NCBI GenBank assembly: GCA_030062745.1
Contig: CP099854.1
Span: 12,596,153-12,660,152 of the forward strand
Source: Capitulum mitella
Taxonomy: Eukaryota; Arthropoda; Thecostraca; Pollicipedomorpha; Pollicipedidae
Direction of reading: 5' to 3'
Length of the DNA: 64,000 nucleotides
Every line of letters starts with the position of its first letter. Within the stretch, counting starts at the first letter, position 1. Of this stretch, positions 1 to 64,000 are shown piece by piece. Position numbers and translations under genes: made by a program. The notes under the pieces are model-generated. The model searched no databases. It had not been told where the DNA came from and saw nothing but the letters and a program-made list of their open reading frames with translations.

Positions 1-1242
1 ATTCTCGTGTTTTCTGGGTTAAAAAGAACCACAACAGAACAATGCTGAGAAAGGCATAGTTGAAGGAAAGTATGCCCTAGTGCTCAGTATATATGTATAT
101 AGTCATTTTAGCCTCGTGTTTGATCGTGGACCGCGTAAAGGGCGTTCAATACAATAGTTACTGTCTATTAAATATGTATATATGTCTATACAATAGTTAC
201 TGCGGAGCGTAAGGCCACGGGATCGAATCGCAGCCGAGGTGTCGCTTCCAGGTCCTGCATGGCGCGCTTTTCACGGATTTCGGTAGTTAACAACCGAACT
301 GTGCATTCCCTTCTACATTCCCGTAAGAGTGTAATACAATTGCAACTGCGTGGGATGTTGCCAGGATTACGATTAGGATGTTCCACACGAAGTTTTCGGA
401 TGATGAGCATCGTTAGGCCTGACACTGATATATAACGCTCTTCCGTGCTATTCAGAATGAGTTTATTCAAACACAATCTTCTACCGTGTTCGACACTTCT
501 CATGATGTAACTTCTGTTTTCTAGTTTGAGCGCATAATAATGCATGAATGAATGTTGGTATTCGTTATACGCAGTTATACGTTTTTTTACGGGTATTACT
601 TAAAAGAACTGTCAAGTGATAGTGATTGACGTTTATTGTTCAGCCTGTTTTTGTCTGCCTTTTGGCCGGTTTTGAAACAATAAAAGACCGAAGTACCTTG
701 AGTTATGCTCGACTCTGGAAAGTCCGAGCTCGCCTGCCATGTGGCACCCCTTATGGCCGGGTTGCCATGTCCCCCCACTTTTTGGGAAATTTAACATTAG
801 CCCTACGAACAAAAACGTCTCTTTCCCTCCCCCCAGGCACCCACTTTTCTGGGTACTCCTTTGCTCCTGCCAACATGTTATAAACAGAGGCATGTTTGTG
901 ATCAACATTTATTGAAAATTATGATTCAGGAGGCATATATATCATAGCATCAGCTTCTGATTATTCCATGATCAAAGGTCACAGCGCTAGTCATAGACGA
1001 GAGATGAAATATATTAACGTAGGAAGCATCTGGGTCGACAAAAAATAGAAAGTAAGAAAAATATAAAAAATAGTAGCAATGATGATAAAAGGGACGAAAT
1101 AATGCTAGCAATTTATGCTATTCATCGAAACAAGTTTAAACCTAGTAATAAATATGTGTAAGATAGCGTAATAATCGTGCGTATATATATGTATGTATGT
1201 ATATATATATATATAAGCATGCCTATATAAATTTATATACAT

Positions 1243-1294
<52 letters not shown>

Positions 1295-2020
1295 GTCAGG
1301 CACTCATAAAAATAATGTCAGACACTCATAAAAAAGGCACACATAAAAATATTGCTGGAACAGTAATATTAAGACCAAAACACAGCAAAAAAGCAAACAA
1401 ATGGCAAAAACTAGAGTACAGTATCCTGTATACGTGGTGCTCACTGTAGACTGCTCCGCCACAAGTAACGAGACCACAACACGGTAGGCACAGAAGCAAA
1501 ACCAAAAAATGTCTGTATATAAGATGCCCACTACAACACTGCTGCAGGACAAGTCTAGAACGCGGCAAAAAATATGTAGGAAAAACTAAGCAGATCCTTC
1601 CATGAAATCAAAACAAACAGGCGTGTTGTAAGAAATCGGCCAAGGGCTTTGGCACGCATAACATTAATGTCGCCAAGACCAAAAGAACATATAAGGATTG
1701 ACACTATGTGGTCTTTTTTGTCACTCAGTGCATCAGTGAGTCGCCGTACCAAATATACCGCTACTAAAATATCCTTCATAATCGAAACATCTGCGTCATT
1801 TTCCTTTGAAAGCAGAGATACCAAATTCAACATAAAACTATGAGTTGTACCAGCAAAGCGGCGACCTGGTACATTTCTTGTATTATACCAAAATATTAAG
1901 ACTTAACTTTGTTCTACCGTTTGTCTAGTACCCTGCATGCATACAGCGCGTGTGTTCTATCTGACTTCCAACGCCTGGCAAGGCGGCAAACAAGTGCCGT
2001 TGCGTTACGCAGTTGGAAAC
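1..2020. other. AT-rich intergenic DNA with TA microsatellite
   Basis: No coding region or recognisable transposon is seen. The notable content is a (TA)n microsatellite at about 1195-1292, with a pure AT run at 1245-1292. Short ORFs on both strands have no recognisable domains and look like chance frames. A B-box-like word on the minus strand near 212-225 lacks a convincing A box. Confidence 0.5.
1195..1292. repeat. (AT)n microsatellite
   Basis: Two TA/AT stretches are separated by about 30 bases. The second (1245-1292) is a pure 48-base AT dinucleotide run. Such runs are length-variable and hard to sequence through. Confidence 0.95.
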
Positions 2021-2093
2021 TGCCGAAACCCGGGATCGAACTGGGGACCTTTAGATCTTCAGTCTAACGCTCTCCCAACTGAGCTATTTCGGC
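2021..2093 (-). tRNA. tRNA-Phe (anticodon GAA)
   Basis: Read on the minus strand, this 73-base sequence folds as a cloverleaf. The acceptor GCCGAAA pairs with TTTCGGC, followed by the discriminator A. The D arm is GCTC...GAGC, the anticodon stem TTAGA/TCTAA with loop CTGAAGA (anticodon GAA), and the T loop is TTCGATC. The A box (TAGCTCAGTTGG) and B box (GTTCGATCC) are intact. One A-C mismatch interrupts the T stem. No intron is present and no CCA is encoded, as expected for a nuclear tRNA. No clear T4 terminator follows directly. It is very close to the standard animal tRNA-Phe and is probably functional. A second, less standard copy lies at 52029-52101 and shares upstream flank with this one. 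Confidence 0.9.
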
Positions 2094-4008
2094 TACGTAG
2101 TTTTTTCAAGACGATGAGCGGGGAAGGGGCGGGGGCGGCTGGGAGGTGGTTTGAAAATCAAATATGTTCTCAGTAGGTGATACACAGTGGATATAACGAG
2201 GTACAATAAATAGACAATATCAGTGAAATTGCAAAAAACCAACAGGGGCAGCTAATGTTAAACGCATAAAAGTAAAAAAATGCCAAAAGGACAAAGAGTC
2301 AGATAGCAAAAAAGGCAAAAGAATAAGTCAAATGCAAAATTCCAGTAGGCAAGGATTCAAGAAGGATAAAAGTGCAGGGGATAAGACGCAGCGCCGCCGT
2401 CTTCTCGGCTTCTATGACATCAAGGACGCAACCTTTCATTCGGTGGTTATTAGCTGTAAGACTTCCCTTTGACATCAGCGGGCGGGCAGCGTGGTGAGTT
2501 ACACAAGCTGAAGAGTTCTGGGCTCTGAAGCATTTTTGGAAACTTAGAAAATGCGCTGTCTTATATGGACCCTATGATCTACACACGTTCTTCAACGCTG
2601 CGCCAATGGATTGGCGCTGGCCCGCCATGAGGCCAAGCGCGTAAATCTTAGCCACACAAAGCCTAAGGGGTTCCATCAGTCCCGCCGCCCCGTGCGTACA
2701 TGGATGCGGGCTAAAGCTCGCCGTTCTGCTTGCCGAATTCTTGGGAAGGGATGGGTTCGCCCATCCCTTCACCGCGAAAAAAGGAAACCCCAGTTCGCCC
2801 ACGTGGTCATTTAACCCTCTTCGGTGCATGAGGGGGATTCATCTCTCCTTCGTGTTTTTGCGCGGTACAGAAGAATGGCGCACGGCGGCAAGCCCAATTT
2901 TTGCACAGTCTGTTTTCATTCCGTATACTTTGGCGCGCAAAATTTGTTTTAAAATCAGATCACTGAGTTATAAGCTATGGCGTCATGCTGGAACACCGCC
3001 AAAAACAACAAGGCAGCAATGTGCGGGTTCACAGTTCCCACGTCCCTGTGGCTTTCTCTCTCTCTCTGTCTATGTCGTTGGTCGGCTGACTGCAGTTGGA
3101 TATTTTTGTGTGATTGGGAGAACAGTTTAAGGATAAAGAATTTTACTCTGAGGGAGCCAAAAAGTACAAAATTTGGATCGCCTAGCTGACCTGACCTGCC
3201 ATGGTCCGAGGAAGCCGCCAAATATTAGGGGCAAGGAATCCGTAACCTTTGATTTCTCAACGCTTACCATATCCACACGGAATTCCCCAGACATTTCACC
3301 TCGGAGTCCAACGCATCCATGGCCGGCACATTTTTTTATATTTGAGCCGGATTCATACTATAAAAAGGCTACTTTAGGGGCGTTAATACGGGCATTTGAA
3401 AAGTTGTCAGATTCCCGGCCAGATCGGCCATGGTGCACCTTTCTGGCCAGTTTAAGCATCCGCGAGGTTCTGGGTTTCCTTCACTTTTCCTTCACTTGTT
3501 GTTAGACATGGCAGTTTTAAACACAACTGCGACCTATGCTGGTCTGCATGAAATTACAGCCACTACAAATTACAACTAAATCCGTATACCAACCCATTTA
3601 CCTTCCTTAGGTTTTCAAAATCACTAATCGCTTCAAACACAGGCGCTACGATCTTAAACAAGGACCGCGTACACAACGATTGAAGGAATTTTCCGTTCCC
3701 TCGCCACTCTTCCTGCGCTTCCAGCTTATCAGTCTTCGACCAATCAGCGCCTTCGTTGAAAAACCTTTCAGCCTTGTCAAGGTACGTAGCCTTTGTGAAC
3801 CACTGGATTTGGCCAACGGCCGCATTGGCGAAACGCCAGGCTGGCAAGAAGCTACCAAATAAACTGCACAACACTCGAGGAAATTACTACCCATGGCATG
3901 TAGTGCAGAAAGCCGAGGTTTCTCCTTTTATTTCAAACTTGTTTGCATTGCAATCCATTCAGTATGCCCTACAATGTTAAAACACGCCTTTCCAGAACCA
4001 ATTGTAAT
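2094..4008. other. Intergenic stretch without supported genes
   Basis: The first ~90 bases resemble the DNA upstream of the second tRNA-Phe copy. A-rich degenerate sequence (words like AAAAGTCAAA) follows at 2230-2370. At 2811 a piggyBac-like end (TTAACCCTCTTCGG) appears without a partner that I can find. The 103-codon minus-strand ORF at 3563-3874 has no family resemblance I can name. Confidence 0.4.
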
Positions 4009-5225
4009 TTAACCCAATTCCCGGCAGGGGGGGCGGAATCCGCCCCCCCCCTCGGGTTTTTTGCTTGCCAATTCAAGGATTTTTAACGCAGCTTCACGAA
4101 ACTTGGTCACTTTTCTTAGCTATTCCTTGTAGGCGCTGTGACAAAATTTCAAAATTCTATTTTGCTCAGGGGCGGAGCCAGGCAACGTTTTTGGGAGGCA
4201 CCTCAGGCCATTTTTGGCCTTGTTGAGGGTAAAAGGAAAATGCCTGCCAAAAACAGAGTTTTTACGATAGAACTTAAAACTCTATATGGATGTATAGCTA
4301 AATAGTTGGACAATGTGCAGATGTAATTTTGTTTATATGAGGTCACTTTACAAGGTCAGGTCAAGGTCAAAAGTCAAAATTTGTTTTTTGCAATAATTTC
4401 GGCGTCGTTTTTTTAATGCCAAACCCCAAGTATATATGACGTAGAAGGGTGCCCTCTACTTGTGTACCAAATTTCAGCTCGATATCAGGTCGGATCACGG
4501 AGCCATGACCTAAAATGTCAGTGCGCGTACCCTATATCGCAATAGCCATAAAATGAAATTTTTGAAATAGAGTGAATTCAAATGATTAAAAGCGTTTACA
4601 GATAATACTGAATGCACACGACATCATTCCAAGTGACTCCAAGGTCACTGGAGGTCATTTAAGGTCAAAGGTTACAAGTGGATCTGAAGAACGTGTGACC
4701 GTGACAGTTCCCCTTTTTATGTCCCTGGCACCGCCTATGCTAACATTATACAAATATTGTAATGCGATTTGTACTTCTTTACCATAACATGACTAGCAGA
4801 CGCCAAAAAAGTATTTTTGCCTCTTTTGTTCATTCATTTGTTAGAAAACTAATCCTCCTATTTTTGAAACCCTGTCAACGCCAATGAATTTTCTCAAAAT
4901 TTCATATTTAGGGATCCATGGTAAAAGCCCTATTCATAATGTCTTGATTCATGCCAGTTTCATCGAAATCGGTCCATAAACAACGGAGTTATAAGAAGTC
5001 AAAAAGTAGCCCCCATTTTGACATTTTTGCCCCCTGTATCCATAAATTTCAAAATTTTGAAAATTTCTTTTAAAAAATGTGGTTCACGTCACGGCAAATC
5101 GATTGCCGTTTGTTGCGATGAAATCGGACAAGTAGTTCTCGAGATCTCAGTGGGGCCGAATCCGCCCCCCCCCCCCCCCTGCCGGGAATCGACCATACCG
5201 TCTAGCCCTCCGGGAATAGGGTTAA
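4009..5225 (-). mobile_element. piggyBac-type non-autonomous element, copy A
   Basis: The element is bounded by TTAA on both sides (4009-4012 and 5222-5225). Its terminal inverted repeats begin CCCAATTCCCGG on the left and, in reverse complement, CCCTATTCCCGG on the right. TTAA target duplication plus a CCC-start repeat is the signature of the piggyBac superfamily. No transposase frame is present over 1.2 kb, so it is non-autonomous. Both ends carry G-run/C-run palindromes (around 4024-4052 and 5160-5185) that can form hairpins. The interior is rich in AGGTCA/TGACCT words (4339-4380, 4640-4680). Orientation is opposite to the copies at 10782 and 49473. Confidence 0.75.
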
Positions 5226-5509
5226 ATTAGCATTTATTTTAATGCTGGTCAATCTGGCCAACCTGGCCGGGAATCTGGCAGCTTTCCAAATGCCCGTATA
5301 AACGCGCTTTTTGATACCCAAATAGACCAAAGTCAAAGGGCAAGAAGTCAGATGAAAAAAGATACAGCTACCACAGTTAATAATGCCCACTTTTTGCTTT
5401 AGCACCACAGTGAAAAGAATGGGTGACCATCTAATGTGATTGCCGTCTGCGGAGAGGTTTGTAGGACCAAGAGAAAACAAAAAGTCAACAGACAAAAAAT
5501 TGAGAATTT

Positions 5510-6245
5510 AAAGGTGAAGTCCTTTGATCCTGCCCTCCACAAGTCCTTTGACTTTTGCCCTCTTGCCTTCTCGATCGGTAGTAATCAAGTTTTTTGAAAC
5601 TTTGCCAGTTTGGATTTCTGTCCTTTGAAGTCTTAGCTATCTCACAGTTTGAATTTGACTTTTTGTCTACCCGTCTTTTATAGTTTTATTTGCTTGGCTT
5701 TATTTTTTCACCTTTGAATTTAATTCTATTGACTTCTGTCCCGTGAACTGTTTACGCTTTTGACTTTTTCACTTTCTGGATTTCAGTTTTGTCTTTTTGA
5801 CCTTTATTCTTTTGATTTCTGGTCTTTTTCATTTCTGATCCTTTTGACGTACTGCTTTTTTAACTTCCCCTTTGCTTCTATCAATTTTGACTTTTTGCAT
5901 CTGACTTTTATCCGTTTGATTGTAATCCCTCTGACTTTTGGCCATTGCCCCTACTGTTTCTTTGACAGTTGTCCATTTGACTCTGAACCCTTGGGCGCCG
6001 AATGACCTTGTAGTCGGTGCGCCCCTAAGCCCCAATAACCAACCGACTCTGAACCCTCTTGACTTTTTACCTATTTGACTTTTTGGTTTTGACTTTTATC
6101 CTTTTAGACTTTGCCGTGTTTAATTTTTGTCCTTTTCACATTTTCATTTGTTTTTTGTCCCTTTTCATTTAGCCATTTCACTTCTTCGCATTTGCATCTG
6201 ACTTCTTGTCTTCTGATTTTTTGTCTTTTGATTTTCTGTGTTGGC
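5510..6245. repeat. Degenerate TTTGACTTTT-rich repeat
   Basis: The plus strand is a CT-rich series of imperfect units built on words such as TTTTGACTTTTTGTC, spaced about 15-25 bases apart. Complementary A-rich versions occur at 2250-2370 and 5330-5500. Open frames across it are low-complexity artefacts. It looks like an old, decayed minisatellite. Confidence 0.6.
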
Positions 6246-8744
6246 ATTAGAGGTTTGCATGGGGTGGCCAGCCGTGCGGCCGGCTATAGCCTATGGCCAA
6301 CGGGGCGGGGCGGTTTAAAAAACCCGGCAAAGCACGGTTGCGGCTGTGGCTACCGCTGTTTTCTGGCTAAGAATAGCACACAAAATGTATAACGTGGTCC
6401 TATTTTCTGAACTTTACTTGACACTTTCTACCGTACCTAGTATGTAATTTCAATATTCTATTGCATGAAATAACAAACACAAACACTATCTATGCCATAA
6501 CTCATTACTTCCACAACTTCTCTGAGGAATAGGAAAGCTGTAATGCAGCTGCTGTACGAAGGTAAGCAATCAACTATGAACAGAATGAAATGGAAAAGCA
6601 CCAATTAACTATTTCACTCTACTGAGCAAGCTGCATTCTCACGTTTGGGAAGACACCTAGCTACGTAGGTAGTTAATTCTGTGAAGCTAAAGAAACTCCC
6701 GGCTTTATCGACAGAGGTATCTTCACATGGAAGTGCACACGTTGCAGACGGAAACGATGACTTTGGTCCTGTTGCTTAGTGCCTGCCAGTTACTCACGTG
6801 ACAAAACATCAGGATCCCAATCCCATAGGGCAGGTTGGTAAGTGTTAAGTAAGTTGGGAAGTGTAAGGTAAGTTCCCAGCTACCTGGGTAGGCATCTAGC
6901 TAGCCTACTTTGGTTTGTGCCTCCTAAACCACGTGATTTTCCCAAGCTTAAAACATGCTTTATGCCTAAAAATGCGACGCAGCCCGTTTTTTCTGTTACA
7001 TTTGCAAGAAATGCGTTTTATCTGAATCTTTGCTTTCAACTTTTGAAAGTATTCCTTCTAAGAGGCAGAAAAATGTTTGGATAGGTAGCTGAGTGTAATT
7101 AATCCCTAATATTTATGGAATACAAAACAACAGAACAAAATAGTTCCCAGTTATACTATCCAAATTACTATTTATTCCTGCAGTTATACTGGCAAGTGAT
7201 TCAGACATAGATTGCGATAAAGCGCAAACCATGTTTAGTCTTCTTATAGAGCTTACATATCGTTTCAACTGACATTTAAACCGCATCTGCGGCATTCACG
7301 GAAGGTTGCAAAGTTTTCCAATAAAATCTTATGTAGAGAACGTCGAGTATCCGTGATTTTTGTGTCATTCCGCTATGACCTGTACGATGACTTCTTGTGA
7401 AACCTCAAAGTGAGTCATATTTTATCATTTTCCAAGGTTGCTGTGCCTTACCAGTGTTACTCAGGACCTTGTGGTGTTTGCTGCGCTTGCTAAGTGTTGC
7501 AGGCTTTTTGCGACTCCTAAAGGTTATTCTGTTATGATCGTAACGATAGCTGCATACTCATGAACACGACTTGAATTGCATTCTGTGCGACTCATTCTGC
7601 GACTCATTCTCCTACTAAGTTATGGCTAGGGTCTCCTGATGCAGTCATCACAGACTCATTTAGGGTGGCAGGTAGAAAACGATAAATGTATTTTTAGCCG
7701 TGGCTGTGTACCTACCTACCTACTTAGCTACACAATCAGCTTAGCAAGCCTTTTTCAGGAAAGGTAGTCCAACTGTGAGGTCAACAGGGTCATGTTGGTG
7801 TTGGGTCACATTGCTGTTATTGTTTTCAGGTTTTGGTTGGTTAATGATTATGGATAAAGTAGGTAAACCATACATGTGCTAATGTCTGGTTTCTGAAACT
7901 CGAAGAGCTTAACTTGTTATGATAGGGATAGGATAAGCAGGCCGAGTTACATTTATACACACATGCATGTCATGGGAAAAACATGATTAGAAGTGGAAAG
8001 GTAGATAACCAGCTAGATTGGTATGATGCAGTCATTCGGTAGTTTTTGTGTTGTTGCGGCGTTGTTGTCTTTTCATATGATTCATATTCAAGTACCACCT
8101 TACCCTAGAAAACGGTTTTAAATGAAATTTTGAGAAAAAAATTCACACGGCTGGCCAACGGCTAACTGTTGGACCTATGGGTACGTGAGGCTTGCTGTGG
8201 CTGGGGTGCTATGGTTGCGGAGCGAACGGTTAAGGAAAAGTACAGCCGTGTGAACCTCTCGTTGGAACCGAAAAGTCCATGCCACTGGTGTACTTTCCAC
8301 TACTCATGAGACTTTCCACATCATTTTTTCTACTACTCACGACGTTTGTCACCTTAGACACTGGCGCTTAGCTGTGAAATTTTTCAACAACTGAAGTTGT
8401 GAAGTCGTTGCTAGGGCGACGGCGCCACGCAACCTACTTTTCGCACAGTTCATCCAAGGTCCCCATATAAGGTACGACCATTAGGCAATTCGACTTGCAC
8501 CGATGACATCACTCCTCCACCCTCCAAAATACTGTCATTCTGGAAGATGCTACAACGCTGTAATCAGCTCTTCATGAATCGCCCAGCCATCTTTGCTGCT
8601 GAAAATAATTCAGCGATAGTCCTGTCATTTTGCATTCCAAGATTACAGCCTTGCGATACCCCTTTTCAGTGACCATTTTTACACGCTTTTTGTTTGTGTA
8701 TTCGCTGCTAAGCCATGATTTTACCTTCAAGAAATCCAAGTTTC
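6246..8744. other. Gene-free intergenic DNA
   Basis: About 2.5 kb with no ORF above 60 codons having recognisable sequence, no RNA gene and no transposon relic I can identify. Short CTAGCTACGTAGG-like words recur near 6655-6680, 6890-6905 and 7715-7730 but do not form a regular array. Confidence 0.5.
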
Positions 8745-9810
8745 CACACCGATGAACTTTTTAGAATGTATTCCGTAAATTTGGAAGAAATGTGGTTGGA
8801 CGAAATTTTAGGCACAACAGGGCAATTTCAAGTCAGAATTGCCTTGATAGTCTGATTCGCATACTACCCGGCATTTGATACAAGAACTGTATTATTCCGC
8901 GTTGATTTGCATGGAATATTTGTTCGTAGTCGGCGATTGTTAAGTCAACATTTTGACAAGCCACTGTAACTCTGTAACTGCCCATGCGGAGACAATCTGA
9001 GATGCGGTACATTTCGGTCCCACAATCCGCAGGAGTTGGGATGTATTCCTGGTGTTGTTCGGTGTATATTTATTTTATTTTGACACCATATGACACCATT
9101 TGCAGAAACGCGTTTTGGGAAAATGATTGGGCACCAATGATTGGGCATCACGGAAATCTGAAATGGCACTGTGACAAACAATTATACGTTGTCTATACGT
9201 TACACCGCATAAGTTGTATCATACGTTGTTGTTACCCTCAATCAATCTTCCTTAGTTTTGACATGGTTCCACATTGTCCTTTGATATGCCGGCTTTGTGT
9301 GTATGGCTGGGAAGCAAAGGACGCATGATACGGGTGAATTAAAATAAAATAAATATACACCGAACAACACCAGGAATACATCCCAACTCCTGCGGATTGT
9401 GGGACCGAAATGTACCGCATCTCAGATTGTCTCCGCATGGGCAGTTACAGAGTTTTCTGCAGGTGGCGGTTCTTTCGAGTAAAACTGCGGACTAAACAGG
9501 TGGGTTCTGCCACGTGACCGTGTTTCGTACGCGGGCGTAGCATCCTGGCAAAAAGCAGACTCAATCAGGGCTTGCAGAAATGTTTGCCTCCATATCGAAG
9601 AACTTTTCAGAGAACATTCGGTAAATTTGGGAGAAATGTGATTGGCCGAAATTTTCAGTTTCATCAGGGCTATTCTAGGTTGGAATTACACCGATTACCC
9701 TCATTCGTATATTGCCCTAAATTTGCTACAAGCACTGTTGCATTTTGCGCTTATTAGTCTGGAATCTATGTAGGCACTCTGAAATTGTTCGGCGAATATT
9801 TCGACAGGTC
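8745..9810. repeat. Diverged direct repeat flanking a snap-back element
   Basis: 8745-8965 and 9585-9810 are diverged direct copies. Shared phrases include GGTAAATTTGG(G/A)AGAAATGTG and TTGGCCGAAATTTT-like words, then CATTCGTAT...GCCC...TTTG(C/A)TACAAG, in the same order. The snap-back element 8968-9454 lies between them. Confidence 0.6.
8968..9454. mobile_element. Snap-back (foldback/MITE-like) element with 114-bp inverted arms
   Basis: The left arm 8968-9081 and right arm 9341-9454 are reverse complements of one another over about 114 bases, with no mismatch that I can see. They are separated by ~259 bases. Both arms encode the same meaningless frame (starting MRRQSEMRYIS), which confirms the palindromy. 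The interior has no transposase. No target duplication is obvious. Perfect arms imply recent insertion, gene conversion between arms, or an assembly fold-back. Confidence 0.8.
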
Positions 9811-10781
9811 GCGGATACATGACCCCTTTCGCAAAAATATGTCATGGGCGAATGATCAGGCAACGGTCGTTTTTGTTCAGTTGTCTCAAGCCTTTTGTGG
9901 AGCTAAGTTTTACACGATTTTTAGCATGTGCATCAATGCCTTCCGCACTTGGGTCCGAGCTGGGTCGAGCTCATCTTTCGGCAAATTCATAAATTCAGGT
10001 CACTTACCTCTCCTGTCCTCAGAGGATATTCAAGCAGTCGGAGGCGGCGTTTTGTATAGCAACAGCAGCTCGTCCCTATGTAATGCAAATCGTCACTCTG
10101 GACGCTTCAGAAGTACTGCTATATCACATACCTATAAAATTCAATAGCAGCCAGTATCCGCTTCCACGGCTTCTAAGAGACCTGCAAGGCCACTGTGCGA
10201 GTTAGAATGGTGACGTATCATATCGTCGTACAACCAAATCCCGAGCTACACGACTACTTTTGTTCACTTGCTGTATCGTACGTACAGGAGTGTTTTAAGT
10301 TATCGGGCCACAGCCATGTCTAGACACCTCTTTTCCATGCGGCATTACAGACTGAGGCTCAAGGGAATGCTTAAACTATTTGCTTTCACTCGCATCAGGC
10401 CCAATGCACCTACACGCGCCTGATTACCAAGTTCCCGTTCGAAACTGAGCGTTTGTCATATCATGTACAGATTTGCTAAGGTTCTTCAGTGTGTTAGGTT
10501 TTGCTCAGTCTGTCTTCATCTGAGAACCGATGCATACCGATGGTGCCCAGTTGATGACTGACGTCCCGATGCAGTGACATTCACAAAAAGTCGGCTGATC
10601 CATTTCCCGGGGCGAATTCCAAGTCGCCACACCGTCGAGAACCAGGACAAGCACATCACTTACTTTTTTTGATGCGAGAGGCGGTTCAGGTAGACACACA
10701 GCGGCGGAGAGAGGCCTCAGAAGGGTGCAGTCCCTAGGACAGTTTCCAGACTCTGTGGTTTTTCTGTTAACTTTTTGACAC
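9811..10781. other. Intergenic, nothing recognised
   Basis: A 120-codon plus-strand ORF (9785-10147) and a 64-codon minus ORF (10505-10699) lie here. Neither shows a domain, signal peptide or family motif that I recognise. I treat both as chance frames. Confidence 0.4.
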
Positions 10782-11996
10782 TTAACCCTACTCCCGGAGG
10801 GCTAGACGGTATGGTCGATTCCCGGCAGGGGGGGGGGGGCGGATTCGGCCCCCCGAGATCTCAAAAACTACTCATTCGATTTCATCGCGACAAACGGCAA
10901 TCGATTTGCCGTGACGTGAACTACATTTTTATAAAAAAGAAATTTTCAAAATTTTGAAATTTGTGGACACGGGGGAAAAATGTCAGAATGGGGGGTACTT
11001 TTGGACTTCTTATAACTCCGTTGTTTATCGACCGATTTCGATGAAACTGGCATGAATCGAGAGATTATGGGTAGGGCTTTTACCATGGGTCCGCAAATCT
11101 GACATTTTGAGAAAATTCGTGGGCGTTCACAGGCTTCCAAAAATAGGAGGATTAGTTTTCTAACAACTGGATGAACAAAAGAGGCGAACACCCTTTTTTG
11201 GCTTCTGCTAGTCATGTTATACTAAAGAAGTACAAATCGCATTACAATATTTGTATAATGTTAGCACAGGCGGTGCCAGGGACAAGAAAAAGGGGGAACT
11301 GTCATGGTCACACGTTTCTCAGATGAACTTGTGACCTTTGACCTTAAATGACCTTCATTGACCTTGAGGTCACTTGGAATGATTTTGTGTGCATTTAATA
11401 TTATCTGTAAACGTTTTCAATCATTTGAATTCACTCTATTTCAAAAATTTCATTTTATGGCTATTGCGGTATAGGGTACGCGCACTGACATTTTAGGTCA
11501 TAGCTCCGTGACCCGACCCGACATCAAGCTGAAACTTGGTGCACAAGTAGAAGGCACCCTTCTACGTCACATATATTCGGGGTTTTGCATTTGAAAAAAC
11601 GGTGCCGAAATTATAGCGAAAAAACAAATTTTGACATTTGACCTTGGCCTGACCTTGTAAAATAACCTCAGATAAACAAAATTATACCTGCACATTTCCA
11701 ACTATTAAGCTATACATCCATATAAAGTTTTAAGTTCTATCTTAAAAACTCTGTTTTTGGCAGACATTTTCCTTTTACCCTCAACATGGCCAGAAATGGC
11801 ATGAGGTGCCTCCCAAAAACGTTGCCTGGCTCCGCCCCTGAGCAAAATAGAATTTTGAAATTTTGTCACAGCACGTAGAAAGAATAGCTAGGAAACGTCA
11901 TCAAGTTTGGTGAAGCTGCGTTAAAAATCCTGGAATTGGCAAGCAAAAAACCCGAGGGGAGCGGATTCCGCCCCCCCCTGCTGGGAATAGGGTTAA
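10782..11996 (+). mobile_element. piggyBac-type non-autonomous element, copy B
   Basis: TTAA flanks both ends (10782-10785, 11993-11996). The left repeat starts CCCTACTCCCGG and the right, in reverse complement, CCCTATTCCCAG. The left end continues through GGTATGGTCGATTCCCGGC into a long G run and then GGATTCGGCCCCCC, matching the right end of copy A. The interior is colinear with copies A and C in the same order. It includes the TGACCTTTGACCT word at 11332-11344, a perfect direct repeat of AGGTCA spaced by one base on the other strand. No transposase is encoded. Confidence 0.75.
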
Positions 11997-12560
11997 GCTA
12001 ACAATCACTTGCGGATCCTGGAAGATGTCATGGGGCCCAGGCTTTCTTTCATTGGAAAAGGCAGAGGCAACATCTCTTCGGAGTTTTGTTTCCGACGGGA
12101 ACAACAACGATTATGACAAGGACAAGGATCGGAATGAAACGATATGAAATGCATTTACTAAACGCTCCAATCTACAATAGATGACTAGCCCGTCTCGAAA
12201 CGTGCCGAGAAAGAAATCCTTTTTACAGATGGGGTCAAGGCTGACACAAGCGACGTCTCTACGCAGAACTGGCCAAATTTCTGGAGCAGCCACTCGTCCA
12301 GCGCAGTGTAGTGCGCGAGCTGGCCCCACTGGTACGGCTCCAGGCCGGCCACGGCTGCACGGTTCACGTTTCTATCCAGCCTCAGAGATGCGGCATCTTG
12401 ACTGCAACTGCCAATTTACCAGTATATAAACATATTTGTTTTCATTCATGGCCCTATGAATGTTGATATAATCACATCCGTGAGATGCAGGAGCAACGAC
12501 ACCTGCATTCCCTAAACGGTGCATACGCTCGCTGCTCTTAATCCGCACTGAAGCACATTG
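11997..12560. other. Intergenic with one orphan exon-like island
   Basis: A GC-rich island at about 12185-12370 reads on the minus strand as a 60-residue frame with protein-like composition (starting MNRAAVAGLEPYQWG). I do not recognise the family. No convincing splice-site pair was fixed. It may be a lone exon or a relic. Confidence 0.25.
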
Positions 12561-12908
12561 CTAAAAGGTGAGCATATAAGCTCCGTTTACATTGCCAATA
12601 CGTTTTGCCAGACGGGCGCTGTCTCGTACTTAGTAGAAGCATGTAGTGCTTTAGGTATTTCGGGAAAATGGCAACTAAATTTCCTGTTAAAAAGATGTCA
12701 CGAATACCTTCTAATCTTAATATTTTATTCAGTAAAATCACATTTTAGAGCATTAAACGGCCAAGGGCTACCACGGAATTGTCACAAGTGGGTGCTGATA
12801 GCACCGCGGATCACGATGGCGGCGGATGTTCGTAGTCGCCTGGCCTGTTTCGTACCAGGATATGACAGCCAGGCCCCACATGACGGACTGGGCCAGGGCC
12901 AAGGTCCC

Positions 12909-12939
12909 TTTATACATTTCGGGGCCAGACGCTGATTGG
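12909..12939 (-). promoter_or_regulatory. CCAAT plus TATA promoter-like pair
   Basis: On the minus strand the order is GACCAATCAGCG (CCAAT complement at 12935-12939), ~20 bases, then TATAAA (complement of 12909-12914). The same pair is conserved in the duplicate at 53502-53535 despite divergence around it. Order, spacing and conservation fit a Pol II core promoter firing toward lower coordinates. A downstream transcript is not established. Confidence 0.35.
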
Positions 12940-13297
12940 TCGAGACTCAATGCGCACATTATGATTGTTCAGTTATTCCGTTATGAAGGGAAAACGAAGC
13001 GTTCTGATTCATTGGGGTCTCGCCTGACTTACCTGCACACTCCTGTCAGATGAGTCAACAGGTAACGAGGGCTGGACTAATGTACAAATCCTAGAATAAC
13101 CTTAAAGGCGCAGAGCCGCTTGGGTTTCGGTGTATGGTCTTGAGTGCGTTCATACTACATGGCCGAGTTCGTCACTGGTGCACAATATTAACCAACATCT
13201 AGAAGGCTTACACAAAGAAAAACTGCAGGTGTTTGTTCCCTTTATGAGCACGGTAAGCGTGGCAAACTGCTGTGGAAACTCGGCTATAATAAGTGTA

Positions 13298-13308
<11 letters not shown>

Positions 13309-13345
<37 letters not shown>
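13309..13345. repeat. (TA)n microsatellite
   Basis: A TA/AT run with a few G interruptions lies in the diverged shoulder of duplication copy 1. It is absent from the corresponding place in copy 2. Confidence 0.9.
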
Positions 13346-15959
13346 ATTACATAACAACAGAAGCCTAAATAGAACACAAGACACGAACTGCCTATATGCA
13401 ATGTGAATCTGAGAGATTTCCCACTTTTGTTTGGATAATGTGGGACTAAAAATCAGTTAAGCATGAAGTCAGCCATATTCTTACATTGCATGCGCAGTGG
13501 AAAATTTCATGATACGGTGTTGCTCACTTCTCAAAATGAACCCACTTAGCAAGGAAGAAAACTCAAGTCATACAACTCGACTACAAAACAGGTTCAATAA
13601 GGGCAACCCATCACGCTTTTCGATCCACGTTCCACTTCCGTTAAGCACGATCCCCAAGCTATCAGAAGAGTTTCTGAACAACTTTTAACTGAGGACATTG
13701 CTGAGAACTTAAGCCGAGGGCGCAGGTGGGTGAAAACGTGCAAAACACTCTGCAGGGGATATTTGAGAGATCGCAACCATTGTTCTCGGAACCCCACGAA
13801 GTCAATCAAGATTTCGGCGCCGTTCTACTTGACAACGGCACCGAAGAAATTTCCATGGGTTGTGGATTTGCATGATATGATGCCCAAACATATGTACGCA
13901 TTTGTCCAGTTCTAAGAGACAAAAAGAAGGGAGTCCTTTTGGACTCAGCCGGTAGGTTTCCGGCAGTTAAAAGCTGTGATTTAATCCCCTGCGAACCTCC
14001 TGATCGTGCCTCGCAGACAACTCATGAACGCGCTGCAGTTTTGCGAAGGCGACGGAGAAGAAACATACGAGATATCGTGCAGGTCGGAGCACGTCTGCCA
14101 CTTGGAGCTCCTTGTAAAGTGGCTGCTTAGCTTTATGGCGCTCCGCCGAGACATCTGTTCCGACCTGGTTCAGCCAGTATAGTTGCAAATGTAACCGTGT
14201 ACCGACCAGTCGTGCACCGACCACACACATGCGATCGCTCAGCTGAGATAGCTTTTGTAGGATTCAGTCTTTCAGGTGGGGGGTGCTACCCTCGTCGTTG
14301 GGTCACGGTGCTTCCCATAACACTGCCGAATACCACTTCCATCTCTTCGATAGCCGTCATCCGTGTCTCTGACGATGTTGTCAGTCCACCTCTTGGACGG
14401 AACCGAGTCGACAGGAGCTTCACACGGCTTCATTCCCAGCCACTAGTTAGTGGTGACATTTCGCTGCACCGTAGGCCACAACAAAGGCCACTGTCTTCCG
14501 CTCCAGGCCCAATTCTTCCCCTGGATTGCGTGGCTGTAGGCCATTCTCCACGCCGTCGTCCGCTCCCCACTGGTCCAGGAAGTGGAGGCGCGGAGAGCGG
14601 CGAACGGAAGGCCACTCTGACCTCACATTGTTCCGCTGCGGCCGCTGCGTAGTCGTGGTCCTGATGCAACAAACCATGATAAATAACGAAATAATATTTG
14701 CAAAAACAGGTTGTAGCTATTACTTGGCTGCATCAAGCTTCACATTACCGTACTGGATAGATTAAATGGGGAGCTATAAATGGAAATATACATATTCAGA
14801 ACAACTCATACGCAAAGAGAAACGAGATTGAAACGTTCAGATTCCATGGCACACACAGCGCAAACACATACCAGGATTTCCCAATGGGCACATATTGATG
14901 AAGACGTGGAACCAACATTGAAATACATTAACGTATGCCCTACGTCTCCACACCCACTTTCCGCCCTCCACCCACACTGCATAGCTTTGTAGGGCAAAGA
15001 AAATATATGTGTTGACCCAACTACTTGACGGTCAGTCATCCTAGTGCCTCGCTGGCGAGGCTGCCCAGCTCTTCCAGTTGCCGACCGGTTCTGACGAACG
15101 TGACGTTAGGTCTGGCTTCCACGGAACGACCCGGGCTGGTTGCTGCGACTAATTACGAGGGCGCTATGAGCATAATGCGCAGCCGGCATCTTACTTTCAT
15201 TGCATCTTGTGCTGTGTTTGGTCCAGACATCCTCCGTAGCTGCGAAATGCGTTTTCTAAGCAGTGATGGTTCATGTGAGATGTTGGGATGAACTACGGAT
15301 CAGAACATGTGGTTTGCAGGTTCTCGTACAGATGGGGTCAAGATGCGGTAATGCGCAGTATACCGTGCTGGAACAGCAGCGTGCTGTTACGGTCTCCAGG
15401 GCGCTTTGACATATGTTTCCTTGCTAGTTCTGTGAGGTTAACCCTGCATCTACAGCGGCATCCTGTGCTTCATTAACTTCTGCATTCAACGCGTGTGCAC
15501 GGCGCTTTACTTTGCTATCAACCGGAATGTGGCTGTTCATTCAATCGAACCCCTCGTCTGTGCCCAGGACAGCGGTTGGCAGGGCACGTGGCCATCGCTT
15601 TGCCCACCGTCTGCTGCGTGGCCACGCGAACCCTCTTGAATGCTGTGTCCCGTTGCGTGGCAAAAAAGTAGTAGTCACGAAACTGATCTACGACACAACT
15701 CCGCACCAGTATTTGTCATACACTGTTTAACCCGAGGTACAAATTTACCATTCAAATGTCTTCGGAAGCAAAAGCCGGATGCTGACCTTGACGAAAGCCG
15801 TGGGCGGTGTTCGCTGGCATGCTTGCGGCCAGCGTGAACGTTGGAATGCAAGCAGGTCTGTACGCCTCCATGGAGGACGACGGTTTTATGATCATCGGCT
15901 TCAACAGTTCCGTTACTTGCCACAAGCATGGTACACAATCATACACTAATGCTTCTCAG

Positions 15960-17060
15960 CAGCTATTGACAGTGTTGTAATTGCACCTCCAGATGTAACT
16001 CTTTGAGCATCGGATAGAGTCTGGTCTGGCGTAAATTCTTGTTCAGGAGCTCCCGCAAGCCGTGAGGGTTCAGAAGTGCGGTGCCATGGAAAGTTCAGAA
16101 CCGTCCGGCACAGGCCCACTGTCCTTCCCGACGGTGTGCACCCGCATAAATTTCGTAAGGTGGGGAACGTCAACGAACGAAGATCCATACTCTCCGGGGA
16201 CAAAGCTGATAGAAAGTATACGTCGGATCTAATATGCCACGTGATTTACGTTTGAGGACTGCGACAATGACATGGGAACTGAAGCCATGGTTAGGTAATT
16301 ACGAAGGATTTTCTGAGATCTCGACGAGATACGGTAAGAATTTATTAAGTGTGCAGTTGGAACCATACTAGATGGAACAGCGGGAATTCGGGGCAAAATT
16401 TGCACACTTTACGTCTTGTTACCCAATGGCGTAACGAAGTCCAGCATATCGTCAAGTAACAGGAACATCACAAGTTAAATCGGGCCTGAAGAACAGAAAT
16501 TCGCCTCCTTGCATCAGATGGGTTGGAAATCCATGTCTTGCTGTCCGTCACGCCGGCCTATCGCCACATAACCTCGTTTGTGGCTCCCACGTCGGTGATA
16601 GCCGCAACGATCAAAAGGCCTAGGGCTTCCAGACGGCAGATAATGACGGCCAGTTTCCGTGATGCCATGGTGGAGTCTACTTCAGAGAAGACTGGCTGCT
16701 TCCAAGAGCCACATAGCCCCGGACCATGGCTGCCTGCAGCTTGGAGCTCATGAGGACCTGGCCTATTGATGCGTCGAAGCAACTGCCTACTAACGACTGT
16801 CGATGGCCATTTCGTCTCACGAAAGCACGCTAAGCCCCTGAAGCCGGTCCATGCCACAGACAGCCGCCTCTAGAACTAACGGTGCCGAGTCCATCGTCCC
16901 TGGTGTTACGCAACACTCGCGGTCCAGCGGAATAGCATCCTACCCTAGGGCAATGGAATCTGAAGTTTTCTCCGCAGCGTCTGCATACACCCTCCGGCTC
17001 AGACACCGCAAGCCCAGTGCACGGGAAACCAGTGGTGGCCGTTGCACAACTAGGGTTGTG
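15960..17060 (-). pseudogene. P-element/THAP9-type transposase relic, copy 1
   Basis: Read on the minus strand in shifting frames, pieces follow the order of THAP9/P-element transposases. A DEM-like start of the catalytic region (FRETKWPS) is followed by WKQPVFSEVDSTM, then AAITDVGATNEVMWR, corresponding to the SDMG..N..W motif of the family. About 270 bases later come FVDVPHLTKFMRVH, matching the ADVPHLLKL..N motif, and LKELHLEVQLQHCQ. These proteins cut and paste P-superfamily transposons with an RNase H-like fold. Here the frame is broken repeatedly. A one-base deletion around 16717-16720 puts the WKQPV segment out of frame with what precedes it, unlike copy 2. The ~270-base spacer between the SDMG-like and DVPHL-like parts may be an intron or an insertion. 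The N-terminal THAP finger is not seen. It is dead. Confidence 0.7.
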
Positions 17061-17739
17061 CAACGACCGAGGTACTATCATAGCTGTAACGCTTCGTCAG
17101 TGGGATGGAAATGATTGTTGGTCAGCCTGAAACAGCTGTTTATCTGAGTTTCGATCACCTTACTTTGGACCGAAGAGTTTTTGTCTTTGTTTGTTTTTGT
17201 TGTTTTTATGCCCATCATTTTACGCACACGCATCAGAAAAATGAATTCAGGTGGTAGGATCCTTTTAGGAATAGCTTGGATGAACATTTCAGCACTAATT
17301 CAGTGATGTGAATGAACACGATACTGCGCATTTTCATGCATTTCCCTGGCTTGCGATGCCTTTTAGGCTCGCTTCCTGATATGAGTCACTTGCGGAAGCT
17401 GAACACGATTCCCACTTGGCACGTTACAAAATTACGAATGTTCCCGTACCTTGCGAACCTCCGTTGCCCTCGAATAACAGCTTCGTTCAACTAATCTTTA
17501 CTTTGTAGGACACATATTTCAATGCAGCCCGGGAGTACCGGCCTTTTGCTTTAGAGGGAACTTTCACCGCTTCTGTTTTTGTTGACGTTTGTGCATGTTG
17601 GTTATGTCCGTCGCCCCGAAGGTGTCAAGTCCATTATTACTGGTGCAAGCATCCGCATCACCCGTGTCACGATGACAATGCCTTCGAAAAAACGGGGTTT
17701 TAACATGGGACCCTTATGGGATTTAATTTTTTTCCCTTT

Positions 17740-18030
17740 CCCTGTAACTGCCATCCCATGCATGCGTTGGATGCCAATCAGAAACAAAAGTGTAGTCTTT
17801 ACGTCCAGTGATAAAACGTTTATTTATAGGATTGTACCCTGTAACTACCAGCCCATGCATGCGTTGGATACCACTCAGAAACAAAAGTGTAGTCTTTACC
17901 TCCAGTCATAAAACGTTTGTTATTTATAGGGTTGTACCCTGTAACTACCAGCCCATGCATGCGTTGGATGCCAATCAGAAAGAAAAGTATAGCCTTCACT
18001 TCCGGTAATAAAACCTTTATTATGCGTAGT
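17740..18030. repeat. Three-unit ~98-bp tandem repeat
   Basis: Three units begin CCCTGTAACTRCCA at 17740, 17837 and 17937. Each contains CCCATGCATGCGTTGGAT and ends in an AT-rich ATAAAACGTTT-type tail. Spacings are 97 and 100 bases. The same array is in the second duplication copy at 58650-58930. Confidence 0.85.
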
Positions 18031-18660
18031 AGGAGGGCACAGCATAGCCGCAATTAACACATTTTAAAATGGTGTTGAATTCAAAACTTTTTCAGCGTTC
18101 CTACGCAAATGATCAAAACACCAAGGTCTGGTTTCCCCTCGTCATAAAGTTTCATTGGCCATTGAGGACCCACTCATCCGTAGTCGACAGCAGACGATTT
18201 CATAAGAGAAAAAGGAAGTGCAGGCATTCGCGCCAAGACGTTGTCCTCAGTTATAACATTGATCAGGCGCAGCAGGTAGCCAGCCACAAGCCAGAAGTAT
18301 TAAGTAGACCTGAATGGTGAAAGAAAGCTTAGTTGAACCTCTCCCCCCGCCGCCACCCCCTGCCCTCACCTTATGGTCACTGGTTTTCACAAATTGGCTG
18401 TTATCACAAAGTATTTGTTTAAAAGACGAAAATTGAAATCTCAAAACTTTTACTTCCATTTTCAAAATCGTCATGTATGATAGCTGATACGGTAAATTTG
18501 CCCTTGTTTGTAATAAATTGGTAAGTGTATTGTTAAGCCTTTTCATCCGAGTTTTGACCCCCGATCACCAAAAGATGCGTCACCACCTTACGCCCGAGGT
18601 CCGGACACTCCTAATCCTGTAACATGTTTTCCTCCACATCCTTTACTGCTTTTCGGTCTG

Positions 18661-19270
18661 GGGCGGGGTCGCGTCGTGACGTCTTATCAGAGTTCAGAGG
18701 ATGGTGAACTTTGGAGCCAGGATCGTCTCCGGGTCTCGTAAGCGGGATTCCGTGTCGGTAACCTTGAGGGCGCTGGGCTGGCGCGCCGTACGTGACCTGC
18801 TGTCGAGCCCCGAGGCGCGACAGCACTGGTGTCTTCCGAGCCCTGAATGACTTGCGTGCTGTACGGGGCGGGGCCGCGTCGTGCCACCTTAGCAGAGTTC
18901 AGAGGGTGGTGAACTTTGGGGCCAGGGTCGTCTCCGGGGCTCGTAAGCAAGATTCAGTATCGGCAACCTCGAGGGCGCTGGGCTGGCGCACCGTACGTGA
19001 CTTAGTTGCGAGACGCGACAGCATTGTTGTCTTCCGAACCCTGAACGACTCGCGTTCTCCGGTGGCGGTCCGGTCCTTGTTAACGCCACGTACCGCTGTG
19101 TCCCAGCGTGCCACCCGGTTGGAGCCGCCGACTTTCCGTCTGTTTGTGGCCCGCAGGGCTTTTTCGTATCGCGCGGCCTCGTCCTGGAACCGCCTGCCGC
19201 CGGACATCACCGCCTCTCTAACCCGTGGAGAGCTTGTATGCAAACTTGACGAGCTATCTCCTACACCTTG
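18661..19270 (+). pseudogene. Non-LTR retrotransposon reverse-transcriptase tail (CR1/L2-like), copy 1
   Basis: The plus-strand frames encode the well-known C-terminal end of CR1/L2-type reverse transcriptases. It runs RVQRVVNFGARVVSGARK, then RALGWRTVRDLVARRDS, VFRTLND, a TPRTAV stretch and SYRAASSWNRLPPDI near the end. In intact elements this follows the polymerase fingers/palm and thumb. Here only the last ~160 residues remain, so the copy is strongly 5' truncated, as is usual for this class. The first ~200 bases of the tail are present twice in tandem (unit about 205 bases, around 18661-18865 and 18866-19070). Since 205 is not a multiple of three, the two units are in different frames. 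Not functional. Confidence 0.75.
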
Positions 19271-20683
19271 ACGTGTCTGACTGTCTAGTTTTATCTGTAT
19301 GACTATCACGCGTGTGCTGCACTGAAATGACTCGAGTCAAACAGTAATCCACGCGTTGGAAAGATTCGTTAGTAAACTGAACTAAACTGGCGTCGTGATA
19401 CCCGATATTGCACCCGGCGTCCGTGACAAGCCCAAGAGACCTGTTGCCTGGTCAGTACTCTGGGCCATAAGACGATCCAGGGTTTTGGCCTATGTTGCAG
19501 TTGACTTCAGCTGGCGCTGAAACCGGGTCTATTCCTTTCGCCAAAGTCGCCATGTCTTGTCTAAAATAAGTACAACCCGCACCGACTGGGGGGCAGTTGA
19601 CCCCCCTGAGATTTTTCCGAGACTGCGAGAGAACGAACAAACGCAGAGCCACAAAACATTGCGTATCTTTTGCTTGATCATTTTACCCCTTGCGTCTAAT
19701 TTTTGACCTCAGGTCAGATGAGGTGCTTTGCCTAGGTCAGATCAAGTAGGCTTAAGTCCAAAAAAGTCTAGCGCCTTGCAACTTTTTCGCAAAACGTACC
19801 ACAGTAAAACTTTGAAGGGTTAGAAATTTTGATAAAGTCAACAAATGTGCTATCTCTGATTTTTCGGCAATGTCCGGGTGAAGCTCGTTTTCAACATAAG
19901 TCGTCGTTTTTTGAAAACTGAGGATTTTTTATAACAACTGGAGTGTTGCGAGATCCAGACATCTAGTTTCCGTCAAAGAGCGAAGTTTTAATGACCTCCG
20001 ACCTGTTATGGGCCAAAATGCACTGACATCAAAATCGGCGATGAATGACTCAGATTGGGTAGAAAATGGCAGAACTGGCTTGCACGATTGCGAATTATGC
20101 CAAAAAGTTCAAAAAGTTTCAAAAAATTGCGAATTTTGCGAATAAACAGGCTCACGCGAATAAAGCTCCACAAATGGTGTAGATTGATAACTACTAAACT
20201 TTTTCAACATTTAAGCACGAGAAACCGTCACAAGAGCCACTAGGATCAAGAAACCACACTTGGAAAGGCATATTTTGCGAAAATAAAAGAGCGCTAAAAT
20301 TAGATCCCGTTAATTTCATACCGCGCTCGCCTATGGCGTCCACCCATCAGCGTTACGAAAATCGCCGTGTTTAACTCAACGTTTTCGTGTACATATTGCA
20401 CAAATCAGAGAAATTAGACGTGTATCGGCATCTGCGGACTTTTGCCTGTCCGCTGGTGCCTTTATCCAGACTTTAGTCACAGCCCTTGAGATCCAGGCCG
20501 TTTATCGGTCTCATGCAGGCGACTATGATGAAACATATAGGGCGAAAACGACTCAAGGCCATGGACGCTGTTTGTTGGTTTGTGTACGGCCTGAAGCGGA
20601 TGACGATCCCCGACGGCACTGCATTTCTGATGGATAACCAAGGTTGCTTGGCAGTTCTGCCTCTAAATAAACGTAAGCAATTC

Positions 20684-20720
20684 CAACCTAACCTAACCTA
20701 ATATGACCTAACTTAACCCA
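20684..20720. repeat. Interstitial telomere-like CCTAA repeat
   Basis: CCAACCTAACCTAACCTAATATGACCTAACTTAACCC-type sequence, split here for brevity, is a short TTAGG-class (complement CCTAA) stretch with two interruptions. TTAGG is the usual arthropod telomere unit. It is repeated in duplication copy 2 at 61594-61630. Confidence 0.6.
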
Positions 20721-22309
20721 GCGCTTACGGCAAACTGATTACTACACCTACGGGAGCCAATTATTACGACTACGGCGAAATAACCCACACGCAAAAAAAC
20801 GCACATGCCGCAAAGCAATTATGTGCCACTAAACCAGGATCTGTTTCCCACCTCTGTTCCATTTCCATTCTTCCCTACTTCTACCCTTACCTTCAACTTT
20901 CTGTTCCTTACATTTTCCTCTACACATGTTGCGCATACTACACAAATCTAAATAACAGATTCCAGCAATGTCATGCTACTGGACATGCCTAGTCGCCGTG
21001 GGTTACTTCCGCGAAAATCAGGATTCGCTTTGCACAACCATGGAGTGGTCATTTAGCCTGTCACGTCACCACTGCTCCAGCGCTGTCAGCTAGGCATTGT
21101 CGCTCCAGGGGCGGCCGGTGAAGTTGCACACCATTTTACAACCACAGTTTTGTCTGGGAATAGGCCAGTTGTCTATTGCTGTGCCAGTGATTATCAACTA
21201 ATAAAATTATTTTTCCGCTGGTAGCACCTTAAAGAGAAAAAAGTCGCTATGTCGGTGTGCCAGTGCCCAGCATTATGATGGCAGGGTCAAAACAGTGTCA
21301 GCCTAGAAAATAATTCCCACGCATTTGTACAATACCAGTGTTAGTACATACGACAATGTTTTTCATTGACCTAGTTTTCATTAATTGGACTGTTTTCTGT
21401 GCCACCTCTTAGCCATGTATTTTTGAGCTAACCAATTTCCACAAATAACATGAATCGTGTAAGTTTGCTGCTGTCACCCATGTTATCAGGCCAAGAAATG
21501 TTAGATTTTTAGCTCACCAGGTGCATGCATAACCATACAGTACACCCATTTTTTAACGTTAACATGCATTTATACCACCAATATTTCATGTCAAAACCAC
21601 AAACCTCACAGACCTGTGACTGCAGCCTTCCTGGAGATTTTGTTAAGGGGCGGTATCCTTTCTGAACAGACCGCACAAATAATGGCCTTACAAGAATGCT
21701 GGGATCGTAATACAAAGGAACAAAGTGGTAGAACATATACGCATTGTTTTGATGTAAAAGTAAACAACCCCAGCTTATTTCCTCATCTAGGCGAGCCGAG
21801 TGGGATGGTATTTTGGTAGCCTAAAAATAAAACGCCGGAAATTTTCTGACAAATGTTGCACTTCAATACTGAGCAAATCATCATTGCTCAAACCTTGTGT
21901 GAAACAGGCATGTCAACTGCGGTATGAAGCTGTAAGGTCTGAAAGATGGAAAAGGATATGATCAGCGGATGTGACAAGACTTAAGGTGAAAAATAAACCG
22001 TGCAAAAACATATACTACTATAATAGCTTTTATCACTATACTACTATAATGGGTTTTATCACTAGAACTGACGTTTACAAATACCGCAAATGATATCATC
22101 ATGTAACTGACCAGCATTATTGGTAAAAGAGTACAATACCTATTGTTCAACAATGACAGCGAATGTGGTTTTATCATCTGGCATTTTGTTAACGCAAAAT
22201 TCTGTCTTGCCCAATCAATCCCTACAAAATATCCTTGTGGATGGATGTAAAATAGTTCTGGCCTGATAAGTTTATATCCATCCTGGTCCAAAATGAGTCG
22301 GATCCTCTT

Positions 22310-22430
22310 TTAACCCTGCTCCGTGGCGGGGAGAGATTCTGACCCCTCCCCCCGCCGCGGTTTCTCGCTCGCCATTCTCGGGCTTTTTGGGAGCAGCGTC
22401 GCGAAACTTAGTGACTCTTTCCCAAATATG
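22310..22430 (+). mobile_element. Solo piggyBac-type element end, copy 1
   Basis: The sequence starts TTAACCCTGCTCCGTGGCGGGG and continues through CCCCGCCGCGGTTTCTCGCTCGCC to CGCGAAACTTAGTGACTCTTT. This parallels the left end of the element at 4009 (GGTTTTTTGCTTGCC...CACGAAACTTGGTCAC). Homology stops near 22430, so only one terminus remains. The duplicate is at 63221. Confidence 0.5.
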
Positions 22431-22637
22431 TTCCACATGCTGTAAAACAACAGTTCCCCGGCTGAGTTTATTGACATTGCCCAGAACAAAGCTACCGCCA
22501 ATCATAATCACGAAATCCAAATTGGGTTCGGTGCCGACTAGGGAACGATACACATTTGCAACGCCTCTGAACTCCCCGAACGAGGGAATGCTTGCTGCAG
22601 ACGTGATGACAAGACTGATGCGGGAACACGTAATCAC
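22385..22637 (-). pseudogene. Possible von Willebrand A domain fragment, copy 1
   Basis: The minus-strand frame reads CSRISLVITSAAS, about 20 residues, DFVIMIGGSFVLGNVNKLS and VVLQHVEHIWERV. This resembles the second half of a vWA domain: the VITDG strand, then the V.AIGVG strand and the following helix. The frame then runs into the piggyBac-type end. No flanking exon with the first half was found in this block, and the metal-site T/D residues are not conserved. It may be a relic or an exon of an unassembled gene. This is a weak call. Confidence 0.3.
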
Positions 22638-23624
22638 ATACTACACTCTGTGCACAGCAGGAACGCAGGTCAGTTAGACTGGATACATAGTTACCATAGA
22701 AACACGATGACATTATTTTTTAACGGGATCGCCGTTGCTGGTTCAGCAAAACTCCCATCGAAGTTCTATACGGAGTGGTCACAACGATGTCCAAGTTGCC
22801 TACACTTTCCGCAGAGTTCTGTCAGGTGGCTTTTGTTCTCGTCCATCTTGTCCATTCCCCTGGGCCTGTGCAAGGGTCTCTGCCAAAAAGAAACCCTTGT
22901 GTGTGACGTTAGAGCCCGACGCAAGCTAGCGATGACCGACACGTGCGTACATCGAACTATCAATGGTCACCATTCATGCAGAGCGACAAATGATTCAGCA
23001 CCAACACAGTGATGTTTTGGGGAGGGCAAACACACGTGTCACCAGATGCATGACGAAAGCAATTCACGCAAATAGCTACGAGCTCCGCCATCGGGGGACG
23101 TGTACGGCATCTCCACAACGCATTATGGACGGATGCAGGATTTTACAAAAGGGGAGAAGGGGCAGATTTTTAGGGGTACGACACGGGCGGCGTCAAAGCG
23201 ACTCATGACGGCGTTTCGACTCGTATGCGCTTGAAAGCGGGACGCTTATATTACAGATGGGCATGTTGTATTATATATGTACTACGTTGTGGTCGCTTCT
23301 CTGATGTAGCCAGGACGCCATTTTGAGGAGTGACGCAAGAACGCAGGGTGCCACATGCGCGCTCTTTAATGATAGGGCGCCTTTGTATCCAGGGGCGAAA
23401 TTCGTCGGAGGAAAATCAAACCATCCAAAAAATCCAAAAACAAACCAAAAATCAAGCTGAACGTGAGGTCTGGGAATGTGTCTCTGTGTTGCAAGAGACC
23501 CATTCTAACAAAACGGCGCCCTGTACTAAAACGTTGGTGCATCTTCGATGTTACTGGGCCGGTATTTTCAACAATAAGGTGTCATAGTCTTTCATAGTGG
23601 TGTGTTTGTTTTTCCCTTTTTTTC

Positions 23625-24590
23625 AGGGGGAGGGGGCGCCTTTTGAATGAGAGGGCGCCCGTACTCCATCGCAGGGACGCTTTCTTGGTACAGCGCCTTT
23701 GGAACGAAAGGCCACCCAGCCGCCATCACATAGGCGTTTGTTTGGTGCCAAGAGGGCGCCTTCGAACGACAGGGCGCCGATGCTCCATCGCAAAGGCACT
23801 CTGTTAGTGTCACAGGGGCGTCTTTACGACAGCGCAATCCTACGATGTCGCCGGGGAGCCTTTTGATCGACAGGTTGACCACAAATCATCACAGGGGCGC
23901 CTTTTTAATGTCATATGGATCTTTGCAGCTATCGTGCCAATGAGCCCGTACTTGGTCATAGTATGGGCTCGTTCGTCATAGGGGCGCATCACTGGTGTCA
24001 CAGGGACACGTTTTCATTAACACGGCGCCCATATGACGTCGCAAGGGACGCCTCCATGGTGTCAGAGACGTTTTTTGTCGTTTTTATGGCGTTTTTTTTT
24101 TACCAACAGGGGACCGATACATCACCGCGAATCTTCTTAGTATCACAGGAGCTCTTTTTGAAGAAGGCAGCCATTCGCCATTTCAGAGGTGTCTCCATGA
24201 TGTCACAGGGACACGTACTAAATAACGGGGCACCCATACTCCGTCACACGAGCGCACTCTTGGCGCCACAGGAGCGCCTTTTGAACGGCAGGGGTACATA
24301 TACTACTATACGGATGCATTTTCTATGTCGCATGGATGCATTTTCAACTAACAGGGCACCGTGATTAATCACAGGTGCGCCTTTTAAATGTTGTCATCGA
24401 AGGGGCGCCATTTAAATACTGTGCCATCGAAATGGCGCTTCGGCGTCACACGGGCGCCAAAGTTATGAACAGGTCATCCATGTACTGTAACATTGGCGCC
24501 TCCTCGATGTCAGCTGAGCGCCATTTTTATAGCATCATGTCCAGTCACAGAGGCGTCTGCTCTCTGTCACAGAGAGACTTGTAAGCGATT
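23625..24590. repeat. GGCGCC-rich degenerate minisatellite
   Basis: Imperfect units of roughly 30-40 bases carry words such as CAGGGGCGCCTTTTNAANG, AGGGCGCCCATACTCC and CATCGCAGGGACGC. They alternate in a loose higher-order pattern across nearly 1 kb. The same words reappear at 25440-25740 just before the gap. Frames through it are not genes. Confidence 0.75.
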
Positions 24591-25757
24591 CACGAAACTG
24601 GGAATCGATGTAATTCGGATTCACATCCTAAGAAGGCGACATTGTTACTGCATCGAATCGGCTCGATTTAGGGTTCACGATTCGATTCATGATTCAATGC
24701 CATGCGACGGAACAAAAAACGTTGCATGCAATTTTGTCATGCATGCAATAGCCAAGTCCTAGGTCTTGTGTTATCCCAGAATCTGCTATGGGTTATGGGA
24801 TAGCTCTAGGCAACAACGATAAGGCGTATCATATCATAACATTTTTAGGCACGGACATGGAGAACTATGTCCATATTCCATTTGCAATGAGAGTCAAAAT
24901 GTAAGAAATCCCAATATGCAGATGCGTTGCTGTCTGGGTTCAAGGCTGAGGAGAAAAATGTTCACTACCAGTCACTCACAAACCAAACCTTTTACACGTA
25001 CTTCTAGCAAACATTTAAAGTCACAATTAATAGTGCAAGGAACAAAGTCTGAGCAGAAAATTCCGAAGAGAAGTGGGTATCAAGGTAGGCTCTAACCAGT
25101 TAAATGTATGGCCCAAGCATCAGATTAGGGCGTGGAATGTAGAAACTTTTAAGAGAGCATTGACGGCAATACTTCGCTTTTCATTGAATCATAACTATGA
25201 TTTTCTTAGTTCTACTCTCAATGTTGATAGACCTCGAGGTTATTCATATGAATTTAATGATGAATATCCCCATTTATAGCATGCATTCCACCGAATTAGG
25301 CTTTGGGGGTCAATTTGCCGAATCAACTCCCCTAAACTTTGTAAATCGATTCGATTCTGATTCTTGAGCCAAAACGCGATTTTGATTCTGATTCGCAGGA
25401 CTCAAACAGGGAACTGATTTCCAATTCCAGGCCGCCCATTCACTATCGCAATGGTGCCACTGTGTCCTCTATATGCTGGCTGTCACATAATCATGCGTAA
25501 CGGCGCCGTTTTAAGGACGGGGCGCATATAGAATGCTTTAGAATAGAATGACTGCTTAGAATAGAATGATAAGAATGGTCCCTGTCTTGATGTTGCAGGC
25601 TTTCCTTAGTAAGGGCATCCATGTCCCATCGCACGGGTGCATATCACACGTTCGCATGTTAACGAGAGGATGCCTTTGTATCCATGGACAGCATTCGCTC
25701 GTGGATGGCTTCCATGTTCCTACCCCCCTAAGGCGGCTCAGAGTTTTCGCCCATACN
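24591..25757. other. GATTC-rich spacer leading into the gap
   Basis: Words like GATTCGATTC, AATCGAATCG and TGATTCTGATTC recur at 24580-24700 and 25340-25430. Between them is AT-rich sequence without a recognised gene. Minisatellite-type GGTGCC/GGCGCC words resume at 25440. Similar GATTC-rich DNA is at 33800-34050 and 26335-26360. Confidence 0.5.
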
Positions 25758-26256
25758 NNNNNNNNNNNNNNNNNNNNNNNNNNNNNNNNNNNNNNNNNNN
25801 NNNNNNNNNNNNNNNNNNNNNNNNNNNNNNNNNNNNNNNNNNNNNNNNNNNNNNNNNNNNNNNNNNNNNNNNNNNNNNNNNNNNNNNNNNNNNNNNNNNN
25901 NNNNNNNNNNNNNNNNNNNNNNNNNNNNNNNNNNNNNNNNNNNNNNNNNNNNNNNNNNNNNNNNNNNNNNNNNNNNNNNNNNNNNNNNNNNNNNNNNNNN
26001 NNNNNNNNNNNNNNNNNNNNNNNNNNNNNNNNNNNNNNNNNNNNNNNNNNNNNNNNNNNNNNNNNNNNNNNNNNNNNNNNNNNNNNNNNNNNNNNNNNNN
26101 NNNNNNNNNNNNNNNNNNNNNNNNNNNNNNNNNNNNNNNNNNNNNNNNNNNNNNNNNNNNNNNNNNNNNNNNNNNNNNNNNNNNNNNNNNNNNNNNNNNN
26201 NNNNNNNNNNNNNNNNNNNNNNNNNNNNNNNNNNNNNNNNNNNNNNNNNNNNNNNN
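25758..26256. other. Assembly gap (499 N)
   Basis: An uninterrupted run of N. Minisatellite-like sequence borders its left side, so collapsed or unspanned tandem repeats are the likely cause. True size is unknown. Confidence 0.99.
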
Positions 26257-27374
26257 GCCTTTTCTGCCAGGAAATCGGAGCTATACTTTGTGAGGTTACA
26301 GGGGAGGCAGAATTTGCCCCTTCCCAACACGGTTATGGAATCATCGAATCGAATCGACAGTCAAATCAGCATGTGTAGTGACCTGGAATAGGGTTCATGT
26401 GTGTTTGGAGAAATGCATTACCGACTTGCAATGCTGCACGTAAAAGGAAAGCCAGTTTACATTTGAAAAAAACACTATGAATGCAGTGAACTTATCCCAG
26501 GTGCCGAGAGCTACGACAAACCTTCCAGATGTTCCATTTGTGCCCAAAATCGTGCCGCACACCAAGCTATGAAGCAGAACTAATCGCATGGATTTACCTT
26601 ACAGAATCAAACCCGAACCAACATACACAGATACCAAATGCATTGTGACTTGATGTTTTATCACATACTTCACGTGTTTCCTGGTATTAAAGCTTCGTTC
26701 ACAAAGTCCTTTCAGCAACGGCTCCTCAGAATTTGTCTGACAGTTTTCCATGGCCAAAGCAAAATCTGGCACTTCTCAAATGTGTCACGTATCATACTGC
26801 ACCTGACACCGCGTTTCACACAAGACTCATAAGAAACATAGCCACATTAATCAGCTGTCGAAAATGTGTACAACCAATGAAAATATCCGACCAGTGCCCT
26901 ACCACCTGCGCGCAAGATGACTGACCGACCTCGTCAGACTGCCATGACACAGCACGAAGTGCACGGTAGTGAAAGCAATGGGAAAACCCCTGTCCCCCCA
27001 AAAACCACCCCACCACCCGTGGAAAAAAAAAAAAAAAAAAAAAAAAAAGACCCCCCCCCCCAACCAAAAAAAAAGAACCCCAAAAATAAACCCCCCCGAA
27101 AAAAAGTCCAACCCCCCCCCCCCCGTACCCCCCCGCGCCGGCACGGTCGTATCGCACCTTTGGCGGCACGTTAAACTTCCGCCACAAAATCAGCTATTAC
27201 CTAGGTCAATCCGAGTGTAGGGGTCGGAGTCTATGTCACAAGCTATGCCTAGCACAGGCTCCGATTCAAAACATCACCCCAGCAACCACTCGGACTAAAT
27301 AGTAATAACATTGAGTATAAAATAAAAAAAAAACTGAAAAACATGTCTTCTTTGACAAAAAGACAACTCTAGCG
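26257..27374. other. Gene-free stretch with homopolymer-rich segment
   Basis: No supported gene. 26989-27138 consists almost only of A and C runs, including 26 consecutive A at 27023-27048 and several C runs of 7-13. The frames through it (Lys/Pro on plus, Phe/Gly on minus) are low-complexity artefacts. Confidence 0.6.
26989..27138. repeat. A-run/C-run low-complexity segment
   Basis: Alternating homopolymers of A (up to 26) and C (up to ~13) make a sharp change from the surrounding composition. It could be genuine simple sequence or a sequencing/assembly artefact. Confidence 0.8.
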
Positions 27375-27641
27375 GTGCCGACCAGCAACCAGAATAGCAG
27401 CCCACGGAACAGAAAGGAAGAGCGTGGTGTCAGAGGAGAGGTTTATCAACAGAAGCCCCGATTTTCAGATAAGGTGGTGACTAAAGCTGGTATCTCATTC
27501 GACGGCAAGACAGACGTCTTCGTCATAGACATAGATACCTGCAAGGTTAATTCAGATGTGTACAGCCAACTGCTAAACGAAAGGCTTGTTTCAGCCAGCA
27601 GGGGGCTACCATCTGAAGACTTCAGCCTTCCAAATACCTGA
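27375..27641 (+). pseudogene. Tc1/mariner-type DDE transposase fragment
   Basis: An 88-codon frame contains FSDKVVTKAGISFDGKTDV, FVIDIDTCKVNSDVYSQLL and LPSEDFSL. In Tc1/mariner transposases the string K.MVWAGIS..GKT..F.....KVN...Y...LL......YP..DF..QQDG lies between the first and second catalytic aspartates. The fragment stops just where the QQDG motif should be. It is followed within ~15 bases by Ty3/Gypsy integrase sequence. Both are on the plus strand. It lacks the DNA-binding N-terminus and the catalytic end, so it is inactive. Confidence 0.6.
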
Positions 27642-27654
27642 AGACAGCAAAATG

Positions 27655-28640
27655 GCCACACCCTATTCTACCTGACATCAAAGCCTTGTATCGTCGGAAG
27701 GGCGAGATGTCATCAGAAGATGAATATCTCATGGTCGGCCAGCCTGTAGTGTCGGCAAGAACTTCCAAATAAGCTACATGAGGGCCATCTAGGCACAGCA
27801 AAGATGAAGGCTGTCTTCCCCGCCTACATGCGGTGGCCGGGAATTAACGCGGAGATCCAGAAGACTGTGGCAGACCGTTCCGCGTGTAAGGAGAAGCAGA
27901 TGTCGCCACCTGTGGCTTCAGTTCATCCATGGATACCCCGGATGGACTCTGGCAGCGACTTCTTCTGGACTTTGGGACGTGGAAAGGAAGGAAGGCATTT
28001 TCTGGTTTTAGTAGATGCGTTTACCCGGGTGAAGCGAGGTCTATTAAATGCAGACTTTGTCGGCAAGACGACTACCGCCCTCCGTAAACTACTTACTACT
28101 CACGGTCTTCCGAACTGTCTGATCGCCAACGCGCCCGCCATCGTCCGGAAGACCGAATCGGATAAACGCTGGAATGTCCTTCCGCTAGCGCGCCCTTCAA
28201 CCTCCAACTGATTTGCTAAGAACGCGATAAAACAATTGAAGCATCATCTGAACAAGGCAAAATTTAGCAATGCGGAGCATGCTATAATCCAGGTCATGGC
28301 ACCCAAAAGAAAACCACCTCATTCTGCAACGGGACGCACACCCGCAGAGATCTTGCCGAAAAGAGCGTAAAGACCGAAACTTAATCTCTTTCATTTGGAC
28401 CTCCGAAACCGTATGAGGTATCGTGCTTATGAAGCGGCACCTCAGCAGACCAATAGACACCTTTCACCTGGAGAAGTAGCTCTGCTATAGGATCGCCAAT
28501 TCAGAACCACGCAAACGTGAATTCCCGTCACAGTTGTTGGTCGTTGGGGCAGACTGTCAACACAGTGAATTTGTGCCATCGAAGGCTTCAGGTACATAAA
28601 AACCACCGGGTAGCCAGCTGCAGAGACCAAAGGCCGACTG
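27655..28640 (+). pseudogene. Ty3/Gypsy retrotransposon integrase relic
   Basis: In shifting plus-strand frames the order is that of a Gypsy integrase. ALYRRKGEMSSEDEYLMVG precedes the zinc-binding region LHEGHLGTAKMK, which keeps H..H, and WPGINAEIQKTVADRSACK, where the first of the two cysteines is replaced. Then come FLVLVDAFTRVK of the catalytic core and LLTTHGLPNCLIANAP, where the usual SDNGP aspartate is gone. Further on are HSATGRTPAEILPKRA and a chromatin-binding-like HLSPGEVALL stretch. Integrase inserts retrotransposon cDNA into the genome. No reverse transcriptase, gag or LTR was found, so this is a pol 3' fragment. Frameshifts and stops make it inactive. Confidence 0.8.
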
Positions 28641-29879
28641 GCAGTTTCAAAACGAGGCGTAGAGGCTGGTCAGCAAGAGGATGATGCATCTTCTGTCCAC
28701 AGTGGTCAGCAGTCAGCGTCAACGCAAGCATCTCTTGCAAAGGACATTTGTTCAGTGCCACGAATCTGCTATCTCAGATTCTTCAGAAACTGCGGGGTCA
28801 TTGAAATTAGATCATGTTAGTCTTCGATACACCTTCCTTTTTTGACGGGAAATGAGGGATTTTTGTACTTCCTAGATGTGAAAAGAGACCTGTCGCGAAC
28901 CCAGACAAAACTTGGCAGTGCTGATGCGCATGATACGTTTCGTTTGTAAGTCACTTGCGAATGTCCCATAACGACATCATATCTGAGTATGGCGAACGAA
29001 TGTAATTACTTTAGGCTTGACCGACCTGTGACCTCGGTTTGTCACGAACATCATGTCCCGAGGCCGCGTGACACAAGGCTGACTGGCCCATGACTGATTC
29101 AAACCCGTCAAACGAAGAGTGAATGCCCACTTTTTCTGGTTCATAAATGCCGTTCTAGCAATTTTGGCATTGCATGGAAACCGTTCAAGTGCCAGAAGTT
29201 TCTTGCATTCGACGTGCATGCATGGGACTTCTGATCAGAGCGCTGCTAAGTGCGGCCAAGCCATGCTTTCTGCGCCGTTTTCTGCCTTTTTGCACTACTC
29301 CAGCGAAGTGTCACCAACTCCACCAGCGTGCCTTCATGGCTGTCGTCCACTGACACGTGGAGAATCACAGGCGTTCAGTTACAATGCCTCTAACGGCAAT
29401 CTCACCACTGCTCTCGGAGCTGCTCATTCTCTCTCTCGCCGGGGGCGAACTTCAACAAGAGCAGTGAGCTCTTCACCCTGTGGAAACAGAACCGTCTGCG
29501 TTACCTTACATTGCATCGGTGGACGGTGAATTTTGCTTAAAATTAATGCGAGATAGACCTTCACCTGACACCTTTACAGATCACACAGATGGCCTCATCT
29601 GCTGAGATTAGCGCGCCTTTTTGGACAGAGCTGGTCTGAAAGTAAAGCATTTTTAAGGGCAATGTTCCACCTTGGTCGGCATTTCTGAATATACTTTGCC
29701 TCAAAGTGCCGCTGATAACGTTTTTCTCATTTTGTCTCTTCAACTCTCATTTTCTGGCAAACGTCTAACGCCCGCCAGTATCACTCAGTGCAGGTCAATG
29801 AACCTTCGCCTTTTGAAAGCATGTATTGGTGTGCGCCTGATAAGGCCTAGTAAATGAGAGTGATAAACGTCAGCGGCGT
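28641..29879. other. Intergenic, nothing recognised
   Basis: ORFs of 60-136 codons (for example 29119-29529 plus and 28977-29219 minus) lack any recognisable domain. No RNA gene or transposon end is evident. Confidence 0.4.
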
Positions 29880-30545
29880 AGCTAAGAGTCTGCAGCGGGG
29901 TGAGGCACCACCATAGCTGTGATTCGTCGTCAAGGTGATGGAAATCGTAGCCGACCAGCCTGAAATAAATCTGTATCGGAATTCCGTCTAGTTTAACTTC
30001 GTTCGTAGCGTTTTCGGGGTTTGTTTGTTCTTTTTTTTCTCTGTCAGTCATTACGCATTGGTAGACTAAAATTAGACGGCAGGGTCCTTTTGATCATAGC
30101 CTGGCTGAACATGTCAGCACTGCTCCAGGGACATGCATGAACCAAGCAACACATGTTCGTACATTTCCCGCAACGCCTTTTTAGGCTCAATATGCAGGAT
30201 GTTGGCCACAGTCCTCACATGGCCCGTTACTTCCTTGACGAATGTTCCCTTATTTTGCTGATGTCCGACCCCGTCGAATAAAAACAAAACGTCGGTGATT
30301 CCAACTATGCAGTACACATTTCAGTACAGTCCAGGTGTGCCGGCACGTATACTCTGGAGGTAACTATGGCCAACGCTAGGATAACTGAGGTTTGTTTATT
30401 TCTTTACGTCCGTCGCCCGAAAGCTGTTATGTTAATTACAGCAGTGTTGAGGCAGGCGTCCGCATTTCCCTGGCACGGTCAATACGGCCCAAAAAGCTGG
30501 CGTTTTAATACCGGACTCTTAAGTCTTATGACCGTTATCGTTGTC
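29880..30545 (+). repeat. Third, diverged copy of part of the duplicated block
   Basis: This region aligns in order and orientation with 17090-17740 (and 58000-58650). Shared landmarks are GTGATGGAAAT..T..CC(G/A)ACCAGCCTGAAA, TTTGTTTGTT(T/C)TT, CAGG(G/A)TCCTTTT, GCCTTTTTAGGCTC, GTCCGTCGCCC(C)GAA and GGCGTTTTAATA. The divergence is far greater than between the two large copies, so it is an older repeat. Confidence 0.65.
30114..30317 (-). pseudogene. Possible von Willebrand A domain N-half fragment
   Basis: The 67-codon frame reads VGITDVLFLFDGVGHQQNKG, FVKEVTGHVRTVANIL and a later HVLLGSC. The order hydrophobic-D-V-L-F-L-F-D-G, then a helix starting FV, resembles the first strand and helix of a vWA domain. 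However, the metal-site D-x-S-x-S is not kept (D-G-V-G instead). The equivalent stretch in the large duplication (17280-17500) no longer reads open. Probably a relic; the assignment is tentative. Confidence 0.3.
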
Positions 30546-30599
30546 ATCCTGTTTCATCCGGGTCGATGTTCCTGATCACTCTGTGAATTCGCGCCTTCA

Positions 30600-31300
30600 G
30601 CTGTTGGACTTCGCCTCCCATCTTCTTGCGTCAGCTCTCTGTTTCACCACGCTCCAGAAGTCCACAACAGGCCAAAGCTGTGGCGCTCAGGGAAGGTTCA
30701 TGTTGCGCGTCACGTAAGGCACTCCTTCCTCTTCGGGGAGATCGAGTGTCTCCCAGGCGTAATGTGCGTTCGCCGGCGCCGGCCGGAAGAGCCGTAATGT
30801 CGCGATCAGGGTACTCGGACTCCAGAAACGGCACCAGAACCTCCCTGAAACACTTGTGGCGGTACTTCTCGCCGGTCACGTTTGCCTTGTTCGGGAATGT
30901 GCCAGGCACGGTGATCCCACGCCGGCTGATGGCGGCCCGAACCAGCAGCTTCCTGGAAAACTTGCCTTCTTCCCTGAACATCACCCCAGGGGACACGTGA
31001 CCACCTGCACGGGCGTAGTAACCTGCGTCTGCTGTAACTGTAACTGTAACTGGCTGCCGCTCGTGATGAAGTAAGGCTGGCCATCCATGATGATGTCACC
31101 CTGCTCGTTTCTCGCCACTGGCCCTCGCGACAGCGTCCGAATGAGACTTTTCTGAGCCGCTGCCTGTTGCTCTGTAACTTTCGGCACTTTCTGCGTCTTT
31201 CGGCGCTTCGGTCCAGTTTCTTCCAGATTATTTTGGACGTGCGACCTCGAAATTCCAAATTTCTAGGCAGTAACCTTCGACACACGCCAACTTTACCACA
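30600..31300 (-). pseudogene. mariner-type transposase relic
   Basis: Minus-strand frames follow a Tc1/mariner-superfamily transposase common in arthropod genomes. A helix-turn-helix end GISRSHVQNNLEETG is followed by KRRKTQKVPKVTEQQ, then QGDIIMDGQPYF, where the family usually has MDDESYF. Next come KFSRKLLVRAAISRRGIT and YRHKCFREVLVPFLES. In another frame FRPAPANAHYAWETL replaces FWPDLA.AHYA (aspartate lost), and WPVVDFW stands for RPIEDFW. A (GTAACT)n stutter at 31038-31060 lies at one frame break. The first catalytic D remains and the second is gone. Inactive. Confidence 0.7.
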
Positions 31301-34300
31301 AAAAGTGAGAACCCGGCGCTTGTTCAAAACGCCTGGCGTTTTAACAACCCTTTTTCCGTGTCCTCGCTGTCTGATATCGCCAGCAACCCCTAATTTTTTA
31401 TGGCCCTGTACATAGTTGCTATGTAAATTTTGTGGGACGGGAAATGGCGAACAATGTCAGCTTTCTTCCATCTTTGGTACTGTGAACAAAATCCGTCACC
31501 ATGCGTCGATCATCTTATCCATGTACAACGCCATACTTGCGACAGAATGCAAATGAGAAATGCTTTCAAAACGTGTTACCTAAGGTGCTGACTGTGCACG
31601 TACAAAATTATATGTAAAAACCCCAAGTGATCCCAAAGACATTGCCATGAATAATTTGTCCCATTCCACAGTGGCCACCCATAATCTATCCCTTTTTTCT
31701 TCCTCCTCCTCCTCCTCCTGTTATTACTACTATTACTTTTACCTGTTTATATTCTCTATTATCTTAGTCTGTTAAGACGAATGCAAGGAAATAGCCGGTC
31801 TCTCAATACGTTAATGGGCATGAAGCGTACAATAAGCACTCGCACATATGCTGATTTTCCGTTATCACGAGCACATGCTAGTCTGAAATCGAAACGAGAA
31901 GTTACAGTACCGGTTTTTCACGCGCTCAACCCTGAGGTGGATGCTTTCACGTATTTATCTCGTATTCTCAGATTCCGAAGCGCATCGTATGATCTTGACG
32001 ATTTGTATCTCTGATTACTCAGCAGCATGACTCCCAATTAGAGCACCCTCTGCCGCTGACGTCATACCCCTCCTCCGCCCCGGCAGCGCCCGACCGCCGT
32101 CCACCCGGTGCCCCACACTGGCCGCATGTGAATCATTCCCATTTTTACGTACTACTCAGACTGTACCTTTTGCGACAAAATGGCGCAAATTTCAATAGAC
32201 TGGAATATACCAAAGTGCGCATTTGAATATTCGAATCCCAAAACATCCGAATTTTCATCTCTGCAATATATGCGGATGCACAGACACCATATGGGATGCA
32301 TCTGTCAAGATGCATTGATTTTACGTACAGCTATATTATGGTGCGGAAACTGAAAGTTATGTACGCACACCTAAAAATGAAATTATTTATGAATTTAACG
32401 AGGACTCTGTAAACGTTCTTCAGGACGTTACTTAGAAAGGAGCCCTATGAAGAAGCACCGCCAAATACGTCAAGTACGCAAGGCAATGTAAGCGCTCACT
32501 GGCACCCCGAATCCGTTAGCCAAGTCTCCCTACGTGCTACGTTACATTGACAGAGCTGTAATGTAACTCGGACACGAACGTGCGTCCCCAGTGCACTGGA
32601 ACTGACATACGGCAAGGCGATGCATTCAAAGAACTGACCTCGAAATGGCGCAGGCGCCCGCGCGAATACAGGAGACCAATGCCTCCCCGGCCGCGTCAAC
32701 TGGGTGATCGGCGCCGGCGGCAGGCGGTCGTCGCCGCTACCTTGTCGTGTCGGCCGCGGCGTCACCGTTTCTGACTGTCGACGCTCTGCGCCGGCTTGCC
32801 ATGGGGCTGGTCTTTGTGCAGAGGACAGGGCCGAGTCCAGCCGGGGGCACGGCACAGCTGAGCCGGACGCACCGGCCGCAGGCGTTTCCTCCCCGCCGCC
32901 GCTGCCGACTCCGCCGGCGGAGGCGGCGGCCAGCTCCGGAGGCGGACGCCGTCCGTGGGACCGGCGGTACCTCCGGCCCTCCCGGGCTGCGGCCGTGCCC
33001 GCGCCCGTGGGTGATACGGGCCGTATCGCTGCGGCCGGCCGGCTGAGTCACCGTGCAACCGAGCGGCGTGCACTGTGCCCTGCCGCGTCACAATCACCCC
33101 GTCCGGAGCCGCGTCACAGTCGCCCCGTCCGAACGCGCCTGACCGGATCGGGCCGGCGGCTCCGTTCACAGCCCTCTGCAGTGACGCCAACGTATTTCAT
33201 GTCTTTAAACAAAATATCTCGCCCTGGTTGACTTTTCATAAATACACTTGGCTCATTTAAAAAAAAATGTCGTTAATAGCGTTTTCAGTACGCCTTTTCT
33301 GAAGCAATGTCTTCAAGTCCCGGCCCGTACGACGCAGTGCTGGCTGGTCATCCTGCACGCAGTATGATCCTGTGCTGGCCAATAAAGACAAACGTTCGTG
33401 GCCGGCGCTCCCTCTCTGTGACTGTGCGGCGTCACAAAACAGCTGTGTAAAGGACACGGTGGAGTATTTGTGTACATTGTCAGAAGGATGTACGGAAAAT
33501 CCACAGGAAGCTACTTTGAACCTTCACAAATGCCGACTTTCTAGACATAATGTAAACCGCAGATTGGGCTCCGTGACTACCGGCTATAACTCGGCTGCCT
33601 TAGTTCCGGTCATGCGCTTTCACGTGTGACTCAGATGTCGCGGTATCGTTTGGCGGGTCGGTGGCGGATGCTCCAGAGGCGCTCGATTTCGGGCTCCGAT
33701 TATCTCGGGTTGCATCCCCTCCCAGAGTGCTGCAGGGGCGTCAGTTCAGTGCCAGGCCATGGCCGCCATAGCGTACCACATAGCACGTGCTACGTACTAT
33801 CAGGCTTGTGCTCGATTCTGAAGCGATTCAAGAGTTTTACACTTTTATGGAGAATGACAATAACACTCGATTCAGTTAAAAACCGCGTCGGATCATAGCC
33901 AGAATCGACTCACCGACTTGTCATGAATTCATCACTAAATCAAACAAGAATCGATTCCCTTTTGGAAGGCAGAGCATGAATCAAAACCACAACTTATTCC
34001 CGGTTCAGCTAATCAGGTGAACTGATTCGCTTGCAGGTGAATCAAGCGCAATCCTCGCTACATCGTATCCAAACAAAAGTTTTGTCAATCAGAAACAAAG
34101 ATGACGGACAGAGACAGCATCTCCATTTGATTTTTGTCGCGTATGGGCATTTCGGTATGTGCGAAAGAAGATCATGTAGATCTGCTTCCAAGCAATGAAG
34201 CCGGATCTCAGCCCTTTATTCCATATAGCGTCATATGACCGAGCACACGGTGTACTGCGGACGTGGCCACAGGCAGCTGTGGTAAGTAACCGTCTAAATC

Positions 34301-34570
34301 ATGTTAATAACCGGGATGGGCAAGTTTTCTAGAGCGTTTTCGATACACATGCTCATAGAAATCCATCGAACTCTGGTACCGACCGCCGACCGAACACTGA
34401 CAACATCACACGCACTGGTAAACGTTCTGCATTCACTGACTGTGCAGTGCATCTGAGGAACTCATTCTTAAGTCATCAGACAAGTTTACTCAAATGCTAA
34501 AAGTAAAGGAATGTCTATGACTTATTTTCGTTAACTTTTGTAGTTAACTGGACGTCCAATCTTTCCACAA
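31301..34570. other. Intergenic with CpG-rich island
   Basis: No supported gene. 32640-33180 is strongly GC- and CpG-rich, and long frames exist there on both strands only because stops are rare. 33800-34050 is GATTC-rich. 31690-31740 is a (CCT)n/(TTA)n simple repeat. Confidence 0.5.
32640..33180. promoter_or_regulatory. CpG-island-like region
   Basis: About 540 bases are rich in CG dinucleotides (CGGCGCCGGCGGC, CCGCCGGCGG and similar) and contrast with AT-rich neighbours. The arrangement fits a promoter/first-exon island or a GC-rich transposon piece. The 175-codon plus ORF (32704-33231) is low-complexity Ala/Pro/Arg and unsupported. Confidence 0.3.
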
Positions 34571-34689
34571 ATGTTTCTATTGATTAGGCCTATTATTATT
34601 CTATTGTATTACATCTATTCTATTGTATTATTACATCTATCATATAGTATTCTATTGTATTACATCTACCACAATCCAACCCTTCCCCC

Positions 34690-35490
34690 TCCCCCTGAAG
34701 TCTCGAGAAAATTGCGCTGCGAAAGTTGCACCAAGAATGGTATCGATGACCCGAAGGCAATCTGTATTAGTTTCATGGCAATCAATACGCTTGCCACTTG
34801 ACGTGTTGTTTGCAAAGAGTTATATGAGCTGCACTGAAGAACAGATTTTAGATGAGATGGAAACAAAGTCTCTCACCTACTATCCCCACATCGACGATAT
34901 CTTTGTCAATATCATTGGGTAGGGACACTTCACATCCTGAGAGGAAAGCTAGAACAAGAGTTCTGCCTGGTATACATAACTGAAAAAACACCGATGGTAC
35001 ACTGATAAGTTGCCATTCTTGGTAACTGACATCGACGCAAATGAGGGACTATTCTCCACCAGTCTCCAGGAAACCCACCAACAGTGGGTAATGCATGAAC
35101 GTTTCCAGAGTGCCTTGCCAGAGTAATAACCGATGCTACTTAACAGCTTATGTCCACGGTGCATTCGAACATTTCCCTCCTTGGCAGTGAATCACCCTGT
35201 CATTTTCAAATCAGTGAATCATTCTCGAATATCAAGAACTGTGAGGAGCACAGGGAATCCGAGTAAACAACGATTACACCCCCACCGATATCGGCCTGCA
35301 ATTCATCTGAAGATAAGTCGGCAACATGCGATAGAGAATGCAGCAGCTACTCATGAACAAAACTCCCACGGACAAACCTGCATGTACCATGGCAACAATA
35401 TGTCAATATCGTATAAGAAAGACGAGAAGGCCGTTCGTAACCAGTCACCCAGAACTACGAAACCCTTCAACCAGACAACATTCACCTGAG
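34690..35490 (+). pseudogene. Penelope-like element reverse-transcriptase relic
   Basis: The frame at 34623-34922 reads RLPLDVLFAKSYMSCTEEQ, matching the G-PLGVLFAN.YM...EE block of Penelope-like elements. It continues to YYPHIDDIFVNIIG, the catalytic Y.DD box of the reverse transcriptase with both aspartates kept. After a break, KLPFLVTDIDANEGL corresponds to the KLPFLD-V-T block, and the following STSLQETH stands for S.YRKPTHT. The 118-codon frame 35133-35489 lies where the element's C-terminal linker and GIY-YIG endonuclease should be, but I cannot confirm those motifs. Penelope elements are retroelements with a telomerase-like polymerase. This copy has frameshifts and stops and is dead. 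Confidence 0.65.
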
Positions 35491-35668
35491 GAGCTTCATG
35501 ACGTTTGGTCTGGTCAAGTAAAACAATTTCTCACAGGATCGGTCGATGGTGAATGAGATCCCTGTGGTTACCAATGACCGGAAATTCCCGGAAAAACGGA
35601 CGGATTTTCTCCAGAAGAGCGGTCCTCAGTACAGTGAACGACAAAAAAATCACTGACCCTCCAGAGTC

Positions 35669-36836
35669 ATGTCAATGCCATTTCGTTTAATTTCTATACC
35701 ATTCTCGAGAGACCATGTTGCCGTGCACAGCATGCGTGAAAGCAAAGATAATGAAATGACGCTTCGAAACAAGATCAGTAAGACTCAAAAGAAGTTTAAA
35801 TGGCAGTTTAAAGCACGAAAAGCACCATCAAGAAACGCAATTTTGCCCTATGTGCAGAAGCTTATCGCAAAGGGCAGCCTTAAAAATCTGACGGTTCAAG
35901 TCAACCCACGGAAACGAGCCAAAAGGACTACGTCTGAGACTGCAAAAGCAGGAGAGGTCTTGCTGTCGAGCTTCTATAAATCCCTCCGTCAGCTCCGGCA
36001 GGAGACAGACTGCAACAAGACGACTGCGTTCGGGCTGGCAAGGCAAGATCTCAAGCTGTTCTCATGCAAAATGAACTTACACCATAAGCTCTCACCAACT
36101 CATGTCGAGCGCATGCGCTACAGTGTCTGGTTCCTAACCCACTGTGACTTACCAGTCATGCATCGACCAGATTTAGTTCAGCGACGAGGCGCACTTTCAT
36201 TTAAACGATCAAGTTAACACCCATAACTATTGCTTTGGTCCACCGAGGTTCCCGATGGGTTCGCGAAGCATCCCTGCACAGTGAAAAGTGCACCACCTGA
36301 TGCGCCATCAGCAGTCGAGGGGTCATTGGTCCCTTCTGGTTTCAGACCAGCCGAGGTGCTGAAATGACTGTAACAGGTAAACGATACGAGGTGGTCCTTA
36401 ATTAGTTTGGGCGGCTTTGAAGAAAGTCTGCGGTGAAGATATATCACGCCAGTGGCGATGGCTTGAGCGAGGTGGTGCGACGACACATACGGCGAGGGAG
36501 ATGAACGAAACAGTGACTCAGAGAGCGATCTGGACCAAGACTAGTTCCATCGAAGGAGCCAAACAACTGGCCAGCACGTTCCCTCCATCTCACTCGCCCA
36601 GATTCCCTTCTTGGTGTTATGTGAAGTCGCAACTGTGCAGGAATGCGCACTAGATGCGCATTCCGGAATGCGCAAGAGCCCGGAAACCACCCAGGACGTA
36701 GGAAAGCATATAAGAATGGCCGTGAAAGCCATGAAGCCAGAGATGTGCCATACCGTCATTTTAACAGCGAAAGATCGGACCGCACAGTGCCTGAAGCGAG
36801 GTGGGGGCCGCATGGAGCACGTGCTGCACCGTCAAA
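35669..36836 (+). pseudogene. mariner-like (IS630/Tc1 superfamily) transposase relic
   Basis: The 182-codon frame 35669-36217 contains the helix-turn-helix region (KFKWQFKARKAPSRN, ILPYVQKLIAKGSL), then KLSPTHVERMRYSVWFL. In the next frame comes FSDEAHFHLNDQVN, the first catalytic aspartate block. Later frames give GGATTHTAREMNE, which stands for QQDGATTHTA with the aspartate lost, PSWCYVKSQL for DFFLWGYVKSQ (third acidic residue lost), and finally RGGGRMEHVL, the usual RRGGHIEHVL end. So nearly the whole protein is laid out in order over 1.17 kb with several frameshifts. It was a cut-and-paste transposase and is inactive. Terminal repeats were not found. Confidence 0.75.
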
Positions 36837-36859
36837 GCCAAGGAAAAAATAGAGCTCAG

Positions 36860-39590
36860 CGATCAGATACCAAATAACATCGAAAGTTCTTTATAGCGAT
36901 TTATCATTTGTGTTACAATGGAAATAACTAAAATTCAAACAATTTACACCCGTCCGCTTTTCCTAGAACGCCCTGTACGAATCCAAATGCACAACCCGTG
37001 ACTGTGCGCACCGACCAAACGGTACATTGGTCGTACTGTCAACACTGGGAAGAAAGATGGCAATGCAACTACAAGACAGAAACCAGAAGAATTCTAATGG
37101 ACGTAACGACTAACGCGTGGTCAGCTTAAAATAGAAGAACGTTTATCAGAGATATCTTTGGAATTAGAGAAAACATTTTAATGTACTTTTCAGGTCCTAA
37201 AATACCGTTCTACACAAACAGCCGAAATTTGTCTACATGTGGCAAGTCTGTCGGGAGAATGACGCCATGAAGCCAATAACGGTTTCGAGATCTAATCGCA
37301 AAAACCATCCACTGAAACCGGACAATGAGAAATGTCGTCGTCGTCATCATCACCAGAAATTTCAAGTACTCAATACATTGTCTACCATCTATATTGCGAG
37401 CCTTCTGCACACTACACTACTACACTACATAACTACTGTCTAGAGGACTATAGATAACTTGCAAGAAAATAGGCTTGTACAGCACCGTGAGAAAAAATTT
37501 CCCAAAAATGCCTGGCAACCTACGTGTAAGCAGCTGATCCACGCAGTCCTAAGAAAGCTTGGCATGACCTGGAGGAAGTTGACCAGCATATTCGACATTT
37601 TGAGGACCTGTCAGTGCCATTTTCCGCACTGACATAGGTCCGTGGCCTGAAGTGCCGCAAAAGAATAAAACACGAAAGGTAACGGATCATCAAGTGCAGA
37701 TTCAAAAATTACGACTTCGGAGACTGCCGCGCTGGATCACTGAGAAGAACTTGCGAGGCTGAAGTCACGGATGACGGACTGTATTTTTCTTAGAGCGGCA
37801 CACAGATGCCCCCAAACCCCAGACTGCACGAAGTGCTGGCGGTGAAGTTCCTCCTAGGGTGCGTCTCAAGACCGAAAGTAAACGTCCAAGAAGCTTCTCG
37901 TATGCATCGCATTAGCCCAAACGGTGTGACAAAGCCGGCGATGTGAGCGGCGAAGAGTACCGATAAAATGGCGATAAAATACCTACGGCGTTGTTACTGC
38001 CGTTTTTGGACGAGAAGTCCGCCGGTCGCCAGTGCTCTTTGACCAGGTCTTGCAAGCGCCCCATTCGCCGACGAGACGATGGCACAATGGAAGAGGCAGG
38101 AGTATCCTTTGTGCCTCGAAATATGGACCTTCCTTGTGTTCCGCAGGCCAGACCTAATGACGACTTTTGTGGGGGGTGCCAAGCAAAAGATTTATAAATG
38201 AGGCTAGGAGGCAAAATCGGATCGTTGACCGAAGCTCAGAATCCAGAAAATGATGCGCGAGATCGGCCCGGAGGTCTGCGGGACATGACCAACAGCAGTC
38301 GGCGCGCGTGCGCCGTGCCGCTGAGAAGGGCGTCGTGTCCGAGATCCACTGAGCGTGCATAAACGTGCATGCGACATAGTACCTGTGACTCCCAGTTTGC
38401 TTTTGTGCAATAAATGTGAAAGCATGACGAACAATCTTCATTTTCCCCATTTCACACTGACCAGCCGTGATGCTCAATCCTACTTTGAAAAACACAAAGA
38501 TAACGTGTGATTAATGACACGCTTTTGCTAGCTGATGGTAGAAAAACTTACGGACCTAGAACAATCAGAAACACGGACCAAAGACTGGGAAAAGGCCTTG
38601 AAGCTCGCAAAGACCGGGGGCTGCGTCCTAAACATACAAGGATTTAAAAGCGGCTTCCGAAAGTGTCGGGAACGTCTAGAAGTAAGGATTCTTCTTCTAT
38701 TCCTTCAGGAAACGGGCCTCGCTTTCGAATTCTTTTTTATCGTAATGTCAGCTTTGCATCGTGGTACTTGGAACAGCCCGTCTTAGGCGACACTTGAACA
38801 AGACAGCGAGGAAGCGAGAGAGCGAGAGATTGGCCATGCCGATGCTCAAGCACGGCTCATTGGTAAGGTCGAGAGGTTTTAAAACTTGCCATGAATTTTG
38901 GCTACTTTCATCTTTTGAATGTTCTCAGTGTGTGATTATGTCGATGAAGAACTGAAGAACTGATGAAGAAAGATATTGCATAACCGTGGAAACAATCTGC
39001 CTTTGGCCGGCCTGTTCCCGCTACGTCATCGCACTTCGCTGAGGAACGGGTGCTCGCATTTCTGGCAGACTACACGTGCTAAAATGGCATGGCTTTAGAG
39101 AACCTGCCACATCGGCTGACTTCGAACACAGGTTCACTGACACGAGCTGAGTGGAGGGCCAGCCCCAGGCCTTTGTGCTTCCTCGAGGCACCCCGCCATT
39201 TGTTGCTATGCTCTCTCTCTCTCTGTCTTTTGTGGACGGCCTGTTGAGTCACTCGTCAGTTTCAGCACCCAGCGATGTTTGAGCGATGCTACCATTGTGA
39301 GAACTGTGGGTGCAGATTAAGTAATTATGCTTGCCTGCACACTGCTGGCACTGGATTAAACAGGCCATCGCGAAGTGACGGCATGGAGGCTGGCGAAACA
39401 GAGGCCGGCCTCTGATCCTCCGGCGTCGCCCCGAGACCGACAGCCGCAGAAGGTTCCAGCATTTGACGGACTTGCGAAACCGACGGCAGAATCCACATGG
39501 CGTCTGCAGTACGGACGCAGACGTCCCTTTCCTGCGGGCTCCCGTTTCCCGCTTTTTCGAGTCTGCGACTCCGCGGCGAAACTGCGAGCG
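36860..39590. other. Intergenic, nothing recognised
   Basis: About 2.7 kb without a domain that I can name. ORFs of 60-113 codons occur on both strands (for example 38154-38495 minus, 38535-38786 plus). A (CGT/CAT)n stutter sits at 37335-37355. Confidence 0.4.
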
Positions 39591-40163
39591 GAAGACGTCC
39601 AAGCGCTCCCTCCTGGCGAGTGGAAGACGTCCAAGCGCTCCCTGCTGGCGAGTGGAAGACGTCCAAGCGCTCCCTCCTGGCGAGCGGAAGATGTCCAAGC
39701 GCTCCCTCCTGGCGAGCGGAAGATGTCCAAGCGCTCCCTGCTGGCGAGCGGAAGACGTCCAAGCGTTCCCTCCTGGCGAGCGGAAGACGTCCAAGCGCTC
39801 CCTCCTGGCGAGCGGAAGACGTCCAAGCGCTCCCTCCTGGCGAGCGGAAGACGTCCAAGCGCTCCCTCCTGGCGAGCGGAAGACGTCCAAGCGCTCCCTC
39901 CTGGCGAGCGGAAGACGTCCAAGCGCTCCCTCCTGGCGAGCGGAAGACGTCCAAGCGCTCCCTCCTGGCGAGCGGAAGACGTCCAAGCGCTCCCTCCTGG
40001 CGAGCGGAAGACGTCCAAGCGCTCCCTCCTGGCGAGCGGAAGACGTCCAAGCGCTCCCTGCTGGCGAGCGGAAGACGTCCAAGCGCTCCCTGCTGGCGAG
40101 CGGAAGACGTCCAAGCGCTCCCTCCTGGCGAGCGGAAGACGTCCAAGCGCTCCCTCCTGGCGA
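39591..40163. repeat. 32-bp minisatellite, 18 units, open in all six frames
   Basis: Eighteen near-identical units start GAAGACGTCC AAGCGCTCCC every 32 bases from 39591 to 40135. Variation is limited to a few positions: C/G in CTCCTGG versus CTGCTGG, C/T in GACGTCC, and G/T in GCGGAAG versus GTGGAAG. Because 32 is not a multiple of three, all three frames on a strand cycle through the same 32-residue peptide repeat, and no unit contains a stop. This explains the six long overlapping frames (up to 374 codons plus, 357 minus). I find no evidence that any of them is a gene. Confidence 0.97.
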
Positions 40164-40165
40164 TT

Positions 40166-41264
40166 TACTCCCCCAGAAATGATAACAGCCATTCCAGAGC
40201 ACTCTCCTTTCTCTCATCCATGCAAGTCCACTCCCTTCGTTTTTCGTTTGGGGTGTGGCAGAATGAGGACAAGGAAGATGTCGTGCCTCCTTTTGCACCA
40301 AGGACCTCCAGACTTCGGACATGGCTCAACAGCGTGTGCTGCGGCCGCCTGCGTTCGCTTTTTTGCTTTTTTACCTATTTGTGCTAGTATTCACGCTCAA
40401 AATGAGCAGACCTCGAATATGAGAAAATGTTATACGGTCTCTGCGCTCAAGTACTTTTCCTCGGTATTTTGCATGCATGCTGGTAGTTGTCAGCTGTGAA
40501 GGAAAAGCCATCAATAGAGTTCTTCGCCCCACTCATCAGCAGACTTCAAGCACGTGAGCTTCAGTATAACTGGTAGATCATTGTTCTCAACCGAAGCTTG
40601 GAATTACTCCCAAAGGGTTTGCATTCTTAAGCTTTCCCTGTAAATCTGGAGAGCTGAAGCTTAGATAGTTTGATCTGGTTTTCGGCATTGGTCCAGAAAG
40701 CTGATCAGAGGAGTTATCACTTGGTTTAACACGCGCAGTGGAAGGGGGTTTCGCACTAACGAGCACCGGAAGGGCGGGGGTCTAAAAGTGTCCCCGTCCG
40801 GTCTCGGCAACGGAAAGAGCTAGAGACATGAAATTTTGTGGGCAAGGTGGGGCTACAACGATTCATATTGTGTGCAATTTTCATGACCTTAGGTCAATAT
40901 TTTCAAGTTCAAATAGGGTGAAAAAGGTCAACTTTGGACACTTTCTCGGACCGTACAGGCCATTCCTTACGACTCTTCGAACGAAACGGGAAAGGGTGTT
41001 TGGCCGTCAAAGCGTGGAATACGACAACTTCCATTCATTTGGCGTCTTGGCTTAGGCTTTTGGGTCGAGGTCATGTCAGGTCATTGACCCATGGCGTCGT
41101 TTTTTCATCTTTTGCAGATCAGATTTCGAGCAACATGGGACAGTTTGCGAGTAAATGAGGGCGCAACATGTATCTTTGGCGTATTTTCAGTGAAGATAGT
41201 CAACATCGGTACATTTGGTCACTTCCAGCGTTTACATTTATGTATGTATGTAAATGTATATATG
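40166..41264. other. Intergenic with AGGTCA-rich repeat DNA
   Basis: 40800-41170 has the style of the piggyBac-type interiors (AGGTCA/TGACCT words, phrases such as CTAGAGACATGAAATTTTGTG) but lacks their termini. No gene recognised. Confidence 0.4.
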
Positions 41265-41720
41265 TATATACATGTGCGTATCAATGTGCCAAACGTGTTT
41301 TAGTAGGGTCTTTGAGTGCACATTTTATACAAATCGACATATTGCAAAGTAAATCTGGACCAGGCCACAAAGACGTTGCCCTTGACCTTTGATGACCTTG
41401 ACCTGAAATGACTCTGGTATATATGCATGCGCATCCACGTGCGCACACGTGTTTTTATTAGGGTCTTTGAATGCATATTTCATAGAAATCGACATGTCGC
41501 AGAGGAAATCTGGGCCAGTTCACAAGATATTGAATCTTGACCTTTAATGGCCTTGACCTTCACTGACCTTGGTATACGTAAGCGTATCAGTGTGCGCACA
41601 CATGTTTTTACTAGGGTCTTTGAATGCATATTTCATACAAACGGACATGTTGCAAAGCAAATCTGGATCAGGTCACAAGCTGTTTGACCTCGACCTTTTA
41701 TGACCTTGACCCTTATTGAT
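41265..41720. repeat. Three-unit ~154-bp satellite with TGACCT words
   Basis: AGGGTCTTTGA(G/A)TGCA recurs at 41306, 41461 and 41614 (spacings 155 and 153). Each unit continues with CATA(C/G)AAA.(C/G)GACAT.T.GCA.AG and CTGG..CAGG.CACAA, then a TTGACCTTTxATGxCCTTGACC cluster. Units are clearly diverged, so the array is old. Confidence 0.8.
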
Positions 41721-44235
41721 CCTGCCTGTGGTCTTAGTACATCCATTACTTATGCCCGAATGACATCGCCTGATTGTGTGCAAACGGTAATCTTAGGTAG
41801 AACGTTAGTTCTTTCACAAAGTTTCCATTTGTCAGCGACAACCGTCGTTCTCGTCATGTTTGCCTGACTTCAGATGCTTGAAACTTCAAAAATTTACGGC
41901 TGATTTCCGATTTTTCTGCGTCATTCGACGAGGTATTCAATTGCCATAAATGTCACAAAGTAGCAGCAACCAGCTCCAATCCGTTCTCGAGATATTCAAG
42001 AAAAACAGGTGGGGGCACAAAAAGACCCCCTTCCAGTGCGCGTGTTAATTTCTTGACAAATTCGGCACGCTTGTTCGGAGTGAGCAATGCCATTGTCCAG
42101 TTTATCGATGTCCATGACATTTTCAGGACCCTCTTCTGCTTCATCCAGTCTTTCTTATTTTATCGTCAAGCTCGCCCAATGCTTGGTCTAGCTGAAGCTT
42201 ATCAACCTAACCGGACTCACGGTACTGATCAATCAGCGAATGAAGGATTGTCGAGACCCGATCGGCCCCGGCTGCGGGCTGCAGCTCTACGTCTTCTTGC
42301 AGTTTGAACTTGTGTCACCGCAGTACAACCTGAATCCCCGGATTTCGGCACCAAAATGTTGCGAAACGAGGCCGGCCTCCTAACGCACATCGGCAAAATG
42401 AACGCATGTTCAATATACTCGTAACTAGTGACCAGTGTATTTTCAGTCGTAAGAAAATCGCTAAGCCATCGCAAGGCCATATGTGACCTACCAGGTAATC
42501 ATCCGGCCAAGATGGGTTTACGGCGTTCCTCACCTGAATGGCCTTTGATAGGCAATGATTTTTTCGATAGAACGATGCACGGATGTCTCCGTGGAGAAAA
42601 CATTTTCCGCTCCATTTGTTGGCGGCTCCGGCGAGACGAGTATCAACAGCGCGAGGTTATACGAGTAGTATGATCACTCCAGTTCGCTGCAATCCAGAAC
42701 GCCAAGAACACGACAGGCAAGCTTTAATACTAAATCGTGGCAAGAACACGTCGCTCACAGGTCGGTGCACCCGACTGGACAGCCGCCGCCGCTCAAAGAC
42801 CGGTACAGCAGGCTTATGCCATTTAGAGCCGGCACATCAGGCTTGATTGTAAGCTCAAATATGTTGAGACTCAAGTCATAGGAGATTCCTCCTAACGTCG
42901 ATACATTAAAAATGTATACCAAACAATACACGTACAGTAAGCGTACACATCAGTAAGCGTGACTGGGATCATCGGCCTCCGCGGCCGCGGACTGGGCTGC
43001 CGCAGGCGGGCGGCGGAGCGGGGCGCTGCGCGGCGTGCGCTGCTGGCGACAGAAACGGCGGACGAATAGACTATGCGCGGTCGCGCCGCCTTATTTGCTG
43101 CTCTCGACATGACGGCGAAGTTGTCTGGCCTTGCGACGCTCGCCGGAGACCACCACCCTCGCATGGTTGAGCCAGCCAAGTCGCAGACAGAGCTGCGCTG
43201 TTGCTAACTTGCGTGCGACACGACGGTTCAGAGTAGAGGATTTCTTCAGCAACAACGCTATGAGGCGTTAGACGATGCCCGGCTGTCCGGCTACGGTCCG
43301 ACCCACGACGAGGTTGAACAGAAGTTCGAAACACTTGACCATCGCCACCCCGCGCCCCGAGGGCGCAGTCAGCCCATCCCTGCTGACAGTTCTCAGCCAG
43401 CTGAACGGAAGAGAGACGGGCGGCGCAGCACTCGACGGCACTCCCAGTGAGGGATTCAAATGACGACACTTGCCGCCACATAGCCAGCGACAAAAGTCAA
43501 CGCTTCTCGCTCGAGACCAATTTCCTTAGGTGCGTCTCGGGCTGCCATGAGCTGATCAGGAGCCAGACACTGCTGCTGTTGAGCAGGCCCAGACTCAGCG
43601 CCGCCTTCGGCGGTGCCAGGGACTCGAGGAACCAACGTGGACTTCTGGAAGACAGCTTCAGAGTCGTCCTGCTCTAGCTGCTCTGCTCTCTCTCGCCCAG
43701 CGACAAGTTTGGTTTGGCCTGGTTTCTAATCGCAACGCCATTCAGCACGGTCGCGATATGATGTCAAATATCGCGATATGGCGCTTGAAACGATCTCCTT
43801 ACGGGGAACCGATTTGAAAATTTAGACGCCACGCCCGGCCAATCCACTGGTCTTTGAATGCAACGCTGGGGGATGATGTGGTGTACGATGCCGTTCATTC
43901 GACAGAACGACTGGCAACATCAATACCGACACCAGCACCAACGCCACACCGACACCAGCATCAGCATCGGCAACAACGCCAAAACCGGTACCGGCACCAG
44001 TAGCAGCAATCAGTACCAGTAATCAGCACTAAATGAAAACAATAAAATAAACATATAAACAATAAAAAAAAACAATAAAAAACAAAAAAACAAACAATAA
44101 AATAAACAAATAAAATAAAATAAACAATAAAACACTTAAATAAAACAACACTAAAAACTAAAGCAGTAACCAATAATCAGCAATCAATAGCGCCGAAATC
44201 AGTACCAGGTCCATCACCAGCTCCAACGCCAGCGT
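41721..44235. other. Intergenic/3' flank of the minus-strand gene
   Basis: No further exon is recognised. 42960-43060 is GC-rich. An inverted repeat of TCGCGATAT lies at 43751-43776. 43920-44010 is a degenerate ACC/AGC-type repeat and 44035-44160 an AATAAA/AAACA simple repeat, both just beyond the stop codon at 44236. Confidence 0.45.
43920..44160. repeat. ACCAGC-type and AATAAA-type simple repeats
   Basis: 43920-44010 is built from imperfect six-base units like ACCGAC and ACCAGC. 44035-44160 is built from AATAAA, AAACA and AATAAAC. They sit directly 3' of the terminal exon at 44236 and may lie in its untranslated region. Confidence 0.7.
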
Positions 44236-44475
44236 TCAGCACCACTTCCAGTCCTGGTGCTGGGCCGGCCGACACTCAGTCGGACACTCCTTCGGCAGCG
44301 TCCCGATGAAGCGGACCCGCGCCGAGCCCACGAAGTCCTGGCGGTCCCGCCGCCGGCTGGGCCACGGCCGGCTGAGCGGGAACTGGCGGCAGGTGTAGCT
44401 GTCGTGGGCCAGCACGTCCTGACGCCGCGCCATCTCCGGCCACAGCCACCTGGCCAGCTCTGTCTGGTCCCAGGA
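44236..44475 (-). CDS. Terminal exon of glycosyltransferase-like protein
   Basis: The last exon carries 79 codons plus TGA (44236-44238), phase 0. It is preceded by a polypyrimidine tract and acceptor CTGTCTCCGTTTCAG. It encodes SWDQTELARWLWPEM, a short linker, VLAHDSYTCRQF, PSRRRDRQDFVGS, and ends with LPKECPTECRPAQHQDWKWC. The spaced cysteines (ECP.EC) and the terminal D-W-x-x-C resemble the C-terminal end of a family of uncharacterised animal proteins that I believe are glycosyltransferase-like. Homologues typically have DQ..L...LWP, HDSY.C and FVG in the same order. The exon is GC-rich inside AT-rich DNA. The upstream intron (44476-48275) contains a disrupted transposable element and a minisatellite. 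The start codon is not in the window's recognised exons. Confidence 0.75.
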   Translation of the reverse strand, partial: SWDQTELARWLWPEMARRQDVLAHDSYTCRQFPLSRPWPSRRRDRQDFVGSARVRFIGTLPKECPTECRPAQHQDWKWC

Positions 44476-45289
44476 CTGAAACGGAGACAGCTAGTCTGGA
44501 ATTTCTGCTAAAAACCACGCCGCTTCTGCCACGATTTTCGCCGATTATGAGGCATGCATCGACTTTGCTTCTAGGTAAAAAGTGCACCCAGTAGCAACTG
44601 TTTGCAGATGTCAAGGACTTCAATGGAAATTTGTGGGTTTGCCGCATATTGCCGAATAACTACCGAGACGCGTAGAGTATTTTGCTATCTTCTAGTTCCT
44701 GGGTACGAACCATTTTCAGTCCCAGGTCTATCTTGAGAACCAATTGCCGGATGTGGGTGATTCGAAAGGTACTCAGAATCCGGTCACTCTGATGACCCAG
44801 GGCTTGTTCCCATTTGTTGATCTCAAGGTCACCGATAACGTTTTAGGTTACGTCATCAACATTTCAAGTCTGTCAGTTACTTCCCAACGTTTTCAGAAAA
44901 ATATTTAACCCTATTACGCACCCATAACGTTTGGGGGCATTCCATTTGGGGGTGGGGTTCTGCGCCCCTTCCCCCCAAGATCACGAGAACTATCCTTCCG
45001 ATTTGATAGCAAAAATCGTCAATCGGTTCGCCATCACTTAAACTGCGTCTTCTAAAACTCCGGAAAACTGTGTAATGGGCAGATAAAGGGAGGCGGCAAA
45101 AAAGTCAGGAAGGGGGGATTTCTAAAGTTGGGATAACTCAGGTATTCATGGACCGATTTCGAATATATTATATACATAATACATATATTACAGTAAAATG
45201 ACTCGAGAGCCAATAGATGGGGTTCTTCCCTTTGGTCCACGTATCCAATGACGTAGCCAAGGGGAGGCTGGTAGGGGTGAACGCCCTCT

Positions 45290-46340
45290 CCTGGAGGTCG
45301 ACCAGGGGCCCTGAGGCCGACAGCGGCACCGAAACGGTCAGGGGTCCCGGGATGGTCGGGAGCCCTGAAACAACCAGGGGCTGTGAAACTGTGGCAGTGG
45401 GATGGTCAACGACCCTGGGAGTTTCGAGGACCTGCAGAGACTGTCATGGATCCTGACACGGCCGGGGCCCGAGCCTGCCATGAGCATGAAGCAACCGGGG
45501 ACCCTCAAACGGTCAGGGTTCCTTTAGGGTCGGGGCTCTGAGATGTCCATGAACCATCCGACAATCAGAAGCCCTGACACACCCAGGAGCCCTGAAACAG
45601 TCGGGGGTTCTGGTTCGGCCAAATGCCCTGGGACGGTCGAGGGTCCTGAGACGGTCAAGGTCCCGGGATGGCCGAGAGGCCCGGAAACGGGCAAAGGTCC
45701 TGAGACGGTCAAAAGCCCGGGATGGTCGGGGTCTGGAAGTGATAGCCCTTTAGACAGTCGACGGTCCTGAGAAGGTCGGAAGGAAGACAGTCCCAGGATC
45801 ACCGACCATGGGCCTCGAGATGGTAGAGGGCCCTGGGACGATCAAGGGCCCAGGATGGTCAGGGGCCAGGGGTGGTCAGGGGTCTTGGGACAGTTATGAA
45901 CTCTGATTAAGTGGGGCTCCTTAAGTGTTCAGGAGCTCTGGGACGAGCGAGGGTCCTGCTACGGCCTAGATCAGGGGTGTCGAGAGAGTCGTGAGTCCTC
46001 AGACAGTCTGGAGCCTACGATGACCACGGGCCGCGGGCCAGTCAGGGGCCTACGACGACCAGGGGCCGTGGGACAGTCAGGGGCCTACGGTGACCAGGGG
46101 CCGTGGGCCAGTCAGGAACCATGAGTCTGAGTCTGACATTCACTGGGCAGGACAGTCATGAGTCTGAAACAGTCAAAGGCCCTGGGGTGATCAGAACCCT
46201 TGAGACAGTCAGTGGGCCTGGGACACCCAGGGACCTTCAAACGGTCAGGGGCGCGGGGACAGTTGGCACCAGAGAAAATCAGGGCCCTGCCATCGACAGC
46301 CCTGGGACTCGGGGGCCCAGGAATGGCCAGGAACACTTAG
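45290..46340. repeat. Degenerate GGTCAGGGGCC minisatellite
   Basis: Imperfect units of about 24 bases run for a kilobase, built from ACGGTCAGGGGTCC(T)GGGA-like words (for example CAGTCAGGGGCCTACGACGACCAGGGGCCGTGGGA). Frames of Gly/Pro/Thr/Val repeats on both strands are by-products. It lies inside the insertion that splits element copy D. Confidence 0.8.
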
Positions 46341-47394
46341 ATAATAATGTAACGTAATGTAAGTATGGTAGCAAAGTGGATAGGTTAAATGCACTGATCA
46401 TAGAGTGCTGAATCGAGCGTCCACCTTGTCAATGCGTGGTAGGAAATCTCAGAGTATGCGAACCATGCCGAGACTAAAAGGGGGCCTCGTTTGTCACACG
46501 CCCACGAGGCGCGTTTGCTGGCTTTAGTTTGATGTCAGGCGGAGATACTGCAGTATCTCACCAGTCGCAGTTCGCTTCAGGAGCCAGCTCTCGTTTTAAG
46601 CCATTTCATTCTGAAATGACACCTGGATTCAAAAACGATTTCTCTTACTAATCCTCCGCCTAACCCGACAACCAGCAAAAACGTGATCAGCATGTAAACA
46701 ACGATACATGAAGCACGTATAATTCAACAACATACATAACGGCGAATTCCACCTTGCCGCGAAAAATAATGCAGGGAATCGACAAAGGTACGCCTCAGAG
46801 AGTGCCTCTGAGCAGCGCGCGGGGCGACGGTAAAGTAAGAAGAGTGCGCCTCACGAGCAGCCTTTAGCGGACGCGCTGGGGAACGATGGGCAAGCAGCCA
46901 AAGTGAGCCTCAGGGAGCAGCCCTGAGCGGACGTGCACGGAAGCGAATCGGGAGGCTGACTACCCACCGCTTGCCGATCAGTTTCTGACGTCAGTTCGGA
47001 GTTACGTGGCAAAGTGTCAGCCGGACAAAGGCGGACAGGAGAAAGAGAGGGGGTAAAAATGTGCAGAACTGGCAATAACCAGCGCAAAGGCTGCCAATCG
47101 AACCCGGCTTGCACGCATGTGTTTCGAGGATCTTACCACGGATCTATCTTTCCGCGCGAGGGCGCATTTCCGACACTGCGGTAAAATAAAAATATGCAAA
47201 CTATGCCATTAATTATACCTGTGTCGTAAATTTTTAAGTGAGGCAAAAACCTGGTTCGATGTTACTTGAGGTTCCCCTGAAAATGATGTGCGCAAAATCT
47301 GGAAAGTTTTCCTGATTTGGGGTTGGGGTTGGCTGGGGACAGTAAAACTGATTACTCTCCTTCCTGGACCGAATCCTGGCTACGCGAGAGCAAA
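46341..47394. other. Right part of the insertion within element D
   Basis: No coding region recognised. GAGTGCCTC/GCGCCTCA..GAGCAGCC words recur three times at 46790-46925 (a short degenerate repeat). The tRNA-like sequence 47082-47157 is the only other feature. Confidence 0.4.
47082..47157 (-). other. tRNA-like sequence (pseudogene or SINE piece)
   Basis: On the minus strand a 76-base segment has a possible 7-bp acceptor stem (GCGCGGA with TTTGCGC, two G-T pairs), a D-arm GATC...GATC around a CGTGGTAA loop, and a B-box-like GGGTTCGATTG. The anticodon arm and T stem do not pair properly. It is therefore not a working tRNA but probably derived from one. Confidence 0.3.
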
Positions 47395-47861
47395 TATCTA
47401 TAATTTGCGCATAATTCATAGGCGTTCACAGGACTTGGAAAAAAAGGGTGTTTTTTAACAGAACTGACATAAAGGTTACAAACTGTTTTTTTTAGCTTTC
47501 ACGAGTTATCTTATTCTTAAGTAGAAATATTTTTACAGTGTATGTACAATGTTGGCATAGGCGGTGGCAGGGACAAGTAGAAGGGAACTGTCATGGGCAA
47601 ATTTTCATTCCACCAACTTATGATCTTTGATCTCGAATGACCTCAGATGACGCAAACGACGCAACTGACCTTGGGTTCGTTTTATATTGTTCTAGAACGA
47701 TATCATGATTCAAATTGATCATATTTCCCAATGTCCTATTAATGGCCGTAGTGATATAATGTACGCGAACAGACACCTTAAACCATATCTTTGTGACCTT
47801 ACCTGATATCGCCGTGAAATCTGAAAATCAAGTAGATATAATTTCCAAAGCTATAACATAT

Positions 47862-47886
47862 GTATATATATATATATATATATATA
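47862..47886. repeat. (TA)n microsatellite
   Basis: A short TA run lies within the right part of element copy D. Confidence 0.9.
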
Positions 47887-48275
47887 CACACTCCGCTATT
47901 AATTGTTACAAATAAGCGCTAAAACTATCATAATATCAAATTTAGACTTCTGACCTTGATCTTAATTTCAAAAATAGGTTCATGCCAACAAAGAAGTTTT
48001 TGCGAGTTTTCACAGTTATTTACGTATGCAGGCATGTAAATGTCTACGTTCTAAACTCTTTCTCAGCCATTTTTCTTCCACGTTTAATAGCGCCAAAAAC
48101 GGCATACTGTGCTTCCCAGGAACTTCGCCTTGTTCCGCGCCTGAAAAAAATAATCTGAAAAACTCGCGCAATGCGCAGAACAAAAAATTACAAAAGATCA
48201 CCACGGTTTGGACACCACGCCGCCTGGAACGGGATTATGCACTGATTCTCGCTGAAAGACATAAAGCTAACCTAC

Positions 48276-48458
48276 CTTCTCTTCGTCGTTGGGCAATTCG
48301 TCCAGGACCGCGCGTAAAATCGGTCGGTACAGGTCATCGTAGCGATTCCAGCCACCCCACATGCCGGCCAGCATTGCGTCGCCGTGGTCTGGGTGATCCC
48401 TCATGACGTGGAACGTCAGGTTGGAGTCGATCCACGCCTGTGCAGCGTCCCTCTCACG
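48276..48458 (-). CDS. Internal exon of glycosyltransferase-like protein
   Basis: A 61-codon, phase 0/0 exon has acceptor TTTACACTTGCAG on one side and donor AAG|GTAGGT on the other. It encodes RERDAAQAWIDSNL, then TFHVMRDHPDHGDAML, AGMWGGWNRY and VLDELPNDEEK. The FH-V/I-MRDHP..H and GGMWG motifs are the most recognisable signature of the family. They directly follow the R-D-L-D-S motif of the preceding exon once the intron is removed. It lies 1.0 kb downstream (in transcription) of the piggyBac-type element at 49473-50673 and about 130 bases upstream of the degenerate end of element D. No frameshift or stop interrupts it. Confidence 0.78.
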
Positions 48459-49472
48459 CTGCAAGTGTAAATCGAAATGATTTGCTCGCAAGACGTGATT
48501 CACTTGCCTGTGCCACTACCATAGAGAAGCAGAATATCATAGATCATGAAGTACGATAGTATCAAAGAGTACCATTGTGTGGTAGTAGTGTCACTGGCAG
48601 AGTATAGAGTCCATAGCACTCGTTCGCTTTTTTACGCCATATGAGAGTCGTACAGCCGTCTTTGTGTCTGTCTATCGTCAACTCTTGTTCCGGTCCAGTG
48701 CTCAAACGGCGTCACAGATCGGTCCGTGCAGGACGCCGTTCGAAAAATCTCCCTCAGAAGTGGTGCATCTGGCGATTTCCGTTGCCCTGAGGTGCGTGGT
48801 CGGCGCGCGCCGACCGCTGAACCAGCCATTGATTGAGGACAGGGGACGGATACCGTCCCATTGGTGATTTTTGAGAGAGATGAAAAAGTGCAAAGGCATC
48901 TGAAATACTGAATACCTTTTCTGGAGATGATTTAGCGTGTTTATTTAGGTCATTCAAGCTCAGTTCAAAATGACGACACAGGAGCAACCTTGTTTTCCAT
49001 TTCCTACCTAATTCCAATTCGCAAATTGTTTTTCATGCACACGAGTCGAGCTTATTCTACCATACCACATGTGCTAAGACGTAATAAGAATAATCTTAGC
49101 ACAGGCTCCGCCACAATATGTGACTGCAATTCATACCTTTGTTTTTTTCTTTTCTAATTTTCAAATAAAACTATAACTTATCTCAGAAAAATAGTAAGGC
49201 AGCCCGTTCAAGTCTGCATAGTACTCTTGTCGAGATTCAGTAGAACTATGTTATAGGGACACCGATTGGCGTTTACTTCCATTTAACCGGTCAGTTACCT
49301 CCGGAAATAAATCATGATAGGATACTGATGTCATTTAACTTGGAGTGCAACTCGAACCAACAGCCAATATTGCCAATGTCTATGTCCCTGATATGCTTGA
49401 AGAATCTGTTTTAATGGGTCGTGATTGGGTATGAAAGACGTGTGGTGGCATCTGACCTTGCTCCAGCAATTA
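48459..49472. other. Intron sequence, nothing recognised
   Basis: About 1 kb of the intron between exon 51088-51238 and exon 48276-48458. ORFs on both strands at 48630-49017 have no recognisable domain. Confidence 0.5.
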
Positions 49473-50673
49473 TTAATCCCATTCCCGGAGGGTTAAACGG
49501 TATGGCCTATTCCCGGCAGGGGGCGACGGATTCGACCCCCCACCGAGACCTCCAGAACTACACATCCAATTTAGTCGCAACAAACGGCAATCGTTTTCAT
49601 ATGATGTTAACTACATTTTGATGAAAAAGATGTTTTCAAATTTTGAAAGGGATGGATACAGGAGGGCAAAAACGCCAAAATGGGGAATATTTTTGGGCTT
49701 CTTATAACTCCCTTGTTTATGGACAGATTTTGATAACACTGGCACGAGTCGAGAGAATATGAACGGGACTTATACCACTGGCTCACACATTTGAAACTTT
49801 GAGAAAATTCATAGGTGTTCACAGGGTTTCTAAAATGGGAAGAGTCGTTTTCAAGGAACAAATAAACAAAAAGTTACAAACGCCTTTTTAGTTTTACTAG
49901 TCACATTGTGCTCGTGAAGTACAAATCGTATTACAATGTTCGTATTATGTTAGCATAGGTGGTGCCAGAGTCATGAAAAAGGAGGAACTGCATGGTCTCA
50001 TGTTCATGAGGTCAACTTACGACCTATGACCTTACATGACCTCAAATGACCCTAGAGTCGCATGGAATGATCTTGAATGCATTTTATATTGTTTAAAAAC
50101 GTTTCCAAACATCTGAATCCACTCTATTCCTAAAATGCCATTTTACGGCTGTCCTGATGTTAGGTACGCGCACTGACATTTTAGGTCATAGCTCAGTGAC
50201 CCGATCTGATATCACGCTGAAATTTGGTACACAAGCAAAAAGCACTGTTCTACGCCATATGTGTTCTGGGTTTGGCATTTGGAAAAATAGCGCCAAAATC
50301 AGCATTGTAAAACCAAATTTTGAATTTCCACCTTGACCTGACCTTGCAGAATGACCTTAGATTAACAAAATGACATTTGTATGCTTGCCCAAGTATTTAC
50401 CTATGCACCCATATAAGGTTTTAGGTTCTACCTTGAAAATGCTACCTTTGGCAACCATTTTCTTTTACCCTCTACGGGACCAAAAATGGCCTGAGGTGCC
50501 TTCCAAAGACGTTGCCTGGCTCCGCCCCTGAACACGATAGAATTTTGTTACAGTACGTAGGAAGAATTGGTAGGAAAAGTGACCAACTTTCGTGAAGCTG
50601 CTTCAGAAACTCTCAAACTGTCAAGCAAAAACCCAACGGGGGCGGATTCGGCCCCTCCCGGGAACAGCGTTAA
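49473..50673 (+). mobile_element. piggyBac-type non-autonomous element, copy C (intronic)
   Basis: TTAA flanks both ends (49473-49476, 50670-50673). The left repeat is CCCATTCCCGGAGGG and the right, in reverse complement, CGCTGTTCCCGGGAGGGG. The body is colinear with copy B, including GGTATGGCCTATTCCCGGC, CAAACGGCAATCG, TTCACAGGGTTTC, GTTAGCATAGGTGGTGCCAGAG and TTGCCTGGCTCCGCCCCTGA. G-run/C-run hairpins at the ends are weaker than in copies A and B, so this copy looks older. No transposase is encoded. Confidence 0.75.
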
Positions 50674-51042
50674 AAAGCATGCATCACGTTTTTGGTTTTC
50701 ACCGTCACTGGTGACTTGACTATTTCTTCAAACTTCGATAGCGCATCAGTTGCGTGTAGCCTCGAAGGATGTGTAAACTGGAGAAGAATACCGTTTGAGG
50801 TACCACTGTGTCACATTTCCTACTACATTACGCTGCGTGCAAATGATTTGCAGGTAAAATTACCGCGTAAATCAACAAATGGCGTAGCTCGTGCTCTAGA
50901 ACTATGAACTTCAAAATCTCAGATTTGAGGTGAACATGCACATGCAGAACGTTTATTAACTGAACGCGACCAGCGTACAAGAAATGAATGACATCAGAAC
51001 AATTCTGACCTGAGAAACAAAGAGCCCAGACTCCTGACTGAC

Positions 51043-51076
51043 TTCCTTTACCAGGCGGTGCCGCCTGGTAAAGGAA
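51043..51076. other. Perfect 34-bp palindrome just inside the intron
   Basis: TTCCTTTACCAGGCGG and its exact reverse complement are separated by only TG (arms 51043-51058 and 51061-51076). On the minus-strand transcript it begins 12 nucleotides after the 5' splice site (donor at 51087) and would fold into a 16-bp hairpin. Confidence 0.9.
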
Positions 51077-51087
51077 CTGCCACTGAC

Positions 51088-51238
51088 CTGACCCAGCAAA
51101 GAGTCCAGGTCCCTCACTAAGAACTGGTCCACGGTCTCATCCCCCAGCACGGTGAACCGCCACACGGAGCCGGGTTTTCTGCTGACGTCCCCGTGGCCGG
51201 GCAGGTGGCGGACGTCACAGAGGTCCACGTGGTCGTAC
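51088..51238 (-). CDS. Exon of glycosyltransferase-like protein (R-D-L-D-S motif)
   Basis: A 151-base exon lies between acceptor TTGCTGTCACCAG and donor CAG|GTCAGT. The first base completes a codon from an unseen upstream exon; then 50 codons follow. It reads YDHVDLCDVRHLPGHGDVS, PGSVWRFTVLGDETVDQFL and VRDLDSLLGQ. Joined in frame to the next exon this gives RDLDSLLGQ-RERDAAQAW. In the family the pattern is V.LCDV..IPG.G, (S)VWRF..M.D..VD....SRDLDS...RE..AV.EWL. The D-L-D sits where a GT-A glycosyltransferase would have its metal-binding DxD. This is from memory of the family, not a search. The role of the protein is unknown to me. Upstream exons and the promoter were not identified; the conserved CCAAT/TATA pair at 53502-53535 is on the same strand 2.3 kb upstream. 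Confidence 0.78.
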
Positions 51239-52028
51239 CTGGTGACAGCAAGACCCGACTTATTGTAGGGACCACTTTACAGATATTCATGCCATGGTTC
51301 CTGATGACAGGGTGGTCCGGTTTATTGCAGGGACTTGAGTGTAGAAGGCCATAGACCATAGCGCAAGCACATCAGCAGTCCTACGGACTTTGTGAAATTC
51401 TGACCCTCGCCACATACATAGTGTTGCAAGGTAAGAAATGGCCTCAAAATGGACCACGCCCTAACAGATCTAAAAGTGCTCCTACGCGCATGCCAGGGAA
51501 CATTCACAGACGTACATGGTAGTCCATCGCTTTGTGTTTTTTAGCAATAAAATGGGAAGACGGTGAAGATTTTACCACGCTCGCTTTACCTCCTTGAATA
51601 TCCGCAGCGTTTAATCTCGATGATCCAATGTAACGGCAATTTGTTTGCGATGCTCGGTGAACTCTAGCAGATGCAAGGAGGAGGACATCGGAGCTATGAC
51701 CCCCTTTCGTCAGAAAGGGGATACCAACGTTTTTGGCCTCTCCCTACGTTTCGGATGGAAAACGTTTATTTTTTCGAAACATTTGTTTTAGATGTATCTT
51801 AATTTTCCGAAACGGAGAAACAAAGTGGCCGAAATCCGAGGAGAAATAAACATTTGGGGGTACGTTGGGAAACACGGATGGAGACTTGCCCCATGCCCCT
51901 GGAGCATGGTCTGGATCCGCCGTCATCAATATATAATCAATATATAATCAATATATAAATAAATAATCGTCGTCAGATTATTTGCATGGTGAATATTGAA
52001 TTACCACCAAGACGTCACATTTCAAAGC
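51239..52028. other. Upstream intron or intergenic DNA, nothing recognised
   Basis: No exon with splice sites could be joined to 51238 in the required phase. Short tandem ATATATAATCA units occur at 51928-51955. Confidence 0.4.
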
Positions 52029-52101
52029 TGCCGGAACCGGGGATCGAACCGGGGACTTTTAGATCTTCAGTCTAACGCTCTCCGATCTGAGCTATTTCGG
52101 C
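52029..52101 (-). tRNA. tRNA-Phe (anticodon GAA), variant copy
   Basis: A second 73-base tRNA-Phe on the minus strand has anticodon GAA in the same loop (CTGAAGA). The B box GGTTCGATCCC is intact. Differences from the copy at 2021-2093 include an acceptor mismatch (GCCGAAA against TTCCGGC) and a changed D loop, AGATCGGA instead of AGTTGGGA, which loses one of the two conserved adjacent G. These weaken the fold and the A box, so it may be a pseudogene. The DNA just 5' of the gene (52102-52175) resembles that of the first copy. Confidence 0.75.
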
Positions 52102-53184
52102 CACGCACAAATTCCTCAACAGGATGAGCGGGGAGTCGGGTCGGTGGGGAGAGGGCGGGGGAGGGCTGAAAACCAAGCACAGATGCTTAGTGGGCATATT
52201 TTTACATTAGGAAACATGGGCTCTGCCACAGGGGGGGGGGAAGGGGATGCATTCCCCCCAGCCATCACATACCCCCAATAATTGCCGAATGTAAGCCTTG
52301 ATATTTTTACACGAAAAGAACATGCTGTAGTCGCTGGGTATTGCGAGAAGAAAAAACATATAATTGGATCTGGCAGTAAATGGTAACTATACTGATGTTC
52401 AAAAATGGCGCAATCCGAGGCAGGACTAATCATGGACACCTGCATACTAACGCTTGGGGATGACGACTGGGTTTTACACGGCGCTTCGGCTGCTGCGGCC
52501 ATTTCGAGCTGGTCACATGGGGTATCTAATGAAGAAGTTGATCTACATGTAGTAAGCGCCTATTGGGGAGAATAAATGACATCCAGTCCAATTGTAGCTA
52601 AGAACTGGGCAGTGACACCCACTTGCATACTAACGTTTGTGCGACGGCCACAGGATTAAGATGGATGTAAGAAATGTCTTCAATAAGAAGGCATTCGTGC
52701 TTTGTATGTTATCGAGTACTAATAAATGAAAAGGAACAGGAAGGAACTGAAGGAGCCAAGGCGCAGGTTTCGGAGTAATCTACGAGTTGATATCACCTCA
52801 CCGTTCAAGGTCCTTGCCCGTGGCAGTGGCATCACAAGTGGTCACGGTGCAACTAATCTTACACGTTATTGCGGTAAACTCGTCTCGGCGGTCAAACCTT
52901 CATTTTCCATAAGGAAAACTTAGCTGTCGTTAAACTTAAGCGTAGAGACCAGGGGTGTCGATCTGTATTTTTCCGTGAGGGCCCTGCCTCCATTTCTGTT
53001 ATGCTATGCTGTAAAGGACGAACTAGTACCTGTTGCAATACAAATTCGATAAGTCAAGCCCGAAATTCTGTATTTTTATAGTTTGTCAGACTGGCTTCTA
53101 GGGCCACCTCTGCAGTACCCCAAAATCCAAATCAAGTGGTAGAACCCCTGCCAAAAAGGTAAACCTATGAGCTGCGTTTACATA
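52102..53184. other. Intergenic, nothing recognised
   Basis: The first ~80 bases are the GC-rich tRNA flank (GGATGAGCGGGGAG). A 128-codon minus ORF (52116-52502) spans that flank and has no domain. Two similar CACTTGCATACTAACGTTTG-like words occur at about 52438-52460 and 52620-52640. Confidence 0.4.
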
Positions 53185-54836
53185 ACTAATGCATTTTGTC
53201 AGATAGGCGCTGTCTCGTATGTTGCAGAGGCATATAGTGCTTCGGCTATTTCAGGAAAATGGTAGATAAATTTTCTTTTGGTAAAAAAGTGCTTGACGTT
53301 CCTCTAATTTTAATATTTCGGTCCATAACATCACATTTTAGAGCATTAAACGGCCAATGGCTACCACGGAATTGTCACAAGTGGGTGCTGTTAGCACCGC
53401 GGATCACGATGGCGGCGGATGTTCGTAGTCGCCTGGCCTGTTCCGTACCAGGATATGACAGCCAGGCCCCACATGACGGACTGGGTCGGAGTCAAAGTCC
53501 CTTTATACGACATTTCGGGGCCAGACGCTGATTGGTCGAGATTCAATGCGCAGATGATTGTTCAAAGATATTCCATAATGAAGGGAAGACGCAGCGCTCT
53601 GATTCATTGGAGTGTCGCCTAACTTAGCTGCAGCTCCTGTCGGATGAGTCAACAAATAAGGAGGGCTGAACTAATGTACAGATCCTAGAACAGCCTTGTT
53701 AGGGGCGCACAGCCACTTGGGCTTCGGCATGTCGTCTTAAATGAGTTCATACTGCACGGCCAAATTCGTCATTGATGCGCAATATCAGCCAACATCTAAA
53801 GGGCCAGTAAAGGGAACAGAGCTGCGAATGCTTCTTTCCTTTAGAAGCACGGCAGGGGTGCCGATTTGTATTCTTTTGAGTGGGCCTGGCCTTGCCTGGC
53901 ATGGCCAGCTCAATGTCAATTTGCCCCCCATGTTGGTTTGTCCCCTCCCCATCCAATATTTTCCGCCAGTTTTAAAGGGAAATAAGTAATGATAACGAAA
54001 AGAACGGCCACAATAGATGAAAGATATGTAAAAAGTAAAGAACAGAGTATAAAGCGATGTATCTATCTGTCTTTCTATCTTTCACCTATGTAGCCCAAAA
54101 CATATGGGAATAAATACATTTTATTTATTTCATCAATAGTAACAGAAAGACTTATGAATTTCAGTTGGTCAAATTAAAGTGGGTTAAAGCCGTTGAGGAA
54201 ACCTCATTTTCGGGGGGTTAGGTTGTCGGCTCTCCCAATCATTTACAGAGATCGACACCCCAGAAGCCCCGTTAACCTGACAAACTGTTTTGAAACGCGA
54301 TTATAGTTCCAGAAGCCATTCGAGGCTTCCCATCTTGTTTGGGCACTGTAGGACCAAAAATCGATTACGCACGAAGTGAACAATATTTTTGCAATGCACG
54401 CGCAATGGAAAATTCCATGGTACGGTGTTGTTCATTCCTCGAAATGCACCCGCTAAGCAAGTTAGAAAACGCAAGTCATACAACCAAACTATAAAACAGG
54501 GTGAATAAGGGCAACTCAGTGCCTTTCCGATCCACCTTCAACGTCCGTTACGCACCCGATCCCAGGACTGTCAGAAGACTTTATGAACAGCTTTTATTTG
54601 AGAAGAACGCTGAGAACTTAAGCCGAGGGCGCAGAGGGTCAAAACGTGCAAAACGCCCTGCAGAAGACATTTGAAAGATCACAGCCATCGTCCTTGAAAC
54701 CCCACGGAGGAAATCAGGATTTCGGTGCCGTTCTCCATAAGAACGTCACTGAAGAAGTTCTCCATGAGCTGCGGATTCGCATGATATAATACTTAAATAC
54801 CCGTACACCTTTGTTCTGTTACAAGAGATAAAAAGC
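53185..54836. repeat. Diverged left shoulder of the segmental duplication, copy 2
   Basis: Colinear with 12590-13927. The stretch 53332-53550 is the best conserved. Elsewhere indels are common, and ~300 bases near 53960-54300 have no counterpart. It ends where near-identity begins at 54837. Confidence 0.7.
53502..53535 (-). promoter_or_regulatory. CCAAT plus TATA promoter-like pair, copy 2
   Basis: On the minus strand CCAAT (complement of 53531-53535) is followed ~23 bases later by TATAAA (complement of 53502-53507). It is the counterpart of the pair at 12909-12939. If active it would direct transcription toward the exons at 51238 and below. Confidence 0.35.
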
Positions 54837-56869
54837 AGGGAGTCCTTTTGGACTCAGCCGGTAGGTTTCCGGCAGTTAAAAGCTGTGATTTAATCCCCTG
54901 CGAACCTCCTGATCGTGCCTCGCAGACAACTCATGAACGCGCTGCAGTTTTGCGAAGGCGACGGAGAAGAAACATACGAGATATCGTGCAGGTCGGAGCA
55001 CGTCTGCCACTTGGAGCTCCTTGTAAAGTGGCTGCTTAGCTTTATGGCGCTCCGCCGAGACATCTGTTCCGACCTGGTTCAGCCAGTATAGTTGCAAATG
55101 TAACCGTGTACCGACCAGTCGTGCACCGACCACACACATGCGATCGCTCAGCTGAGATAGCTTTTGTAGGATTCAGTCTTTCAGGTGGGGGGTGCTACCT
55201 CTCGTCGTTGGGTCACGGTGCTTCCCATAACACTGCCGAATACCACTTCCATCTCTTCGATAGCCGTCATCCGTGTCTCTGACGATGTTGTCAGTCCACC
55301 TCTTGGACGGAACCGAGTCGACAGGAGCTTCACACGGCTTCATTCCCAGCCACTAGTTAGTGGTGACATTTCGCTGCACCGTAGGCCACAACAAAGGCCA
55401 CTGTCTTCCGCTCCAGGCCCAATTCTTCCCCTGGATTGCGTGGCTGTAGGCCATTCTCCACGCCGTCGTCCGCTCCCCACTGGTCCAGGAAGTGGAGGCG
55501 CGGAGAGCGGCGAACGGAAGGCCACTCTGACCTCACATTGTTCCGCTGCGGCCGCTGCGTAGTCGTGGTCCTGATGCAACAAACCATGATAAATAACGAA
55601 ATAATATTTGCAAAAACAGGTTGTAGCTATTACTTGGCTGCATCAAGCTTCTCATTACCGTACTGGATAGATTAAATGGGGAGCTATAAATGGAAATATA
55701 CATATTCAGAACAACTCATACGCAAAGAGAAACGAGATTGAAACGTTCAGATTCCATGGCACACAAAGCGCAAACACATACCAGGATTTCCCAATGGGCA
55801 CATATTGATGGAGACGTGGAACCAACATTGAAATACATTAACGTATGCCCTACGTCTCCACACCCACTTTCCGCCCTCCACCCACACTGCATAGCTTTGT
55901 AGGGCAAAGAAAATATGTGTGTTGACCCAACTACTTGACGGTCAGTCATCCTAGTGCCTCGCTGGCGAGGCTGCCCAGCTCTTCCAGTTGCCGACCGGTT
56001 CTGACGAACGTGACGTTAGGTCTGGCTTCCACGGAACGACCCGGGCTGGTCGCTGCGACTAATTACGAGGGCGCTATGAGCATAATGCGCAGCCGGCATC
56101 TTACTTTCATTGCATCTTGTGCTGTGTTTGGTCCAGACATCCTCCGTAGCTGCGAAATGCGTTTTCTAAGCAGTGATGGTTCATGTGAGATGCTAGGATG
56201 AACTACGGATCAGAACATGTGGTTTGCAGGTCCTCGTACAGATGGCGTCAAGATGCGGTAATGCGCAGTATACCGTGCTGGAACAGCAGCGTGCTGTTAC
56301 GGTCTCCAGGGCGCTTTGACATATGTTACCTTGCTAGTTCTGTGAGGTTAACCCTGCATCTACAGCGGCATCCTGTGCTTCATTAACTTCTGCATTCAAC
56401 GCGTGTGCACAGCGCTCTACTTTGCTATCAACCGGAATGTGGCTGTTCATTCAATCGAACCCCTCGTCTGTGCCCAGGACAGCGGTTGGCAGGGCACGTG
56501 GCCATCGCTTTGCCCACCGTCTGCTGCGTGGCCACGCGAACCCTCTTGAATGCTGTGTCCCGTTGCGTGGCAAAAAAGTAGTAGTCACGAAACTGATCTA
56601 CGACACAACTCCGCACCAGTATTTGTCATACACTGTTTAACCCGAGGTGCAAATTTACCATTCAAATATCTTGGGAAGCAAAAGCCGGATGCTGACCTTG
56701 ACGAAAGCCGTGGGCGGTGTTCGCTGGCATGCTGGCGGCCAGCGTGAACGTTGGAATGCAAGCAGGTCTGTACGCCTCCATGGAGGACGACGGTTTTATG
56801 ATCATCGGCTTCAACAGTTCCGTTACTTGCCACAAGCATGGTACACAATCATACGCTAATGCTTCTCAG

Positions 56870-57970
56870 CAGCTATTGACAGTGTTGTAATTGCACCTCC
56901 AGATGTAACTCTTTGAGCATCGGATAGAGTCTGGTCTGGCGTAAATTCTTGTTCAGGAGCTCCCGCAAGCCGTGAGGGTTCAGAAGTGCGGTGCCATGGA
57001 AAGTTCAGAACCGTCCGGCACAGGCCCACTGTCCTTCCCGACGGTGTGCACCCGCATAGATTTCGTAAGGTGGGGAACGTCAACGAACGAAGATCCATAC
57101 TCTCCGGGGACAAAGCTGATAGAAAGTATACGTCGGATCTAATATGCCACGTGATTTACGTTTGAGGACTGCGACAATGACATGGGAACTGAAGCCATGG
57201 TTAGGTAATTACGAAGGATTTTCTGAGATCTCGACGAGATACGGTAAGAATTTATTAAGTGTGCAGTTGGAACCATACTAGATGGAACAGCGGGAATTCG
57301 GGGCAAAATTCGCACACTTTACGTCTTGTTACCCAATGGCGTAACGAAGTCCAGCATATCGTCAAGTAACAGGAACATCACAAGTTAAATCGGGCCTGAA
57401 GAACAGAAATTCGCCTCCTTGCATCGGTTGGGTTGGAAATCCATGTCCTGCTGTCCGTCACGCCGGCCTGTCGCCACATAACCTCGTTTGTGGCTCCCAC
57501 GTCGGTGATAGCCGCAACGATCAAAAGGCCTAGGGCTTCCAGACGGCACATAATGACGGCCAGTTTCCGTGATGCCATGGTGGAGTCTACTTCAGAGAAG
57601 ACTGGCTGCTTCCAAGAGCCACATAGCCCCCGGACCATGGCTGCCTGCAACTTGGAGCTCATGAGGACCTGGCCTATTGATGCGTCGAGGCAACTGCCTA
57701 CTAACGACTGTCGATGGCCATTTCATCTCACGAAAGCACGCTAAGCCCCTGAAGCCGGTCCATGCCACAGACAGCCGCCTCTAGAACTAACGGTGCCGCG
57801 TCCATCGTCCCTGGTGTTACGCAACACTCGCGGTCCAGCGGAATAGCATCCTACCCTAGGGCAATGGAATCTGAAGTTTTCTCCGCAGCGTCTGCATACA
57901 CCCTCCGGCTCCGACACCGCAAACCCAGTGCACGGGAAACCAGTGGTGGCCGTTGCACAACTAGGGTTGT
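56870..57970 (-). pseudogene. P-element/THAP9-type transposase relic, copy 2
   Basis: Same relic as at 15960-17060, but the central frame is longer. 57378-57662 reads LQAAMVRGLCGSWKQPVFSE, VDSTMASRKLAVIMCRLEA and ITDVGATNEVMWR without interruption. It ends in a DARRRISVL stretch where the family has R.I.VFADVPHL. Upstream, another frame gives RSRRVYADAAEK and PGTMDAAPLVLEAAV, matching the region before the DEM motif. The DVPHL segment is offset by ~270 bases, as in copy 1. Stops and shifts remain, so it is not functional. Confidence 0.72.
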
Positions 57971-58649
57971 GCAACGACCGAGGTACTATCATAGCTGTAA
58001 CGCTTCGTCAGTGGGATGGAAATGATTGTTGGTCAACCTGAAACAGCTGTTTATCTGAGTTTCGATCACCTTACTTTGGACCGAAGAGTTTTTGTCTTTG
58101 TTTGTTTCTGTTGTTTTTATGCCCATCATTTTACGCACACGCATCAGAAAAATGAATTCAGATGGCAGGATCCTTTTAGGAATAGCTTGGATGAACATTT
58201 CAGCACTAATTCAGTGATGTGAATGAACACGATGCTGCGCATTTTCATGCATTTCCCTGGCTTGCGATGCCTTTTAGGCTCGCTTCTTGATATGAGTCAC
58301 TTGCGGAGGCTGAACACAATTCCCACTTGGCACGTTTCAAAATTACGAATGTTTCCATATCTTGCGAACCTCCGCTGCCCCCGAATAACAGCTTCGTTCA
58401 ACTAATCTTTACTTTGTAGGACACATATTTCAATGCAGCCCGGGAGTACCGGCCTGTTTGCTTTAGAGGGAACTCTCACCGCTTCTGTTTTTGTTGACGT
58501 TTGTGCATGTTGGTTATGTCCGTCGCCCCGAAGGTGTCAAGTCCATTATTACTGGCGCAGGCATCCGCATCACCCGTGTCACGATGACAATGCCTTCGAA
58601 AAAACGGGGTTTTAACATGGGACCCTTATGGGATTTAATTTTTTTTCCT

Positions 58650-58930
58650 TTTCCCTGTAACTGCCATCCCATGCATGCGTTGGATGCCAATCAGAAACAA
58701 AAGTGTAGTCTTTACGTCCAGTGATAAAACGTTTATTTATAGGATTGTACCCTGTAACTACCAGCCCATGAATGCGTTGGATGCCAATCAGAAACAAAAG
58801 TGTAGCCTTTACGTCCAGTCATAAAACGTTTGTTATTTATAAGATTGTACCCTGTAACCAGCCCATGCATGCGTTGGATGCCAATCAGAAAGAAAAGTAT
58901 AGTCTTTACTTCCGGTAATAAAACCTTTAT
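58650..58930. repeat. Three-unit ~98-bp tandem repeat, copy 2
   Basis: Counterpart of 17740-18030. The third unit has lost three bases of CTGTAACTACCAGCC (now CTGTAACCAGCC), and ATGCATGC is altered to ATGAATGC in the second unit. Confidence 0.85.
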
Positions 58931-59570
58931 TATGCGTAGTAGGAGGGCACAGCATAGCCGCAATTAACACATTTTAAAATGGTGTTGAATTCAAAACTTT
59001 TTCAGCGTTCCTACGCAAATGATCAAAACACCAAGGTCTGGTTTCCCCTCGTCATAAGGTTTCATTGGCCATTGAGGACCCACTCATCCGTAGTCGACAG
59101 CAGACGATTTCATAAGAGAAAAAGGAAGTGCAGGCATTCGCGCCAAGACGTTGTCCTCAGTTATAACATTGATCAGGCGCAGCAGGTAGCCAGCCACAAG
59201 CCAGAAGTATTAAGTAGACCTGAATGGTGAAAGAAAGCTTAGTTGAACCTCTCCCCCCGCCGCCACCCCCTGCCCTCACCTTATGGTCACTGGTTTTCAC
59301 AAATTGGCTGTTATCACAAAGTATTTGTTTAAAAGACGAAAATTGAAATCTCAAAACTTTTACTTCCATTTTCAAAATCGTCATGTATGATATCTGATAC
59401 GGTAAATTTGCCCTTGTTTGTAATAAATTGGTAAGTGTATTGTTAAGCCTTTTCATCCGAGTTTTGACCCCCGATCACCAAAAGATGCGTCACCACCTTA
59501 CGCCCGAGGTCCGGACACTCCTAATCCTGTAACATGTTTTCCTCCGCATCCTTTACTGCTTTTCGGTCTG

Positions 59571-60180
59571 GGGCGGGGTCGCGTCGTGACGTCTTATCAG
59601 AGTTCAGAGGATGGTGAACTTTGGAGCCAGGATCGTCTCCGGGTCTCGTAAGCGGGATTCCGTGTCGGTAACCTTGAGGGCGCTGGGCTGGCGCGCCGTA
59701 CGTGACCTGCTGTCGAGCCCCGAGGCGCGACAGCACTGGTGTCTTCCGAGCCCTGAATGACTTGCGTGCTGTACGGGGCGGGGCCGCGTCGTGCCACCTT
59801 AGCAGAGTTCAGAGGGTGGTAAACTTTGGGGCCAGGGTCGTCTCCGGGGCTCGTAAGCAAGATTCAGTATCGGCAACCTCGAGGGCGCTGGGCTGGCGCA
59901 CCGTACGTGACTTAGTTGCGAGACGCGACAGCATTGTTGTCTTCCGAACCCTGAACGACTCGCGTTCTCCGGTGGCGGTCCGGTCCTTGTTAACGCCACG
60001 TACCGCTGTGTCCCAGCGTGCCACCCGGTTGGAGCCGCCGACGTTCCGTCTGTTTGTGGCCCGCAGGGCTTTTTCGTATCGCGCGGCCTCGTCCTGGAAC
60101 CGCCTGCCGCCGGACATCACCGCCTTTCTAACCCGTGGAGAGCTTGTATGCAAACTTGACGAGCTATCTCCTACACCTTG
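59571..60180 (+). pseudogene. Non-LTR retrotransposon reverse-transcriptase tail, copy 2
   Basis: Counterpart of 18661-19270, including the internal 205-bp duplication. The 159-codon frame 59702-60181 ends in SYRAASSWNRLPPDI and LTRGELVCKLDEL. Only scattered substitutions separate the two, one being TASLTR to TAFLTR. Confidence 0.75.
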
Positions 60181-61593
60181 ACGTGTCTGACTGTCTAGTT
60201 TTATCTGTATGACTATCACGCGTATGCTGCACTGAAATGACTCGAGTCAAACAGTAATCCACGCGTTGGAAAGATTCGTTAGTAAACTGAACTAAACTGG
60301 CGTCGTGATACCCGATATTGCACCCGGCGTCCGTGACAAGCCCAAGAGACCTGTTGCCTGGTCAGTACTCTGGGCCATGAGACGATCCAGGGTTTTGGCC
60401 TATGTTGCGGTTGACTTCAGCTGGCGCTGAAACCGGGTCTATTCCTTTCGCCAAAGTCGCCATGTCTTGTCTAAAATAAGTACAACCCGCACCGACTGGG
60501 GGGCAGTTGACCCCCCTGAGATTTTTCCGAGACTGCGAGAGAACGAACAAACGCAGAGCCACAAAACATTGCGTACCTTTTGCTTGATCATTTTACCCCT
60601 TGCGTCTAATTTTTGACCTCAGGTCAGATGAGGTGCTTTGCCTAGGTCAGATCAAGTAGGCTTAAGTCCAAAAAAGTCTAGCGCCTTGCAACTTTTTCGC
60701 AAAACGTACCACAGTCAAACTTTGAAGGGTTAGAAATTTTGATAAAGTGAACAAATGTGCTATCTTTGATTTTTCGGCAATGTCCGGGTGAAGCTCGTTT
60801 TCAACATAAGTCGTCGTTTTTTGAAAAATGAGGATTTTTTATAACAACTGGAGTGTTGCGAGATCCAGACATCTAGTTTCCGTCAAAGAGCGAAGTTTTA
60901 ATGACCTCCGACCTGTTATGGGCCAAAATGCACTGACATCAAAATCGGCGATGAATGACTCAGATTGGGTAGAAAATGGCAGAACTGGCTTGCACGATTG
61001 CGAATTATGCCAAAAAGTTCAAAAAGTTTCAAAAAATTGCGAATTTTGCGAATAAACAGGCTCACGCGAATAAAGCTCCACAAATGGTGTAGATTGATAA
61101 CTACTAAACTTTTTCAACATTTAAGCACGAGAAACCGTCACAAGAGCCACTAGGATCAAGAAACCACACTTGGAAAGGCATATTTTGCGAAAATAAAAGA
61201 GCGCTAAAATTAGATCCCGTTAATTTCATACCGCGCTCGCCTATGGCGTCCACCCATCAGCGTTACGAAAATCGCCGTGTTTAACTCAACGTTTTCGTGT
61301 ACATATTGCACAAATCAGAGAAATTAGACGTGTATCGGCATCTGCGGACTTTTGCCTGTCCGCTGGTGCCTTTATCCAGACTTTAGTCACAGCCCTTGAG
61401 ATCCAGGCCGTTTATCGGTCTCATGCAGGCGACTATGATGAAACATATAGGGCGAAAACGACTCAAGGCCATGGACGCTGTTTGTTGGTTTGTGTACGGC
61501 CTGAAGCGGATGACGATCCCCGACGGCACTGCATTTCTGATGGATAACCAAGGTTGCTTGGCAGTTCTGCTTCTAAATAAACGTAAGCAATTC

Positions 61594-61630
61594 CAACCTA
61601 ACCTAACCTAATATGACCTAACTTAACCCA
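61594..61630. repeat. Interstitial telomere-like CCTAA repeat, copy 2
   Basis: Same short CCTAA stretch as at 20684 within the duplicated block. Confidence 0.6.
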
Positions 61631-63220
61631 GCGCTTACGGCAAACTGATTACTACACCTACGGGAGCCAATTATTACGACTACGGCGAAATAACCCACAC
61701 GCAAAAAAACGCACATGCCGCAAAGCAATTATGTGCCACTAAACCAGGATCTGTTTCCCACCTCTGTTCCATTTCCATTCTTCCCTACTTCTACCCTTAC
61801 CTTCAACTTTCTGTTCCTTACATTTTCCTCTACACATGTTGCGCATACTACACAAATCTAAATAACAGATTCCAGCAATGTCATGCTACTGGACATGCCT
61901 AGTCGCCGTGGGTTACTTCCGCGAAAATCAGGATTCGCTTTGCACAACCATGGAGTGGTCATTTAGCCTGTCACGTCACCACTGCTCCAGCGCTGTCAGC
62001 TAGGCATTGTCGCTCCAGGGGCGGCCGGTGAAGTTGCACACCATTTTACAACCACAGTTTTGTCTGGGAATAGGCCAGTTGTCTATTGCTGTGCCAGTGA
62101 TTATCAACTAATAAAATTATTTTTCCGCTGGTAGCACCTTAAAGAGAAAAAAAGTCGCTATGTCGGTGTGCCAGTGCCCAGCATTATGATGGCAGGGTCA
62201 AAACAGTGTCAGCCTAGAAAATAATTCCCACGCATTTGTACAATACCAGTGTTAGTACATACGGCAATGTTTTTCATTGACCTAGTTTTCATTAATTGGA
62301 CTGTTTTCTGTGCCACCTCTTAGCCATGTATTTTTAAGCTAACCAATTTCCACAAATAACATGAATCGTGTATGTTTGCTGCTGTCACCCATGTTATCAG
62401 GCCAAGAAATGTTAGATTTTTAGCTCACCAGGTGCATGCATAACCATACAGTACACCCATTTTTTAACGTTAACATGCATTTATACCACCAATATTTCAT
62501 GTCAAAACCACAAACCTCACAGACCTGTGACTGCAGCCTTCCTGGAGATTTTGTTAAGGGGCGGTATCCTTTCTGAACAGACCGCACAAATAATGGCCTT
62601 ACAAGAATGCTGGGATCGTAATACAAAGGAACAAAGTGGTAGAACATATACGCATTGTTTTGATGTAAAAGTAAACAACCCCAGCTTATTTCCTCATCTA
62701 GGCGAGCCGAGTGGGATGGTATTTTGGTAGCCTAAAAATAAAACGCCGGAAATTTTGTGACAAATGTTGCACTTCAATACTGAGCAAATCATCATTGCTC
62801 AAACCTTGTGTGAAACAGGCATGTCAACTGCGGTATGAAGCTGTAAGGTCTGAAAGATGGAAAAGGATATGATCAGCGGATGTGACAAGACTTAAGGTGA
62901 AAAATAAACCGTGCAAAAACATATACTACTATAATAGCTTTTATCACTATACTACTATAATGGGTTTTATCACTAGAACTGACGTTTACAAATACCGCAA
63001 ATGATATCATCATGTAACTGACCAGCATTATTGGTAAAAGAGTACAATACCTATTGTTCAACAATGACAGCGAATGTGGTTTTATCATCTAGCATTCTGT
63101 TAACGCAAAATTCTGTCCTGCCCAATCAACCCCTACAAAATATCCTTGTGGATGGATGTAAAATAGTTCTTGCCTGATAAGTTTATATCCATCCTGGTCC
63201 AAAATGAGTCGGATCCTCTT

Positions 63221-63341
63221 TTAACCCTGTTCCGTGGCGGGGACAGATTCTGACCCCTCCCCCCGCCGCGGTTTCTCGCTCGCCATTCTCGGGCTTTTTG
63301 GGAGCAGCGTCGCGAAACTTAGTGACTCTTTCCCAAATATG
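63221..63341 (+). mobile_element. Solo piggyBac-type element end, copy 2
   Basis: Counterpart of 22310-22430, beginning TTAACCCTGTTCCGTGG. Only the one terminus is present. Confidence 0.5.
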
Positions 63342-63548
63342 TTCCACATGCTGTAAAACAACAGTTCCCCGGCTGAGTTTATTGACATTGCCCAGAACAA
63401 AGCTACCGCCAATCATAATCACGAAATCCAAATTGGGTTCGGTGCCGACTAGGGAACGATACACATTTGCAACGCCTCTGAACTCCCCGAACGAGGGAAT
63501 GCTTGCTGCAGACGTGATGACAAGACTGATGCGGGAACACGTAATCAC
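63296..63548 (-). pseudogene. Possible von Willebrand A domain fragment, copy 2
   Basis: The frame is identical to that at 22385-22637 over the vWA-like part (RISLVITSAAS, DFVIMIGGSFVLGNVNKL). No base change within this part alters a residue between the copies. That is expected at this level of identity and is not evidence of selection. Confidence 0.3.
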
Positions 63549-64000
63549 ATACTACACTCTGTGCACAGCAGGAACGCAGGTCAGGTCGACTGGATACACA
63601 GTTACTATAGAAACACGATGACATTATTTTTTAACGGGATCGCCGTTGCCGGTTCAGCAAAACTCCCATCGAAGTTCTATACGGAGTGGTCGCAACGATG
63701 TCCAAGTTGCCTACACTTTCCGCAGAGTTCTGTCAGGTGGCTTTTGTTCTCATCCATCTTGTCCATTCCCCTGGGCCTGTGCAAGGGTCTCTGCCAAAAA
63801 GAAACCCTTGTGTGTGACGTTGGAGCCCGACGTAAGCTAGCGATGACCGACACGTGCGTACATCGAACTATCAATGGTCACCATTCATGCAGAGCGACAA
63901 ATGATTCAGCACCAACACAGTGATGTTTTGGGGAGGGCAAACACACGTGTCACCAGATGCATGACGAAAGCAATTCACGCAAATAGCTACGAGCTCCGCC

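Follow-up and report, generated by a model that had tools for sequence, protein, structure and literature searches.

A probable tandem segmental duplication of about 62 kb whose hybrid joint may record a switch between diverged paralogues

The window, i.e., the whole stretch of 64,000 nucleotides analysed here, contains two near-identical copies of a block, termed B, which lie in the same orientation and are separated by a scaffold gap, by a duplicated segment (D-E), by a short filler, and by a left arm belonging to the second copy (Table 1). Flanking sequence beyond the window was fetched and is numbered continuously with it; C1 and C2 designate the loci at 13928 and 54837, where the divergence between the copies changes abruptly, C3 is a third paralogue with its left arm at 77994-80873, and C3-left' is the C3-like arm of C2. 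A Pfam scan of 10 ORFs and of 95 of the 172 stop-to-stop frames of at least 70 aa listed for 12500-52000 returned five families at E 0.01 or better, with one member each: DUF4817 (1.4e-4) and Integrase_H2C2 (3.3e-4), which come from the 10-ORF scan, are both below their cut-offs, and are transposon-like families, together with DUF7010, DUF7707, and TSLPR_D1 (E 0.0036-0.0099). Among the frames scanned, no protein-coding consequence of the duplication was found. Matches to the TTAGG repeat are numerous (1826 forward and 1916 reverse; TTAGGG, 1 and 5), which points to an arthropod.

Table 1. Position of the features at the duplicated locus, in window numbering
Feature	Positions	Strand	Evidence or remark
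C1-left, diverged paralogous arm left of the step	12559..13927	+	~83% / 79% to the C2 arm; diagnostic-site counts
Block B, copy 1	13928..25756	+	1.04% mismatches to 54837-66644; extends to the end of contig 1
Paralogue switch, crossover or template-switch interval	13928..13943	.	16 bp identical among C1, C2, and C3
Perfect hairpin on the switch, 6-bp stem and TTTT loop	13931..13946	.	sequence scan
500-N scaffold gap	25757..26256	.	in the present reading replaces ~23.8 kb of copy 1 (equivalent of 66645-90478)
D-E, copy 1	26257..51921	+	matches 90479-107022 and 107523-125375
42-bp filler at the presumed new tandem joint	51922..51963	.	three ATCAATATATA units inside
C3-left-like arm of hybrid C2 (C3-left')	51964..54836	+	3.45% mismatches (99/2868) to 77994-80873
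Block B, copy 2, right arm of hybrid C2	54837..64000, on to 66644 outside the window	+	BLAST match to copy 1

The near-identity that a first-pass annotation had claimed for 13928-23090 and 54837-64000 is confirmed, with ~99% identity between 13928-23089 and 54837-64000. In a BLASTN comparison of the window against itself, 13418-23089 matches 54327-64000 at 97.8% over 9681 columns, and the identity per 200 alignment columns is ~80% at 13494-13890, 94.5% in the window containing the step, and 95-100% from 14091 onward. Position 64000 is the window edge and no true right end of the match: extending the comparison past it, as the same annotation had proposed, shows that the match reaches 25756/66644, where it ends on the final base ahead of the N gap in copy 1, with mismatches at 123 of 11803 aligned bases; in a change-point analysis of this divergence, no split passed the penalty. 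The first 3 kb of B occur in the assembly at two near-identical places and as one diverged paralogue split in two, all of them inside 73 kb of C16. The earlier account mentioned neither the third paralogue, nor the N gap separating the copies, nor the duplication of 26257-51921 itself at 90479-125375.

Left of 13928, the identity between C1 and C2 drops to ~80% inside the 16-bp interval 13928-13943, and the abrupt step previously noticed at the left edge of the block (~80% to 95-100%) is real, the diagnostic sites changing within 16 bp. The stretch further left, which had been described as colinear and more diverged, is indeed colinear at ~80% but patchy: 12563-13206 matches 53154-53802 at 83.2%, and 12559-13206 is ~83% identical to that segment and, in C3, to 79189-79839; 13418-13926 matches the C2 arm at 79%; and an indel-rich stretch between 13206 and 13418 aligns poorly. 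The left arm includes dispersed repeats (4041 candidate places at first look, 40 of which were scored). Across 1364 three-way columns left of the step, C2 agrees with C3 at 275 sites, C1 with C2 at 25, and C1 with C3 at 19, all three being different at 7, while right of it C1 agrees with C2 at 121 sites, C1 with C3 at 2, and C2 with C3 at none. The last C1-specific site is 13927, and the first C3-specific site is 13944. Moreover, the C2-C3 identity in 100-bp windows is 91-99% left of the switch, 94-96% over the next 200 bp, and 66-98% thereafter; C1 and C3 show 10 differences in 204 columns (~95% identity) in the tract at the switch edge, and C1-left and C3-left' diverge by ~20%.

C2 therefore has the composition expected of an NAHR product, i.e., a hybrid in which two parental paralogues meet at a single switch in an identity tract, and its identity profile against C3 indicates that a single recombination would suffice to generate it. 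Since C2 goes from C3-like to C1-like at the step, the simplest reading of 54837 is a junction left by crossover or template switching between diverged paralogues, and the 1.3 kb left of 13928 in copy 1 is most simply an older paralogue outside the young duplication. The expectation of uniform divergence from a single duplication fails here, as copy 2 changes its affinity at the step, which the third copy shows to be a paralogue switch. The options advanced on that basis (conversion of the right part, two events, or an assembly join) were all reasonable, and each keeps some probability for at least part of the locus; the interpretation is partly supported. The step was also considered as a transposon end, a reading that is unsupported because the C2-C3 and C1-C3 alignments continue past it. 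In Drosophila, many duplicated blocks show raised divergence around their edges, as reported by Osada and Innan (PMC2588116).

In the window and its flanks, BLAST detects the order B...D...E twice in the same orientation, at 13928-51921 (the middle being absent at the gap) and at 54837-125375, with the B and D-E pieces 94.5-98.2% identical and in the same order and strand; the copies are thus longer than 1 kb, more than 90% identical, near, and direct, as is typical of a tandem segmental duplication. The two units differ at their right ends. Specifically, E (51921) is followed by the 42-bp filler, composed of three 11-bp units, and directly after it by C3-left', whose BLAST match to C3 starts at 51964/77994, while E (125375) is followed by a segment termed F. 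The unit ATCAATATATA occurs nowhere else in the 264 kb read, both strands considered, and no source of the filler was found there. No match to C3-left' is present in the first 18 kb of F, and short pieces (34-174 bp, 77-89%) lie at 143.8-144.2 kb; contrary to what NAHR would predict, the two ends of the unit do not fall within one homologous repeat pair. An old paralogue at C16:17265885-17275604 retains E (78%) and then F (two pieces, 83% and 77%), and with this one outparalogue as reference, E then F is probably the older order and the succession of E, filler, and C3-like arm (51921-51964) probably the new joint. Two further F-like places (C16:16.80 Mb and 6.06 Mb) are both missing from the E search, for which 40 of 11469 candidates, mostly a dispersed repeat inside E, were scored. 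Overall, the locus as a whole is likely a genuine tandem segmental duplication, its unit measuring ~62 kb in the order B-middle-C3-D-E, with a hybrid joint originating from a paralogue switch; the kind of rearrangement is ordinary.

The structure of the assembly bears directly on this interpretation. Contig 2 (26257-107022) is free of N, begins at the equivalent of 90479, and holds both D copies and both joints, while the assembly probably lacks the middle of copy 1 (~24 kb) at the 500-N gap, so that the link between contigs 1 and 2 rests on scaffolding and on the matching order. At the next gap, the tail of contig 2 overlaps the head of contig 3 (99264-107021 versus 107523-115334; two segments, 99.3% and 98.7% identical) with a mismatch divergence of 0.33-0.53%, presumed to be allelic, and probably represents an unmerged end. 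The tail-to-head match over a gap that marks a haplotypic false duplication is thus found at 107023-107522 and is missing at 25757-26256. It is improbable that block B of contig 1 and 54837-66644 are two haplotypes of one block (or that the former belongs to a copy-number variant haplotype), set side by side by the scaffolder: contig 1 does terminate within the repeat at a gap, the block B copies differ by just 1.04%, and the 98.7-99.3% overlap of contigs 2 and 3 indicates that unmerged ends do occur here, but the match of the contig 1 tail lies inside contig 2 rather than at its head, and D is found twice on contig 2 alone, from which a B-like sequence is expected upstream of the first of the two. 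Furthermore, the presumed allelic divergence is lower than that of B, and the ~20% between C1-left and C3-left' is far above it. The plain haplotig version of this alternative is weakened in particular, as the contig 1 tail is without a match to the contig 2 head. Under the favoured tandem duplication, the assembly probably hides ~24 kb and probably repeats ~7.7 kb, so that any copy number or age estimated from it would be in error.

The divergence between the two D-E copies, delimited into tracts by change points, is mosaic, with values of 5.26% (27139-29449), 0.25% (29450-34272), 3.13% (34656-37818), 0.17% (37819-39559), 0.32% (40170-43018), 1.53% (43018-45386), 4.89% (45387-46040), 4.40% (46100-47742), 4.11% (47743-49737), and 0.55% (49738-51921). 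Abrupt-edged tracts of low divergence in an older duplicate, in excess of what constraint explains, are those expected from interlocus gene conversion, and the one tract controlled against an outparalogue behaves accordingly: 49738-51921 is 19.9% distant from it, comparable to the 17.0% of its high-divergence neighbour, and constraint does not account for its low divergence. The parts of the duplication differ in apparent age (C3-left' 3.45%, D/E high tracts 3-5%, B 1.04%, low tracts 0.2-0.6%), which a single event does not produce unless it is supplemented by subsequent conversion, another event, or mixing by the assembler.

The low tracts fit either conversion or assembler mixing. That they, and perhaps B, are mosaics in which copy-2 reads built copy 1 is somewhat unlikely, and would be compatible with the favoured explanation of the step. 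Their divergence (0.17-0.55%) is at the presumed allelic level of the contig 2/3 overlap, the local contigs are short (51.8 and 80.8 kb) with unmerged ends, and at 40200-43018 copy 1 is no farther from the end of contig 2 than contig 3 is (private sites 3, 6, and 9), which is what the use of copy-2 reads there would produce; however, mixing leaves the switch at 13928 unexplained, C1 and C3 being exactly alike for 16 bp before the next difference, and conversion tracts of such size are known (human mean 6.26 kb; PMC10172114). A second event is possible but doubtful: an older tandem duplication of C3-left...E (~4%) would have come first, and a younger (~1%) unequal exchange or long conversion would then have placed C1-right behind C3-left'. 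This history is a variant of the favoured explanation, and the odds of the two overlap. The gap in divergence between C3-left' or the D/E high tracts and B, and the lack of any accepted split of B, agree with such a history, but simple unequal crossing-over would leave another D ~1% from the first, whereas the D at the right end of contig 2 (99264-103500) is 0.33% from the contig 3 D and ~2% from the first D, and the exchange must end between 66644 and 90479, where copy 1 is without sequence. Unequal crossing-over alone, with a third D, was discarded since the contig 2 and contig 3 D distances are not as predicted.

The short hairpin already noted on the step is present, nearly covers the switch interval, and contains AGTCCTTTTGGACT, which occurs at 13932 and 54841 and nowhere else on either strand of the 264 kb examined. 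A random 16-bp window interval is covered for at least 13 bp by such a hairpin with a probability of 0.012, and 5.4% of random 17-bp intervals touch a comparable hairpin; at these chance levels, the hairpin is no proof of mechanism and is suggestive only. In the favoured duplication, the end of E would have been joined via the filler to a copy of the C3 left arm, synthesis or crossover would have passed from C3 to C1 inside the short tract ~95% common to both, and B-middle-C3-D-E would then have been copied again. The step at 13928 would be the homology edge left behind by this switch, and later interlocus gene conversion or assembler mixing may have homogenised the copies, to 0.2-0.6% in the low tracts and perhaps to 1% in B. 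A stricter version, in which the whole 62 kb duplication and the hybrid joint arose through two template switches of a single replication-based event, the second switch being placed by the 16-nt hairpin at the edge of a ~200-bp, 95% tract between paralogues otherwise ~20% diverged, and conversion has since rewritten multi-kb tracts, appears unlikely. Through the third paralogue, the divergence step becomes readable as a hybrid junction dating from the origin of the copy rather than as gene conversion of half a block.

A literature search made without a gene or species name retrieved no paper on this locus. As in haplotypic (false) duplication (PMC7203741, PMC9516828), a near-identical block stops at a gap and contig ends overlap at the next one; unlike it, the contig 1 tail matches the contig 2 interior, and D is present twice on contig 2. 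Interlocus gene conversion in segmental duplications (PMC10172114, PMC2588116) likewise yields abrupt-edged multi-kb tracts of very low divergence in an older duplication and higher divergence at the edges; here it is a candidate explanation beside assembler mixing. NAHR tandem segmental duplications (PMC2583991) share the direct tandem copies, the hybrid paralogue at the joint, and the switch at the edge of a high-identity tract, but the paralogues here are ~20% diverged outside a ~200-bp tract, and the second joint, between E, filler, and C3-left', is without homology. FoSTeS/MMBIR differs in its 2-5 bp microhomology, which was not identified at the filler joint, and in that the parts of the present duplication differ in apparent age; it resembles the locus in having two joints per duplication, here one with filler and the other with a hairpin, and palindromes or cruciforms are named as a possible stimulus of replication-based rearrangement (PMC2583991).

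The first-pass annotation described a near-identical block with a sharp left edge, and this is borne out: block B, 13928-25756 in copy 1 and 54837-66644 in copy 2, differs at 123 of 11803 aligned bases (1.04%), identity falls to ~79-80% immediately left of 13928, with an indel stretch and one 83% piece farther to the left. Its coordinates and the hairpin at this step were correct on re-check, while the block length of 9.2 kb, although the match is real, is only the visible part of B, because the window stops at 64000. That observation holds; its kind is already known and its interest is modest.

The assembly comprises 477,042,490 bases in 16 contigs, and the region analysed is the window (C16:12596153-12660152) with 50 kb leftward and 150 kb rightward, in window coordinates also past 64000. 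One 500-N gap lies inside the window, so that contig 1 ends and contig 2 begins there; near this beginning of contig 2, 26968-27138 is rich in A and C homopolymers, lacks alignment to copy 2 and may be a low-quality contig end.

Assembly pieces, matches between the copies and divergence tracts (percentages are match for D-E pieces, divergence for tracts)
Feature	Position	Partner or context	Value
500-N gap	-26531 to -26032		exactly 500 N
500-N gap	25757-26256	contig 1 end to contig 2 start	exactly 500 N
500-N gap	107023-107522	contig 2 to contig 3	exactly 500 N
Contig 2	26257-107022		
Contig 3	starts 107523		
D-E piece	26257-26967	90479-91182	94.5%
D-E piece	27139-34587	91179-98637	97.7%
D-E piece	34656-43018	98651-107022	98.0%
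D-E piece	39584-46046	111914-118354	98.2%
D-E piece	46072-47742	118310-119974	95.1%
D-E piece	47739-51921	121194-125375	97.6%
Tracts	27139-34587		5.26%, 0.25%, 2.56%
Tracts	34656-39559		3.13%, 0.17%
Tract	40170-43018		0.32%
Tracts	43018-46040		1.53%, 4.89%
Tract	46100-47742		4.40%
Tracts	47743-51921		4.11%, 0.55%
C3-left'	51964-54836		3.45%

The further duplicated segments D and E of copy 1 (26257-51921) are found again to the right as six pieces matched in order, and thus the series B...D...E is present twice with order and strand unchanged; in copy 1 its B and D belong to separate contigs. Copy 2 spans ~62.2 kb, excluding the overlap at the 107023 gap, and by arithmetic the equivalent of 66645-90478 (~23.8 kb) is missing from copy 1 at the 25757 gap. 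A 4301-base query from this middle matches the assembly over its full length at one place, and its positions 990-4157 match many places as a dispersed repeat (best 40 of 674 candidates scored).

Several repeats populate the region. The ~3.2 kb repeat at C16:12665841-12669008 (window 69689-72856) has 98% copies at two other places, C16:11682706 and C16:3412729, and numerous ~92% copies elsewhere; it probably represents a young mobile element within the middle that assembled copy 1 lacks. A ~1.2 kb segment of copy 2, C16:12716126-12717346 (window 119974-121194), is absent in copy 1, where the flanks share a 4-bp overlap (47739-47742); a portion of this segment matches, in inverted orientation and at 91%, the stretch -4187 to -3169, and the whole looks like a young transposon insertion. 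A ~1.2 kb dispersed element lies at 4009-5225, 10782-11996 (an inverted pair, 90%) and 49473-50659, and a query with the last copy has matches on 14 of the 15 other contigs, mostly at 77-79%, among the best 40 of 11469 candidates. Copies of a 32-bp minisatellite (18 copies at 39584-40163, several reading frames open) break up the D alignments. In the whole genome TTAGG is abundant and TTAGGG rare, a pattern pointing to an arthropod, with 3742 exact six-unit TTAGG matches, counted on both strands with overlaps included; the locations among the matches listed all fall at 2.6-13.4 Mb of genome contig C1 (not the paralogue C1 below), hence internal to it.

The step is explained by a third paralogue, C3, at 77994-88870. 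The sequence around 54837 (C2) matches the left part of C3 at 94.2% over 51964-55710, and B matches the right part in separate pieces of 75-84%. In 1364 three-way columns left of 13928, C2 agrees with C3 in 275, C1 (around 13928) with C2 in 25 and with C3 in 19, and all differ in 7; in 974 columns of 13928-14923 the counts are 0, 121, 2 and 1. C1-specific sites end at 13927 and C3-specific sites begin at 13944, so the switch falls within 16 bp, 13 of which are inside the hairpin (13931-13946). C2 is most simply a hybrid made by one recombination, which is enough to account for the site pattern, and the step is the end of homology, with gene conversion not needed for it. Right of the switch C1 and C3 are unusually similar for ~200 bp (10 differences in 204 columns) before uneven divergence resumes; C1 as the hybrid would require a second recombination ~200 bp off, in C2.

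In copy 2, E is followed by segment F at 125375|125376, and one old paralogue has the same order (E at C16:17265885-17270118, 78%; F from C16:17270121 to 17275604 in two pieces of 83% and 77%, with 2.4 kb between), so that E-F is taken as ancestral. F-like sequence also occurs at C16:16.80 Mb and 6.06 Mb, and none of the best 40 of 11469 E candidates lies beside it. Copy 1 instead has a 42-bp filler after E and then C3-left', the left arm of C2, from 51964, where the match to C3-left (77994) starts; given the ancestral order, the new tandem joint is probably here. Over its first 18 kb F holds no match to C3-left', and short matching pieces occur at 143.8-144.2 kb. tRNA-Phe genes lie at 2021-2093 and, inside C3-left', at 52029-52101, with related pieces (84-111 bp) at 78061 and farther right.

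The duplication most likely arose with two joints. At the first, the end of E would have been connected via the filler to a copy of C3-left; at the second, a homology-guided switch would have led from C3-left into C1-right at a short tract of shared sequence. Either a template switch during replication or a duplication by end joining with a later unequal exchange would account for this; homogenisation of the copies would be a later stage. A single event for the whole duplication sits poorly with the unequal ages of its parts, and the distances among the D copies speak against a plain later exchange.

The contig 2 tail (99264-107021) and contig 3 head (107523-115334; together C16:12695416-12711486) match in two overlapping pieces (99.3% and 98.7%), an overlap of ~7.7 kb across the gap, with 14/4235 (0.33%) and 15/2817 (0.53%) differences in two aligned stretches outside the minisatellite. 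Private sites in 35266-39500 number 83 in the first D, against 6 and 7 in the other two D sequences. The simplest reading is that a single locus is probably represented twice, either as two alleles or because the contig ends were left unmerged; a third genuine copy would be less simple. The assembly caveat is real, and it bears less on the step than on the missing middle, this overlap and the low-divergence tracts.

These tracts were delimited by change-point analysis of eight stretches with 200 shuffles each. The best single change point is clearly above all shuffles in four (93.7 vs 8.2, 33.2 vs 8.3, 33.0 vs 8.2 and 11.0 vs 7.5), slightly above in B (8.8 vs 7.3), under the split penalty, and does not exceed the 200 shuffles in three. 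Conservation was rejected as the cause of the low divergence in 49738-51921, since the old E-F paralogue is equally distant there (19.9%) and in 47743-49737 (17.0%). Reads mixed by the assembler would leave the same picture as gene conversion, and the divergence of the low tracts equals the presumed allelic level; gene conversion makes such tracts, and for human duplications PMC10172114 gives a mean conversion tract of 6.26 kb.
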